The translations under genes and the position numbers were made by a program. Source: Meandrina meandrites (lineage: Eukaryota; Cnidaria; Anthozoa; Scleractinia; Meandrinidae). Taken from it: a stretch of DNA of 64,000 nt. The notes under the pieces are model-generated. The model saw only the letters and a program-made list of their open reading frames with translations. It did not search any database and had not been told where the DNA came from. Position 1 is the first letter of the stretch, and the number at the start of each line of letters is the position of its first letter. Below, piece by piece: positions 1-64,000 of the stretch. The DNA is taken from positions 47,934,444 through 47,998,443 of the forward strand of contig OY855905.1 of assembly GCA_963693305.1 (NCBI GenBank), given 5' to 3'.

Positions 1-309
1 CAAGTCGATTCGGCAAATCGCAACCTTTAGGATTGATTTAACACAACATGACATATAAAATAATAGAAGGGAAACGTACTTAGCAAACAAAACAAAAACG
101 AGCTTAAAGCAGAACGTAGGAGTAATGGTAGTACACGTAATTAATTGCACAAATACACGCATCAAAAGCCACAAAAGGATTAGAAAATTAGAGTTAAGCA
201 TGCTGAGGGGGAAACAGAAACTAAAACACAGTGGAAAATAAAGGTAGGAAATAAAACCTCAATTCGGCCGGGTCCATCCTTGAGTTCGGAAATACATCTG
301 GTGTAATTG
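1..309. other. Gene-free left edge
   Basis: AT-rich sequence with no convincing ORF. It lies 3' of the minus-strand LINE ORF1-like gene, where an ORF2 (endonuclease/reverse transcriptase) would be expected to follow. None is seen up to the window edge, so the LINE may be truncated or continue outside. Confidence 0.4.
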
Positions 310-1203
310 TCAGATATTCTCAAGGTCTTCCATCGAGAAGATCCGAATACGCTGTCCTTCTTGCGAGGTCTTTACGTAGATCTTTCCATCCAGTGTCCAC
401 ACGCTTGTGAGAGTCTTGTTTCTCTTTCTCTGGTTCGCTTCTTTCACTATGTCCCTTCTGTACGGCGTCAAGTTTTCATTGATATAGATGCGGTCCTGAT
501 TAGATGCGGCTGTTGTTGTCGAGAAGGAAGGAAAAATGTCAGAGATCTTGAAGTTTCGAAGCTTTATGCGCTCTTTGTATAGCTTCGACTTTGCTTTATG
601 ACTGCAGAATTTAACAATTATCGGTCTCTTCCCTTCTCTGCCTTTCAATTTATGCGTTATTTCGATGTCATCAGGCTGAATGGATACATCAAGCGCATTT
701 GCGATTTTGATGACAGCGCTTTCCGTGTCGGAGTAGACGTGCTCAGGTATTCCATGTATTTCAAGGGAATTTTTACGCGTATACTGCTCAAGATCGTCCA
801 AGGCACACCAAACACGCCCTGTTTCTTCTTTTTCTTTATCCAATTGCTGCTTAGTCTGCTCTAACTCTTCTTTTGCCTTCACAAGCTCCTTTTGTATCGA
901 CGCGTTCGCTTTTGATACTTTCTTTACGGTATCCTTGATGTCTTGCAGCTCCTTTTCATTGAAAGCCATTGAGTCCTTCAGCTCTGTAAGCTCTTTCTTT
1001 AAGACTTGATTCTCTAGCGAGATCTTGGAGACTGTAACTTGGATACTTACAAGTAGATCTTTGATTTCCAGCAGAGTAGGTTCTTTCTCTGAGAACAGAC
1101 TGTCCTTCTCTTCTTGATCCGCCATGTTGGATTTCTTGGCAGTACTTGTTTCTTCTTCAGTTGAGCCTCGGTCCCCTCTTTTATTCTTTCTGGCTCTTTG
1201 CAT
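310..1203 (-). CDS. Non-LTR retrotransposon ORF1-like protein
   Basis: A 297-aa open frame with a basic, Lys/Arg-rich N-terminus, then a long Glu/Lys/Leu coiled coil at about residues 40-140. A segment containing LEQYTRKNSLEIHGIP follows. That phrase is typical of L1/Tx1-type ORF1 proteins and related 'transposase 22' RNA-binding proteins, in which the coiled coil trimerises and the following RRM-like domain binds the element RNA. The C-terminus is basic and ends in a plausible nucleic-acid-binding region. No ORF2 is visible downstream on the minus strand within the window. The frame is uninterrupted, so the copy may be young or domesticated, but a mobile-element origin is the simpler reading. 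Exact clade not determined. Confidence 0.72.
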   Translation of the reverse strand: MQRARKNKRGDRGSTEEETSTAKKSNMADQEEKDSLFSEKEPTLLEIKDLLVSIQVTVSKISLENQVLKKELTELKDSMAFNEKELQDIKDTVKKVSKANASIQKELVKAKEELEQTKQQLDKEKEETGRVWCALDDLEQYTRKNSLEIHGIPEHVYSDTESAVIKIANALDVSIQPDDIEITHKLKGREGKRPIIVKFCSHKAKSKLYKERIKLRNFKISDIFPSFSTTTAASNQDRIYINENLTPYRRDIVKEANQRKRNKTLTSVWTLDGKIYVKTSQEGQRIRIFSMEDLENI

Positions 1204-1335
1204 GGAGTACCAGAACTTTACAATATGCTTCTGTCAGGATTAGACCTTATTTATCAACGATTTTCAAGGGAAGGATGGCCAACGTTTGCTTAAGCAAAAA
1301 ACATGTGGCCGTGTCGGACGAGGCCGCGCATGCTC

Positions 1336-1503
1336 CCCTTACCTTACCTTACCTTACCTTACCTTACCTTACCTTACCTTACCTTACCTTACCTTACCTT
1401 ACCTTACCTTACCTTACCTTACCTTACCTTACCTTACCTTACCTTACCTTACCTTACCTTACCTTACCTTACCTTACCTTACCTTACCTTACCTTACCTT
1501 ACC
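1336..1503. repeat. (TTACC)n microsatellite, about 33 copies
   Basis: A perfect pentanucleotide array. Because 5 is not a multiple of 3, all three plus-strand frames stay open and give spurious Leu-Thr-Tyr-Pro ORFs. It separates the LINE ORF1-like gene from the BEL/Pao tail. Confidence 0.97.
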
Positions 1504-1714
1504 CACAAAGGGAGATGTGGTGCTTCCGAAAAAGAGTTCACCAACAGGAACCTGGAAGTTAGGAATGATCGAAGAGCTCATTACAAGCAAAGATAATGAA
1601 GTACGAGCAGTAACAGTACGAACAGCATCAGGAAAGTTCCTGAACAGACCATTCAACTTTCTGTACCCTTTAGAATGCTCAGAAACCAACCGAATCGGAC
1701 GAACCTGTTGGTAA
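1500..1714 (+). pseudogene. BEL/Pao retrotransposon polyprotein C-terminus (DUF5641-like)
   Basis: The plus-strand frame just after the TTACC array reads KGDVVLPKK, then TWKLGMIEELITSKDNEVRAV, then a stretch ending NFLYPLE. The pattern GDVV...WKLG...V..L..G.DG.VR......G....RP...LYPLE is the C-terminal DUF5641 domain that follows the integrase of BEL/Pao LTR retrotransposons. Only about 70 codons survive. The 5' side is cut by the microsatellite, and no integrase, RT or LTR is visible. This is a dead fragment about 1 kb upstream of the first recognised exon of host gene 1. Confidence 0.72.
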
Positions 1715-1830
1715 CGAACAAAAGGATGACACAAGCAAGCAGAAGAGTAGGAATGAACCTGCTTGTAACGCCCAATTCGCAGAGCTGCGATCGAAGCAAG
1801 AGAAAAACTAAACGAACTAGTCAGATGCAT

Positions 1831-2537
1831 GTTTAACTCCGTGTACTTATTTTTTGTTGACTTTTCTTTGCTTTATGATTAACATATGCTTTAGAAAGGC
1901 ATTATCAGTTTTCGTTTGACGTGACATACAACAAAACAATTATTGGGAGTGTCATGGAGAAATCAGTCCATGAAAGCAACATTTGTACAGTCCCGCGTGT
2001 ATTACGTCACTCGGGATTCCCGAGAAGACGTGGAAAAAAAGAAGGATTAGAGCCGCCATGTTGGTATGATGTTGTGTTACAAAGGAAAGCTAAAATAACA
2101 ATCGCCCAACGCGACAGTGGTCGATTCTTGGGCGGACAGCATCTTAATGCGTTTGTTTGACTCGCATGACTGCGTCGATGGCCGTGTTTCTTTTCTTAGC
2201 AAAAGAAAGGGGTTAATGTTTAACTGCTTGATCGTAAGCTTCTTGTTTCGCGAAGCTTTCACAGCTTCTTTGCCTCGTTAACAAAAAAAATATGTTTGTT
2301 ATTTTTAGCCTCGAAAACCTTTCTTTTGCAAGTACACGTCATGAAATGGATTGAACCTGTCGTAGAATACTAAAAAACTCTATCACACACAGTTTCTCTC
2401 GTTCTCTCTTTCTTGAACGATCAGTAACTCGATAAAACACGCAAAAATTAGTTCCACTTCGCCTTCTTTTGTCACATATTCCCCGAGTTCAAAAAATGTA
2501 CGCATTGGCCTTAATTTGGCAAGTTGGACGATAAATC
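1831..2537. other. Non-coding stretch upstream of host gene 1
   Basis: No ORF with recognisable homology on either strand. Earlier exons or the promoter of host gene 1 could lie here, but I see no convincing splice-bounded coding segment. Confidence 0.35.
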
Positions 2538-2669
2538 ACTTATTAGACAGTCTAACAATATCGCTACATAATTTCACTCGTTCTTTGTATTTTGACTCAC
2601 TCTATGGCCTACGGGCTCGCCAAGATGCAAGGTAACGAAGCGTGACTTGTGGTCGACTGTCTAATAAGT
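2538..2669. mobile_element. Small MITE-like element with 15-bp inverted ends
   Basis: ACTTATTAGACAGTC at 2538-2552 is exactly reverse-complemented at 2655-2669, enclosing a 132-bp segment with no ORF. It ends about 18 bp before the splice acceptor of the first recognised exon of host gene 1. No clear target duplication. Confidence 0.6.
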
Positions 2670-2687
2670 TATGTTTATTTCGTTTAG

Positions 2688-2925
2688 GGTTAATATGAGA
2701 GGCTTTGTGGAGGGAGAGTTGATTTCTCAAGCTGCGGATGCGGATTTATCCCGTCAATTAGATGCATTATCAACCGACTGCAGAGATGCTACCGATATCT
2801 CCATTACTTACTACACAACAGAAATACCTCATCAAACTGCAACAATTTGTAACCTAGAAGAGTTAACGAGCTTGTTTCGTCACTTCAGGTCAAACATTAA
2901 TAGTAGCCAAGAGATTCCTGTTGAG
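2688..2925 (+). CDS. Host gene 1, first recognised exon: SNTX/verrucotoxin-like segment
   Basis: Exon bounded by an acceptor-like tract (TTTCGTTTAG at about 2678-2687) and a GT donor at 2926. The open frame includes an ATG at 2695 (77 codons to the exon end). The exon probably starts mid-domain, so that ATG may not be the true start. Translation contains TEIPHQTATICNLEELTSLF and ends IPVEV, joining in frame to ELQPVG in the next exon. Short phrases of the type 'tfeeav.vY..LP......+Pv.V.LyPL' mark the end of the MACPF-like region of the stonustoxin/verrucotoxin (SNTX) family and its relatives, many of which are not venom toxins. A pore-forming role cannot be claimed: no membrane-insertion region is in the window. 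Confidence 0.6.
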
Positions 2926-3736
2926 GTATTGTTTCTTTATTTAATTGTAATCAGCAACGAGATTTTTTTAGGTTGCTAGTAAATTATAATTTGATTCAGA
3001 GGTTGTATAATTTAAAATAGCGTAACCCAGTGACCAACTATTAAGCAAAATTGCAATCTGATTGGCTACGCAAAGACGGGCTAATTTTCGAAAGACTGTC
3101 CTGGCATGGGAGCACAAGCAAGAAAAATCGCCGAAATCGCAACCCAAAAATATAAACAAACCACTTCCACTTAATTTTTTGCTGAAAAGGTCTTCCTCTG
3201 GGTTATGCTAAAACAATTAGATGGCTCTCTCTCGGTTTCTATCGATTTTTAATAGTTGACTCGGGTTACGCCCTGCGCCAAATATCATCCAATAGAAACT
3301 TCCAGCTTGCCGTCTAATTGTTAAATATGTATCTGGGAGGATAGGCAGGCGAATACGTTATTTGTATAATAACCATAACCTATCCCATGCTTCACATTCA
3401 TAGCTGGTTTCTCTCTGAGCTGGGTAAGCTAAACAGGGCGAGTGATTAACAGTTATGATTTCCAATAATAGTTTCGAAACGTCTTCATAAATTAACGATT
3501 TGAGTAAAACTATCAAAGGTAATAGCAAACTCCTTTTTCAAATATGGGAAATATCTTTATTTTTTTACATGTACGATAATATAACTAAACTAAAATATTT
3601 GTCATGTCGTTTCTGGTCACAAGTTAAGTTTGTTGGCCCCACTTAGATTCTTTTTCACTACCTAAAACAATCAGATAGAAAGTTAATTAACTATTAAATG
3701 GCGGATATCTTAGTTGTTTGTGTTTGTCATTTATAG
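2926..3736 (+). other. Host gene 1 intron
   Basis: GT at 2926 and TTTATAG at 3736 bound an 811-bp intron with phase 0 on both sides. It holds an inverted-repeat element (3018-3275) and otherwise AT-rich sequence. Confidence 0.6.
3018..3275. mobile_element. Inverted-repeat (MITE-like) element in intron
   Basis: AGCGTAACCCAGTGACCAAC followed by TATTAA at 3018-3043 pairs imperfectly with TTAATAGTTGACTCGGGTTA followed by CGCCC at 3250-3275. About 258 bp in all, non-coding. Confidence 0.55.
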
Positions 3737-4096
3737 GTAGAACTTCAGCCCGTGGGAGCTTTGATACGAACGGAGAGAGCATATTTACCAAACAGGGCGT
3801 TATCTAACGTATTAGAGGAGGTAGAGAGCCGTTTCGATGATCTTCGCAGCTCTCAATTTCTGCTGAAGAAATATCTGGAAACTGTAGTCGAGTTGGATGA
3901 AGACGAAAAGAGGTTTGACCACGAGCTAAAACAAGTTTCGCAAACCTTCACTGCTGCCATCTCAAAACTAAATGTGAGTGCTGAAGAAAACCAGTTTGAC
4001 GATTGCTTGATGGCTTACGGTGACGCCTTGGAGGGATATGACGAGGAAGGAAAGTTTGTTCAATTCTGGAAGAAACTACTGATGAAAAAGCAGAAG
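3737..4096 (+). CDS. Host gene 1, exon 2: helical SNTX-like linker
   Basis: A 360-bp exon (120 codons) between TTTATAG and GTAAGT, phase 0 at both ends. It opens with VELQPVG, the conserved end of the SNTX MACPF-like region. It then becomes strongly amphipathic and helical: VLEEVESRFDDL, LKKYLETVVELDEDEKRFDH, FVQFWKKLLMKK. This fits the helical (FAT-like) domain that follows the MACPF-like module in stonustoxin-family proteins. It could hold the GTPase domain away from upstream parts or mediate oligomerisation (inference). The donor at 4097 opens the intron that contains the Polinton. Confidence 0.65.
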
Positions 4097-4237
4097 GTAA
4101 GTTTTCTTTCTCTTCATTGTTATTGTAACATAAAAGTAAAGTTCATAACTTATAAAGGCGTTGGTATTTTGAATGACTCGTGAGATGGACGAGTGCCACT
4201 CACATGGCTTATCGATATCGGCCTTTTTAACTAATAA

Positions 4238-4408
4238 GGCTGGTTTTCACTGAGCATAAGCGCAAGCACAACATAGGCGCATAAGAAGAAGTTTTTTTTA
4301 ATGCTGTGCCAACTAGGAATATGCTTATGATTATTCCTAGTGATGACAGCATATAGATAATGAGCGTGTTCGTTATTCTTATGCGCTTATGCCCAATAAA
4401 AACCAGCC
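4238..4408. mobile_element. MITE with GGCTGGTTTT ends
   Basis: GGCTGGTTTTCACTGAGCAT plus AAGCGC at the left is mirrored by GCGCTTATGCCCAATAAAAA plus CCAGCC at the right, enclosing 171 bp. A central TAGGAATA...TATTCCTA adds a second palindrome. No ORF. It sits in the host intron about 590 bp upstream of the Polinton. Confidence 0.75.
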
Positions 4409-4988
4409 TTTCAACTAGGATGCTAAGTTAACTTGTCAAGTCAATAAATATTCCAATCAATCTCTTCCCCAATCCAACACACAGCTTTATAGCTGCTGAA
4501 ACAAGTAGAGCAACATAAGTTATGTTTCTTTACTCTTGTTTTGAGAAGTAAATGACACCAGTGCATGACACTTTACTTTAGATGTTAAGTTCATATGCAT
4601 GGCTACAGTAAGGCGTGTAGGTGATGGCCTGCACTAACGTTAGACAATACAAAGAATTAGTTTTCATTGCTTACTTCGTACACTTGGATTCCTTTTATTT
4701 GCCAACCCAAATGTGTGTCATGTATCGGCGGTTTTTGGCTACACACAATTTTTTTTTTTGCTAACAAAATATAGGTCCGTTATGCGTACCTGTAATTAGG
4801 GTAAATTATTGTTTAACGTGTTAAATTATTGTTTAACGTGTGAGGGAGAAACTAAGATTTTCAGTTCAAATTTTATTCTTAGAGACCTTATATTATGAAT
4901 TTCTGTAAAACACAAACGGACATTTTGTAGGTGGCCTCGGCCTGCGTTGTTGTTGGCGTTCTGAGTTCGCACAGAGCGTTGCCTAAAT
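4409..4988. other. Host intron sequence left of the Polinton
   Basis: AT-rich intronic DNA. The only structure is a direct repeat of ATTATTGTTTAACGTGT at about 4805-4840. No coding potential seen. Confidence 0.4.
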
Positions 4989-4993
4989 CCTAG
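4989..4993. other. Left target-site duplication CCTAG of the Polinton
   Basis: CCTAG immediately precedes the first TIR base. The same five bases follow the last TIR base at 21035-21039. A 5-6 bp duplication is expected for retroviral-type integrase insertion of Polintons. Confidence 0.85.
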
Positions 4994-5174
4994 AGTAGTA
5001 ATCTCGGGGGTTCACGAATACCGTTTTACGTGAGGGAAGTTTGTTTGCTTAAATTAAGCTCCCCACCACCAACAAAACCGCTCTCGGAAGCTCGCGCTTT
5101 TGTTGGTGGTGGGGAGCTTAATTTAAGCAAACACTCACGTAAAACGGTATTCGTGAACCCCCGAGATTACTACT
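4994..5174. repeat. Long hairpin-forming palindrome inside the left TIR
   Basis: The arm starting AGTAGTAATCTCGGGGG pairs with CCCCCGAGATTACTACT at 5158-5174. Pairing continues through GGTGGTGGGGAGCTTAATTT sequences almost to the centre. The arms differ by a 7-nt bulge (after CGTGAG at about 5035-5041). The tip is a GC-rich loop of about 20 nt around 5084-5103. The mirror copy is at 20854-21034. Confidence 0.92.
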
Positions 5175-5201
5175 TAAAAAAAGGGCCAAAGAAGAAAGGG
5201 G

Positions 5202-5238
5202 GGCAACCAATTAGAGAAAGGCAACCTCACATTATATA
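5202..5238 (+). promoter_or_regulatory. Early-type promoter motif 1 (in left TIR)
   Basis: GGCAACCAATTAGAGAA, a 12-nt spacer, then ATTATATA, six bases before the ATG at 5245. The same bipartite motif precedes the next genes and is copied in the right TIR upstream of PolB. Confidence 0.75.
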
Positions 5239-5244
5239 ATTCAA

Positions 5245-5574
5245 ATGGCAGACACGTTAAAACAAATACAAAAACTTCCACAAGAACTTCAAGAAAAAAT
5301 CTGCAAAGAGTTTATTAAAATAAAACTCAGGGAGAGAAAAGATCTCGGCTGGGAAGAGGTAAACGCAGCAATCGAAGAAGCCCCAGTGTGTAATCGCAAT
5401 GAACAAATTGTAAGGGTTTTGTTTTGTTATAAATGTAATGACATTTGTCCGCGGAATAATCTCTGTAATCTGTGCCACAAAAATGGACGCAAACACTATC
5501 TCGGTTATCCAATTTATGATGAAGATGATTACGATGAAGTCTTTAAGAAATCTTATTATTCGGCAACCAATTAG
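5245..5574 (+). CDS. Polinton early protein 1 with zinc ribbon
   Basis: A 109-aa protein starting just inside the TIR, six bases after the TATA-like part of motif 1; that position decides the start. The N-terminal LPQELQEKI segment loosely resembles the first helix of an F-box (weak, inference). The middle has CYKC and CNLC pairs about a dozen residues apart, a probable zinc ribbon. The C-terminus is acidic (DEDDYDEV). The stop codon TAG lies inside the AATTAG core of the next promoter motif, so coding sequence and promoter overlap. I do not recognise a family. Position and promoter suggest an early regulatory or host-interaction protein. Confidence 0.7.
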   Translation: MADTLKQIQKLPQELQEKICKEFIKIKLRERKDLGWEEVNAAIEEAPVCNRNEQIVRVLFCYKCNDICPRNNLCNLCHKNGRKHYLGYPIYDEDDYDEVFKKSYYSATN

Positions 5575-5597
5575 AGAAACAATCCTTACATTATATA
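5562..5597 (+). promoter_or_regulatory. Early-type promoter motif 2
   Basis: GGCAACCAATTAGAGAA, an 11-nt spacer, then ATTATATA, two bases before the ATG at 5600. The TAG of the upstream gene is within the motif. Confidence 0.75.
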
Positions 5598-5599
5598 CA

Positions 5600-5935
5600 A
5601 TGGAACTTGTGCTAAAAAAAGACCAGCTACCGCGTTTCCGATTCGAACAATTCCGCGCATGCGAGAAAAAATACCAGAAAGAAGAAGAAAAGAAGGTTTG
5701 CTGGAAGGATTTGTTCGCTCTTTGCGAGTTTGCCACTTCGTTGGAAGACAAATCGGCACACATTGTAGGCCATATCGACTCGGAGACAGCAGAAAAATGG
5801 TTGGACTGGAGTCTTGGAGAACTCTTTGTTGTTGCTGTCGATGGAGACTTTGCTTTCTGCTTCGAAGGTGGAACTATTGTTCCCGTTCCGAGTGCTACAC
5901 AAGAGCAACTCAGATCTTATTCAGCAACCAATTAG
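5600..5935 (+). CDS. Polinton early protein 2, unknown function
   Basis: A 111-aa protein. The frame is open from 5438, but the ATG at 5600 directly follows promoter motif 2 and is the likely start. The N-terminus is charged and helical (RACEKKYQKEEEKK), followed by a more hydrophobic region with GELFVVAVDGDFAF. No recognisable domain, signal peptide or membrane segment. It ends SATN-stop like the preceding gene, because the last codons and TAG are part of the next promoter motif. Small, variable early proteins at this end of Polintons are common and often lineage specific. Confidence 0.65.
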   Translation: MELVLKKDQLPRFRFEQFRACEKKYQKEEEKKVCWKDLFALCEFATSLEDKSAHIVGHIDSETAEKWLDWSLGELFVVAVDGDFAFCFEGGTIVPVPSATQEQLRSYSATN

Positions 5936-5959
5936 AGAATAACAGCCTCAGATTATATA
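5923..5959 (+). promoter_or_regulatory. Early-type promoter motif 3
   Basis: GCAACCAATTAGAGAA, a 12-nt spacer, then ATTATATA, about 30 bp before the ATG at 5991. The TAG stop of the preceding gene is embedded in it. Confidence 0.75.
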
Positions 5960-5990
5960 ATTAATTTTTAAAACCGTGGTTAAATAAGAA

Positions 5991-6333
5991 ATGCGACGAG
6001 GAAAAAACAACTGCGGGTGGTTAATGTTAAGTCGAAAAGAAACATGTGGGCGGGGGTGTATGGGAGAGTACTGCGCGTGGCACAACTATCAACTAAAAAC
6101 AGTGAAAAAAAACCAGCCCCATGTAAAAACTGCGGAAAAGGGGTAATGTGTGACTATCGTTTATGCATGGAATGTGGGGGTAGTAAACTAAAGCAAAAGC
6201 TAATCTACAAACACAAAAAAGCGAAGAAAAACTTCGAGCTGGTCTTGGTGGAGCTCAAGCACAAGCAATTAGAGAAGTGGCACCAAGGATTATATACAGC
6301 GATGGGAAGAGGAAGAAACAATGGTCCTGTTGA
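5991..6333 (+). pseudogene. Polinton small Cys-rich zinc-finger protein, frameshifted twice
   Basis: The ATG at 5991 follows motif 3. The first frame contains CGRGCMGEYCAWHNYQLK and stops at 6144. The homologous continuation is in the -1 frame after an A8 run (6105-6112), with CKNCGKG, then CDYRLCMEC. After an A6 run (6225-6230) a further -1 change gives a plausible C-terminus ending at the TGA at 6331-6333. Together these suggest one small protein with two Cys/His clusters, a layout I associate with short zinc-binding ORFs of invertebrate Polintons. Each break could be a one-base loss in a homopolymer, either a true mutation or an assembly error. The first site (A AAA AAA) would also permit programmed -1 slippage. 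The joined product is not written here. Confidence 0.55.
6266..6296 (+). promoter_or_regulatory. Early-type promoter motif 4
   Basis: CAATTAGAGAA, a 12-nt spacer, then ATTATATA, five bases before the ATG at 6302. It overlaps the 3' part of the broken zinc-finger gene. The upstream GGCAACC extension is not kept. Confidence 0.65.
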
Positions 6334-6529
6334 TCAAAGCACTAAAAAACCGAAAGTTACAAAAAACAAAGTAAGGGGCGATTTGCAAATGTTTCATCCA
6401 CACATAATAGAAGAAAATACAGAATTGCCAATACTTGTATCAGAAGACCTTCTTGCAGAAATGAAAAAAATGTGTCCGCAAGATTTAATGAATATTCTTT
6501 TGTCAAATCAATGTGAACAGGGTTATTAG
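6302..6529 (+). CDS. Polinton early protein 4, unknown function
   Basis: A 75-aa protein. Its frame is open from 6017, but the ATG at 6302 lies directly behind promoter motif 4, so the short form is preferred. The N-terminus is basic (MGRGRNNG, then STKKPKVTKNKVRGD). The C-terminal half is amphipathic and helical with two Cys (LLAEMKKMCPQDLMNILLSN). No family recognised. The 5' end overlaps the last bases of the broken zinc-finger gene in another frame. It is possible that the frame instead belongs to the zinc-finger protein; the motif spacing argues against that. Confidence 0.5.
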   Translation: MGRGRNNGPVDQSTKKPKVTKNKVRGDLQMFHPHIIEENTELPILVSEDLLAEMKKMCPQDLMNILLSNQCEQGY

Positions 6530-6543
6530 AAAGAAATGCCAAC

Positions 6544-6885
6544 ATGGAACAGTTGCGTGACATTTTTCTCAGAAAGACCGGAAACCAATATTTTTATTTC
6601 CCAGGCCCCTTGGACGAGCAGAATAACACAAAACATGGCGGTCGCCTCACGATTTAGTGTTTGGGCCGAAAAAATGCGAAACAGAACAGATATTACGAAA
6701 AAAATACGCTCAGTTAACGCGCTGTAAGTTTTTGTGCCCCCACAGAAGCTGGCGAAGTGAAGCGACGAGAAGAAATCGAGAAATAACAGGATTTGATCAC
6801 AGAAATTTTATCGAACTATCGAGCGATTTTTCTAGAACACGGACTCGTTCGAACCTGTTTATTTTTTTTCTGCCTCTCGCATAGC
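6544..6885 (+). pseudogene. Degenerate Polinton early gene
   Basis: The frame starting at the ATG at 6544 gives 37 codons with KTGNQYFYFPGPLDEQNN, then a stop at 6655. Protein-like sequence continues in the next frame (FGPKKCETEQILRKKYAQLT, up to about 6736). It then moves to a third frame after a C5 run (6737-6741), where an acidic helical stretch is itself interrupted by TAA near 6785. The pattern is one ancestral gene of about 110 codons broken by at least two indels and a stop. Function unknown. It is the last of the left-end cluster, before a non-coding gap. Confidence 0.5.
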
Positions 6886-7248
6886 CTCCACTACTTGATA
6901 TGTTATATGTCTGACCTCATTCTGCCAAACGGGTGTAGAAAGTTCGGTTAAAATAAAGCATATTGCATGGAAAAGGACAAGCATTTTATTTACAAACTTT
7001 ACCAAGTCTTTAAAAACGGATGCGTACGGACACAAATATCATTGTTCTTCAGCCAATCAAAAACGTCACATTTTACTTCACAATTGTGAAATGAAATTTT
7101 ATTTGTGAAATTATTTGTGAAATTATCAGTGAAGATGCCTTACTCCCAAAGCAGTAAAGTGTTTGTGAAAAAATAAAAGAATTTGCTATATTTTGGAACG
7201 GCAATCATTCTTTAATAAAGTGGAACAATGTTCTCTTAGACTGAAATT
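6886..7248. other. Non-coding gap inside the Polinton
   Basis: AT-rich, with a short direct repeat of TTTGTGAAATTA around 7100-7130. No gene on either strand. This is where the left-end plus-strand cluster meets the 3' end of the minus-strand 220-aa gene, so a bidirectional 3' end region is plausible. Confidence 0.4.
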
Positions 7249-7911
7249 TTACTTCGAAACGTCGACCGCGCTGCCAAGAAGCTTTTTTTGCATACGGATC
7301 CTTTCTTCGCGGATGGCCTCTTGTCTTATATTTTCAATGTCAGGGCTGCTCTGTTTGTCCTTGGGAAGCGTGCCTTTACGAAGAATTTCCTTCTGAATTC
7401 TATAGCTCTCTTTTTCATCAAGAATGCTTTGAAACTCAGAATCGCTTATTTTACCGTCAATAAGTGATTTTGACAGGATGCGGTTGACAGTATCGCATTT
7501 TGACAAAGCCAGTGTCATGATTTTGCAGTGTTTGATAAGTTTGGGCTCAAGCTTTTTGTAAAAACCGGTAAGCCCAGCAGCTGTAAGCCCAAATAAAGAG
7601 GCAACACAGCCAATTGGTATCGAGGCAGGAATCCCAATGCCTGTAAACGCAGCTGCTACGCCACCTGCGGATAGAAAACCAGAAATACCACCAGCAGAAA
7701 AGCCAGCGTAGTTGATAATGGTTTTAGTTCTTTTGTATTTTTTGGCAACAAGCCTATAATGTGAAACTTCGTCACTTAAATATTTTAAAACTTCATTTGC
7801 TTTCTGCATACGAAAATTGTTATCTGGCTGAGTTGGTAGAACTGGATAGAATGTTGTCTGAGTTTCTGTTTGTTCATAAGCTGGTGCAGTTGGTAACACG
7901 TTGGATGCCAT
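7249..7911 (-). CDS. Conserved Polinton protein with Gly/Ala-rich hydrophobic core
   Basis: A 220-aa protein. Residues 1-35 are Pro/Thr-rich and disordered. Residues 40-64 are basic and helical (YRLVAKKYKRTKTI). Residues 65-117 form a long Gly/Ala/Ile-rich hydrophobic stretch (GGISGFLSAGGVAAAFTGIG, then IPIGCVASLFGL), probably two membrane helices. The C-terminal half is soluble and helical (ISDSEFQSILDEKE...). From memory this layout recurs in Polintons of marine invertebrates, but I know of no assigned function. A role in the virion membrane or host-membrane interaction is inference. Its promoter region (7912-7940, reverse) is AT-rich with TTTGTAAATATA before the ATG. Confidence 0.65.
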   Translation of the reverse strand: MASNVLPTAPAYEQTETQTTFYPVLPTQPDNNFRMQKANEVLKYLSDEVSHYRLVAKKYKRTKTIINYAGFSAGGISGFLSAGGVAAAFTGIGIPASIPIGCVASLFGLTAAGLTGFYKKLEPKLIKHCKIMTLALSKCDTVNRILSKSLIDGKISDSEFQSILDEKESYRIQKEILRKGTLPKDKQSSPDIENIRQEAIREERIRMQKKLLGSAVDVSK

Positions 7912-7940
7912 TATGTATATTTACAAAATTATTTTTCTCT

Positions 7941-8618
7941 TTAATTTATTTCAATTTGAAACTGAAGAGGAAAGCCGTTAAAATCAAATAGATTATTATT
8001 TTGGTCCCTGACAGAAATTGTCATATTTGAGATATGCTTATCAGCAGAAACATCGCGTAAGACATGTTGTGGACCACTTTGATAAAAAACTTTATCAAAA
8101 GGTTTTCCTGTTATGTCAAAAGTTTGTAAAACAGTAGACGGTTTTCCATTTAACAGATTCTGTTCTTTGTCAACAAAATCGCAATGTATGAAATAGGTCG
8201 TGGGTGAGTTCATACGTTGGATATAATTTATCCAAGGTAAATCTTCTTGTTTAGTGCCAAGCAGTTCAGATAAGTTTTCATCAAATTTTATTTTATTATT
8301 TCTTGGATCCTCTATTTCTATAACCATCTGCCCTACAGGAGTATAGATTTGTGTTTTTAATATAACACCTAATGGTTTAAAAGCATTTTCAATTTTTTTT
8401 GCCATTTCTTCGATAGTGTAATTACCTGCAAAAAAAGTTGCATGTAATTCTTTTTTATTTTTACCAGTGTAGAAGATTTTACCTACTTTCTTTAAGTTAA
8501 ACCACGAATTGTAAAGAGAACAACTTAACAGACGGATATAGCTTGGTTTTTGAATAGGATAAGGTTCAAAATAGACTGTATGCGGATTTTCTTTTGTAAC
8601 AACAGTAAGAATAACCAT
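7941..8618 (-). CDS. Candidate penton/minor capsid protein
   Basis: A 225-aa protein predicted to be mostly beta: short hydrophobic strands separated by charged loops. Phrases include LLSCSLYNSWFNL near the N-terminus, SPTTYFIHCDFVD in the middle, and a conserved C-terminus reading MTISVRDQNNNLFDFNGFPL. Its size, beta-rich character and place in the virion gene block suggest the single jelly-roll minor capsid (penton) protein of Polintons. That assignment is inferred from context rather than a catalytic motif. It shares a 34-bp intergenic region with the divergent 588-aa gene, so the two are probably co-regulated late genes. Confidence 0.5.
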   Translation of the reverse strand: MVILTVVTKENPHTVYFEPYPIQKPSYIRLLSCSLYNSWFNLKKVGKIFYTGKNKKELHATFFAGNYTIEEMAKKIENAFKPLGVILKTQIYTPVGQMVIEIEDPRNNKIKFDENLSELLGTKQEDLPWINYIQRMNSPTTYFIHCDFVDKEQNLLNGKPSTVLQTFDITGKPFDKVFYQSGPQHVLRDVSADKHISNMTISVRDQNNNLFDFNGFPLQFQIEIN

Positions 8619-8652
8619 TTTTATAATTAGAGAAAAATATTTTGTTTAAATA
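8619..8652. promoter_or_regulatory. 34-bp divergent promoter
   Basis: The ATG of the 225-aa gene (minus, 8618) and of the 588-aa gene (plus, 8653) are only 34 bp apart. The spacer is almost pure A/T and contains TAATTAGAGAAAAATATTTT, which shares the AATTAGAGAA core of the early motif. Confidence 0.55.
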
Positions 8653-10419
8653 ATGGATGGTGAATGGACCGGTGGTGGTGGATGGTTGGATGTTTATTCG
8701 AAGAAGCAAAGAACCAAAAGTGCAGCGAAATCTGATACAGCAAAAGACAAGGCCCCTCAGCCATCACAGCACAGCAGCGCATCTGCGCTTTTAAAATGGA
8801 TTCAGACACCACAAGCTGTCACCATTGCCAAAAAGGCAGAACAGAAGGCATGGAATACTTTTCTTGCAAAATACCCTAAGGCTGATAAATCAAAGTTTGA
8901 GCCACAGACCAATTTCACCAAAGACCAGACAGCAACCTCAGAAATTTATTTCAAAGCAGGGCCAGGCCATTTGATAGACGTTTTAGGTTCAGACAGCAAA
9001 TATTGGAGCCCGGAAATGAAAAGTGCTCTGGGTGTTGACCAATCATCAGAAGGGTTTCCACAGCAACTTACACCAAGTGGATTAAAAGGAGACTCTTTGC
9101 CCATCCCTGCTGTTGGCTTTCACGATTCCGCCCAAAGTTTGAAAAAAATATTTAATGACCAACAGAATATTTACGTAACACCGGACCAGTATTTCACAAC
9201 AAAGTTCAGAGAGATATTTCAAAAAACCAAACTCACCCACCATTCAGGGAAAGAGTCCAAAACCTGGCTAGCCGGCCCAAATATCAAATACTGGCCGCAG
9301 CAGCTGAATTTTGCTGTCTGGTGCGCGACAACGGGCTGCGGCATCAGTCGTGAAATTTTCGAAGACAACTCTGCTATGCCACCGAATGTGCGAGCTTTTT
9401 ACAAGTTCCATATATATTTTACCGTCAGGCGAATATTGTACCAGATGGGGGGGATACAAAGCATGAGCGCTTTGCCTGGCGACCCTACTTTTAACCAGTT
9501 TAACAACAAGTATGACGTGGCTTCATACAAAAGAATATGCGCTGAGTTCGGAGTCGACCCGTCAAGCGATTTTCGTTACACATCAGGCGAAAACCACGGC
9601 CTGGGGAGCGTTTACATTTATGCCTCATACGTTGGACCAGTTAAATCGCCAACCAGTTACCCCGGTGGTTACAATAAATTTTCAGATGAAGGCGGTTCAG
9701 CCTCAAAAGGTAACTTGATTTATTATGTCGAGCCGGATGACGATGCCAACGGACAGGCAGACTGGTTTTGTCCCAATGTAGCAGAAGGTCTTACCCAGGC
9801 GGGTTTGTCTCGAATAAACCAGTCGATAGAGGCGTTCGTTTACTGTGTTCTGGGTTCACAGGTAAATGTAAGAAGTAGTATTCTTGGATCAGGAGGGCGC
9901 GCAAAGGAAGCGCAAAGTGAGTTCCTTGTGCTGGTTGAAGATGCTATAAGGCAACCGGATCTGGCAAAGTCAGTTCAAAGGTACCAACTTGCTGTAGATG
10001 AGGCAAAGGTGAGGCTTAACTTTGCTGTGTGTCCGGGGGCCTGGCTGATGCCTGCTCGAATGGTGATAAATATGGGAACTGTAACTGGTTACAACAACCA
10101 GCTCAAACAAGCTTTGCCAGGCATGAAGCTCGGGGTTAACAACGAAGTGAATACAAGCACAAAAAAAGCAGCGCTAAAGCTGATGGCAGGAGGTCCAACA
10201 AAGATAAACCCACCAAACAGCCACCCCTCAAACCCGATACACAAGGAAGCAACGCAAAAAAAGGGGCCCGCGACTTCGCCTGAAGATCAAACACCTGATG
10301 AGTCAATAACAAATGTAGGTGGAACTGGGGTGTGGGGTGAAACACACGAAAATAACAAAGTAGCTATTGCTATTGGTGCTGTCGGGGTTGCGGCTTTGAT
10401 TTACGCAGTTATGCGCTAA
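8653..10419 (+). CDS. Conserved Polinton structural candidate with C-terminal membrane anchor
   Basis: A 588-aa protein. The N-terminus is Gly-rich then basic (to about residue 35), followed by a long globular region. A highly protein-like central block includes SRINQSIEAFVYCVLGSQVN, then SEFLVLVEDAIRQPDLAKSV and CPGAWLMPARMV at about residues 390-475. A Pro/Lys/Thr-rich linker at about 505-560 leads to a C-terminal hydrophobic helix (VAIAIGAVGVAALIYAVMR). This organisation suggests a virion protein anchored in, or contacting, an internal membrane. Not an enzyme by visible motif. It is the second-largest open frame in the element, and similar proteins recur in cnidarian Polintons (recollection, not searched). 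Its stop codon overlaps that of the convergent gene by four bases. Confidence 0.7.
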   Translation: MDGEWTGGGGWLDVYSKKQRTKSAAKSDTAKDKAPQPSQHSSASALLKWIQTPQAVTIAKKAEQKAWNTFLAKYPKADKSKFEPQTNFTKDQTATSEIYFKAGPGHLIDVLGSDSKYWSPEMKSALGVDQSSEGFPQQLTPSGLKGDSLPIPAVGFHDSAQSLKKIFNDQQNIYVTPDQYFTTKFREIFQKTKLTHHSGKESKTWLAGPNIKYWPQQLNFAVWCATTGCGISREIFEDNSAMPPNVRAFYKFHIYFTVRRILYQMGGIQSMSALPGDPTFNQFNNKYDVASYKRICAEFGVDPSSDFRYTSGENHGLGSVYIYASYVGPVKSPTSYPGGYNKFSDEGGSASKGNLIYYVEPDDDANGQADWFCPNVAEGLTQAGLSRINQSIEAFVYCVLGSQVNVRSSILGSGGRAKEAQSEFLVLVEDAIRQPDLAKSVQRYQLAVDEAKVRLNFAVCPGAWLMPARMVINMGTVTGYNNQLKQALPGMKLGVNNEVNTSTKKAALKLMAGGPTKINPPNSHPSNPIHKEATQKKGPATSPEDQTPDESITNVGGTGVWGETHENNKVAIAIGAVGVAALIYAVMR

Positions 10420-11795
10420 CGCCGCTTCTTGATGTATTTTTCCACAAGAAAGGCAACCACAGCCAAAATAATCAGCCAGGTGTGCTCAGCAAGAAAACCG
10501 ATAGCTTGACCGGCGGCTTTGAAAAGAAAGCTCACAATTGAGCCAATTAAACCTGGCAGAATTGATGCAAGCTTAGAGCCAATATCTTTCAGACCTTTTC
10601 CCAACGCTTTACCGGTGGCTTTTAAAGCGTTTGTAATAGCCCAAACAACTGCACCAATTGTGACCCCGGCTGCAATAACGATAGCCGTACCGGTCACACC
10701 ATATTTTTTAAATATCTCCTTTACCCGCTCACGAAGCGGAAGCCCTCTTTCTCTTTCATCAATCTGCGTTTGCAAACGAGCAAGCTCCTCTTGTCTTTCC
10801 GCCACTCTTCCTTCAGCGGCTTGTTTATCAGAAGGTGAGGCATTTTCATCATCTATAACTGCCTGATCTTCCTCATTTTGTCGCTGCAGTTCTGCTTCTT
10901 GTTCTTTCAGCTCATCTAAAGTTCTTGTGTCGTTGAGCCTCGCTTCCATTGTGTTTCTTTCGCTCTCTTTGGCGGCCAGGCTTGCCCTGCTTTGGTCGAT
11001 CTTTTTTAGTACTTTTTCCTTCTGCTTCGCTTGTTTTTCAAGGGCAGTAACTTCTTTTTTAGCATTTTCAAGATCGGTTTGAATGTTTTTCAACAGTTGC
11101 CGTTGCTCCCGCAATTCTGCTTCATTTTCAACGCTTGACCCAAGTTGTTCAATTCTAGCTAGAGTTCGTTCTTTTTTGTTTCTCAAATTTTGAACTTCTT
11201 GGGCGGCTTTTTCTTTTTCAAAATTTATTTTTTCGGCTTCTTTACGTTGTTTTTCAGCTTCTCTTAATCTTTGGCGTTCATTTCTTATTTCTTCCTTGTC
11301 TTGAGCAATCAGAGATTCAGCATCTGGACCAAGGGATGATTTGAACTTGTCTGTAAATTTTTTGTAAAGACCTTTCCCATCTTTTCTGAAAATTTCAGTC
11401 TCAGCCTTTTTTCCAAATGAAACGATTGTGGTATCATTGCCAGGCTTTTTGCTGAAACCGATTGGGTCCATTTTTCCGAAGTCAACTCTTGGAAACCTCT
11501 TTTTAATAAATTCTCTTGCTCTTTCAAGAAGAGCTGGTTTATCATCTTGATGAACAAAGCCACCCAACAAAGGTATATCTTCATCAAATGATGTTTCTGC
11601 CAATCCGCTCTTTTCTTTCTGAAACATTTGCAGTTCAATTTGTTCACCATAGCGTGTGGATTCAGCGTCAGGATCAAATGGCTTAGTTGTGTCGATCTCA
11701 GTATCAAGATCAAAATCATATTTATCATCATCTTTATTGTTAAGTTCTTTGTCAAGTTCTGGTTGGTCCATACCAAATTCGCCACCTTCTGCCAT
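10416..11795 (-). CDS. Coiled-coil, C-terminally membrane-anchored Polinton protein
   Basis: A 459-aa protein. Residues 1-60 are acidic (DNKDDDKYDFDLDTE type). Residues about 160-355 are an almost uninterrupted Glu/Lys/Gln/Arg coiled coil (EEIRNERQRLREAEKQRKEA and similar). The last ~95 residues hold two or three hydrophobic helices (TAIVIAAGVTIGAVVWAI; ILPGLIGSIVSFLF; LAEHTWLIILAVVAFLVEKY) and end KKRR. A rod projecting from a membrane is the obvious reading; a role in virion assembly, attachment or membrane remodelling is inference. The gene is convergent with the 588-aa gene and divergent from the capsid gene, with an 87-bp AT-rich intergenic region. Confidence 0.68.
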   Translation of the reverse strand: MAEGGEFGMDQPELDKELNNKDDDKYDFDLDTEIDTTKPFDPDAESTRYGEQIELQMFQKEKSGLAETSFDEDIPLLGGFVHQDDKPALLERAREFIKKRFPRVDFGKMDPIGFSKKPGNDTTIVSFGKKAETEIFRKDGKGLYKKFTDKFKSSLGPDAESLIAQDKEEIRNERQRLREAEKQRKEAEKINFEKEKAAQEVQNLRNKKERTLARIEQLGSSVENEAELREQRQLLKNIQTDLENAKKEVTALEKQAKQKEKVLKKIDQSRASLAAKESERNTMEARLNDTRTLDELKEQEAELQRQNEEDQAVIDDENASPSDKQAAEGRVAERQEELARLQTQIDERERGLPLRERVKEIFKKYGVTGTAIVIAAGVTIGAVVWAITNALKATGKALGKGLKDIGSKLASILPGLIGSIVSFLFKAAGQAIGFLAEHTWLIILAVVAFLVEKYIKKRR

Positions 11796-11882
11796 CGAAT
11801 ATCAACAAAGTTGATAAGTTGATGAAGCAATTTATATTTACAATTGAAATTTTTTAATTGAACTTTTATATTCTTTGCATTA
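11796..11882. promoter_or_regulatory. Divergent AT-rich promoter region before the capsid gene
   Basis: An 87-bp A/T-rich spacer between the minus-strand coiled-coil gene and the plus-strand capsid gene, with TTTATATT and TTGCATTA before the ATG. ATCAACAAAGTTGAT at about 11800-11816 is a palindrome and may form a hairpin. Confidence 0.45.
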
Positions 11883-13136
11883 ATGGACGGTGTACAAGAA
11901 AACCTTCGGCCAACACGCAGTGAAAAAACTCTCGGAGCTTTAAAAGCGGAGCGCGCGGTAAAACGCATCACTTTCGATCGAACAGAAGCCAATCCAGAGG
12001 GAACGCTTTATGTTTCGGTTCCCAAGCTGAATGAAAACGAGGTCATTGTTCCCGGCTCACTTGCGCTGCGCTTTAACATTGATTTGAGCGGAGGCCATGC
12101 CAACAACTTTCTAGTCGACAATGTTGGACGGGCGCTAGTTGACAAACTTGTTGTGAAGTACTCTGGCACTATCCTGCAGGACACAGTCAGTTACGACATT
12201 TACAAGATATTCGAGGACCTCTTCCTATCGCAGGAGGAGCGCGACAACATGCTGCAAGATGGAATCCAGAGTGAGGACCTCAACAAAATTCGCTCAAACG
12301 CGGGTGATAAGAAGACCTCAAGCGTCGATGCAGAAAAAAAACTGAACGGGATTTACGGATCCAAATACAGGATCCGCCTTGACCACCAGATTTTGAACGA
12401 CCACGGGACCTTTTATCCGCAGGCTCTATACAACGATCTTGTGTTCAAACTGACACTTGCGCCAGCCTCTCAGGTCGTCAGAGGTTCAGACCCCTCGAAG
12501 CTGAAATATAAGCTGACAAACATCCAGCTGGAGTACGAGATGATAAGAAGCAAAACACTGGCAGATGAAGCCCTCAGCGCGTACACAAATGGAAAAGAAT
12601 TTGCATATGACCACATCCAGCGTGACGAAGTGGTTACCTTTGCCAAAGGAACAGACACAAGGCTGAATCTCAGAGTTAACCCGCAGAGAAGGTCCCTCAA
12701 AGGCATCTTGCTACTGTTTATCGAGCCATATGGTGCTGGCGCAAGGCAGGCAGAAAATTACTTAAACCCAGACCTGACGAAATTAAGTGTCACAGTGAAC
12801 GGCTCGCCCAACAGGCTGTACAACAACGGACTTGAAGGAATTGATATTTGGGAGGAGGTCAAACGCTTCTTTTTCAAAGCTGAAAACAAAACACAGCACA
12901 TGAATGCAACAAAGTTTTATACAGAAAACAAGTTCGGGGTTATGATCGATCTGCGTTCCATGGCTGACCACTCAATGCACGGAAGTGGAACTAGACTTGT
13001 AAACACAAAGGATGGGGTACAGCTGGAGCTCGAGAGAAATGCAAGCGGCTCTGGCAATGTGAAATGCCACATTTACGTAATCAGCGACGCGCAGATGAAT
13101 ATATTAGGAAGGCAATTAGAATCTGTGCAGTACTAA
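11883..13136 (+). CDS. MCP: Polinton major capsid protein (double jelly-roll type)
   Basis: A 417-aa protein with no membrane segment and strongly alternating beta-strand character. The C-terminal half contains LLLFIEPYGAG, NPDLTKLSVTVNGSPNRLYN, FYTENKFGVMIDLRSM and a highly conserved end (NVKCHIYVISDAQMN). The 'P...V.VTV.G.PN.LY' phrase is characteristic of double jelly-roll capsid proteins of polintoviruses, virophages and relatives. Capsomers of this fold build icosahedral shells. It sits five bases upstream of the packaging ATPase on the same strand, the expected partner. The frame is intact and codon use is GC-richer than the host intron. The fold assignment rests on motifs and context; a structure prediction would settle it. 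Confidence 0.75.
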   Translation: MDGVQENLRPTRSEKTLGALKAERAVKRITFDRTEANPEGTLYVSVPKLNENEVIVPGSLALRFNIDLSGGHANNFLVDNVGRALVDKLVVKYSGTILQDTVSYDIYKIFEDLFLSQEERDNMLQDGIQSEDLNKIRSNAGDKKTSSVDAEKKLNGIYGSKYRIRLDHQILNDHGTFYPQALYNDLVFKLTLAPASQVVRGSDPSKLKYKLTNIQLEYEMIRSKTLADEALSAYTNGKEFAYDHIQRDEVVTFAKGTDTRLNLRVNPQRRSLKGILLLFIEPYGAGARQAENYLNPDLTKLSVTVNGSPNRLYNNGLEGIDIWEEVKRFFFKAENKTQHMNATKFYTENKFGVMIDLRSMADHSMHGSGTRLVNTKDGVQLELERNASGSGNVKCHIYVISDAQMNILGRQLESVQY

Positions 13137-13141
13137 TAGAA

Positions 13142-13738
13142 ATGGATCCGAGCAAGATACCCTTTAACGCTCTGATTGTGGGGCCGACGAATTCAGGCAA
13201 ATCGAAGTATGTGGTTGACCAAATCTATGGCCCTTTCCGCGGCAAGTTTGACTACATTGTTCTTATCTGCCCAACATTCGCGCACAACAAGACCTACCAC
13301 CGAATTGGTGAAAATGACCCAAGAATGTTTGTGATAATATGCGAGCAGCACGAGGTGGAAAGTTGGTTGAAGGTCGTTAGCTGGCTGTTTGAGGGCACCA
13401 ACACGCTCATAATCCTCGATGACTGCGCAGCCTCCAAAGATGTGAAAGGGCGCACAGGCCAGCTGGTGAATCTTGGCTTTTCCGCTCGACATATCGGCAT
13501 CAGCGTTTGGGTGCTGACCCAGAAGATAACCAGCATCACCCCTTCCTTCCGGGAAAACGTGGCGGCTATCGTTTTATTTTACACTCCCTCAGCCAAAACC
13601 ACAAAGGCGATCTTTGAAGATTACGCAGGCGAACTCTCCCACGATGAGTACAAATCTCTGATTTCAAAGCTGAAAGAGCGGAAGTTCTCTTATCTCGTGT
13701 TCTCGCTTCGCTACCCCTACGGATTATCAACAAGTTGA
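13142..13738 (+). CDS. ATP: A32/FtsK-HerA-type DNA packaging ATPase
   Basis: A 198-aa P-loop ATPase. Walker A GPTNSGKS is at residues 14-21 and Walker B LIILDDC at 89-95. A likely sensor/Arg-finger region follows (HIGISVWVLTQ, near 118-128). Size and motif spacing match the packaging ATPases of Polintons and other PRD1/adeno-like viruses, which pump DNA into the capsid. The frame is open from 13064, but the ATG at 13142, five bases after the capsid stop, gives the proper N-terminus just ahead of the P-loop. Linked expression with the capsid gene is likely. No lesion. Confidence 0.88.
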   Translation: MDPSKIPFNALIVGPTNSGKSKYVVDQIYGPFRGKFDYIVLICPTFAHNKTYHRIGENDPRMFVIICEQHEVESWLKVVSWLFEGTNTLIILDDCAASKDVKGRTGQLVNLGFSARHIGISVWVLTQKITSITPSFRENVAAIVLFYTPSAKTTKAIFEDYAGELSHDEYKSLISKLKERKFSYLVFSLRYPYGLSTS

Positions 13739-13773
13739 TGATTTTGAATTAAAAAAATAAAAGTTGTATATAG

Positions 13774-14355
13774 ATGATGGCTGAACAAGAGTTGTGCGCA
13801 GAACTTATGAACTTAAACCTGGACCTACTGGAAGCTGAGCCGTCGAGCAGTAGCATTGTGCCTGACTTCGCCCCCGGACCTGACATTCCTGCTCTTCGTG
13901 AGAAGCTGAACGTGCTTGTATCAACAGGCAAAGCCAAAGAGGCGATCGGCGTGCAGTTAACACATGAACAGGTAAAGCGCCTGAGCGACAAAGATGTTGA
14001 GAAGTACATCAAAAGGTACGAGACCTACGTTGGCTCCAAGACAACAGAAACTTTGATCGACAGCTGCATTTTTCTTGTAACCAAAGCGGTCGGAATGGCC
14101 GTTGACATCCAAGACATCGACGCTTATCAAAAAGAACTCAGAAACGACTACATCATCAACCAAGAGCTCTCCAATCTGGCCGGCAACCTTGCTTTTAAGT
14201 GGGGACGTTTTCTTGCTCTGGCCAACGCGGTGCTGATCACAACAAAACACATTGATTTTAACTCACATTTGCAGAGAAAGGACAAAGCAAAATTAGAAGA
14301 AATTTCTGAGCAATACTCACCAACTTCTGAACAATTACAGACAAATTCTGAGTAA
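13774..14355 (+). CDS. Conserved Polinton helical protein
   Basis: A 193-aa protein, predicted all-helical, with an acidic Ser-rich N-terminus (about residues 15-35). The conserved core includes SDKDVEKYIKRYETYVG and NQELSNLAGNLAFKWGRFL. The C-terminus is Gln/Ser-rich and polar. No catalytic motif, signal or strong membrane helix; the LAFKWGRFLALANAVLITT stretch is only mildly hydrophobic. The gene lies in the virion cluster between the ATPase and a series of small membrane proteins, so an assembly or internal virion role is likely (inference). A TATATAG stretch lies just before the ATG. Confidence 0.62.
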   Translation: MMAEQELCAELMNLNLDLLEAEPSSSSIVPDFAPGPDIPALREKLNVLVSTGKAKEAIGVQLTHEQVKRLSDKDVEKYIKRYETYVGSKTTETLIDSCIFLVTKAVGMAVDIQDIDAYQKELRNDYIINQELSNLAGNLAFKWGRFLALANAVLITTKHIDFNSHLQRKDKAKLEEISEQYSPTSEQLQTNSE

Positions 14356-14402
14356 TTTCTAAGTATTATTTTATTTGCTTAACATATACGCTTTGTTTCA
14401 AA

Positions 14403-14909
14403 ATGTCAACCGAACAATCCGTGAGTGAAAATTCACAGGGTGAGACCCCTCAGGTCGATATCAAACAGCAAGCAACAACTCCAACTCCAACTACAACCCC
14501 GCAGCGTGCAAAAAATCCCAAGCGTGTGGCTGCTGGCAAATTGGTTGCTGAAAGAACGCGGCTGGCCCGTGAACAACAGAAAAAAGCTGCAGCTGAGGCT
14601 GCTGTCATAATCGCAAACAACAAGGCAAAGGCCGCCGCTCCGGCACCTGAGCCAGACCCGCCAACTTTGTTGGTAGCAGAAGATAGCAACTTAGTTGCTA
14701 CGCCGAAGAGTACCAAAGTTGATAATAGCATTATCAGCACCACACAATGGATTGGTGTTATCAGCATAGTCGTTTCACTAATCGGGATTTATTACAAACG
14801 TGAAGAGCTCAAGGCCGTATTCAGCAAAAAAAAGACACCTGAGCCCGAACGTGCTGAGCTACAACCTGTTAGAACAACACTAAACAGTGGTTTAAAACAT
14901 TTGGATTAA
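14403..14909 (+). CDS. Basic, Ala/Lys-rich Polinton protein with one membrane helix
   Basis: A 168-aa protein. Residues 1-35 are Gln/Thr/Pro-rich. Residues 35-75 are strongly basic (RAKNPKRVAAGKLVAERTRL). An Ala/Pro-rich linker follows, then a single hydrophobic helix at about 117-133 (WIGVISIVVSLIGIYY), then a basic tail. The NPKRVAAGK-type basic block followed by a membrane helix is a recurrent Polinton layout (recollection). It could link DNA or capsid to a membrane, but no function is established by the sequence. Intact frame, AT-rich upstream spacer. Confidence 0.6.
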   Translation: MSTEQSVSENSQGETPQVDIKQQATTPTPTTTPQRAKNPKRVAAGKLVAERTRLAREQQKKAAAEAAVIIANNKAKAAAPAPEPDPPTLLVAEDSNLVATPKSTKVDNSIISTTQWIGVISIVVSLIGIYYKREELKAVFSKKKTPEPERAELQPVRTTLNSGLKHLD

Positions 14910-14945
14910 ATATTTGTATTGAATATTTGGAATTAATATTATACA

Positions 14946-15143
14946 ATGAAGAAAGTTGATCTTCCCCAAGCTGTTATCTCAACCGCGGCCATTTTTGGAA
15001 TCGGACTGTTATGGTACGACTTCAACGTGAAGATTTTTATTACGGTCCGCGATCTTATGAAGGCTACAATATTTGACCCCGAAGCAGAAGAAGAGACCCT
15101 GGGGTGTGGGGTTTACCCCACTGAAGAGACAAAAAATAATTAA
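14946..15143 (+). CDS. Small Polinton membrane protein (65 aa)
   Basis: A 65-aa protein with one hydrophobic helix near the N-terminus (AVISTAAIFGIGLLWYDF) and an acidic C-terminus (EAEEET). It is preceded by a TATA-rich stretch (AATATTATACA before the ATG). A perfect inverted repeat, GTGGGGTTTACCCCAC (15106-15121), lies inside the last codons and may act as a 3'-end hairpin. Family not recognised. Reality is supported by position and spacing in a run of same-strand small membrane proteins. Confidence 0.55.
   Translation: MKKVDLPQAVISTAAIFGIGLLWYDFNVKIFITVRDLMKATIFDPEAEEETLGCGVYPTEETKNN
15106..15121 (+). terminator. Hairpin near the 3' end of the 65-aa gene
   Basis: GTGGGG-TTTA-CCCCAC, a 6-bp GC stem just before the stop codon. 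In giant viruses and virophages, hairpins near stop codons mark polyadenylation sites; whether this holds for Polintons is inference. Confidence 0.4.
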
Positions 15144-15186
15144 TTTTGATTTAAACTTTTGTATGTTTTTCTATATTTACAAAATA

Positions 15187-15408
15187 ATGTCAGACAACAA
15201 GCTTGTTAAAACCATCATGGATGCTGCTACTATCACCGGTTTGGCCGCCGGCATCGGCTGGGTCGCAAAAAAGGTTGTGAAAGAGAATTTTACTTCTGAC
15301 CCCAGCAGCAGTGCTATGAACTACGTGAAATTCACCGCCGTCATGGCAGGGAGCATTGCTCTCAAACAGTACCTCGAGGACCAAAAAATCCTTCCCACCA
15401 GCATGTAA
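15187..15408 (+). CDS. Small conserved Polinton membrane protein (73 aa)
   Basis: The start at 15187 follows a CTATATTTACAAAATA tract; the longer frame from 15073 overlaps the previous gene and is not used. The 73-aa product begins MSDNKLVKTIMDAATITGLA, has one Gly/Ala-rich hydrophobic helix (residues about 13-28) and a second weaker one around 50-60 (FTAVMAGSIALKQYL). A very compact, well-formed protein of a kind that I recall as common in cnidarian Polintons. Function unknown; probably a virion membrane component (inference). Confidence 0.62.
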   Translation: MSDNKLVKTIMDAATITGLAAGIGWVAKKVVKENFTSDPSSSAMNYVKFTAVMAGSIALKQYLEDQKILPTSM

Positions 15409-15473
15409 AAGTGAGTTGCTACCCACACCCCAAGATTTTTATTTGAAAAAACTCTGCTCTATTATATATCACA

Positions 15474-15896
15474 ATGGCAAGTATCGCGATTATGGCTGGT
15501 GGAGCTATATTGAATGCTGCGGCTTTTATCGGTGGCAATTATCTTGCGAAGGCACTTGGCGGAGGTGACGCTGCACTTGATGAAAAAGTACGACATGACA
15601 AAGCTCTCGAGGCGTATCAAGCGGCTTACGCCAAATACTCCCGTGACCGCACCAAACTTCTAGACTGGATTGCGACTAACACGCAAATAAAGGCGCAGGC
15701 CAAGCAGAACTTCACGAATACTGACTACGCCTTCAAACTGTATAACCAGGCGCACCCTGACAAACAAATGATACCCCCCAAAGAGCCCAAGTTCTCAGAT
15801 TTCTATCAACCAAGCCAGCAGCAGAAAAATGGTGAACTTATGTTCGTGGGTGCCGGGGCTCTTGCTCTGGGCTACGCTGCCTTCCGTTTCCTTTAG
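15474..15896 (+). CDS. Conserved Polinton protein (140 aa) with hydrophobic ends
   Basis: A 140-aa protein. Hydrophobic Gly/Ala helix at about residues 3-28 (MAGGAILNAAAFIGGNYLA). A long charged helix at about 35-90 (KVRHDKALEAYQAAYAKYSR). A Pro-rich linker (IPPKEPKFSDFYQP), then a second hydrophobic C-terminal helix (LMFVGAGALALGYAAFRFL). The two membrane-compatible ends joined by a soluble coil suggest a membrane-embedded virion protein. It is preceded by TATTATATATCACA and followed at the stop by a strong hairpin. The gene is flanked by the inverted repeat AGTTGCTACCCAC / GTGGGTAGCAACT (15414-15426 and 15896-15908). Confidence 0.63.
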   Translation: MASIAIMAGGAILNAAAFIGGNYLAKALGGGDAALDEKVRHDKALEAYQAAYAKYSRDRTKLLDWIATNTQIKAQAKQNFTNTDYAFKLYNQAHPDKQMIPPKEPKFSDFYQPSQQQKNGELMFVGAGALALGYAAFRFL

Positions 15897-15923
15897 TGGG
15901 TAGCAACTGAGTTGCTGATCCCA
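15897..15923 (+). terminator. Stem-loop at the stop of the 140-aa gene
   Basis: TGGG, then AGCAACT-G-AGTTGCT, then CCCA: an 11-bp interrupted stem with a very small loop, starting one base after the TAG. It is followed by a T-rich run (GTTTTAAACTTTTTT). Likely a 3'-end or polyadenylation hairpin. Confidence 0.5.
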
Positions 15924-15956
15924 GAGTTTTAAACTTTTTTAATTTATTACTTATAG

Positions 15957-16952
15957 ATGGATGCCAAACTCGCAAAGACATACTATAGTCCTGGGGGCTA
16001 CTGGAAAGGTTTTGCTGCGATAAAAAAATTATCCGATGCTGCCAAGGTACCAGAAGAAACCGCAAAAAAGTGGCTGTTCAAGCAAGCACTCTGGCAGATA
16101 TTCCTCCCAGCACCGAAGCGCATTCCTCGGCCGAAATTCGATGTACCTTTACCCAACAAAGTGCACCAGGCTGATCTTCTTTTTTTGCCACATGACAAAC
16201 TACCCCGCGGGCGCAAAGTTTTTAAATATGCACTCACAGTTGTTGATGTTGCCAGCCGATTCAAAGAAGCTGAACCCTTGACCTCTAAAAACTCTGATGA
16301 AGTTGCCCTTGCTTTTAAGAGAATTTACAAACGCTCACCTCTGAAATGGCCTGAACTGTTGCAGGTTGATCCTGGGCGTGAATTCATGGGCGCTGTTACA
16401 AAAGAAATGGAAAATCACAAAACATTTATTCGGCGTGGGCGAGTTGACATTCACCGTGATCAGGCCATTGTTGAACGTTTCAACCGCACCCTGGCTGAGC
16501 GCTTGTTCGGGCACCAGTACGCAGTTGAAATGCGAATGCCTGAGGGACAGCGGTCCACTGCGTGGGTAAAAAGGCTTCCTGAAGTTCTGGCCGCTCTAAA
16601 CAACGAAGTAACAAGACTTATCGGCAAGAAACCTGTAGTTGCCATCAAAGAAAAGGCTGTTACTTCCAAGCCATCGACACCTTATTTGAGGCCTGTTGGG
16701 GAAAGGGAAAAAAAGCTCACCTCTATTTATAATGTTAGGTATTTATACCAACCTGGCGAGCTTGAAGGTGGTGTGAAAAGAGCCACTGATCCAATCTGGT
16801 CTTTGAAAGTTTACAACATTGAACGTTCTTTTACCAAACCGAATCAGCCCGTTCTCTACTATTTACACGACGGGCCCAAACGCGGCTTTGTGCGTGAAGA
16901 ACTACTCGTTGTACCTCCAAACACCACCCTTCCTCCGACTAACGTTAACTAA
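15957..16952 (+). CDS. INT: Polinton retroviral-type integrase
   Basis: A 331-aa protein of the rve superfamily. The catalytic triad is visible: D73 in HQADLLFLP, D138 in LQVDPGREFMG and E173 in QAIVERFNRTLAERLF (34 residues between D138 and E173). A helical N-terminal region precedes the core. The C-terminal ~90 residues (RYLYQPGELEGG...GFVREELLVVP) resemble the SH3-like DNA-binding domain. No chromodomain is evident. It joins the element ends to target DNA, which accounts for the 5-bp CCTAG duplication. The frame is fully open and all catalytic residues are present. It lies tail to tail with PolB: the integrase stop at 16950-16952 overlaps the PolB end. Confidence 0.93.
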   Translation: MDAKLAKTYYSPGGYWKGFAAIKKLSDAAKVPEETAKKWLFKQALWQIFLPAPKRIPRPKFDVPLPNKVHQADLLFLPHDKLPRGRKVFKYALTVVDVASRFKEAEPLTSKNSDEVALAFKRIYKRSPLKWPELLQVDPGREFMGAVTKEMENHKTFIRRGRVDIHRDQAIVERFNRTLAERLFGHQYAVEMRMPEGQRSTAWVKRLPEVLAALNNEVTRLIGKKPVVAIKEKAVTSKPSTPYLRPVGEREKKLTSIYNVRYLYQPGELEGGVKRATDPIWSLKVYNIERSFTKPNQPVLYYLHDGPKRGFVREELLVVPPNTTLPPTNVN

Positions 16953-18566
16953 ATGTGATATTCAATTGGTTCGGTGTGTATCCCGTCGGGCAGCACCCAC
17001 CGTTTGTCATAATAGGCGCTCAACCCCAGCTTCTCCTGCTCGTATGTTACCAATTTCCCTTTCCGCATCCGGAACCCTCTGTTTGTTGCCATATCCTTGT
17101 TCCCTTCCATCGCTGCCTTGAAACGGTGCCAGGTTATATCGTTTTGCTTCTTCGACATTCCTTTTGTGCTGAACTTCTTTTTGTCCCCCCGGTTATCTAT
17201 GAAATAGCATTTGGAGCAGAGCGCTATCATCCGTTCCCCCTCGCACTCCTTCTTAAACAGACCTGGCGTTCTACCACTCCACTTGTCCCATGCCAACCAA
17301 TTCTTTTTTTGGGCCTCGAATTCTGCTTTCAGCTCTGGCCTCACTATGTCTTCGAGTTTCTTTCCTGAGATGGCGAGGTAGTTGCTGTCTGTGTCCATCT
17401 GTATCAGCTCGAAATCTTTTCTGTCAAAGTACCTGTCCAGAAAGTCGTAATAAAATTCCAGCATCCGCAGCTTTGCCAGCTGATAGACTGCGATTCCGAT
17501 CTGGAATGGGCGTCTGATTGTGATTCGTGGTTTTCGACTTTCTAACTCGTACGCCTCCCCTATCTCATCCAGATCTGAGAAATATGCGCTTCGCAAGGCT
17601 CTGTCGACTACCTTCTCATCTTTGGTGTATATCACGTTTGTTTGCCGCTCCAAGGCTTCTATTAGCTTCCCGTACCCACTGTTTCCCAAAAGTTTGAACA
17701 CCTCCGCCAGCAGTGCTTTGCTTTTTTCTACGTCTCCTGTCCGGCGTGCCTCCGTGACTTGTTCCACGAACCAGGGAAAGATTTTTGCTGGTGTGTAGTC
17801 TATTGTCCGATAAACCTTTGTTATTTCTGCTCCATGATTCACATACCAGAGCAACAGAGGTGCGTATAGTAGTATCTTCTGTGCTGACAAAGCTCCTATG
17901 AGTTTCTTATCTTCTCCGCGTTTTCTTCCTGTTTCCCGCAAGTATTTGATCATATGCTCGGGGACAGCTTTTGCTGGCACCACTTTGTTATAGAAGAACG
18001 GACACATTTCCTCAAACTTCGCATGTAAGTGCTTCGGAATCTCTATGTCTACTTCTGCATACCCGAACCAGCTTCCTTCTTTGAGACTTTGTGTTAGTAT
18101 AAAGGGCGCTGTCAAGTCTTCATAGTAGTGTTCAACCCTTTCCTTTCCACAAGGCATTTCTCTTAGCATGGTTGATAGATACAGGGCGTTGGCGTCGTAT
18201 CCGAGGATGTTTTTGTTTTTGTTCTGCTATTTGATGCGGCCTTATTCTTGTTTTACCTACTTCGTGGTATCTTCTGAAAACGAGGCTCGGCCCTCCAACA
18301 ACTGCGGCTTTTAACATTTCGTATGCTTCTTTGCTTGGGGCGTATAGATCCGCGCCGCGCTCAATTGCTCCCCTTAGCAAGTAATGTAAACTCACACCTG
18401 GAATACTGACCGCGTCTTTCATTATGTCGATTCCCTTCCCTGTGTAGAAGTTTTTCATTTTTTGTAGTGCCTGAAGTCCTGGCGCCACATCCAGATTGTT
18501 GTAGTAACGCAACCATTCTTTGAAGGTTTTCATTTCCTTTTCTCGAAACAGCTTTTTGCACTGTTT

Positions 18567-18569
18567 TCA
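18567..18569 (-). other. In-frame TGA in PolB
   Basis: Homologous-looking sequence (KQCKKLFREKEMKTF) continues in the same frame after TGA. A single CGA to TGA change would explain it, possibly by deamination. Confidence 0.8.
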
Positions 18570-19559
18570 TTCCGACAGTTGTAGCCCGAAGTCTCCTTTC
18601 AACTTTGAATACCAATCCGGGTAATCCGGCAATCCTGCGTAATCCAGCTTTTCTGGTCTGTCAAACCACTCGTATGGGAACCACGATTTCTCTGCCTTGC
18701 ACTCGTAGACTTTCACCCATTTTTCGTAGCTTGTTCCTGGACCGAGGTAGTTGATTATGTCTAGAAAACGCGAGCCTGAAGTTAGCAAGAACATTATTTT
18801 GTTTCCGTTCTTTGCTACTCTGACTTTGTTGGTTACGCCTGTAAGCCGCTTTGCGAAATAGTTTTTGATCAGATTTAGATCATATGTACCTGAGTTAAAC
18901 CCTAGTACTGGGACCTGGTCACACCATTCTTCTATTTTTTTCTTCTGGTCCCTGGGTAGCAGGTCCATGTCTGCTGGCATATACTCCTCTCTTACTTTTT
19001 TTCTGATGTTTTCTCCGCGCCTCTCCAGCTCTTCCATAAACTTGCGGATCAGCTGTGCGGGTTCTCTTTCACAGATGTGGGTTGGGTCTCTTAAAAGAGT
19101 GTCACCGATGCTTACTGAGATTGGTACGTGCTCGTTCTCGATTGTTAAGTTGTCTGTCGGATTTTTTCGCTTGTTTTTGTCTCCGTACGCCTCGAAATCG
19201 TACAAGATCGCATGTGGATAACTTTTTGTTTGGGTTTCTGGTAGCTGTTCAAAGCTTTCCCCAACTTCGCAGGCCCAACACTCTATTACCGTGTAGCCGG
19301 CCTTTCGTAGATAAGCTGTTCGCCTCTTTGTTGCTATGTAAAGATCTTCTCTTGTTTTGTCACCACGGTCAATTATTTTGTCACGATCATGGTAACATAT
19401 TGGACATCCGTGCCAGTAGCATCCGTGGTATTGAAACACTATCTTTCTCTCATGGTTGTAGCCATCAACTGGTCTGTTCTCTATCCATCGCTCTCCTCCA
19501 TGCCCCGACATTGCATGGTGAATGGTGATGTTCCAATTCTTTGCTACATACTCTAGCCA

Positions 19560-19562
19560 CTA
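19560..19562 (-). other. In-frame TAG in PolB
   Basis: The frame from 20750 continues without shift into the exonuclease part (WLEYVAKNW directly after the stop). This separates the N-terminal 396-codon block from the exonuclease domain. Confidence 0.85.
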
Positions 19563-20625
19563 AATTGATTCATTCGATGCGTTATGTTTTGGGTAAAATG
19601 CTTTCTCATATGCTGTCTGCGGTGCTTCCACCTTTTTTCCTGGGCAATCTATTACCGTTTTCCCTTTCGCGCACCTTTCTGCGTGACGTTGAAGATGTTC
19701 TGCTCGTGTAAATCTTGCGTGGCAATGAATGCATTCATAAAGTTTTGCCAACTTTGTTATGTCTTTTATTAAAAATGCGTGCTCTCCATAAATTCCTATT
19801 GTCATGATGTTTTTTAACTTTGTCGCCGGATTTCTTACTTGATGCCATACAACTTCTTTTTCATCTACACGCTCTGGTATATATACCCTGATTCCTTGCC
19901 AATCTGAGAAAGCAACGCCCTTATTCAGGTGCATTTCTACCTTTTCTAATTCATCTAGTGATGTTTTTGCACAGTTTATCGGCGTATTTCTGAGATTGTA
20001 GAAACTCTTGGCTAGACTTTGTGCTGCTTTTGTGCTTCTATCCGCCCTTGCTCCTCTGTGCACAGCAATGCAACGCCATAGACATAAGTTATCATTATAG
20101 GTATCTAGTGCCACCATTGCATGATTCCCACGCGCAAGGTTGCGCAACCAGTGTGGTAAAGGTCCTGTTCCTATCAGGGGTTGTCGATCTTTCACAACCT
20201 TTAAATCAACTTGCGCGTGACCTACAAATACCCACCTTGTGTCTGGTCTTTCTTTATTATCTGTATCCAAACGGATTTCTTCCCTCTCTTGCAACCATTT
20301 CTCCGCTTCTTCTAGCTTTTTTATCCATGGGGAGCCGATGTTTTTGTAGTAGATTATTATGGTGCCGTCTTCTATGTTTTGCAACTTATACGCATAAATG
20401 TGCCTTGCATAAAAGGATGTTCTCACGTTCTTTTTTATTTTTTCCATTAATTTTGGTGTGATGTTTCCATTTAGGTTTTCAAAGAAGTTCCATAGGATGT
20501 AACGCCGCCCTTTTTTCTCTTTTCCGTCAATTTTTTTGCTCTCGTACAGATTTATTGTTTTTTTCTGGTATTCTTCCAAAGTTAAAGCTTTACCTTTTGG
20601 TTTTTCTGGGGGCTCTGCTTGCATT

Positions 20626-20750
20626 TTAGCAAGTTCTTCTTCCAATGCTTGCAACTCTGCTGGGTCCATTTTTGCAAGTTCTTCTTCCAATGCTTGCAAC
20701 TCTGCTGGGTCCATTTTTGCAAGTTCTTCTTCCCATGCTTTGAAGTCCAT
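20626..20750 (-). repeat. 45-bp tandem repeat at the PolB N-terminus
   Basis: Two and a half copies of a 45-bp unit encoding EEELAKMDPAELQAL start a few codons after the initiator ATG. An in-frame coding minisatellite, forming a charged helical leader. Confidence 0.9.
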
Positions 20751-20788
20751 TTTATATTATAATTGAAAAATATTTTTTGAAAATTGAT

Positions 20789-21034
20789 TTATATAATGTG
20801 AGGTTGCCTTTCTCTAATTGGTTGCCCCCCTTTCTTCTTTGGCCCTTTTTTTAAGTAGTAATCTCGGGGGTTCACGAATACCGTTTTACGTGAGTGTTTG
20901 CTTAAATTAAGCTCCCCACCACCAACAAAAGCGCGAGCTTCCGAGAGCGGTTTTGTTGGTGGTGGGGAGCTTAATTTAAGCAAACAAACTTCCCTCACGT
21001 AAAACGGTATTCGTGAACCCCCGAGATTACTACT
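20789..21034 (-). repeat. Right terminal inverted repeat, 246 bp
   Basis: Exact reverse complement of 4994-5239, including the 181-bp internal palindrome (20854-21034) and the inward promoter motif. Confidence 0.97.
20790..20826 (-). promoter_or_regulatory. Early-type promoter motif 5 (in right TIR, drives PolB)
   Basis: Exact mirror of motif 1. It reads inward on the minus strand, with its TATA-like part about 39 bp before the PolB ATG (20750). Confidence 0.75.
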
Positions 21035-21039
21035 CCTAG
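21035..21039. other. Right target-site duplication CCTAG
   Basis: Copies the five bases at 4989-4993. Removing 4994-21039 restores a continuous host intron. Confidence 0.85.
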
Positions 21040-21492
21040 CGAGCGTTGTCTGTTCTGGGTTCGTGATAAACCTTCTCCTTTATCAGTAGTAGGGACCTTC
21101 ACCTGATAAAATTGTAGTGAGCATAGCCTGGCGAATATAGTAGGCCGACATTTTTGCGAACAACTAAGCTATAATTTTAGATGTAAAATAACACGTTTTC
21201 GAAACCGCGACGACATTAATCCCACGGTATTTGTATGCTTGGGTCCCGTTCCCAGAACATAACAATGTTTTACATGTAAAATCGTATTTATCTACCGGTG
21301 AGTGCAAAACTGTATGCCATAATTACCTCTTATTAAGCCTGGTAAAAATTTCCAAGGCAAACGAGTACAGCACAGTACTTTGAATGTCCGCTGTTTTGGT
21401 CTCCCGTTGCATAAAGGTGATTTGCCAATTGTTTCATTTATCTTATTTTGTTTCATATAGTATACTTAACTAATTAAAGTAATTTTTTGCAG
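21040..21492 (+). other. Host gene 1 intron right of the Polinton
   Basis: AT-rich intron tail ending in a pyrimidine-containing TTTTTTGCAG acceptor. Without the Polinton and one duplication copy, the whole intron (4097-21492) would be about 1.35 kb. Confidence 0.55.
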
Positions 21493-21522
21493 CTGACCAC
21501 GTCAGACAGCCCGAATATCCAG
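21493..21522 (+). CDS. Host gene 1, 30-bp mini-exon
   Basis: Between TTTTTTGCAG and GTGAGA lies a 30-bp open segment encoding LTTSDSPNIQ, phase 0 on both sides. It joins exon 2 (ending MKKQK) to the GTPase exon (starting LPRGKDL). Both splice signals are good and the phase matches exactly, but such a short exon needs transcript support. It makes a flexible Ser/Thr hinge in front of the GTPase. Confidence 0.55.
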
Positions 21523-22649
21523 GTGAGAATTGTTTGCAATAAATTTCTTAGTCCTTGAAGAGGTCCTCAACAGGAAACACTGTATACTTGTGATTTTAAT
21601 GCACTATCATTATTTTGGCATAACGACTGAGAGTTTGGTAGTTATGCCTGGGGCATTGTTGTGATGGACTGCAGTTAAGTTACTGTTCAATCGTGCTGAA
21701 ACCGGCTAAGTATTCAATGTCGTATTGGCATCTTGACTCACAAAAAAAATTGACCTGTGATTGGAAAGTCATTGCAGTTTAAATGGAAATAAGTTTATCT
21801 TAAATTAAAAGTTTATATTTCCAGGTTTTCGAAACGTATAGCGTGTAGCCCTTTTGTTCCACTGAAAGCGCTTGTTTGGAAGCGCTCAGAAACGTGAATT
21901 TCGTGCACCAAAGTCTGCCATCTTGGAAATTGAAACCGAGATCGAACTATGACGTCTCTGTAGACAAGCATGCAGTGAAAATTTTTTCTGGTCAGTGAAG
22001 AAACACAATTTTCCTTTTCTCCAATGGGGGCAACTTGGCTGTCAAGCCACTGAAATATAACACTTCTTCTCGTTATAGAGCAATGCAGGAGCCACTTAAA
22101 TATACAGGTTTTGGTTCTATAAAGTGCTACCTTTGAGATTACACATCCTATAAATCAGCATTTCTCGATTATTTTGCTCTCACTGGCGAACAGAAATTAA
22201 AAAGTAAAACGTTGCGCTACATTTATGTTTTGACCGTTTTCAGAATATCGAGCTGGCTAAGTTCAAGATAGTTACCATCTATTTCTTTCCTGTTTGCATT
22301 TTGGTTTAACCCGTTACATTGTCCTCGATTCATTTCGGCTAGTTTGCCCTCATCTTGGTCGAACAATCGCGCTTCAACTTGCAGTTGCAATTGCTCCATG
22401 ATACACGTCGTGCGGTTCAGCGATTTCCAAGACACAATCTGCTTCCAAGCGCTTATGTGACTAACCAGTTCTATTTTCTCTAGCTTTTTGGAAAACGCGC
22501 TGCCTCGCCACGATCACGGACTGCCCCACTTAAAGTTCGAAACATTTCACAATATCATTTACACCCACAGTTTCTAAATATAACTTTTGCCCTTGATTGT
22601 TGTTTAAACTATTCTCTTAGCTTGTACCTTCCTTTTTTTTCTAATAAAG
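21523..22649 (+). other. Host gene 1 intron
   Basis: A 1,127-bp intron between GTGAGA and a T-rich acceptor ending CTAATAAAG. No ORF or element recognised. Confidence 0.5.
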
Positions 22650-23231
22650 CTTCCACGAGGAAAAGATCTCACCATTGTTGTTACTGGAAAACCTGGAAGT
22701 GGAAAAAGTGCAACTGCGAACAGCATAGTTGGAGGACAAATTTTCACAACAAGTGCAGGTTCAACGTCCGTATCTACACAATTTCAGCGCGGGACAAGAA
22801 CAGATGAAAGAAAAATCACGGTATTAGACACTCCTGGATTTCTAGAAACAGATGTAGCAAAGGAGGTCCCTAGGATTCTTAAATGGGCACCCCATGGATT
22901 CGACGCCATCATCCTTGTAGCGAAGTACGGTTCCAGATTCAACGTTGAGGATGCACAGGCGCTGCAACAGCTTCGAAAATTCTTAGGCGAAGAAGGTGAT
23001 AAATACATCATTTTACTTCTCACCTATGGTGACCAGGCAGAGCATGAGGCAAAGGAAGATAAAATATCAGTCTCCTATGATGCATGCGTGGACCTTTGGT
23101 TAGGAACGTTGCCAAACTGGGTTCAAACGTTCATTAACCAGATAGAGGGTAGAGTTGTTTTGTTCAATAACAGGCTGAAATCAGACCGACATCCCGAGGC
23201 TTATAAAAAGCAGCTATCTGAACTAATCAAG
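22650..23231 (+). CDS. Host gene 1, AIG1/GIMAP-type GTPase exon
   Basis: A 582-bp exon (194 codons), phase 0 at both ends. G1/P-loop GKPGSGKS at residues 13-20, G3 DTPG at 60-63, the AIG1 conserved box LVAKYGSRFNVEDAQAL at about 89-105, and a G4-like LTYGDQA at 124-130. The C-terminal part has LGTLPNWVQTFINQIEGR and VVLFNN. These are features of the AIG1/GIMAP (TRAFAC) family: septin-like GTPases that dimerise or polymerise, often on membranes, and are linked to immunity in vertebrates, plants and molluscs/corals. Compared with its paralogue (54750-55391) it lacks about 20 residues just after DTPG, the switch II region, so hydrolysis or partner binding may differ. Downstream it is spliced to a HINT domain, an unusual partner. 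Confidence 0.85.
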
Positions 23232-24446
23232 GTAAGCAACTTACGGGGAATCATTTAGCAGAGCACTGTTTCCTGGTTTGGGAGGCCTTTAGGTTCCAAG
23301 CATATCACTTTATATATATATATTTTTAGCACAGTACCTCCTAACTACAAAGATCTTTTGCGCGGTTCATGACTATGCGAGAAAAGCAGTTCTTAGCAAG
23401 GCTATTTGAACTCAAAAGCCACGCATTTCTCAGAGAGAGATATTTAAGAGTTATTTTGTAACAAAACTGCTGACTCGGCATTGTTTAAGAAAACGAAAAA
23501 CATGCTTCTTCACAGACTTCCTTGGAATTTGCCTTCACATACACAGAAGTAAACCTTAGTAAAAAAAACGTTTAAAATACATCACAAATAGTAACATATC
23601 AACTACTGTTTGTATGATTTTAATTCCAAAATCATCGCAGCGGCGTCATTTTCGTCCATGACACCTCTCCTCTAGGATGTCAAAACTACAGTCTGGATAA
23701 AGTTGACGCAAAACCAAACAATTATCAGTGGTTTGACCGGCTTACCACGTCCATTTTATAAGATAAAAGTTGAGGACACCACGCGTTTTTACAAGTTACA
23801 CGAGTTCTTTTCAAGTATAATGGAATCTCCTATGGGGTCTGTTACAAATTTCCGATCCCCTCCCTAGTGAGTTAAATGTTTGCGTCTCGCGCAATTTCTC
23901 ACACGTGCACTACGCCATCTGTAGTTAGCAGTTTGCGGTTTAATTTCGAGCGATTTGCGGCTTGTGAATCATTTTTTGCGGTTAGTGGTAACTGATATTC
24001 TGCTCTTCTGGTGTCCCTGGTCTGGTATATCTTAATAAACACGATTTGGTCGCAATAGACAATTTTTTTTTACATTAAATCAGTCGCGCGTCTGGTCGTG
24101 TAGTTGAATGCGTAATTTTTGAGAGAGCAAATTTCTCTATTCATTGCGTGATGCACAGAGCATAAGCGCAGTAACAAAAGGAGGCACCGTCCTTAAACAA
24201 GGTCAATTTTTTCGGAAGCTAAAGCAACGAAACTCTCAGGAACTTGAGAAAGAGAAAATTTTATTATTCAGGTATTTTTTATTAAGGTAGCTGCTTCTTA
24301 TAGTTGGAATAACTGAACAATGGTGTTTTGCCACTAACCCTGTGTAGCGTAGCAGAGTGTAGTCCGTCCAGCGGATTTGTGTTAAAAAGTCTAATTCAAT
24401 GTTAGCTAGTTTTAGAATAAATTGTTTCTGTTTTTCTGCTTCTCAG
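23232..24446 (+). other. Host gene 1 intron before the HINT exon
   Basis: A 1,215-bp intron, GTAAGC to TGCTTCTCAG. It includes a short TATATATATATA run near 23310. No embedded gene seen. Confidence 0.5.
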
Positions 24447-25355
24447 TTGATAGACGGCATTACCCAAAAAGTACCTCCATACCCACAAACCAAGGAAGAC
24501 AAGGAAAATCTTAAAGAGAAGATTGACGAAGTGGTGAATGTCGCAGTTGCAAGAAGAGACCAGGAACTAGAAAGAAGAAAACAAACGTCGGGTGCGCTGG
24601 CATCTCAGAAAGTTATCCCACAAGGAGACACGATAACACAACGAAAACCAACCATCAAGAGTGATGCCCCAGAAGAGGGGTGGCTGATTGTACCTATAGA
24701 CGAAACAAAAGATGTCGAAACGAGTGCTGACGAGAAATCTTGGGGTGAGATAGTCTGGGACGCATTTGGCGGTTGTTTCCCTGCATCAGCCATCTTTATT
24801 GATACGCACGGACAACGAAGAAGAATGGACTCTTTGAGGATCGGTGATGAAGTCCAAGTCATCAGGAACAATGAAATTCATCTTGATACCGTATTCTCTT
24901 TCATTCACCGTCAACCAGAGGTTGTGCAAGATTTCCTCAAAATCACAACCACGAAAAGCAAAATCCTAAAGATTACTAAAGACCATCTGCTGTTTGTGCA
25001 GAAGGTTGGTCAAGCAAAAGCCATTCCTGCCAGAGATTTGAAAGTCGGAGACACTGTGTACGTGAGAGTAAATCACAGTGTAAAGAAAGATGCAGTTCAG
25101 AGCATCAGCACTGTCTATGAGAAAGGTGTTTACGCTCCAGTGACCCTCAGTGGCACCATTCTGGTCAACGATGTGCACACCTCGTGTTACTTTGATGTGC
25201 TATCTCATGAGTGGTCCCACAGGGCTATGAGTGTTGCTCGCGCCGTGCATTATGTGTCCCCATGGATGCTGCAGTGGATCAGTGGCGTTGGACAGAAGGA
25301 TGGACTCCCAGGCTGGTGCAGACTGGCTCATAAGATGCTCACCTTGGCGAACTGA
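24447..25355 (+). CDS. Host gene 1, terminal exon: Hedgehog-type HINT (Hog-like) domain
   Basis: A 909-bp exon (302 aa plus stop). Residues 1-100 are a charged helical linker. The HINT domain starts at GGCFPASAIF (nucleophile C110, codon 24774-24776). The T..H block is ITKDHLLFV (T177, H180) and the second essential Cys is in HTSCYFDV (C247). The tail HEWSHRAM...VHYVSPWMLQWIS...GWCRLAHKML resembles the end of the Hedgehog Hog domain, including its sterol-recognition-like region. Such domains make an internal thioester at the Cys and split the protein there, attaching a nucleophile to the N-terminal part. At the position of Hedgehog's cholesterol-activating Asp (FLDRDPE type) this protein has H154 (FIHRQPE), so sterol transfer is doubtful while self-cleavage remains plausible. 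Cleavage would free the GTPase part. Family assignment strong; function is inference. Confidence 0.85.
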   Translation: MIDGITQKVPPYPQTKEDKENLKEKIDEVVNVAVARRDQELERRKQTSGALASQKVIPQGDTITQRKPTIKSDAPEEGWLIVPIDETKDVETSADEKSWGEIVWDAFGGCFPASAIFIDTHGQRRRMDSLRIGDEVQVIRNNEIHLDTVFSFIHRQPEVVQDFLKITTTKSKILKITKDHLLFVQKVGQAKAIPARDLKVGDTVYVRVNHSVKKDAVQSISTVYEKGVYAPVTLSGTILVNDVHTSCYFDVLSHEWSHRAMSVARAVHYVSPWMLQWISGVGQKDGLPGWCRLAHKMLTLAN

Positions 25356-27072
25356 ACTCTTTGTGATCTTTAAGGAAATTGTGTAAAATTGCTAAAGATC
25401 ACATTTTTATTTGACTTTATAAAGGCACGTAGTTTGTGTTTCATTAATTCGGATAATAGTTCGTCCACGTAAGGCTAAATATACTGAAGGGATTGTTAAA
25501 AGGATCAATAAGCTAGACAAACATTTAAAAACGAAGTTTCTTTCCAAAATGATCAATGATATAACGTTTAGTAGTTTCTTGTGTGCATTCGATGTACTTA
25601 AATTCATTTGGACCACAATAGTGAACAATGTAAGTAATAGCTGCTGCCTTATCTTGACAGAAAACGTCATGCAGTTGGTGTTTAGTTTGTTTTTGTTTTT
25701 TTAGATGAACGCAACTTAACTTTTTGATTGATTTTTGTTACGCCGTCGGCGGTCCTTAGAATTTGGAATAATATGCGAATTTAGAATTCTTTGTTAACTA
25801 CTTGTTTTGTTTTCTAAGCTTTTAAACTTTCTTGCTGGAAGGAAGTTCGCACAAAGCTAAGAACGTATATCTTATTTGGTGTGACAAGAAGCAACTTTGT
25901 AGTTGTTTGATTCAAAAGTGACTTAGCAGTAGGTGTGCTTGACAAAAACTTTGTATTTATATATAAGATTTTTAAGAGTTACAACATGGTACGTGGAGGA
26001 GCTGTCATGACTATAAGGTCTTTGGGGAAGTACAAAATTACCTTAGGTTTTTAAGGATACGTGACAAAGATTGGATCATCTCTATAACTGTTTTTCAGAT
26101 GTTGTTTGTTACCACGTTCGAGTTATCAGAGTTTGCCGGGAAAGAAAGATAGCGGTATATCTACAGTTGAATGTTCTAGAAGCTCGAGAGGAAACTAAAA
26201 TTGGTTCGAGAAATCAGGGGTAAAACTTGTAATGTTCGACCGAGAGAGGGAAACGAGTTTTGGCTGAGTTATTGGGAGGCTCGCGGAATCGAGGGTTCAG
26301 GGCAATTGGGATTCCGCTGTACACACATTTGAAAAGATACCAACATACTCAGAATTAGAACTCAGCAAAAGACTAGGTAAGGAACAACGAAAGAGATTTG
26401 AAACCTCTAACTTGAAATAAACCCTTTTTTTTTCCAAAAAAGGGCGTATATTGTTATTGTCTGGAAAATCCTTGGCCAACTCCGCTGAGTTCAGTCTGAG
26501 TAATCAGATTAATCAAAGACTTCTCAAACAGACTTTGCTTACGTATTCATTAAAACTGCAACTTTCTAAAAAGAGATCGAGCTTCCAAGACAATATCGGA
26601 GGTATCTGAGAATCTTTCAACTCGTAGCTTTATTGTAGTGCTTGTTTTAAAGCAAAATGTTTTGGTTACGTTCACAGACATGTTACGTTCACGGTTACGT
26701 TCACAACGCCACACGGGTACTTCGAGTAGCACACGGGTAGCGTACAAGCAATTAAGCCGACCATACGGGTAAATACGAGTGCCATACGACTAGCATGCGG
26801 GTACAAACATACATACGAGTGACATCCTGACGATTAATACATGAATACATACCTCTTTCAAACATCTTAGGAAAGTGCTCGACATACTTGTTTTGTGAAA
26901 CGTTCAACACGCATGCTTGGTACTATAAACAGTTTTACGTTTTCCCCTTCCTCCCATCTACAAATAAATCAGTACTGCATATCCTGAAGCTTGTTTGCTG
27001 GGCCCAAATACAATGATCAAACAACCAATATTGGAATTTAAGAGCCAATGTTACCAGCGGTCAGACAAAAGA
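25356..27072. other. Gene-free stretch 3' of host gene 1
   Basis: A TGTGATCTTTA ... TAAAGATCACA hairpin at about 25363-25407 lies just after the stop, in the likely 3' UTR. Around 26690-26820 there are short degenerate repeats of the ACACGGGTA / ATACGAGTG type. A segment at 26196-26300 (GGTTCGAGAAATCAGGGG...GGGAAACGAG) is related to 41325-41440. No coding sequence recognised. Confidence 0.4.
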
Positions 27073-30000
27073 CGGCAAGTGTCGAAAAATGGATTTCCCT
27101 TATATTCTTACCATAGGTAGGTCTTTGTGAGAAACAAATACCAGCATACTTAGTTTGGCTGAATATCGATTTGTTTTCGAGAAAATCGATAATCCTTGAA
27201 AACCGCCATATTGCCACTTTCGGAGCTCAATATTTATGCCGAGTTTCGTAGCTTCGCGTGAAAAAATAAATCACTCTGGAAGGAAAATACCGGCCAAATG
27301 TTGTAGAATGACATCAAATAAGCACGTGGAAAGCAATTTTAGTCCTTCGTGTCCTTTTATTTACAAAATATAATTAAATTTATTTGACACACTTTTAATA
27401 GGGTTCAAAATTGGTCAAACTTATCGTCTAATTTAAGTATATGCGAAGCGAAATAATTGGTCAAAAATTCGGTATTTGCAAGTCAAAGGACTGTTCTTTA
27501 TGACTTTAAAAGGATTAGCTGGGGAAATGATTTCGTGCGATGCTTTCGAATTTCGAAGTTGCCTAAAATTCGTCAATTAGTAATCGTAGAGATACCGCCG
27601 TTTATGTAAACATTTCACGCAAAGGTTGAATTCTTCCCGACGCGAACTTAACTGATGTGTCTAATAAAAACGTAGATATGCTTACCTTGATGTTGCTGAA
27701 GCATTTTAAGCGTTGTATTCTTCATTCACGATAAAACCCCAGCCCGCGGTGAAGTTAGTTAAACGATTTTCTTGACGCCATGTGTCATTAATTTCCTCGT
27801 CTTGAAGTGACATCTCTTTTCATTCGTTCTTGAAAACACTCCAGTCTCAAGTGATCAACGTAACAGCCATGCATAGTATTTTTGCTTTAAATCAGCTTCG
27901 AACTGAGAAGTAGAGGAAGATAAACCGGTTAAGGAGACAAACCGTCATTTCAAAAACCGCCATTTGTCCCGTGGCGGCTAATTTATTCACAAGGACAATT
28001 TCACCTGAAATTGACAACCACTGCCGTGACAAAGTAAGAAGCAAGCACCGTACCTTTTTGGTATCTGGTTAAGGTATTTTGTTGTTATTATTTTAATTTG
28101 AGCTTAAAATTGCACACAGTTGGACTGACCAGAAAAAGAAATTTAAGTCAGTTCAAATAGACCACCGTTTGCAAAATGGTTGCGTATAAACGCCTTTTAC
28201 TTCCGTGCCGGAAGTGCTTCGCTTTTCGTTATTCAATTCATATCGTTATTTTCCAAGATCTTCCCTTTTAGATCAAAGCAACAAACAGATAAAAAAGCTT
28301 TATTGCTGCCGTTTGATCACGCTACAGTCAATATTCAAGAATCATCCCGTGGAGTCCAGCCTGAATAAGTTTCAATACGGGGATACAGTGGGAGGGTGCC
28401 CAACATCAACACCCTGGTCATTAGCCTTGTAATTCAGTGATGCACCATAGATGCGAAACACTTTAAATAACGAATACGTGTAGTTGACATATTTCACGTT
28501 AGACGGATTGTCACTGCATGACTCTTTTTACATTGTTTCGTAGACGTTTCGGCTATAAATACTTAAGCCAAATAAATGCGAGTTCCTTGTTACGCGGTAT
28601 TTCATTGAATGTATCTCGAGGGTTGCGCGGGTGACCATAAGCGCTAATGGGGATACGAAATTGGTTCAAGTCCTCAGAAGGGCAATGTGTTAAGTCGTAA
28701 CAGCGATATTTATCACTTCAACAACAACTGTGGCAAACATAAGTCGCTGGGAACGTTTCCAGTAAAATATTTAAGATCCTGCCTGATATGCGAGACTTTT
28801 GCAACTCACTGGAAATGGGTGTGTTCACTCTTTCAGGGAAGCGAAAGCAACAATTAATTCAGCTACAACACACTGACAAGAGAATTTTGTAGTCAGATGC
28901 AGTCAGTGCAAAGGAGATAAATGAGGTAAATTCAGGCCCTTAGGGTGGATTCTGTTGAGGGGGGTTCTTTTATGTTTTGGGAGGTGTTTTAGCGCCTTGC
29001 TTGCCCTCCCAGAAAATTTTGCAAATTTGGGTTCTCTGAAGTGCCATTTATGTATCTTGCTCCTTCTTAATTACTGAAAACATACTTATTGGTAAGACAT
29101 GTGTGCTGCTTTGGCTGAGCTCTGTTTGCTGGGACAAAAACAGACATTCCCATTTGGGATATTTTGGCCACAGGTGTGGCCGTTTTATTTCAAAACAATC
29201 AGTTAAAGATAACATTAGAAAAACAAACAAGGAAATATCCCAGCAAAGGTGGGGGAAAACCCCCCTCACGTTCGGTAAGATATAAGACAGGGAGCGGAGG
29301 GAGGGAAAAATGGAATACGCCATGTTGTGATGTTTCAGTGAAGGTCGAACTAGTCCCCCGGTTGCCTCACTTTCATGTAAGAAGCAATGATGTCATCCCT
29401 CACCGGAAGCTGGGAACTACTGCGTCTCAAGCTACATAAAAACATTTATTTTTCCTGCGTGAAATAAATATCCTTTTCTGCATCTTGACATCATTTCTGA
29501 GGTGGGGTGCATTTTCATCTACATTTATTAAGTTGATAAAATCTTGTAAGACATCACATCAACTATGAATAAAAGCCAAAATAAATACAAAATATGTACA
29601 TATGCATAAATTACATAAAAATGATATGTCGAAATAGCAGGATAATTAAATAATAATTCTTAATTATTAATATTTGCCTTCAATATTAGCTCTTTGGAAA
29701 GTAATTTTCATTCCAAAAAAATTCTGAAATGTTCAGAAATGAGTGTGTGCGTTTAGACAGTTTTAAAAACACAAATATCAAAATAACATGCAGGGTGGAT
29801 GAGTGGACAAGGCTGATCGAAAGAATGATGAATTATTTGAAAACGATTAACCAATCCAAAAGATTAGAACTTCTCACTACAGTGCCAAACTGGTTGCGGC
29901 TTCCTCCGATAAATCCTGGCAAGGAAGGTAGTCGTCCCGCTCGTCCGTGTAATCGACCGGTCACAGTCTTTTGATTGTTTTGCGTAAATTTTTTTTATCT

Positions 30001-32066
30001 TTTCAACCCCCCCCCCCCCCCCCCAACCCCACCGTACGGGATTGGAATCAGATTCCCAAGCAGTCCTTTATACCCGGCAATTTTTAGAAGTATAATATTT
30101 GGCTGGTGACTGACCTTAGAGAAATCAGTGCAAGAATTAGCACAAAAGACGTCTATCTATGTAATGAGCAATGTCAAGGAACCAAAACGCGTTTGGCTAT
30201 AAATGATAGGAACAGCTATAGCCCAGAACATTATTTCCTGTGATACCAAAACAACCACTACCGTTTTACTAGCTACTCTGGCAAAGGTGTGTAATATAAT
30301 GCTAGTAGCAGGGTAAAAATACCAAGTTGAGGTATTCTAGAGTAAAACGTCGTTGCGTTTTTTGAAACGTCGTGTGAATATAGAATGGTATTTATTTGCA
30401 CATGCCTGAGCTGGCGTTACCACACGTCCAGCGAGTGGGGGTATTTGATGACATTCAATGTTCACGTTTCCCGATTCTCTGGGTGAGGTATAATATGGAA
30501 TCGTTTACTCACTTAAATCCGTTTTACAGCGGGTGAGCTCGGGTGATCATGACCACAATAGGTATTTGTTTTGCTGACAGCCTAGAACAAATCAACGAGC
30601 TATGAAATGTGAAATGAAACTTGTACTAATGCATTCTTTTTATGTAATTGTTGTCTAAACGTTATGTGAACGCAATACTATTTTCGCAAGTAAGGTGGCG
30701 AGGCAACTACCTCACACCGCAGCTCAGGCGGGGACACCTTCTCCACCGCTAACCACCCCCCTCCCGATCTTATTCAGGGTGGAATCTACAGGATGATCCT
30801 TGAGTATTGACGAACGGCCGATCTAACGGCAACAATAAGACTTTTATTTGGACTTAAAAAGAAAGTGCCATGATATGAATTTTAAAAGTGAGGAAAAGCG
30901 AAGCAACTCAACAGAAGAACTTCCGGCCCGGAAGTAAAAGGCGTTTACACGCAACCATTTAGCAACTTTTGCAAACGGTGGTTTATTTGAACCATTGAAA
31001 TTTCTTTATCTGCTCAGTCCAGCTGTGTGTCATTTTAAGTTCAAATTTAAATAACAACAACAAAATATCTTAACCAGGTACCAAAAAGGTACGGTGCTTG
31101 CTTCTTACTTTGTCACGGCAGTGGTTGTTAATTTCTGGTGAAATTGTCCTTGTGAATAAATTAGCTGCCTCGGGACAAATGGCGGTTTTTGAAATGACGG
31201 TTTGCCACTGAACCGGTTTATCTGCCTCTGCTTCTCAGTTCGAAGCTGATTTAAAGCAAAAATACTATGCATGGCTGTTATGTTGATCACTTCAGACTGG
31301 AGTGTTTTCAAGAACGAATGAAAAAGAGATGTCACTTCAAAAGAAGGAAATTAATAACACATGGCGTCGAGAAATTCGTTTAACTAACTTCACCGCGGGC
31401 TTGGGTTTTATCGTGAAGAACGAATACAACGCTTAAAATGCGTCAGCAACATCAAGGTAAGCATGTCTACGTTTTTATTAGACACAGTTAAGTTCGCGTC
31501 GGGAAGAATTCAACCTTTGCGTGAAATGTTTACATAAACGGCGGATCTCCACGTTTACTTTAATTCACGAATTTTATTCAACTTCAAAATTCGAAAGCAT
31601 CGCACGAAATCATTTCCCCAGCTAATCCTTCTAAAGTCGTAAAGAACAGTCCTTTGACTTGCAAATACCGAATTTTTGACCAATTATTTCGCTTCGCACA
31701 TACTTAAATTAGACGATAAGTTTGACCAACTTTGAACCCTATTAAAAGTGTGTCAAATAAATTTAATTATATTTCGTAAATAAAAGGACACGAAGGACTA
31801 AAATTGCTTTCCACGTGCTTATTTGATGTCATTCTACAACATTTGGCCGGTATTTTCCTTCCAGAGTGATTTATTTTGTCACGCGAAGCTACGAAACTCG
31901 GCATAAATATTGAGCTCCGAAAATGGCAATATGGCGGTTTTCAAGGATTATCGATTTTCTCGAAAAAAAATCGATATTCAGCCAAACTAAGTATACTGGT
32001 ATTTGTTTCTCACAAAGACCTATCTGTGGTAAGAATATAAGCGAAATCCATTTTTCGGCACTTGCC
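27073..32066. mobile_element. 5-kb element with ~1.1-kb imperfect inverted arms
   Basis: 27073-28225 matches the reverse complement of 30900-32066 over its length at high identity with small indels. Outer ends read GGCAAGTG / CACTTGCC and inner ends meet at GGAAGT / ACTTCC blocks. The spacer (28226-30899) contains no recognisable transposase, an 18-C run at 30007-30024 and only short ORFs. No certain target duplication was found. It may be a foldback-type transposon or an inverted segmental duplication. Confidence 0.7.
30007..30024. repeat. Poly-C run of 18
   Basis: An uninterrupted C18 tract followed by AACCCC. Length may be unreliable in assembly. Confidence 0.95.
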
Positions 32067-32905
32067 AAGAATTTTCGATATTGTTTGATTCTTGTGAACA
32101 TGTGCTCTTAATGGCTATGAACAAAGGCCCATAGCCGTTTTAATAAAATCATGATCAAATTACAAGGAACGAAATTAAATAATTTTGTGGCCCAGTAAAG
32201 GTGAGGGCACTCAAAAACGAAGCTGCAAAACAACTACCCAGAGCACTGCAGAGAGGACAAATTTGGGAAGGGTTGGGAGGGGAAAAACACTCCTTCCCCA
32301 GCTAGTCAAAGGATTGAATGATGTGACAGCAATTGACAGTGGGGTAGTAACGCATGCCCCCAGAGGGGACATCATTTATTCAACCCCATGACCTCTCAGC
32401 ACACGCCCGGATGTTGTCACGCAACCCGTAACGCAACATGCAACTAACCACTGTTCGCCAGGGAAAAACATAAAAATCCTATTCGCAAGCAAATATTTCA
32501 TTTATGCCACGGGAGTTGACAAGTTACGGTCACTTCGTCGCATACTTACAAACTTGACAACCCATATGAACTTGCTAATCAAAAAGAAGACAAGTGCATG
32601 CGAATTTATCTCATTGTTAATGCTTTTTAATCTAGAAAGAAAATCGTCAATCAGCGACCCCGGTCGGTGGAACTTTATATAGGAAGTCTGTGGCGTAATA
32701 TTTGATAGACATATCTGACACATCGTTGTACTCTGATAATAATTTGTTTGCATGACAACAACTCAGTCCAAGATTTAGTTGTGCTTTGGCACTGCCCGTG
32801 ATCTGCTCCTTTTAGATAAGGAATAAAGGAAGAATCACAACAGGAGAGAGATTACATACTGCACCATTGAAAAAATACCACAGCCTATGTATAAATCTTT
32901 ACAGA
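32067..32905. other. Gene-free stretch
   Basis: No ORF with recognisable homology; no repeat structure noticed. Confidence 0.35.

Positions 32906-32952
<47 letters not shown>
32906..32952. repeat. (TAA)n microsatellite
   Basis: About 15 copies of TAA followed by degenerate AACAATAGTAATAATAATTA. Such arrays often form tails of cnidarian retroelements; no element body is recognised here. Confidence 0.9.
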
Positions 32953-32955
<3 letters not shown>

Positions 32956-33014
32956 TAGTAATAATAATTATAACAATAACAATAATACGCAGCGCCCTTA
33001 CGATAACTAAGTAA

Positions 33015-33118
33015 TGGAAACAGGACTGAGTGGAGTCCAATTCGGTCTGTAATCATACGAGTGATTAATCACGAGTATGATTACACGAGTATGAATTAAT
33101 CACGAGTATGAATTATTC
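33015..33118. mobile_element. Partial/rearranged copy of a palindromic MITE
   Basis: GGACTGAGTGGAGTCCAATT then CGGTCTGTAATCATACGAGTG matches the left half of the complete MITE at 46215-46357. Here it is followed by repeated AATCACGAGTATGA units instead of the right half. Confidence 0.75.
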
Positions 33119-33773
33119 ACCTGTTTTAACACTGATCTTGACTGATCAAGGTCTGATAAAGGAGCTTCGATCGCGATGAAAAGGCTTTTTGTGTTTCAAC
33201 TAGTTTATCGCCGTTAGCTTTGTTTGCTTCGTCGGCCCAATTTCGTCTTAACACAAGCAGTTTTTTCATACAACAAAACACGGGAATAAATCGTCGAAGC
33301 ATTTCGCTGCATGATCATATGTTATAATTTCTAAACACGTGCAGAGGGAATTTTATTTATTCACACACGACACATCCGCATTGCCGAGTTCGAAATTGAG
33401 GTTGCAGGGATCTAAATTTGCAAATTTGGTATTGTGATGGGATTTAAAAATTTGTAATTTTTAATTAGTTAGCCAGTTACTCCCCGAATTGTACGACACG
33501 GACACGAGGTCCAATAACTATTTGACTAAGTGTTTGAATTCCAAGTTACTGCCCTTCAATGATTTCATACTGAGCTCTGACAGTGGTTATCTTCCTTTTC
33601 TCTACCATATAAACAACAAGCTGAAAGACAGATGTTTTATTCTCTACTGATGGATATAATGTTAACAGAGTGCAATGCATTACTTTGAATTATCGTTCTT
33701 CCAACCCCAGGATTTTATTATTACTTTTTCACAAAACTCGTTTAATATTCTTCTTAATGGTATCAAAACTTTA
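33119..33773. other. Gene-free stretch
   Basis: AT-rich, no coding signal or repeat recognised on either strand. Confidence 0.35.
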
Positions 33774-34092
33774 CTACGAGCAGTCTTTGATTATTAGGCT
33801 TTGCAGCTCTTTCAGTAAGCTACTAAGTCGTTCAGTTTTGTCGCTAGTTCCACATGCCTCAGATTCAGCTATTTGCATCTGAAGGGTGTTGATTTCATTT
33901 TGCAGTTCAAGAGCAAGACCGATATTCTTGGCGTCCTGTGCGCATTGCTTTAAGACATAGCGCAAGCGTGAGAGCTGGTTATATGGCGTTCTTTTAACCA
34001 CGTCTGGGATAACGGACATGCCTGCCTCAATTTTTTTGCACTTCATTCATAGCGTCTTCATAAACACTGGCGTCGAACGAAGATGGCTCCAT
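33774..34092 (-). pseudogene. Intronless small helical-protein gene with a frameshift
   Basis: An ATG at 34090-34092 (minus) opens a frame starting MEPSSFDASVYEDAMNEVQ. It runs into a stop at a 7-A run (coding strand, around 34031-34037). In the +1 frame it continues as a well-formed helical protein to the stop at 33774, with NQLSRLRYVLKQC and ERLSSLLKELQSLIIK. The unbroken version would be about 110 residues, all helical with heptad-like Leu. Codon quality on both sides of the break is good. It has no introns, so a processed retrocopy or a small host gene are both possible. Family not recognised. One extra A in the run would explain the break, so an assembly error is possible. Confidence 0.5.
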
Positions 34093-34239
34093 TCTGCTGT
34101 TTTGGACGAGTAATGGTCAACTGGAACAAAACCTCTTCGACTTGAAGTTTGATGAATACTTTCCATCTTGATAAAAAATTACAATAAAAACGTTCACTGG
34201 CTTAAAATGTTAAAAGAACATGAGCTTTCGGCTGTCGCT

Positions 34240-35219
34240 CTACAGCCTTCGAGGGATAAAAATGGAATACAAGATGAATATAATATATACAAAAAAGGTG
34301 AGATAAAAAGAAAAATATGAATAAAAGCAAAGTGAAAAAGTGCTAATTAGGTGACTATTTCTTGAAAAGAATACAATACTGGTTTGGAATCGGCTTGGAG
34401 TTATTGTCAGCACGCTCAGTAGTAGAGGTGTGCCAAGCTTCCAAAGTTTTTCTAATCCGAAAAGAGCCTTTGTCAATGACGCGAGAATTGTCAAAGTCTA
34501 TGCGATGGTCGAATGACCACGCATGTTTCGCAATGTTTGAGCCATTAGCACAGGTTTTGACATTCCTGATATGTTCTTTCTTGCGAGTTTCAAAGCAACG
34601 GCCAGTTTCACCTATATAACACCAACCACAATCAGCACAGGGTATTTTGCATGTAAACCACGTTCGGTTGATGTTCAGTAGATGGTCTGAATTTGGGAGA
34701 GGGAAACTCCTGTTGTAAAGTTTTCAAGGGCTTATTAATGACTTGAATTTCGTGTCTTCGAAGAATTCTTGTTAGTGGTTGCGTGACACCATTGATGAAA
34801 GGAAGGACAGCGTAACTGTTAGAATTCTCTAGAGGCGCAGCCCATTTAAAAAACATGCAAACAAGTTCTTCTGGTGAAGGGATGGCATGTGTGGGTGGTT
34901 TGGAAAATTTCTTCTTGAGTATCAGAGGGATAGTTGTTAGCCCGTAGTGCATCAGTGACGTGGTTGATTTCGGTATTTTTCCCTTGTGCTGTATTGGGGA
35001 GTTTGGTTGCGCGGTGTATGAGGGTCTCAGCTGTGCTGATCTTATGGCTTTTGTCATGATGAGAAAAATAATCCAAATATCTGTCCGTGTGGGTTGCTTT
35101 GCGAAATACATCGATGGTGATTGTGTTATTCTTGCGGGAAACGAAAACCTTTTTAGATATCGGGAAACTAAAACCTTTTTAGATATCGTAAAGAAAAGTA
35201 TTCTCACTTCAACATCCAA
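34240..35219 (-). pseudogene. Penelope-like element 3' fragment with GIY-YIG endonuclease
   Basis: The minus-strand frame from 35219 to 34632 contains a segment with FINGVTQPLTRILRRHEIQV, the region after the reverse transcriptase in Penelope-like elements. After a frame change near 34660 the next frame reads CADCGWCYIGETGR, then FETRKKEHIRN, with a later NIAKHAWSFDH. This is the GIY-YIG nuclease core (here WCYIGETGR with the CxxC-like zinc residues) that PLEs use for target cleavage. The RT itself is missing or lies beyond recognition upstream, so this is a 5'-truncated, frameshifted copy. GCTTTCGGCTGTCGCTCTAC near 34227 may belong to its 3' end. Confidence 0.72.
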
Positions 35220-35594
35220 CTTGTCCTCTGTTCTCTTTTGCTCCCTGTAAGTTAAAGTTTAAACAAATTAAGCATAATGCCATTTCTAAAAGAAAAGTGT
35301 CTAAGTAAGGAAGATTTGTTTGCGGTTCGATCTCACTTGTGTTCAAAAATAGAGAGCTGTGGAGACGGTGCTCTTACAAGTATACCGCGCGCGACATTTA
35401 ATTTCGTTTGTTGTCGCGATCCCTGGAAATGGGGACCAAGTGTGACGCCATGGTAAAAAGGATGTCGCGCTCATTGGGGGAGAGTACCTAAGCCTCGAAC
35501 TGGGACCTGGGGTGAACTTATAGCGGTGCCTTGATATAGAGCGTGCTCAGAGGCAAAGAAACGGTTGGTTAGGTAACAATTCTTGCGCGGCGGC

Positions 35595-36352
35595 ATACTC
35601 AAACTTAGAAAAAAAAAAAAAAAACAGGGAGAAGACGGATACAGTAAATATCAACATACGCAATCACACACAAAGAGACTAGAGCCAAGAGAATTTACAT
35701 TTTCTCTTGCTTAAGCCTATCAACTAAATCAGACAGGGTAGGACTTTGTTCCATTTTTTGTAATGTTTGTCAAGCTTATCATTATTAGAAGCGATTTTTT
35801 GCTCTATCTGGAAAGTTGCCCTTATTTTCGCTATGAAGACATTTAGCGATGGATGTTTGATATCTAATTTACATTTATAGATGTAGAATTTAGCTAATAA
35901 AATAAGATGATTTAAAATAAGGAAGTCATCCATGGCGTTAAACACTCCGAAGAGGACGTTTTCTAATGTTGAGAAAGTTGTAGTTATTTTTTGTTTGATT
36001 AGCCAAGAAGAGAGCGACTTCCAGAATATTTTTGTCACATCGCAATGGAAAAATAAGTGCTCGAGGGATTCAACTTCTGTTTGACAAAAGGCGCAAAGTG
36101 GCGAATCAATCATTTTAAATTTAAATAATTTGTCATTCGTAAATACGATGTTATTTAACAATTTGTATTGAAATTCTTTTTTTTTTCCTCGTTATCGTTT
36201 TTCCTCTATTTCTTTTTTTTTTTACCAATCACTTACGTTTTTATGTAAAATTTTCAATACTCATATTGTTGTAAGTCTTAGTCTTTGTTTGTATTCTCTG
36301 TAAAACATGTAATAAAAACTAATAAAATACAAAAAAAATACTCAAACTTAGA
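35595..36352. mobile_element. LINE insertion with 5' inversion (twin priming) and 15-bp target duplication
   Basis: ATACTCAAACTTAGA at 35595-35609 is repeated at 36338-36352. Between them, the right part (about 36190-36337) is in plus orientation and ends AATAAAATACAAAAAAA, a poly(A) end. The left part (about 35610-36185) is inverted and carries the end of the reverse-transcriptase ORF on the minus strand. The junctions sit in A/T runs. This is the signature of twin-primed L1-type insertion. Confidence 0.8.
35724..36178 (-). pseudogene. C-terminus of LINE reverse-transcriptase ORF2 (zf-RVT)
   Basis: About 150 codons reading FQYKLLNNIVFTNDKLFKFK, then CAFCQTEVESLEHLFFHCDV. CxxC...HxxxxC after the RT is the zinc-binding domain (zf-RVT) typical of L1/Tx1-like LINE ORF2 C-termini. 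The natural stop is at 35724-35726 and the 3' UTR follows to about 35610. It is the inverted half of the twin-primed insertion. The reverse transcriptase and endonuclease are absent. Confidence 0.78.
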
Positions 36353-36482
36353 CTTGCTCCAATTGGTCAATTTGTATCGAACCTACTGAGATTGCGCATA
36401 GTCATCGTGACCTCACGAGTAACCAAACCCGGGAAGTTTAAATGTTGACCGCGAAAAAACATTCATCGGATGATAGATCGAC

Positions 36483-36483
<1 letters not shown>

Positions 36484-36563
<80 letters not shown>
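36484..36563. repeat. (TAA)n microsatellite, about 26 copies
   Basis: Perfect TAA array followed by CATTTATAATGCGCAAATTT. Possibly the tail of an unrecognised minus-oriented retroelement. Confidence 0.95.
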
Positions 36564-36565
<2 letters not shown>

Positions 36566-37995
36566 TTTATAATGCGCAAATTTCATAAAATGTTCAAATG
36601 TGCATGACAAGATTAAAAGCTAAAATTACAGTTAAGAGTAAACTTACAATGAATTAAGGTATTAAGGTAAACTTAATGATTTTAGAAAGCTAAAATTACA
36701 ATTATTAAAAGTAGAATATAATTTAAAAAATAACTATGATAAATTTAAAATATAATGATGGAAAAATCCAAGGTACGTGGAAGTTTATTTATCTACTGTC
36801 TGAAGATATCATATTTTGCTCAATAAAAAGGCTTCAAGACACAAACAGACCCAAAATGTGGCGATCGATCGATTCAAAACGCGACTGAATAATGACAGAT
36901 TCTGTCCCTTTTATAAGCGATAACTGCAGATCCCAACATGGTAACATGGAGGGAAAAATATGACCTTCATATGCTTTCAGACTTTTGGTTGGTAATGAAA
37001 ATGAGTAATTTAATCTTCCTAAAAAAAGATCCGTGAGTTTAAACGCATTTCCTGGTGTGGAATTGCGCACAGCAGCCATGATTGCGTGACACCCGCAAAA
37101 TGCTGTAAAGTGGAAAGAAAACCAATGCGATCGAGATTGCTCAATTAGAAAGATTTTTGGACTTTCAAGTGATATGTTGCGACAGATATCAAAGAAGGTC
37201 AATCAAATCTGATTGTTACCCTAACGTATAGATATAAGATAAAAATATTTTCTCCTGTGAGGTTGAATGGCTGACGCAACCTTCCCATCAAAGTTCATTC
37301 ATATAAAATTAACGATCAAGTGCTAGTACACTGGTCCGATTTATCCCGATTTATAGGAATATGCACAACGTGTGCTTAGGATTTGGAAGCACAAGAAAGA
37401 TCCGTTTACTAGAATGGTACGTAATTTGACAATTTTAAGGACGTACGAATGCAAGGATTTCTCTCCTGTTTTTCAGTCTTTTTGATCTTGCAAATAAATA
37501 TGAAATTTATTTTTAACTCTCATTCGGCAGGCCCTTTAAATGTCAGTCACCCATGACCGAAATTAGAAAAAAAATCGCAAAAATTTGCATTGCATCCGAT
37601 CGCTGCGAAATTTGGCAGAAAGCGTGACAAGAGAATTACCCAGTCTCTCCGCAAATTTCAGCTGAAACACTTCAATGTGGCCTACACGACGAATATGCCC
37701 GTTCAGTGTTTTTTCAAATTCAACATGGCGTCGGCTTTCGTGATCATGAATCATCGCTTCTAGCTAAGAGAGAGTTCTCCAGCTCCTGGAAAAAGAGGAT
37801 TACAGCAACCATGGCATTTCAAGTGAAAAAGACAGTGATTTGGATCGTCAGCTGCAAAATTAAGCGATGAATCGGGGTAAGAGTTGAGTAAACAGTACGG
37901 GACGTGAAACCACGCGGTCTGATCGAAATACAATGAAATGCTGTATTATGGTTGACTTTTACGTTCAAAACCTTGTTGATAACTTTGAAATAAAT
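36564..37995. other. Gene-free stretch
   Basis: No recognisable coding sequence or repeat structure on either strand. Confidence 0.35.
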
Positions 37996-38181
37996 GGCCG
38001 TTTTTATACTAGAGACGCGTTACCCGTCTGGACGAGCTTCGGCAAATATTTTGTAATTCGTCCGGTTATCCGTCTCTAGTATAAAGACGGGCAAAAGACG
38101 CGTTACCCGTCTGGATGAGCTACTTTTCGAAATCCGTCGTTCAAGACGCGTTTCGAAAAGTAGCTCGTCTAGACGGGTAAC

Positions 38182-38212
<31 letters not shown>

Positions 38213-38287
38213 GATAACCCGACGATTTGCAAAATGTTTGCCGAAGCTCGTCCAGACGGGTAACGCGTCTCTAGTATAAAAACGGCC
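37996..38287. mobile_element. Palindromic MITE, 292 bp
   Basis: GGCCGTTTTTATACTAGAGA, then CGCGTTACCCGTCTGGACGA at the left is mirrored exactly at the right end (TCTAGTATAAAAACGGCC). Internal copies of ACGCGTTACCCGTCT and of TCTAGTATAAAGACGG form nested palindromes around a centre near 38140. The whole element can fold into one long hairpin. No coding content; AAT flanks both ends. Confidence 0.88.
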
Positions 38288-41200
38288 AATGTCTTGGTTT
38301 GTATGCGAGCTTAGTGAGATCGATATTTTTGAAGGAAAATGGTTTTTAGGCCAACAGGTTAAAAGATAAATGAGTGGAATTTGTCCGAAGAGTCATGTAA
38401 ACAAAAAGATCGAGTTTCATACAGCTCGCATTGATTCAAAAAACTGCTAAAAATTTCAGTATCATTCTTTTTCAGCCAAACTTGCTGGATATGTTGCCAA
38501 TATAATAAGGAACATTTTTGCTTTGAACTTTTCCTTATATCCTTAAAATATTGTGAAGTTTGTTGCTTTTTGTCCACTTTTGTGGGTCAATTTATGCTAA
38601 TTTCTGTTAATTAAATTAATATATGCAAAAATATTATGGGTTGTTTTGAACAAAAGTATTTTTTTCTGAAAGCTTATTTCATAAACTTTCAAAAGAGGTA
38701 TGGCTTTCCTCTCAATAAGAAATCCCTTGTGAGAAAATAAATAAAGAACAAATGTGGTCAATTTTGACTGTTTTTAGGCCTGCTGAATGAGATTAATTCA
38801 AGTTATACCTAAAAAAGAATTTGCAGGAATTCGGACTAAGTTAGCATGAACAATAATTACATCCGCCCATCCGCTCCGTTTCAGCTGAAATTAATCGCAA
38901 AATAAACATTGAGCAAAAGTCAAACCGATATAAGTGGGGATCACCAAATTTCTTGAGGAGATTAAGTCTACCATGAATATGAAATCAGGCCTAATTAGTG
39001 ATTATATAGCTTCAGTACTGACTTTTGGTCCAAAGATATTCAAGTAAACTCCTAAAATACAATTTTCTCTGCCTAATATTGTTTATTTGGCTCTGTGACG
39101 TTCCTTCAAGAAAACCTTATCATTAAGGAATCACATTTGTACCTGCCTAACAGCTGCAACACGGCAGGATTCATGAGGAGACGATGCAGCATGGACAAAA
39201 AAATAGAAAATTGCAAAATTGTCCACATTGATTTTTGTTCATATTTTTACAATCTGCTGAGAACTGGAAAAGGAAGTTGTCTATCAAAACAATTATTTTT
39301 TAATATCTGTATGTATGATTGACTGCAATATGCTGATCCAGGAAAAAAAACCCTGAAAAACAGAGAAGATTTAACAAGCCATTACCAATGCTGCTAAGTA
39401 TTTGCTGTTATCCAACAAGGGGGTTCATGAAGGGGTATAATGAGAACTGGGGTTTACCTTTTATTGGACTGGGAAAGTGAGATTTACTGCATTGGGACTG
39501 GGATTCAAACATTGGGAAAAATAAATTGAAAAGGGATTTCTATTTTTCAGCTGTCTCTAACTCTATTATTTGACACAACTGAAATAAGCAAATTAAGTTC
39601 TGTAACCACAGTAGATGGTCCCGTCAGTCACATAGTTTTAAGTGCTGTCAGTTTTTCTGCTCCATAGTTTGTTCACAATTGAATGACATGAGCATGTTTG
39701 CATGTGGGGGAGATAACAAAATGGCGCCTGGCTCAGAAAATGTTTCATACACTATGGCCATCAAAATCAATAATCAAGTATTTTTCAGCAAATAATACAG
39801 TTATCCACACAGAAAATTGCAAATCTGTATTGAGCTTGAACTGCAACCAGAGTTTTTCAAAAGAAAATCATACAGAATTGTGGAATTGAAGATTCAGTTG
39901 CAAAGGAATAAATATTTGAAGATTTTGGATAATTTTACTTATTTTCAGTCCTTTCTAAAGCTTTGGCTACCTGCTAATATGCAGAGAAACAAAGTTCCTA
40001 TGACTTCCTAAGCTTATTATATGATTGATTTTCTATGGAAAGCCACGGTCGTAAACGTAATTACTGAAAAATATCACGTATTCCTGCAAATTATATAATG
40101 TCTTCACAGTAATGGCAAGCACAAGAGGAATCATAACAGCGTGGCGATAATCAGAGCTAGATGTTTAACACTCGATGTAAGCGATTAAATGGACTGATCA
40201 TTTTTTTTCTGTCAATTGCTCGGAATTAACTTTAATGGCACTTTCTTCCTATAGAAATAGCCTATCATTGAGCCAAGTTTCATGTTTCCATGCTTAATCG
40301 ATTTCGAGAAAAAGCGATTTTCCTGTGCGAACAACCAAAATTTACCAACACAGTTTCCCGAGGAAAATGACCAAATCTCTTCAGACCTCCTCTATGAAGT
40401 TATTTTCACCTATAATTATATGTTACTCACCTCTTCAGAAAGAGAAATCGTGTTCCATCTTTGTCGTCCAAACTCAAAACACTCGGAAGGTAAATAAGTG
40501 GAGAAAATCAGCTTGAAATGTTGTTGTTTTGCAAACGCAAAGCCGTTATTTTCGAAATCACTGCAAAGCTGCGCGCTTCTTTCTTCATGACGTCACGATG
40601 GCTACGCGCATACAGACATTGGATTTGACGAGTTGACCCCTCCCTCCTGCTCCAAGTCGCTCGTTTGCTGTGCAATAGACCGCTGGATACGGATACAGAG
40701 GGTGCGCGCGGGCTTGAAAAACAAAATGCCGGCGCTGGGGTCGCGGAACAAGCGACTTGTTTCACCTGTAGCGCACCAATTCTGAAATGTGGCGTCACCG
40801 GTGGATTTTTCCACTGGTGACGCCATCTGACTAATTTTTATGGTTGCCAATCATAGTATTGCGCGCGAACTGAGTGAAATTGCACACGGCACACGAAACT
40901 GACGTCATTACGATAAAAGAAACCAATATCTATTCAGTGTACGTGAAGCGACGCAATTTTTCGCGGCAAAGAAGCGTCAGCCAGAATCGATTTCCTGCAA
41001 GTGACACAGATCGCTCGTCCCGAGCCATTTCTCGATTTTGTGCGCTGCACATGGACAAAATTCCGCGCGGCCTCTCGAGGGGGATTTCAAAGCAATTGTA
41101 CTCAAGTAACTTGGGTCTGTCGAGCTCGATTTCAAAGCGATCTTACTCAAGCAACTCTATCGACCCATAGGAAAAAAGCAAGCGACTTGGAGCAAGTCCT

Positions 41201-41343
41201 ACTGCGCAAGACCGAAAGCTTTTGGAGAACGAAACTGCAAAAACTACAACTTTCATTTAAAATTTGAGCAAAAGCTAAGTACACTGGAATCCCGATTTTT
41301 CAAACCTCCAAGGAAAACAAACATTGGTTCGAGAAATGAGTGA
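38288..41343. other. Gene-free stretch
   Basis: Only short shadow ORFs. Ser/Arg-rich frames around 40874-41267 look like chance. No RNA gene or element recognised, apart from a segment from about 41290 related to 26196-26300. Confidence 0.35.
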
Positions 41344-41367
41344 GGGGGGGGGGGGGGGGGGGGGGGG
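41344..41367. repeat. Poly-G run of 24
   Basis: Uninterrupted G tract inside the copy of a dispersed repeat also seen near 26200, where only GGGG is present at the same place. Confidence 0.95.
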
Positions 41368-41782
41368 TAAAATTACAGTGTTCAACTGAGGGAAGGGAAA
41401 CGACTTCCGGTTCAAGATATCGGGAGGCTAGAAGTACTGTGTTAAAGCTATAGTTGGAAGATTTCCGAATGACCTCATACTTTATTATAGATATTTTTCT
41501 GATATATTCTTGATAAGCACCAGAAACAGTGTTGCTGCTTTGCAAGGCTTTCTAAAAATAAATGCTGTTTTATTCAGTGCCAAATTGTTGTTCATAGCTG
41601 CCCTCCATCACGAGGTTTGGAATAAGATAACCACAGGCAGAACCACAGGCGGGGATTTTTTTTATGCCAGAATAGAAACTGACTTAACTTCCGCGTGTGA
41701 AAGTCCTGTGATAATGAAACAATGCCCGGTTTCGCTTTTATTTTCTGAGTCACGCACCGAGATGCATCAAGATCTAAACAAG

Positions 41783-44700
41783 AAGTTGCTATAGCAACTT
41801 AAAACCGCGCTCATATTTTTTGCTAATGCACAGCTTTCTTCCTCAAAAGTCAGGGCTAAATTTAATCTGTTTGCACTATGAGTAAAGGACTACCAAAGTA
41901 GTCACGCGAGTCACACAATCCAATGTTGCACCATCGTTCATAGCCGTTGTGAAATTTATGATGACGTAATGGTCTTAATCTGGAACTTCGCTGAAGACAT
42001 GAATGGGCATGAATTAAACAAAAAGAAAACTAGCATTCCACTACTTGGATGCTAGTAAAAACTGTTATTTTCTTTAGGTAAAAGTCACGATTAAATGTAA
42101 TTGGTTTGTGCCGTGAGTGAGAGTCCGCAGGAAGGTAATCACACGATTCTAACATTTCAAGCTTTACAATGTTCACGGCTATATTTAGAAGGGCGGTGTA
42201 CGGCGGTAATTTCCCTACCAGTGATGTAATCCTTGCAAGTGCTTACCTTGGGGGTTTTCCCTTCTAATGACGTAACCCCTGCACGTTCGGGCATGCTCAA
42301 TTGTTTACTTTAGCAAATATTTCATTTCCTTTCAAATCTTTGAACTCACTTCGATGAAACAGCCAAAGAATTCACTTCGATTGCCTAAACCCACAAGAAA
42401 TACTCGCAGAAGAGGAAACAAATTAAATTAATGACCGTCGCTTCTGCCAACATAAACATGCAAATAAAACACAATTTTATTTGTCACGTAACGAAAGTGA
42501 AACTTGCAACATCAGCGCATTCCATGGCTGATGTAATACCTTTTTTCAGCGTATTCAACATTCGCTTTCAATCCAACGCTTCGATAAAACCAAAAGAAAA
42601 TATACTTTATACACAATAAAGAAAACAATATCCGCAACATTTTCGGTACATTAATGTTTCAACAGCTTTTGGCGAATAAACATCATAGGTTGCGTGATTT
42701 CAAAGCCCCAATCACGATTTGGCCGAGTGGAGGTTTGGGTCTGGTCACCGACAAAAAAACGAAAAACAAGAAGTTGCTATAGCAACTTAAAACCGCGCTT
42801 ATATTTTTGGCTAATTAACAGCTTTCTTTCTCAAAAGTCACGGTTAAATTTAATCTGTTTGCATTAAGAGTAAAGGACTAGCAAAGAAGTCACGTTAGTC
42901 ACACAATTCGATGTTTACGTTGTCCCCGGCTATCTTTAGCTTGGGGTTTTTCCCTTCTAATGACGTAGCCCCTGCACGTTCGGGCACGCTCAATTGTTTA
43001 CTTAAGCAAATATTTCATTTCCTTTCAAATATTTGAACTCACTTCAAGGAAATAGCCAAAGAATTCACTTCGATTGCCTAAACTCACAAGAAATACTCGC
43101 AGAAGAGGAAACAAATTAAATTAATGACCGTCGCTTCTGCCGACATAAACATGCAAATGAAACACAATGTTATTTGTCACGAAACGAAAGTGAAACCTGC
43201 AACATCAGCGCATTCCATAGCTGACGTAATACCTTTTTCAGTGTATTCAACATTCGCTTTGAATCGAACGCTTCGATAAAACCAAAAGAAAATATGCTTT
43301 ATACACAATAAAGAAAACAATATCCGCAACATTTTTCGTACATTCATGTTTCAACAGCTTTTGGCGAATAAACATCACAGGTTGCGTGATTCAGTCCCGA
43401 TCACGATTTGGCCGAGTGGAGGTTTGCGTCTGGTCACCGACATAAAAAAAAATAACAAGAAGTTGCTATAGCAACTTAAAACCGCGCTTATATTTTTGGC
43501 TAATTAACAGCTTTCTTTCTCAAAAGTCACGGTTAAATTTAATCTGTTTGCATTATGAGTAAAGGACAAGCAAAGTAGTCACGTTAGTCACACAATCCGA
43601 GGTTTACGTTATACCCGGCTATCTTTAGCTTGGGGTTTTTTCCCTTCTAATGACGTAACCCCTGCACGTTTGGGCACGCTCAATTGTTTACTTAAGCAAA
43701 TATTTTGTTTCCCTTTAAATCTTTGAACTTGCTTCAATGAAACAGCTAAAGAATTTCTTTTCAATTGCCTAAACTTTCAAGAAATACTCCCAGAAGTGCA
43801 AATAAATTAATGACCGTCGCTTCTGCCGATATAAACTTGCAAAAAAACACACAATGTGAACAAAGTGATGAAGAAACAGTGTGCGTGACAATTGACGGTT
43901 GACTCTTTGCAGTCGAAATTATGCAAATTTTGGCCAAATTCCCACGTGTCCGTCGCGTGAAGCAAGATAACAAACTATTTAACATTCGTGATTTGAATTG
44001 AGCCGCCTTTTGAACATTGAAATATTTTCTTCATGAATGGAATATTGAAGCAAAGAATAAAATCAAATTTCCATAAAAAATTCATTATTCACCCTCGATA
44101 GAAACGCTTGAGCTGTTTTGACTGCAACGACCGTCGCTTCTGGCGAAATAAACATGCCATGTAAACACAATCTTATTTGTCACGTAGCGAAAGTGAAAGC
44201 TGCAACGTCAGCGCATTCCATGGCTGATGTCATACCTTTTTTTTAGTGAATTCAATATTCCTTTTGAATCCAACGCTTCGAAAAAACCCAAAGAAAAATA
44301 TATATTCTTCACAGCAAAGAAAACATTATCCGTAACATTTCCCGTACATCATTGTTCCAACAGCTTTTGGCGAATAAGCATCCCAGGTTGCGTGATTCAG
44401 TCCCGATCGTGATTTGGCCGAGGGGAGGTTTGGGTCTGGTCACCGACAAATAAACGAAAAAAAACAAGAAGTTGCTATAGCAACTTAAAACCGCGCTTAT
44501 ATTTTTGGCTAATTAACAGCTTTCTTTCTCAAAAGTCGCGGTTAAATTTAATCTGTTTGCATTATGAGTAAAGGACTAGCAAAGTAGTCACGTTAGTCAC
44601 ACAATCCGAGGGTTACGTTGTCCCCGGATAGCTTCAGTTAGCTTGGGGGTTTTTTCCTTCTAATGACGTAACCCCTGCACGTTCGGGCCCGCTCAATTGT

Positions 44701-45165
44701 TTACTTAAGCAAATATTTTATTTCCTTTCAAATATTTGAACTCACTTCAAGGAAATAGCCAAAGAATTCACTTCGATTGCCTAAACCGACAAGAAATACT
44801 CGCAGAAGAGGAAACAAATTAAATTAATGACCGTCGCTTCTGCCGACATAAAGATGCAAATGAAACACAATGTTATTTGTCACGAAACGAAAGTGAAACC
44901 TGCAACATCAGCGCATTCCATGGCTGACGTAATACCTTTTTTAGTGTATTCAACATTCGCTTTGAATCGAACGCTTCGATAAAACCAAAAGAAAAGATAC
45001 TTTATACACAATAAAGAAAACAATATCCGCAACATTTTCCGTACATTCATGTTTCAACAGCTTTTGGCGAATAAACATCACAGGTTGCGTGATTCAGTCC
45101 CGATCACGATTTGGCCGAGTGGAGGTTTGCGTCTGGTCACCGACATAAAAAAAAATAATAAATCC
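41783..45165. repeat. Tandem array of four 0.7-1.0-kb units
   Basis: Units start with the perfect 18-bp palindrome AAGTTGCTATAGCAACTT at 41783, 42771, 43460 and 44469. They end with GGCCGAGTGGAGGTTTG, then GTCTGGTCACCGACA. Spacings are 988, 689, 1009 and about 697 bp. Shared blocks include TTCTAATGACGTAACCCCTG and TTAATGACCGTCGCTTCTGC. Units one and three are longer. No ORF; satellite-like. Confidence 0.88.
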
Positions 45166-45482
45166 CGTGTAAAGCAAGAACCGCGCTCGGCCCATGGCCG
45201 CGCGGTTAATAATAAATCCCGTGTAAAGCAAGAACCGCGCTCGGCCCATGGCCGCGCGGTTAATAATAATAAATCCCGTGTAAAGCAAGAACCGCGCTCG
45301 GCCCATGGCCGCGCGGTTAAAAAAAAATCCCGTGTAAAGCAAGAACCGCGCTCGGCCCATGGCCGCGCGGTTAATAATAATAAATCCCGTGTAAAGCAAG
45401 AACCGCGCTCGGCCCATGGCCGCGCGGTTAAAAAAAATCCCGTGCAGAGCAAGAACCGCGCTCAGCCCATGGCCGCGCGGTT
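45161..45482. repeat. Hairpin minisatellite, six ~51-bp copies
   Basis: Each copy is AATCCCGTGTAAAGCAAG, then AACCGCGC, then a GGCCCATGGCC core, then GCGCGGTT, separated by short TAATAATAA or A-run linkers. AACCGCGC and GCGCGGTT are inverted, so every copy can fold. Open in several frames on both strands, giving spurious repeat proteins. Directly abuts the 0.7-1.0-kb array. Confidence 0.95.
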
Positions 45483-46143
45483 AATAAAATAGCTTAACAC
45501 ATTCAGTATTGTGAGAATTTCAGATCGATGGTGACGTCGCAACACACGAGCCTAAAGTCTCCGGGACAAGTCCCTTGTAAACACCAGCCTCGGTGTGTCC
45601 ACCTTGACGTGGATAACCAATCGAAAACAAGGTTAGCGGGCACGTGCGAATTGTTGGCTGCATGACTGGCTAAACCAGAGTATCGAAACATTCAGCGAGT
45701 TGCTATGGTCTGTTCTGAGTATATTCATAGCCAGTCGCGAGAGAATACAGCAGCAAAAGTCAGATCACCAGTTCAGATCTTTCCTAAGATTACTTGGTAA
45801 GTACAAGATAAGAAGCGGTATTTGTGTCAGTTCACTGTCCTAGGAGTAGCGCAGGGCTCATTCCCTTCAATTCCTTAATGTAGGTTGAATTTTCACCAGC
45901 TGTCAATGAATCTATTTGAATTTCCCAAAGTTTTTAAATCGAAAGATTTAGCTAGCTGTGACGGTCAGTTATAAGTGTTAGGGTGAAGGTTACGTTCATG
46001 AACGAACAAAAAGAAGATCTGTAATGGTAGCTAGTTACAGTTGACGGCCGTTTAGCTATTTCTTTAATCTGGTTTTTTTTTCAGTGGTAAATTTGCGTGG
46101 GTTCATCACAGTCACGTTAGGCTCAGTTTCGTTTTATTACTAG
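45483..46143. other. Gene-free stretch
   Basis: No recognisable coding sequence or element. Confidence 0.35.
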
Positions 46144-46214
46144 GGGTTGACACATTATGCTCCTAAAATCCAGTATTATGCTCCAAATTATGCTCGACTG
46201 TTGCTATTAGTAAT

Positions 46215-46357
46215 GGTAATAGGACTGAGTGGGGTCCAATTCGGTCTGTAATCATACGAGTGATTAACAAAATCGGACGACCGCGTAGCGGGAGTCCCAT
46301 TTGTTTAATCACGAGTATGATTACATACAGAATTGGACGACACAAAGTCCTGTTACC
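46215..46357. mobile_element. Palindromic MITE nested in the transposon relic, 143 bp
   Basis: GGTAATAGGACTGAGTGG ... AAAGTCCTGTTACC. The interior TAATCATACGAGTGATTAAC pairs with TTAATCACGAGTATGATTA, and GGACGACCGCGTAGCGGGAG forms the tip. AAT follows and precedes the ends. A rearranged copy is at 33015-33118. Confidence 0.85.
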
Positions 46358-46537
46358 AATTAATCATAAGTATAACAAAATTCGAGAAAAAATTTAGATA
46401 AAGCGAAGCCTACTAAGGACTTATCATCACTAAGGCAAAAAAGCCATTCTTGAAGCTGAACGTTTTAGGAATATCAAGGAGTATTTAGTCACAAGAAGAA
46501 ACCAAATAAAGAGCGCGCGCATGTGCAGCACGCGAAC

Positions 46538-46612
46538 TTTGTTATTGGACACCTTGTTATTGGGCACCTTGTTATTGGACACTTTGTTATTGGACACTTT
46601 GTTATTGGACAC
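46538..46612. repeat. 15-bp tandem repeat (GTTATTGGACACYTT)
   Basis: Five near-perfect copies in a row. Inside the transposon relic. Confidence 0.9.
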
Positions 46613-47019
46613 TTTAGCCGCGCGCGCTCCAATTTGGTAAAAAATAGGGCGTGCTAAGAACCAATCAGATTCGAGAATTTTGTTATAGTTGTGATTATTC
46701 TATATATTGTGCTCGTAATTATGCCGTAATTTGTAATTTTTCCCGGACCCCGTAAAGCACTTAGGAGCCTGGAGTAATGAGAGTAACCACATGAGGATGC
46801 ACATGGAACAAGTACAGTGCTCGATAGTAAAGGAATCCACGTAGAACATAAAAATAGCTTGAAATTTTGTAGTTTTAACTACTTAATAAATGGACAATAG
46901 TAGTTCTAAAAAAAGACATTACTGTTATATCGCAAAATGGCACTATTATGCCGGCATTATGCTCCATGCTCCACCTATAGTATTATGCTCGAAATTATGC
47001 CGGCATAATGTGTCAACCC

Positions 47020-48839
47020 ATATTTATTACTTGACCATCATTGCACGGCTATCCCCGCTCTTCGGTCGCGTATTTTGAATTTCAACTGAAAAAGGAAGGG
47101 TATCTTTGTCAGTGTCTTAATTTGCTGTCCGTAATTAAAAAATTACTTCGTTACAGTTTCTGAAGACAATAGTTCACCCAGGTTTCATAACTTGCCCTTC
47201 CTTCCGGTCCCGCTGAACTTGCGAATTTGAAACTGAAAATTGTTTCGTACGTTACTCAAGCCACTCAAAGTAAGGTAATTTAGCAACTGGAATAAACAAG
47301 AAAGCTACTTGAAAGGCTCAGAAAAAAGCAGTCACGCAAGTCACACAAAATCCGAGGTAGCCAGCTGGATTATTTCCCTATTCAAATCTCATGGAATATT
47401 TATGATCACTCGCGATGACGTCATTGGCATTATGTAAGCAACTTAATGATATGCATCTGTGTCAGTTAAGCTAACAAGTCACGGGGAATACAACTCTCCC
47501 CACCCTCCCTCCCTCACGCTGCCTCTCTAGCATTTCGTGCTTCTCTCCGTCGTTTACTCGACAGGGAGGACTTCGCCATACCTTTATGCTAATGAGGCAG
47601 CAACAGGGATAATGAACTGTGGAAAATCAATATTAGGGCTCCAAGCAGCAAAACAGGTTCCAGGCTCCATGGCGAAAAGTTTAGGCCTCCACCTGCCTTC
47701 CTCCTTGGGAAACGGTTTTTTCCGGATTTGCGAATTTCGTGTTTTAGAGTTGCCCCACAGAAATCCCTACCGTGTGCCCGATAATTCTGGACTGGTACTA
47801 CAGAGAACCAGACAGAAATGAAACACACTCTTTTTAATAATGATTAAACTATGATTGACACGCATCTAGTCACCTTATATCGTGACAAAAATTAAATTGA
47901 TGAATATATAGTAACCCTACAGTGGGAAAACATCACTCAACTGCCACAATTCCCTTAGGCTGCGTTTATATCGGACAACTTAGCATGATACAGCATTGGC
48001 CAAGGTAATAGTAGCATTTGTAACTTCTGTCTGTAGACCGGCTCTAGACCGGTTTCGGTTATATTGCTGATTTAACAGCTTAACTAACTGGGTCTTATTG
48101 ATAAGGAAAGTCAGTCATATCGATTAACAATGATACTTTACGCGCCATTTAAAACTGTTATCATTCCTAGCGTTTACAGTGTCCGCGTACAAATCGCAAC
48201 CTAAGATCAAATACAACTCCCAGCATACAAAGAAACGGGGATGCTCGTCAAAAGGTTTTAAAGAAATTCGTAAAAGCTACCAGAATGCCGCTTAGTGGGC
48301 GTGGCACAAATTCATTTGTACCCTTAAGAGGTACCGCGGTGGGTGCATTGAAAGCCTTCTACTCGTACAAGTTTGATTTCCCATAAAAATTCCGATGACA
48401 TCTATGAATTTTTGGTTTCCCCTGCAATCAGCTCATTGTCAAACTATTAAATGAAATGATCACGGCCATGGAAAGGCGATAGCTACAAATGTGGGTATTG
48501 AAAATGGAAAGTGACTGTGTCAAAATACGTACTTTTTCACCCGCTAAAAGGTGTGACGAGCAAACCCATCAGTTTTATATAAAGAGTCCTTTCGGGTGAT
48601 ACGAAGTTTATTGTCAATTTAAAGTTGATAAAGGTGAATTAACCTCGAGAGTTGACGTTTACAGAGTTAAGCCTTCGTCGGGTAATTTTAGCTTTCGTTT
48701 TACACAAACTACGTACAAAGTTCGATCCATATTTAAGCAGAAACGTCTTTCAGATTTAACGGAAACATTTCTTTTGGACTTGCTTCCGATCTACGTGCTT
48801 CCCGCGTGACTAAACAACAACTTCCACGACAATCACAAG
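47020..48839. other. Gene-free stretch
   Basis: No recognisable gene or element on either strand. The 94-codon frame at 47537 looks like chance. Confidence 0.35.
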
Positions 48840-50110
48840 AAACAGGGAATTAACTACAAACTCCTTATGTCCCAACAGCAATCAGCAAACTTCTTTGTCA
48901 TGCCATCAACCACATAGTCCTCTGCAAAAGTTCTTTCTCACGCCAACTAAATGCGTTCAACTAACTTGATGTTTCTTTACATTGTCACACGATCTCACAA
49001 TTAAAGTTATTTTTATCACACCAAATAACTTCCAAGGTTCTTGTGACGGTAACCAACTACAAAATTGTGGCGCAAACTAACTACAAGTTCCTTTTTTTCA
49101 CGTCAACGATTATGTTGGCTCACTGACTGCAAAGATCTTTGTTACACAAAGGTTCTACACAAACTGAATATAGTTATTTCTGCAAAGTTCTTTGTCACGA
49201 CAACCAACTACGAGGCTCAATGTCACGCAAACCTCTATGTCACGCCAACTAACTTCAAAGCCCTTTGTTGCACCAGCTAACTACGAAGTTTTTCGTCACA
49301 CCAACTTACTACGAAGTTCTTTATCAGGCAAACTTACTACAAAGTTCTTTGTCACGCAAACTAGCTACGATGTTGTTTGCCACACCAACTTACAACAAAG
49401 TTGTTTGTCACACCAACTAACTACAAACGTCAGCTACAATGTTGTTTGTCACACCAACTAGCTACAATGTTGGTTGTCACACCAACCAACTACAAACGTT
49501 AGCTACAATGTTGTTTGTCACACCAACTTACTACAAAGTTGTTTTTCACACCAACTAACTACAAACGTTAGCTACAATGTTGTTTGTCACACCAACTAGC
49601 TACAATGTTGGTTGTCACACCAACCAACTACAAACGTTTTTGTCACACCAACTAGCTACAATGTTGTTTGTCACACCAACTAGATACAATGTTGGTTGTC
49701 ACACCAACTAACTACAAACGTTTTCGTCACACCAACTAGCTACAATGTTGTTTGTCACACCAACTAGCTGCAATGTTGTTTGTCACGCTAACCAACCACA
49801 AAGTTGTTTGTCATACCAACTAACTACAATGTTCTTTGTCACACTAACTAACAACAAAGTTGTTGTCACACCAGCTAACTACAAAGTTGTTTGTCACACC
49901 AGCTAACTACAAAGTTGTTTGTCACACCAGCTAACTACAAAATTGTTTGTCACGCTAACCAACTACAAAGTTGTTTGTCTCGCTAACCAACTACAAATTT
50001 CTTTGTCACACTAGCTAACTACAAAGTTGTTTGTCACACCAACGAACTACAAAGTTGTTCGTCACACAAACTAACTACGAACGTCTTTGTCACAAACACA
50101 ACTTACTACA
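48840..50110. repeat. 28-bp minisatellite (CACACCAACTAACTACAAAGTTGTTTGT)n
   Basis: Degenerate from about 48850 and regular from about 49190 to 50110. The 27-29-bp units alternate ACTAACTACAAA with ACTAGCTACAATG, some in higher-order pairs. It ends about 225 bp from the stop codon of host gene 2, on its 3' side. Confidence 0.92.
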
Positions 50111-50335
50111 AAGACTAAGTGTAAGACTAATAACTGTAATCCAATTTACCATTATATTTAGTAAATAATGTGAAACCTCCCTTCGTCTTTTACCTCGCTT
50201 GGTGTTACGCGGCTAAAATTCTCATTCAAAAAAGACTAACCGGGTGCATAACAAGAACAATTCGAAAATTAACTTACGGAATCAAATTAGGTAAAATAAA
50301 ATAAGAATGGGAAATCAGTGATTACCAAACAGAGT

Positions 50336-51277
50336 TCAGTCCAGCAAAGTGAGCATCTTATGAGCCAATCTGCACCAGCCTGGGAATCCATCCTTCTGTC
50401 CAACGCCACTGATCCACTGCAGCATCCAAGGGGACACATAATGCACGGCGCGAGCAACACCCATGGCCCTGTGGGACCACTCATGAGAGAGCACATCAAA
50501 GTAACACGAGGTGTGCACATCGTTGACCAGAATGGTGCCACTGAGGGTCACTGGGGCGTAAACACCTTTCTCATAGACAGTGCTGATGCTCTGAACTGCA
50601 TCCGTCTCTACGCTGTGCTTTCCTCTCACGTACACAGTGTCTCCGACTTCCAGATCTCTGGCAGGAATGGCTGTTGCTTGACCCGTCTTCTCTACAAACA
50701 GCAGATGGTCTTCGGTGATCTTCAGGACGTTGTTCTTAATAGTGGTGATCTTGAGGAATTCTTGCATAACTTGTGGTTGACAGTGGATGAAAGTGATCAC
50801 TGGTTCCCATCGGATCTCGCTATTGGTGATAACCTGAACTTCTTCACCGTTTTGCAACGAGCTTATGCTTCTCTGTCGCCCGCGTTTGTCAACAAATATG
50901 GCTGACCCCGGAAAGCATCCACCACCATCGTTTCGGGTTGTCTGAGTCGTAGTGGAATTCGGATTATTTGAAATGTCGTTTACATGGTCTTGAGTTATGG
51001 CGCTTGTCACATCTCTTTCCCTCTTTTGGATGTCATCCAGTAATTTGTTTACTTCATCAAGTCGGGCATCGAGGATTTTTCGTGTATCTTTATCAAGATC
51101 CTCCTCTTTCAGTTGGATCTCAATTGTTTTCTTCTCATCCTCGAGCTCTCCTTTCTTTTTCTCTAATCCACTCTCCTGCAAGGCTTTCTTAATTCGTCTA
51201 TCAAGCGCTTTTTGGGATGGCTTAGTCAGTTCATGAATGAAGGGACCACCATTTTGTTCCACTGAATCATCAATCAC
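50336..51277 (-). CDS. Host gene 2, terminal exon: Hedgehog-type HINT domain
   Basis: The minus-strand exon begins VIDDSVEQNGG after a TTTTATGTAG acceptor (the first codon is GTG, not a start) and runs 313 codons to the stop. Residues about 20-95 form a charged coiled coil (GLEKKKGELEDEKK, LDARLDEVNKLLDDIQKRE). A Thr-rich linker follows, then the HINT domain: GGGCFPGSAIF (C121), FIHCQPQ, ITEDHLLFV (T..H kept), HTSCYFDV (second Cys kept) and the Hog-like tail. As in gene 1, His replaces the Hedgehog Asp that activates cholesterol. The last ~87 residues are almost identical to gene 1, even at silent sites, while the linker is unrelated in sequence. Intact frame. Confidence 0.85.
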   Translation of the reverse strand: MIDDSVEQNGGPFIHELTKPSQKALDRRIKKALQESGLEKKKGELEDEKKTIEIQLKEEDLDKDTRKILDARLDEVNKLLDDIQKRERDVTSAITQDHVNDISNNPNSTTTQTTRNDGGGCFPGSAIFVDKRGRQRSISSLQNGEEVQVITNSEIRWEPVITFIHCQPQVMQEFLKITTIKNNVLKITEDHLLFVEKTGQATAIPARDLEVGDTVYVRGKHSVETDAVQSISTVYEKGVYAPVTLSGTILVNDVHTSCYFDVLSHEWSHRAMGVARAVHYVSPWMLQWISGVGQKDGFPGWCRLAHKMLTLLD

Positions 51278-54200
51278 CTACATAAAAGCAAACGAATGTA
51301 AATTTCAACTTTTAAGTTTCAAATGATAACAATGCAATGTGCAACGTGGGGTTGTACTTTTGATGATTTGACCATAAATCCAAGGGCTCCCCCGTTGAGA
51401 TGGCATAAACATAAACAGAGGAGACCGTAAGGGGATCTGCAATTTCAGGTCGAAGCACGTCTTCTGAGAGTGGCATGGCAGAGCTGGTGCGTCTGCCCAG
51501 TAGTCACTGGGCTGGGGAGAAGGAATGGCCACGCGGCGGAGTGTTTCGGGATGTTAAAGGGGCTTTGCCACAGATCTTAACAGATTTTTTGAACCCCTAA
51601 AATATATATTTGTGTCGTAGAAAACCTTAAAATAATTTTTTAGGTTTCCATTTTTATCAACAATTGCTATATTAAAGCACTGAAACTGTTAAGAGGCATT
51701 CCGTGTAAAAACCGACCGGTCAAATTTCGGCGGAAAAAGAAATTCTTTTATTTCCTCTACAGAAGTTAAACATCATGTTCTTAACGCAAAAATCGTATTT
51801 GTTTGGCTTGGTTTGTTTTAATACTTGCGTTTGGCCACTTTTTCCGGGAACGTAGGGTAAGCTAATCCGTTGTTCGTAACACTGATTTTGGCCTGAAACT
51901 CAAGGCACCGTATGACAACATAGATTTCGCGCAGCAAGCTCATGTTTACACCGAAATTTATATCAGTAACCAAGTTTATTTTAAACGTAAATTCAACTTG
52001 CTTCATGTTCTTGAAAATTAGTTATGATTTTAACTTGTACATCTACCTATCGATGCCACGCGCACCATTGGCAAGGTGCCTCCACGAAAATTACGAATTG
52101 CTAATATTTTATGAGACCAAGGTATGGCCTACAAATAACTGAAATAAAATTTGTGGGCACTCGTCATATAAAGGTAGAAAAGATTGCAACAAGTACACAA
52201 AAATAGCAATTTCATTACTATTCGGTCATTTTGAAGGCTGTTTTCATGTATTTCATGTATTTAAAAATATTTGAACCTCGCCGTTGATTGAGAAATAGGC
52301 TATATAACAGTTCAGACATGACAGCTTTTATTAAGCTAACCTGAAATGTGTACAAAATCTTCCTGAGTCCAACACGTATACTGCAAAACTTCTTTGCAAA
52401 CCAATGGGGTCGCCAGGCAATACCCGGAACTACAACAACATTCTGACAACCAAAAGTCAAACTTATCCTCCCTCGGCCTCGTTGATATGTGAAGATTAAT
52501 GTACAGAAGCCTCACAGATTTTATTTTAGTCCGGCGGCTTAGCTCCCGAGTTGTGCAATTTTTGATACAAGCACCAAACTTTGCAGGATTAGAGCATCCA
52601 CATACTAATAAATTCTTGATATAGTGCCGACACCTATTTCCTATTTTCACCTAGTAAACAGCACATGAAGTTTTCAGCCGAGACCCCTCCCTGACGTAGT
52701 ACTTCATCTCTCGCTTTTATACATCTTTCATTGTAGATTTCATTTCAAAATACAGATATGAATGCTTTAAATTAGGCTTACAATTGTTATGTTTTTACCA
52801 TCTTTCTTATACCAATAATTTACTAGGAATTATTGCATGGAAAAAGATTTTTCGTTCCGCGCTCTCTGCCCCCTCGCGTCTTTCGTTCTGCGCTAGTGTC
52901 CAGGTCTCTCGCGATTCATTCCCCGATCGCAGCGTTCGCCGTTCGCAAACAGAAGAAAAATACGAAAATATAGAGGGCTGTGAACAGTGTAAATTACAGT
53001 ATTTAATTCTAAATTTTGTACGTGTAACTTGGTACCACTACCTGAAATAATAGTATTTGTCTATAAATCGGGACAAACAAACATTTCACGAAATTTCATT
53101 GATTTTAACTACGGTTTCCATGAAAACTGGCGTTTTTCGGACTTGGTACTATATCTGGAAAAACTTTTCTTGGTGACCACTTTCAGTATGCCAAATTTCA
53201 TGCTTGTGTCAAAAAGTGAACAATTCATCTAAAATTTCATTCCTTTAAGGAGTGCCAGATAGAGTAGTAGAGTAGTAACTTTATTTAAACACGGTAAAAT
53301 TCATCAGAAATAAATACAATACTAAAAACTAAAACAATACTAATTTATACTAACATAACTCTGCTTTACATGAATGCCGTGTACTATAAAAGGTAAAACG
53401 CTATTTTTGTGACTAAGAAAAATGATGTCGGCAACCAATTCGAAAACCATTGAGAGTTTGTGCTTGCCGCAAATCAGGTGGTAAGCTGTTCCAAAGCACC
53501 GCACCTTGGTAACTAAAACTGCTTTTTAGATAGTTTGTGCGGGGCAAAGGAACAGCGAGTTTGCCCACGGTGTCTCTCAGTTTGTATTGAGTTATATTAC
53601 TCCTATCAGTAAAGATAGATTGCAAATAGGTAGGTACAAGACCGTTAAGAGATTTGTACACCATTATTGCTTCTTGTATTTGCCTTTGAGATTCCAATCC
53701 CTTCCAGCCGAGCCGTTCAAAGAGAAGTCCGGCATTTGTGTCATAGCTGGAAAAGGTTAGAATACGTGCAGCGCGGTTTTGCAATCTTTGTAGTTTGTCA
53801 GAAAGGGTCTTATTACAGTGTCCCCAAACAACACTACAATAATCAAAATGAGGCTGTATTAAGGCACTGAAAACAGAATGCAGCGTGCTTTGAGGAACAA
53901 ATCGTCTACACCTCTTTAAAGCTCCGTGTTGACTTGGCATCATTGACGGCTGTTTCAGCTTTTATATTGCTGCGAGACCAGTAGTGCGATGACATTTGTC
54001 TTAACGAGCTTCTGAGCTCTTTTGTGTAATGTGGGTAAAAAAATTACAAAAAAATTCCAATTACATTACATGCTCAAAGCCAAAGGCCTGGGCGAATTTC
54101 CGATATTCAAGAGACACGAACTGGGGACCGTTGTCTGTTGAAATTATGATAACAATCAGCATAAAAAAAATGCACGAATAACAAGTCCAAAGTTTTTGTT

Positions 54201-54749
54201 GCTTTTCGCGTGATTTTCAATACATATTGTTATTATTATAATTTCAACACGTGAGGTATTTTTGAGCCTTTGACGTCACTTTATCCCATTCGCAGCCAAC
54301 CCTTGGAATAAGGTTAATTATATAATGGCGGCTGTAAATACTCGGAAATAAGTGTTAAAATAAAATGACTTCTGATGTTTGTAATGGATTAAAATTTGGC
54401 AAGATGAGTAAGGAGGTCTCATAGTGCAAAAAAAAAAAAAATCAAAATCAAAAATTTGATAACAGGGGCATTTTAATTACCGAAGAGACTCCACATAATG
54501 CATAATGCACCTGATGTTTTCTTTTCCCTGTAACCGCTTTTAAATTTGTTATTGTTGCATGTTTCTCCTTCCTCTCTGATATAAACCACCGCCTTCCGGG
54601 CTATATCCCCACTCATAAAAACCGAGGTCGTACAAGACCAGGGGTCAGAAATATTCATTGAATCATGTAATTTGCGTTATACTCTATGTCAAAAGGCTTT
54701 CCATATATCGCGATGGTGGTAAATCTAAATAAAAAAGAACAGATCATAC
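51278..54749 (-). other. Host gene 2 intron between GTPase and HINT exons
   Basis: A 3.47-kb intron, phase 0 on both sides as in gene 1. It contains a LINE 3' fragment (53262-53943); the rest is AT-rich with no other recognised element. Confidence 0.55.
53262..53943 (-). pseudogene. LINE (CR1/jockey-like) reverse-transcriptase 3' fragment
   Basis: About 176 codons on the minus strand: HFDYCSVVWGHCNKTLSDKL, then LQNRAARILT, then AVLWNSLPPDLRQAQTL. These are the classic 'Y...vWg.....l..LQ.RaaR.i' and 'a..WNsLP..lr.....' phrases at the C-terminus of CR1/jockey/RTEX-type LINE polyproteins. The ORF stop is at 53413 and the 3' UTR ends at about 53262 with AATAAAGTTACTACTCTACT, a polyadenylation-like end with a short repeat tail. 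It is 5' truncated and intronic, in the same orientation as host gene 2. Confidence 0.82.
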
Positions 54750-55391
54750 CTGGATAAACTTAGAGAGTTGCTCCTTGCAAGCATCAGGCTGTTCATCCTC
54801 CTCCAGTGAGTTGTCAAAGAGAACTACGTTATTCTCTCCTATTCGTTGAACAAAATCCTGGACCCAAGATGGCAGCGTTCCTATCCATCTTTTCACCCAC
54901 TCATCCAAGGACACTTTATTCTTCTTTGCCATTCGCTTAGCCTGGTCAGCGTACGAAAGAATGAGGAACATGTGCGTCTCAGCTTCCTTGCCCAGAAAAG
55001 ATTGGAGTAGCTGTAACGCTTGGGCATCCTCCGGCGTAAATCTGCAGCCATACTTCACTACAAGAGCAATTGCGTCAAACCCATTTGGAGCCATTCCGAA
55101 AATTTTGGCCACTTCAGTTAAAATTTTCTCTTGATCTTCCTTATAACGCGGAAGCCATGCTCGCAGTCCCCTCATCTTCCGAACAATGGATGTATCAATG
55201 ACACCTGGTGTGTCTATCACATTGATCTGTCTCTCTTCTATCCTGCTTGCATATTTGCATTCCTTCGTCACAGACTGCGCGTCATCTTTTTCGTCAAAGA
55301 CATCACTGCCGACTATGCTGTTTCCAGTGGAGCTTTTCCCATTTCCCGTTTTGCCGAGAAGAACAACTGTGAGTGGTTTTCCTTCAGGAAG
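54750..55391 (-). CDS. Host gene 2, AIG1/GIMAP-type GTPase exon
   Basis: A 642-bp exon (214 codons), phase 0, after a TTTTCTTAAAG acceptor and ending CAG before GTATGA. P-loop GKTGNGKS at residues 13-20, DTPG at 60-63, the AIG1 box LVVKYGCRFTPEDAQAL and a G4-like LSYADQA. Later come LDEWVKRWIGTLPSWVQDFV and VVLFDN. The P-loop is before the first ATG of the frame, so the protein must start in an upstream exon. Relative to gene 1 it has ~20 more residues after DTPG (RKMRGLRAWLPRYKEDQEK region), the usual switch II length. Its N-terminal exons should lie above 55391, but none is recognised before the window end. Confidence 0.86.
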
Positions 55392-58121
55392 CTTTAAGAA
55401 AAGAAAAAGGATGCACGATGGCTGAGTTCACTATAATAGTCCGGGAGCTAGAGGCTAAAAATGGCGTTTCACACAACCCAGAGAACTGAAAAGGTTTGAA
55501 CATGGAATTTAGCCTCCTCTTTCACGCTAGGTAGTCGGGGTTTCAAATTGTAGTATACGTTTTGAGTTATAGCTATGTTTTTGTCAGTCTGTACAGGTCA
55601 AACAGAGTGTAGCATGAGAACGAGGCTGAAATTGCCACTTAAGCAGTTATTCATAGAAACTCATTCAATTAGAAAACAAATCTTATTTTGATAGCTCATA
55701 AGACTCTATGAAAGTTAATATTTTTGAAAAGCACCACCGCTTGTAAAGAAACCACGTGATATTTTCCTCCTTTTACGTGACGTGTCACAGGAACTGAAAC
55801 ACTTCGCTCATGATTATCAACAAACCGTTTCCTTTTTTAATTTGCTCATTCTACACTGAAAAGGGACAATTATTTTTAAGTTCAACACTTGCTGAAACAA
55901 AAATCTTGGTCAAAGCCTTTTTAGTGCCTTTTTACTGGAGCCTCGCATTCATGCCAAAACAAACTGAATGACTGACTGAGAGTTTGTTATAACTTTTCCT
56001 CTATTTAGTAAGTTATATACGGACAAGAAGACGTCAAGAATATTATAAATACTAAGTAACAAGGTATGGTACAGGTAGATCTTGACAATTAACCTAAAGA
56101 AAATTCTCATTTTGCCCAAAGTGGGCGCGCAAAGTGGTATCGGGAGTTTTATGCAGAATGCCCGCAATTGGATATCGGGATGGATGTGGGATAAATGTCT
56201 GTACGGTGATTGGTCAATGATGACGTAAGATGAACGAATTTCTGCATGGTGATTTAGTGATGATGACAACCCGTCAGCGTAAGCACGTGCGCACGCGAAA
56301 ACGTTGATTAATTCTCAAGGTTTTCAGGTAAAGAAAAATTGACGATTAATTTGTGCGCTCTTTATTTCGCAATGTTTCGAAGACGAGATACAGAGTTTAT
56401 TTGTCCAAGAAACATTACGAACATATCTACAAATGTGCCCGCGATTAACGATAAGCAAGACTCAGTCCAAAACCGCGATTTGCCAAATACTGTACAAACT
56501 ACTTGACCGAATAAAAGACTCGATCAGCCTTTCGGCATTTAAATGAAATTTGTAACTGAGACATGGTAAGAAGAAAAGAGAATTCAAAAGAGTTCTTAAC
56601 AGAGGTAAAAAAAATCTTTCGGCATCCTTTCGACCTCAGCTGTCAACTGGTCAAGTTGGTCATTCTTGCTTTGGCTCCCAGCCCCAATATATTGAAACAA
56701 AAATCTGAAAACAGTTGGGCTCAAGTGATAGTAAAAACGTTTGGCCATTGCTTAAGTTTATCCCTGAGGTCACTCATTACAGCAAAATACAGCTAAATGA
56801 TCTTTGCAGTCGTGTCCTTGTAATTAAATTTACGTGAACATTAATCTTTCAGAATTTTTGCATAATTTCGCTTTGTTTTGCTTATCTACTTGACTTCAAC
56901 AATTCATCCAAAAGTGTCAGAAAAGGCCAGAAACCATGTGATTTCTCGTCAGCACAACACGAGAAAAATTTACAAAACACGCGCCACCAGCAAGTGTTTT
57001 CTTCTGAATTATCGCCAAAAATGTCCAAAACAGAAAACAGATTTTCAATCAATTTTGCAAATAGAAGAGCCAAGATATCAACCAAAAGAATTGACTATAG
57101 TAACGGATGCGCCGAAAAAAAAAATAACAGCGGGGCAGCTGTAGTGTCAACTATCCTCTAGTTATTCATGCTTTATTTCTTTTACAACACGACAACATTG
57201 ACAACAATAAAATGGGGAGAGGGTGGGTGGGGAGAGGTTGAAAAAAAGGGCTGTTGTTCCTTATTTAGTGGACATGCGCCAAGTGTCTCAACAGTTTTGT
57301 CCATGATTGAAGCGGGTGTGGCAATACATTTTCTTGTAAACATCCATGCACAAACAGACATTTCTTTGAAAATAGATTTCATAAAAAAATATGGCATTTA
57401 ATATTTTTAAGTTTATTCAGAATCGACTGAGCTCAAAAATGAAACATATCAAATTGTTCAAGGATTGAAAGAAGACATGGATTCATCCACATTTTCAAGA
57501 GATAAGACCTCCTTTCTGGCTATATGCAGAATAATTTAGAGCCAAAGTCGGTCGCTAGGCCGGCATTTTGAGACGCCATATTGAATTTATTCTGTGACAT
57601 GACGCGAAGACGAACCAAGGTCGTTTTGTGGTTCATTTTACCGTTGTAAAGCTTTCCTTCATAATGGAAGACGCAAGTTTTGGTCCGCTGTACTTTCCCT
57701 GTGAAATTAACTGCACTGTATTCTGTAAAAGAGGCAAAATGGCCATCATTATATCGGACGAACGTGATTTACGAAGTGGCATTGTGTTACACTATCAATC
57801 ATTGCGAAATATCAACTATAAGCCAAAATCAGTCGCTCAAAGCAATTCACGCAGCTTGAATTAAAAGCAGATGGCAAAAATAAACTCAACTCAGGTCCTT
57901 TGTGTGGTCTCTTGGTCTTTTGACTCCATTTAATTGCTACATTGGTGGTTTTCACTGTCACGCAATAAAAAAATCAAATTGAAACCATTCAACAACAGAA
58001 GCTATGAGCTTCAGATATTATAGAAGATAGATAGATAAACAATCTGTCCAAGTCTCAGGTCTGTGCGGTGCACCGTTTGCGAGTTATTTGCCGAAACTTT
58101 CCGCGCAAATTTATAAAGCTC
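55392..58121. other. Gene-free stretch upstream of host gene 2 GTPase exon
   Basis: I looked on the minus strand for SNTX-like exons matching those of gene 1 and found none. Short plus-strand ORFs at 56563, 56878 and 57628 have no recognisable homology. Confidence 0.35.
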
Positions 58122-58336
58122 AGTATGGAGACGCCATATTTGTGTCCTTCCGGAGAGGCAGGGACAAAAGTCGGACCGGATCAACTCGGATCGCTGATTT
58201 GAATAAGAATAGCACCTATTCAAGAACGAGGAAATGCACAATAGTGCTATTCTTATTCAAATCAGCGATCCGAGTTGATCCGGTCCGACTTTTGTCCCTG
58301 CCTCTTCCGGAGGGGCACAAATATGGCCGCCGTGAT
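58122..58336. mobile_element. Imperfect palindrome, about 215 bp (MITE-like)
   Basis: Left arm 58122-58213 pairs with right arm 58242-58336. The core GTCGGACCGGATCAACTCGG, then ATCGCTGATTTGAATAAGAA is exactly inverted. Loop of about 28 nt. GCCATATTTGTG / CACAAATATGGC at the outer part. Confidence 0.85.
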
Positions 58337-59132
58337 GTCAGAGAAACCATCCGGATCTTAATTTTACTATTAATGGCTACTACTTTTGGCACATGATCTA
58401 TTATACTTTTACAAAAACAGCACTTAGTACATTGGGAATGTTCGATCTGCAAAAATTGCAAGGAAAGGCCTTTATTGAATCAAAACAGCTTTGTCACGGC
58501 ACTCGGCTTGATATCACATACGGCGGAGAACTCGAATATTCAAAATGCTCTGTGTTTAGTTCATCTTACATCTAGTGACATCGAAAGTTTGGCAGGTCTA
58601 TTGAATTTTGATTTCAGAATTTTATGACGTAACATGAAAACCAAGAATTGAGGTTTATTTCGTTTCTGCAACTCGTGACAAAACATTTACACAACACCGC
58701 GAGAATTTGTCACCCAGCAACCCCCCAGCATGCCATTCTTCACGGGATACGTGCGCAGTAGCTCAGTACGCCTATTATCCGCTGTGCCCATTAGCCGAGG
58801 TATCAATTTCACATAGTTGCTATGCATAACGTAATTGTTTACGCCGCCATTTTGACCTTCGACAATGGACGGGTGCGATCGTAGATTTTCGGCATCCTTC
58901 GCGCTATAATCGGCTCTTTGTTGCCACAAACATTTCGAACAGCGGTTTTCTGAGAAGATTTCAAAATGGCGCTCGATAAACACGTTCTTGTGATGCGATA
59001 TCGGCGATAAACTACCACAATTTAAGGACCTACAAAGACCGCACTCAAAAGTATTTTATGAATAAAGAGGTAGATTTATCGTATCTGGATGAAATTTGCG
59101 TGGTTTATTGTTATGATATGAAAAAAACTTTT
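58337..59132. other. Gene-free stretch
   Basis: A 98-codon minus-strand frame at 58687-58983 has no recognisable motif. Nothing else seen. Confidence 0.35.
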
Positions 59133-59259
59133 CACGGGAGCCCCGATCAAAGAGAGCATTTTACGCGATATTACAGCCGCTTCAATTGATGACATGTGTA
59201 TTTTCATACAATAGGTGTTATCTCAAGAATGAGGCGGCCATTCCATCGGGGCTCCCGTG
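59133..59259. mobile_element. MITE with CACGGGAGCCCCGAT ends, 127 bp
   Basis: CACGGGAGCCCCGAT at 59133-59147 and ATCGGGGCTCCCGTG at 59245-59259 are exact inverted ends around a non-coding core. Confidence 0.82.
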
Positions 59260-59298
59260 AGTTATTTTCTTTTTTGTAGAGGTTTAAGCTTATGCTGT

Positions 59299-59951
59299 TT
59301 AAGGTGATTCCACTGAAAAAGAAGGAGTAATCAAAATTTTCTAAGACTTGGTCCAGTTCATAATTATGTTATGAGCATTGTAAAAATGCAATAAAATATG
59401 GGGGTCACAGTGCACGTTTTTGTGCAACCTGGACAGCTATTATGGTAAATATATGACCCTCGAGGTTTATATTAGGAATCCTAGTAATCCGAAAAGGGAG
59501 CTATCATTTCTAGAAAAAAATCATTTCTTGCATTAAAATATCGAAGCAGTTATACAAAATAGACTTTAATCTTACATAACAAAATATTTTAATTAAACTG
59601 GAATTAAGATTATAAAAGAAATTAGAGATTTTGCTGCGTGCGCACGTAAGCAGCACTACCAAAATACGTGCTTTTTAAAGCATTCAAATAAAAATATCTC
59701 AAAATAGAATAATCAACTTTTCTTTAAATCGCAATATATTGTAGTCAACCGTATGTCATTTAAGTTAATGCCTTAAAAAATGGGGGTCACCGTGCTCGTT
59801 TAGAAGAAAAATAACCATTAATTTCCCTGCTAAGCTTAATCTGAAGGAAATGCCTTAATGTTGTGTGCGCGAGCGCTCGTGCGCGCGCTAAATGACGCGA
59901 AAAATCGTGCGCAGCAAGGATGCGCAATGCAATTCAGTGGAATCACCTTAA
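59299..59951. mobile_element. TTAA-flanked non-autonomous transposon, 653 bp
   Basis: TTAA-GGTGATTCCACTGAA at the left and TTCAGTGGAATCACC-TTAA at the right. TTAA at both sides is the target duplication of piggyBac-type elements. No transposase. The interior carries GGGGGTCAC-type repeats and CGTGCGC-rich stretches. Confidence 0.78.
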
Positions 59952-61114
59952 TTCAATCTACCTCCAAAGACGAAGCCGTAAAATGACCAATTATTATTTC
60001 TGAGCCCACAATTCAAATGGGATTTGTCACGTGAGGTGTGAAAATTGTCACCTCGAAAACACGTTTTTTTGGAAACTCAACTCAAGATGTCTTAGCCTAT
60101 TATGTTTTGAATCAGCCTGTCTTTTACAATTTGAGTAATTTCATTCCAAAATGGACCAGTTAAAGTCAGTTCTACTACCTTAACCCTCGCAAGTTTTTAA
60201 AAGGGACGGATATAAGAGTATAAGCACCAACCCTCGAGATTTTTACGCAATCTTGAGAAGTGGATTTACTTTGTGAAGCAAAAACGTTTACATTTCTCCC
60301 TCGTAAATGTTTTAATTTGTCGAGTGTTTGTCCAAAACCGGGTTGGCCAAACAAATCTTTTTCTTCAAAGCAAGCCGAGGGCTACCTACCGAAAGGAAAA
60401 TAATTTTCACGTGTCTTATCAGAAAAGGAAGCTATACGGGGGATCTGTCAATACCCCCCAACCCTTCCACAACTCCAAGAAGCCAAGGAGGCTTCTTGTT
60501 GTTGCCACTTTAGTCATGTAAACCTTGCCTTTCGCTCGGATTCATGTTTCTCTCATGTTTTTTTTAATGCTAAGCTTTAATCGGTTTCAAAGACCGTTGT
60601 TTTAAATCTACTGGAAGAAAAAACAAACAAAGTATGAAGACACTTACCTTAATTGTAGAGATTGGTGTCGCTGGTACCTGAAAAAGGTGAATTCGAAGTT
60701 AAAAAGTAACTCACCACTTCCGGCATCGGGCATTTTGACGGCAGAATTTGCGCAGAATTCGGGAAAATCAGTAACACAAAAGATATGAGTTAAATAAAAA
60801 TAAAAACTCACAACTAAACGAAAATTCTCTGTCATTCGCATCACACACCGCATAGCATGGTTGTTGCTACCGTTCAGATTTAGACACTACATATAGTCGT
60901 CCTGCAGTTTGCTTGCGGTTAGCATTTATTTTTGGTTTGGTGACTTTATGTTGGCGGCCATGTTGACGTACCGTGGAGTACCTGCCAGCTAAATGCCCTT
61001 ACAAAGGCTCTCACATGCACAGAAAACAATCCCAGCAGTATTACATAAAAACTCCCACATTGTCGTATACTGTACTTTTACTATACACGAGTATATCTAC
61101 ACTTAGCCGAACCG
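59952..61114. other. Gene-free stretch
   Basis: No recognisable coding sequence; short ORFs only. Confidence 0.35.
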
Positions 61115-61276
61115 GGCCAATTCCGATATATTAAAATTCTAACTTGGCTCCGAGGCTTGGAGGAATAAAACAAATGATATCACATCGAAGTTGAGGGATG
61201 AATCAATCATTTCTCTTGTTTTATTTCCTCAAGCCTTGGAGCCAAGTAAGAATTTTCATATATATCGGAACTGGCC
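61115..61276. mobile_element. Palindromic MITE-like element, 162 bp
   Basis: GGCCAATTCCGATATATTAA pairs with CATATATATCGGAACTGGCC. The inner TTGGCTCCGAGGCTTGGAGG pairs with CCTCAAGCCTTGGAGCCAA. Non-coding. Confidence 0.8.
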
Positions 61277-62838
61277 TATTCGAGCAGAATTTTGTGGTCC
61301 AAGCAGAACTTTGAGCAGGAAAAGCGATTTTCACTAGCATTCAGTCGCAGGCTGAATATTCCAATTTACGAGCACAATTTTTCGAAGCCTAGCGTGGGAA
61401 CAATTACTTCTCGTTGGCTAGCGAGGTTCTCGTCGGTAACGAAGTCACATTAACTGATGATTATTGTAACCTTTTAATTTCTACAGCAAGCTAGCTGAGC
61501 ATTCCCTTCTCTTGTAAGCAAAACCTCGAATGCCACCAAGTTAGGTATTTTCAAATATAACTTAGCTTAATATTTTGAATCAACCGATTTAGTCGCTCGT
61601 ACGTCACACAAATGATGAGGGCTAACTAAAGGGGGTCCTTCTTAACTTGTTGTAATGAAGGTTTCTAACCGTCATATTTTGGAAACCAGACCTTCTATGA
61701 ATATGCTTTTTGCACAACTTTGTATCATGGAAGAGTCCTTCAAGAGTTTCAAATCAGTGCCATATTTGACAAGTCACGTGACCAGAATAAAAAAAAAACC
61801 ACCCTTGAGCATATAGATCTGAAAATTAAAATCTTTGCCAATAGATAAGGAACGTCCACATGCTACGCGTGGTTCTTATGAAATTCGCATTATTATAAAA
61901 TTAATGACATAGTAAATGCCCGTATTTCCAATTGGGCAACTATTACAAGTCATAAAATCTTTAATGGCGGCGCGTGGGAAACTTAAAAGCCATAAGTAAA
62001 AATTGTAAAAAGGTATTTGAGTGCCAAAAAGTTGTTTAAATACCAGACGTTTCGGGCTTCGCCCTTCATCAGTGGTAATAATAACGTTGTCTTGAACAAC
62101 ACGACAGAACTAATGTTTAAAAGTAACGTTCAAAGCCCAGCGTGCGCAGAGACGCGCGCGCAGTCTAAATGAATGTAAAGTTGATGTTCATCATCATTTT
62201 TAAGCGATGACGTCATCGCTTAATGTCGTCGTGCAAGTGGACGGGATCTGTTGCGTGCGATCGACCGATCTGTAGAACCGAATAGGACTGGGAACTAACT
62301 ACAGAAATAAACGTCAGTGTCAGTAGAAAAGAAATCAAGTTTAACTCCACAAGAAATCGCCGCGTAGAACTCAAAACAAAATACTCTCGGGCAGTTAGAA
62401 AGGACTAATTCAAAGTATAAATGAAAGAAACAAATTATATTTGATAAGTTCTATTAGATTTAGTAAACAGAAATCTTAACATTCTTTTAAAGAAAAGGGC
62501 CGGTGTAAACAATTTCAAGACGAAAAACACATCCATGAAGTCCATTCGAGTCGCCATAGATCGCTTTCTTCGCTCGCCACCAAACAACAAGCCTTGTTCC
62601 TGAACTTTGAACGCTATTTAAACACTTGAAAGCTTCCGAAGCCGTCTTTTTTCCTTGCATTTGAACGGTTGAATATTTCAAGGTTGATTTTCGTTAACAG
62701 TTGACCACAGTTTGTCGTTTGTGTAGCTGCCAAATTTCATTCAGCTCATTCAGTGATGTAATAATCAGGTGATCACGGCCCGCGTATGACCGGAAGTTGT
62801 ATGCTCTTTTGACCGCTTTGTAAAGTTGTTGAAATTGT
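61277..62838. other. Gene-free stretch
   Basis: Contains AGACGTTTCGGGCTTCGCCC then TTCATCAGTGGT at about 62047-62078, a phrase that I associate with dispersed cnidarian retroelement ends. No body recognised. Confidence 0.35.
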
Positions 62839-62952
62839 TTTTTTTTTTTTTTTTTTTTTACAACAACAACAAAACTTTATTTACTTAATAATATTATTTA
62901 CAATATTTTCACCTCCCGCAATTAGCCAAGCTATTCGAGGCGGGAGGTGAAG
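62839..62952 (-). mobile_element. Probable retroelement 3' end with poly(A) tail on the minus strand
   Basis: A ~22-T run followed by ACAACAACAACAAAACTTTA then TTTAC. On the minus strand this reads AATAAAG...GTTGTTGTTGT then A22, a polyadenylated 3' end. CACCTCCCGC / GCGGGAGGTG (about 62911-62950) forms a hairpin next to it. Confidence 0.5.
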
Positions 62953-63099
62953 AAGAAAATGAAGAAGAAATAAAAATAGTTGAAATAAAAAGAAGAAATA
63001 AACGTCAGTGAAGAAGAAGAAGAAATAAAAATAGTTGAAATAAAAATTGGCGGCAAAAACCCGGTTTTAGAATTTACTAAAATTTACTATTTCGACCTT

Positions 63100-63169
63100 G
63101 TTGGATATGAAGTGTTCATAACCAACTCGCGCTACGCGCTCGTTGGTTATTTATCACTTCATATCCAAC
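63100..63169. repeat. 70-bp double-stem hairpin
   Basis: GTTGGATATGAAGTG pairs with CACTTCATATCCAAC. Inside, ATAACCAAC pairs with GTTGGTTAT and GCGC/GCGC around the tip. Probably a short MITE or its solo end. Confidence 0.8.
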
Positions 63170-64000
63170 GCGGTCTCATGGAATAATTGTTAAATAGTAA
63201 CAATCAATAAATAAACGACACGTAATGCATGCAGAAGCGATGACGTTTTACAAAGGGTCTTAAATAATTTTTAGCAAATTTGTCAAAAAATTAAGGTAAA
63301 TAAATAAAAGTAGCTTCCTGTAAAATTTGTAATTAAACATTATTTCGAACAACTCAACGTCAACTTGTCATAAGAGTAGAGATTCCCTTTAAAAATATCG
63401 GAACTCCTCTTTCTTTCCTCCAAGTTTTAAGGATTTAGAATTGACTAGTCACGCGCGTGTTCCCCTCTAAAAAATTCACCATTAGCATTGCAAAACGCTC
63501 CAAAATGGCTGGCCACCAAAAACCGCATTCAGCAAGTACTTAAACAAATGCTCTAGATCTGTAGTTAATAAGGACCCCCTTTAACAGTCTCATTTTGTAG
63601 AACTTTGATCATCGTCGTGGACTCGACGAGGCGAGAGGGACTATCAAATGAAAAAATGGGGATGCTCGTCGTCTCGCTTAGTGGTGCATGTAAATTACGG
63701 ATTTTGGTTTCACTCAGGGTGTTCAGTACACAATGCTGCTATTTTTGTCTGTTAAGGTCTCGTTGCACATTACTACGACCTCAATTTATTCATGATGAAT
63801 CGCAGATAAAAATAATATAATAACCATGTATACAATTATACTTGAGAAAGGTTCACAACCACGCTAGTGTCTCTGTAGCGAGAAGCCAAAAAGGGCAAAA
63901 TTTCGGATTAGCAATAGAGTAGTGAGATCTGAGCTTCTGTACCATGACCGCTTTTTCATTGATTTCTGTCTTTATATTGAATATTTCAAAAAACTAACCC
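63170..64000. other. Gene-free right edge
   Basis: No recognisable gene or element. Confidence 0.35.

Follow-up and report, generated by a model that had tools for sequence, protein, structure and literature searches.

Does a GIMAP-type GTPase of a stony coral share one gene with a Hedgehog-type Hint domain and a stonustoxin-like (SNTX-like) segment, and could this Hint domain fix the GTPase to a membrane? The question is raised by a run of exons, here called copy A (2688-25355, + strand), in a 64,000-nucleotide stretch of Meandrina meandrites DNA, the whole of which was analysed and is referred to as the window.

Gene model of copy A

The coding pieces of copy A are as follows.

2688..2925, + strand: exon 1, possibly the first coding exon, with a start at ATG 2695 (acceptor TTTCGTTTAG, donor GTATTG)
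3737..4096, + strand: exon 2, the helical domain after an SNTX-type MACPF domain (acceptor TTTATAG, donor GTAAGT)
21493..21522, + strand: predicted small exon of 30 bases, LTTSDSPNIQ (TTTTTTGCAG / GTGAGA)
22650..23231, + strand: GTPase exon, AIG1/GIMAP domain (Pfam AIG1)
24447..25355, + strand: last exon, with linker, Hint and SRR-like helices at residues 1-109, 110-250 and 254-300, then the stop

The GTPase and Hint exons proposed in the preliminary description are real: they have proper splice signals in phase 0, and both score far above the Pfam cut-offs (AIG1: 113.7 bits, cut-off 27, E 1e-32; Hint: 150.1 bits, cut-off 29.7, E 8.7e-44, with the match spanning 11-205 of 213 positions). The GTPase translation contains the P-loop GKPGSGKS and a DTPG motif and matches the GIMAP4 structure 3lxx (E 3.4e-17). 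Because this GTPase part dominates the Foldseek and VIA lists obtained with the 836-residue model, those lists may under-report other folds. The small exon candidate is in frame, with phase 0 at both ends, and would connect exon 2 to the GTPase exon, at the position of a short linker that precedes the GTPase in relatives (ATNVE-LP, TTNIK-LP).

Active site and proposed processing of the Hint domain

The Hint fold, which is common to Hint domains and inteins, is kept in copy A. The catalytic Cys lies at residue 110 of the last exon, the position first claimed for it, within the motif GGCF (Cys1 after Gly); the TxxH motif is TKDH and the late Cys is found in TSCY. By alignment, the place of the Asp general base of Hedgehog (Asp46/Asp303) is occupied by His154. 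The same place holds His in 124 and Gln in 2 of 126 relatives, counts that are biased because these rows were gathered by likeness to the copy A Hint or its relatives. Cys1, Thr and the TxxH His, on which the first step depends, are conserved in most of the 126, with Cys1 absent from eight (7 gaps, 1 Arg). Among 30 AIG1 + Hint proteins, seven have a gap at Cys1, five of these being isoforms of one gene; some members or gene models would therefore be inactive. Three SRR-like helices are predicted at residues 254-300 (block pLDDT 78-90), and these may bind sterol. Judged from the sequence, the active site is apparently intact, with one residue swapped (His for Asp).

We consider it fairly probable that copy A belongs to a coral multigene family in which Hint self-cleaves as in Hedgehog, the likeliest product being a sterol-anchored cytosolic GTPase. 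Cys110 would attack the Gly before it (between GG and C) to form a thioester, which would be resolved by a nucleophile that the C-terminal helices help to hold. Standing in for the Asp base, this His would act in the sterol step and may relax sterol choice. Hedgehog processing takes place in the secretory pathway (PMC9163320), which weighs against a cytosolic reaction. In copy A we see no transmembrane segment in any piece (highest 19-residue Kyte-Doolittle mean 0.95) and, by simple hydropathy, no hydrophobic N-terminus when the protein is modelled from ATG 2695; as neither a signal peptide nor a transmembrane segment is seen, the reaction would occur on the cytosolic side. The C-terminal sterol would replace the transmembrane tail that some GIMAPs of vertebrates carry and others, such as GIMAP4, do not (PMC8201404). 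The computation supports the architecture, the fold, the active-site residues, the second copy described below and the insertion; the transcription of copy A, the cleavage, the sterol, the location and an immune role are our inference. The autoprocessed, possibly membrane-targeted GTPase of the preliminary description is plausible in view of the active-site residues, the fold and the predicted SRR-like tail, with no transmembrane segment seen.

A second possibility, which we regard as somewhat unlikely, is that Hint cleaves and that water or a small thiol resolves the thioester, a maturation switch that would free the GTPase and leave no lipid. Conservation of the first-step residues in most rows is consistent with this, as is the thiol-mediated cleavage still allowed by Hedgehog D303A (PMC9163320). 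The predicted SRR-like three-helix tail and the span of the Hint match (11-205 of 213 positions) speak against it, and in Drosophila Hedgehog the His-for-Asp base swap is reported to keep activity and sterol transfer (PMC9163320, PMC8529194). The engineered D46H enzyme is also reported to accept sterols beyond cholesterol (PMC9163320, PMC8529194).

A second copy in the window

The window contains a second AIG1-Hint pair (copy B) and a relic of a further copy, all on the - strand.

54750..55391, - strand: copy B GTPase exon (AIG1, E 9.9e-35, 120.2 bits)
50336..51277, - strand: copy B linker and Hint exon (Hint, E 3.7e-42)
32613..32811, - strand: remnant, with its frame disrupted, of an exon-1-like piece belonging to a further copy (P0007 residues 15-68, 48%, E 2.4e-8)

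The GTPase exons of the two copies are 45% identical (E 3.4e-58) and the Hint exons 79% identical over 196 columns; no N segment of copy B is seen within the window. With this second pair on the opposite strand, and with relatives that hold all parts in one protein, a chance pairing of neighbouring genes is very unlikely. Within the Hint core, dS between copies A and B is 0.14 over the last 285 bases versus 0.95 before them, a pattern that fits gene conversion. This difference, and the absence of Cys1 from some relatives, could also be read to mean that Hint is degenerate and inactive, retained for structural reasons or through gene conversion, which we think decidedly unlikely for copy A.

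The N-terminal segment and the unity of the gene

The product of exons 1 and 2 (199 residues) is 53% identical over 198 residues to the N-terminal part of P0002, a coral AIG1-Hint protein (E 5.6e-59). Exon 1 corresponds to the latter half of a MACPF domain of the SNTX type and aligns to residues 1-76 of P0002; exon 2 alone is 49% identical to P0002 over 144 residues (E 2.6e-32). The preliminary description called this segment SNTX-like and suggested profile searches of its conceptual product, and here no Pfam cut-off is passed: exons 2688-2925 and 3737-4096 have no match above cut-off, singly or joined, and the profile of the SNTX-type MACPF domain (PF24674) does not match exons 1 + 2. The likeness holds instead through full-length relatives, whose N-terminal part matches stonustoxin; the fold of the full MACPF domain is present in the family. 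PF24674 is above cut-off in three of the four relatives scanned (P0124, P0127, P0132) and below it in P0010; it is not listed for P0011, P0014, P0007 or P0002. Copy A itself carries only part of the MACPF domain plus the helical domain, its N segment beginning at about residue 151-160 of the aligned full-length relatives. We did not find the first MACPF half in the window by tblastn with residues 1-155 of six relatives (one unconvincing match, E 0.12); a further exon may exist upstream of base 1 of the window.

The order in full-length members would be MACPF_SNTX, helical domain, AIG1/GIMAP GTPase, charged linker, Hint and SRR-like helices, with the SNTX-like part, truncated in copy A, possibly acting as a membrane- or partner-binding module. 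Among 237 proteins, P0002, the closest full-length relative and a single reading frame, and 19 others unite all three parts (N segment, AIG1, Hint) in a single protein. These proteins uphold the claim that the SNTX-like segment, the GIMAP GTPase and the Hog-type Hint are one gene, which we regard as supported on sequence grounds. Ten of the 237 have AIG1 and Hint without the N segment, as does copy B as far as the window reaches, and the intron is 17 kb long and mostly transposon. Two adjoining genes, an SNTX-like fragment to the left of this transposon and an AIG1-Hint gene to its right, would account for these observations, but given the 20 proteins with all three parts and the phase-0 small exon candidate that bridges the halves, such an arrangement is highly improbable.

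A Polinton-like element in the intron

The exons of the 2688-25355 span are phase-matched, but 16 kb of the span claimed for the gene is a Polinton-like element.

4994..21034: Polinton/Maverick-like element, inserted in the intron that separates exon 2 from the small exon candidate, with 252-base inverted repeats
4988..4993: probable target-site duplication TCCTAG, left copy
21034..21039: probable target-site duplication TCCTAG, right copy, its first T possibly the last repeat base

The terminal inverted repeats (252 bases) are 100% complementary. These complete repeats and the target duplication set the element apart from the host gene and rule it out as a part of it; this virus-like transposon would be a passenger in the intron. 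It contains an A32-type ATPase match (E 3.9e-8, above the Pfam cut-off), an rve integrase match below the cut-off (E 2.5e-6) and a weak DNA polymerase match of unstated type (E 4e-4). No capsid protein was named by Pfam (ten frames) or PHROGs (five frames).

Comparison with known systems

Stonustoxin carries its own C-terminal domains after its MACPF_SNTX and helical domains. The latter two are common to stonustoxin (4WVM) and the full-length relatives, whereas copy A lacks the first MACPF half and continues with AIG1 and Hint; we saw nothing in copy A to suggest a venom protein. The Hedgehog autoprocessing domain (1AT0; D46H mutant 6TYY) shares the fold, Cys1, TxxH, the late Cys and, by prediction, a helical SRR-like tail with copy A, in which His replaces Asp46, no signal peptide is seen and the cargo is an AIG1 GTPase in place of the Hedge signalling domain of the morphogens.

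AIG1-Hint proteins have been published from coral (PMC3723955), snail (PMC7053062), amphioxus (PMC12373286) and a fungus (PMC2362128), and the pairing of GTPase and Hint in corals is thus already known. The 2013 work on the stony coral Acropora millepora (PMC3723955) reports AIG1 with a C-terminal Pfam Hint, and its section 9 contains neither an N-terminal SNTX/MACPF part nor an active-site analysis. Protein splicing was inferred there, and Hint does share its fold with inteins, but intein-like splicing is hardly credible for copy A and we reject it because a C-terminal extein is absent. The amphioxus CARD-AIG1-HINT proteins (PMC12373286, 2025; P0172, P0181) likewise form a multigene family with AIG1 followed by Hint, and P0172 and P0181 share Cys1 and the His at the Asp46 place with copy A. 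They differ in having Ser at the Thr place and Thr at the late-Cys place, with no MACPF_SNTX listed, and P0172, unlike copy A, has an N-terminal CARD (Pfam PF00619). An AIG1-type GTPase also precedes Hint/Hog in Biomphalaria AIG (PMC7053062) and fungal GmGIN1 (PMC2362128), both of which are reported to lack a signal peptide; the accessible text of these papers mentions no SNTX-like part. We found no description of the triple SNTX-AIG1-Hint architecture in the accessible text of the open-access literature searched. The SNTX-like third part, the active site with its swapped residue and the Polinton-like element in the intron are added here.

If Hint is active, corals would make sterol-anchored immune-type GTPases by self-catalysis. 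Hedgehog-type attachment of sterols would then reach beyond secreted morphogens to proteins inside the cell, the engineered replacement of the Asp base by His could be tested in a natural protein, and a MACPF domain of the stonefish-toxin type would be joined to a GIMAP GTPase within a single intracellular protein. A bolder proposal, which we rate as rather unlikely, is that corals have evolved intracellular pore-domain GTPases (MACPF_SNTX-AIG1) that attach sterol to their own C-terminus through a His-base Hint with a wider sterol range, for example sterols handed on by algal symbionts, and that the anchored GTPase marks or attacks membranes that contain microbes; this would be a cytosolic lipidation route that needs no transferase.

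In an AIG1 tree of 42 hand-picked rows, the 16 that we labelled as coral, although the source of some is unnamed, cluster together (100/99). This cluster excludes the two amphioxus AIG1-Hint rows, and the snail rows are nearer to the coral group than the amphioxus rows, though weakly (80/40); given this weak fork, the tree is compatible with one or several fusion events. Four relatives (P0123, P0124, P0128, P0129) have the N segment and AIG1 without Hint, which counts against our main reading; P0129 ends in CTIL, which resembles a prenylation box.

Exon structure and domains of copy A

Five + strand exon candidates of copy A share one frame. The introns between all five are phase 0, bearing out the boundaries read in the preliminary description, and the profile check that it had called for recovered AIG1 in the GTPase exon (113.7 bits) and Hint in the last exon (150.1 bits).

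Exon candidates of copy A and the element in its long intron
2688-2925, +, exon 1 candidate
3737-4096, +, exon 2 candidate
4994-21034, Polinton/Maverick-like element
21493-21522, +, small exon candidate between exon 2 and the GTPase exon
22650-23231, +, GTPase exon (AIG1)
24447-25355, +, last exon (Hint)

A PDB sequence search placed the GTPase nearest to GIMAP4 (E 3.4e-17) and the Hint domain nearest to the Hedgehog protein 6td6 (E 4.4e-14). Exon 1 may start the protein at ATG 2695, because the first Met of P0002, the closest full-length relative among the matches listed, falls at exactly that alignment column; six other aligned relatives have Ile or Phe there. Upstream of exon 1, a reading frame at 310-1233 (-) gives weak Baculo_FP matches and is presumably LINE ORF1-like.

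The Polinton/Maverick-like element occupies the intron that separates exon 2 from the small exon, and both splice sites lie outside it. It has inverted repeats of 252 bases that are 100% complementary, TCCTAG flanks on both sides, and matches to an integrase core (E 2.5e-6), which stays below the Pfam cut-off, to an A32-type ATPase (E 3.9e-8), which passes it, and, weakly, to a DNA polymerase (E 4e-4). The identity of the repeats suggests a recent insertion into the intron of an immune-type gene. As the presumed polymerase region is scattered across several reading frames, this copy may not be autonomous.

Relatives and previously described AIG1-Hint proteins

One search, with the GTPase and Hint exons joined into a single query (best 120 of 208 proteins, scoring limited to the 7,999 best candidates), and two further searches with relatives as query (12 proteins, and the best 120 of 211) gave a combined set of 237 proteins, among them both Hint exons of the window itself (P0001 and P0030). 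In this set, which was seeded with copy A's own family and whose architecture counts carry no frequency information, the N segment (exons 1 and 2), AIG1 and Hint follow in that order in 20 of the 237 proteins (5 of these 20 being isoforms of one Acropora palmata gene), AIG1 and Hint occur without the N segment in 10/237 (2 of them amphioxus), Hint is missing from 4/237 that have the N segment and AIG1, and 2/237 have the N segment alone. Named hosts of the three-part proteins, among the matches listed, are Oculina, Stylophora, Acropora and Montipora, and on this ground the window is assigned to a stony coral.

P0002 is 656 residues long, and all its parts lie without introns in a 3,296-base sequence, as they would in a transcript; the equal span in copy A is 22.7 kb. 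It may be a pseudo-GTPase, since EVPC replaces the DTPG motif that copy A keeps. A spider record (P0130, Caerostris extrusa) contains a protein similar to the N-terminal part of the coral proteins (29% identity, E 5.1e-36), which may reflect a wider MACPF family or contamination.

AIG1-Hint proteins have been described in four Acropora millepora transcripts in 2013 (PMC3723955), a snail (PMC7053062), amphioxus, also with CARD (PMC12373286), and the fungal GmGIN1 (PMC2362128). CARD and HINT architectures were termed unique to amphioxus among animals (PMC12373286); where AIG1 plus Hint itself is concerned, the reports from coral and snail contradict this. We found no report of the MACPF_SNTX part or of the His base in these proteins in the open-access literature searched.

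Proposed processing and location

In 19-residue hydropathy, all pieces of copy A stay at or below 0.95 (the N-terminal 40 residues reach 0.11) and eight relatives reach a maximum of 1.48; on these values the copy A protein should therefore be cytosolic. We propose that a thioester would form between Cys110 and Gly109 of the last exon, that a sterol hydroxyl would resolve it, aided by His154 and the helical tail, and that the SNTX-like-GTPase part would be released with a C-terminal sterol and then bind membrane. The sterol would take the role of the C-terminal transmembrane segment described as giving membrane binding to GIMAP1, 3 and 5 (PMC8201404). The main alternative, which we consider rather unlikely, is that water or a thiol resolves the thioester, with release but no sterol.

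P0129, a Hint-less relative, has a CTIL end exactly where Hint would start. This end, which resembles a prenylation box, would fit the anchor idea through a lipid gained by another route, or may be a gene-model artefact.

From the GIMAP family and the response of Acropora GIMAP genes to immune challenge (PMC7563517; PMC3723955), we infer a possible immune role for copy A by analogy; the three genes in one such Acropora experiment differ from the Hint-bearing ones (PMC3723955).

Copy B and other features of the window

Copy B lies 25 kb from copy A on the opposite strand; an SNTX-like exon for it was sought inside the window and not found.

Copy B exons and a third-copy relic (identities to copy A over aligned columns)
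55391-54750, -, copy B AIG1 exon, 45% identical
51277-50336, -, copy B Hint exon, 79% identical
32811-32613, -, broken exon-1-like relic of a third copy

Synonymous sites of the two GTPase exons are saturated (576 bases; dN 0.36, dS not computable). Along the Hint exon of the inverted copies (24768-25352 and 50339-50923), dS falls from 0.95 over the first 300 bases of the Hint cores (dN 0.19) to 0.14 over the last 285 (dN 0.04). The low dS fits gene conversion of the last half between the copies, with purifying selection in the remainder, as the simplest reading of the substitution pattern. P0025, P0027, P0031 and P0133 probably represent additional Hint and AIG1 copies from the contig that carries P0001.

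A reverse-transcriptase zinc-binding domain (zf-RVT, E 6.6e-11) lies at 35724-36191 (-), and tandem repeats at 44983-45492 (NNKSRVKQEPRSAHGRAV), probably non-coding, leave frames open on both strands.
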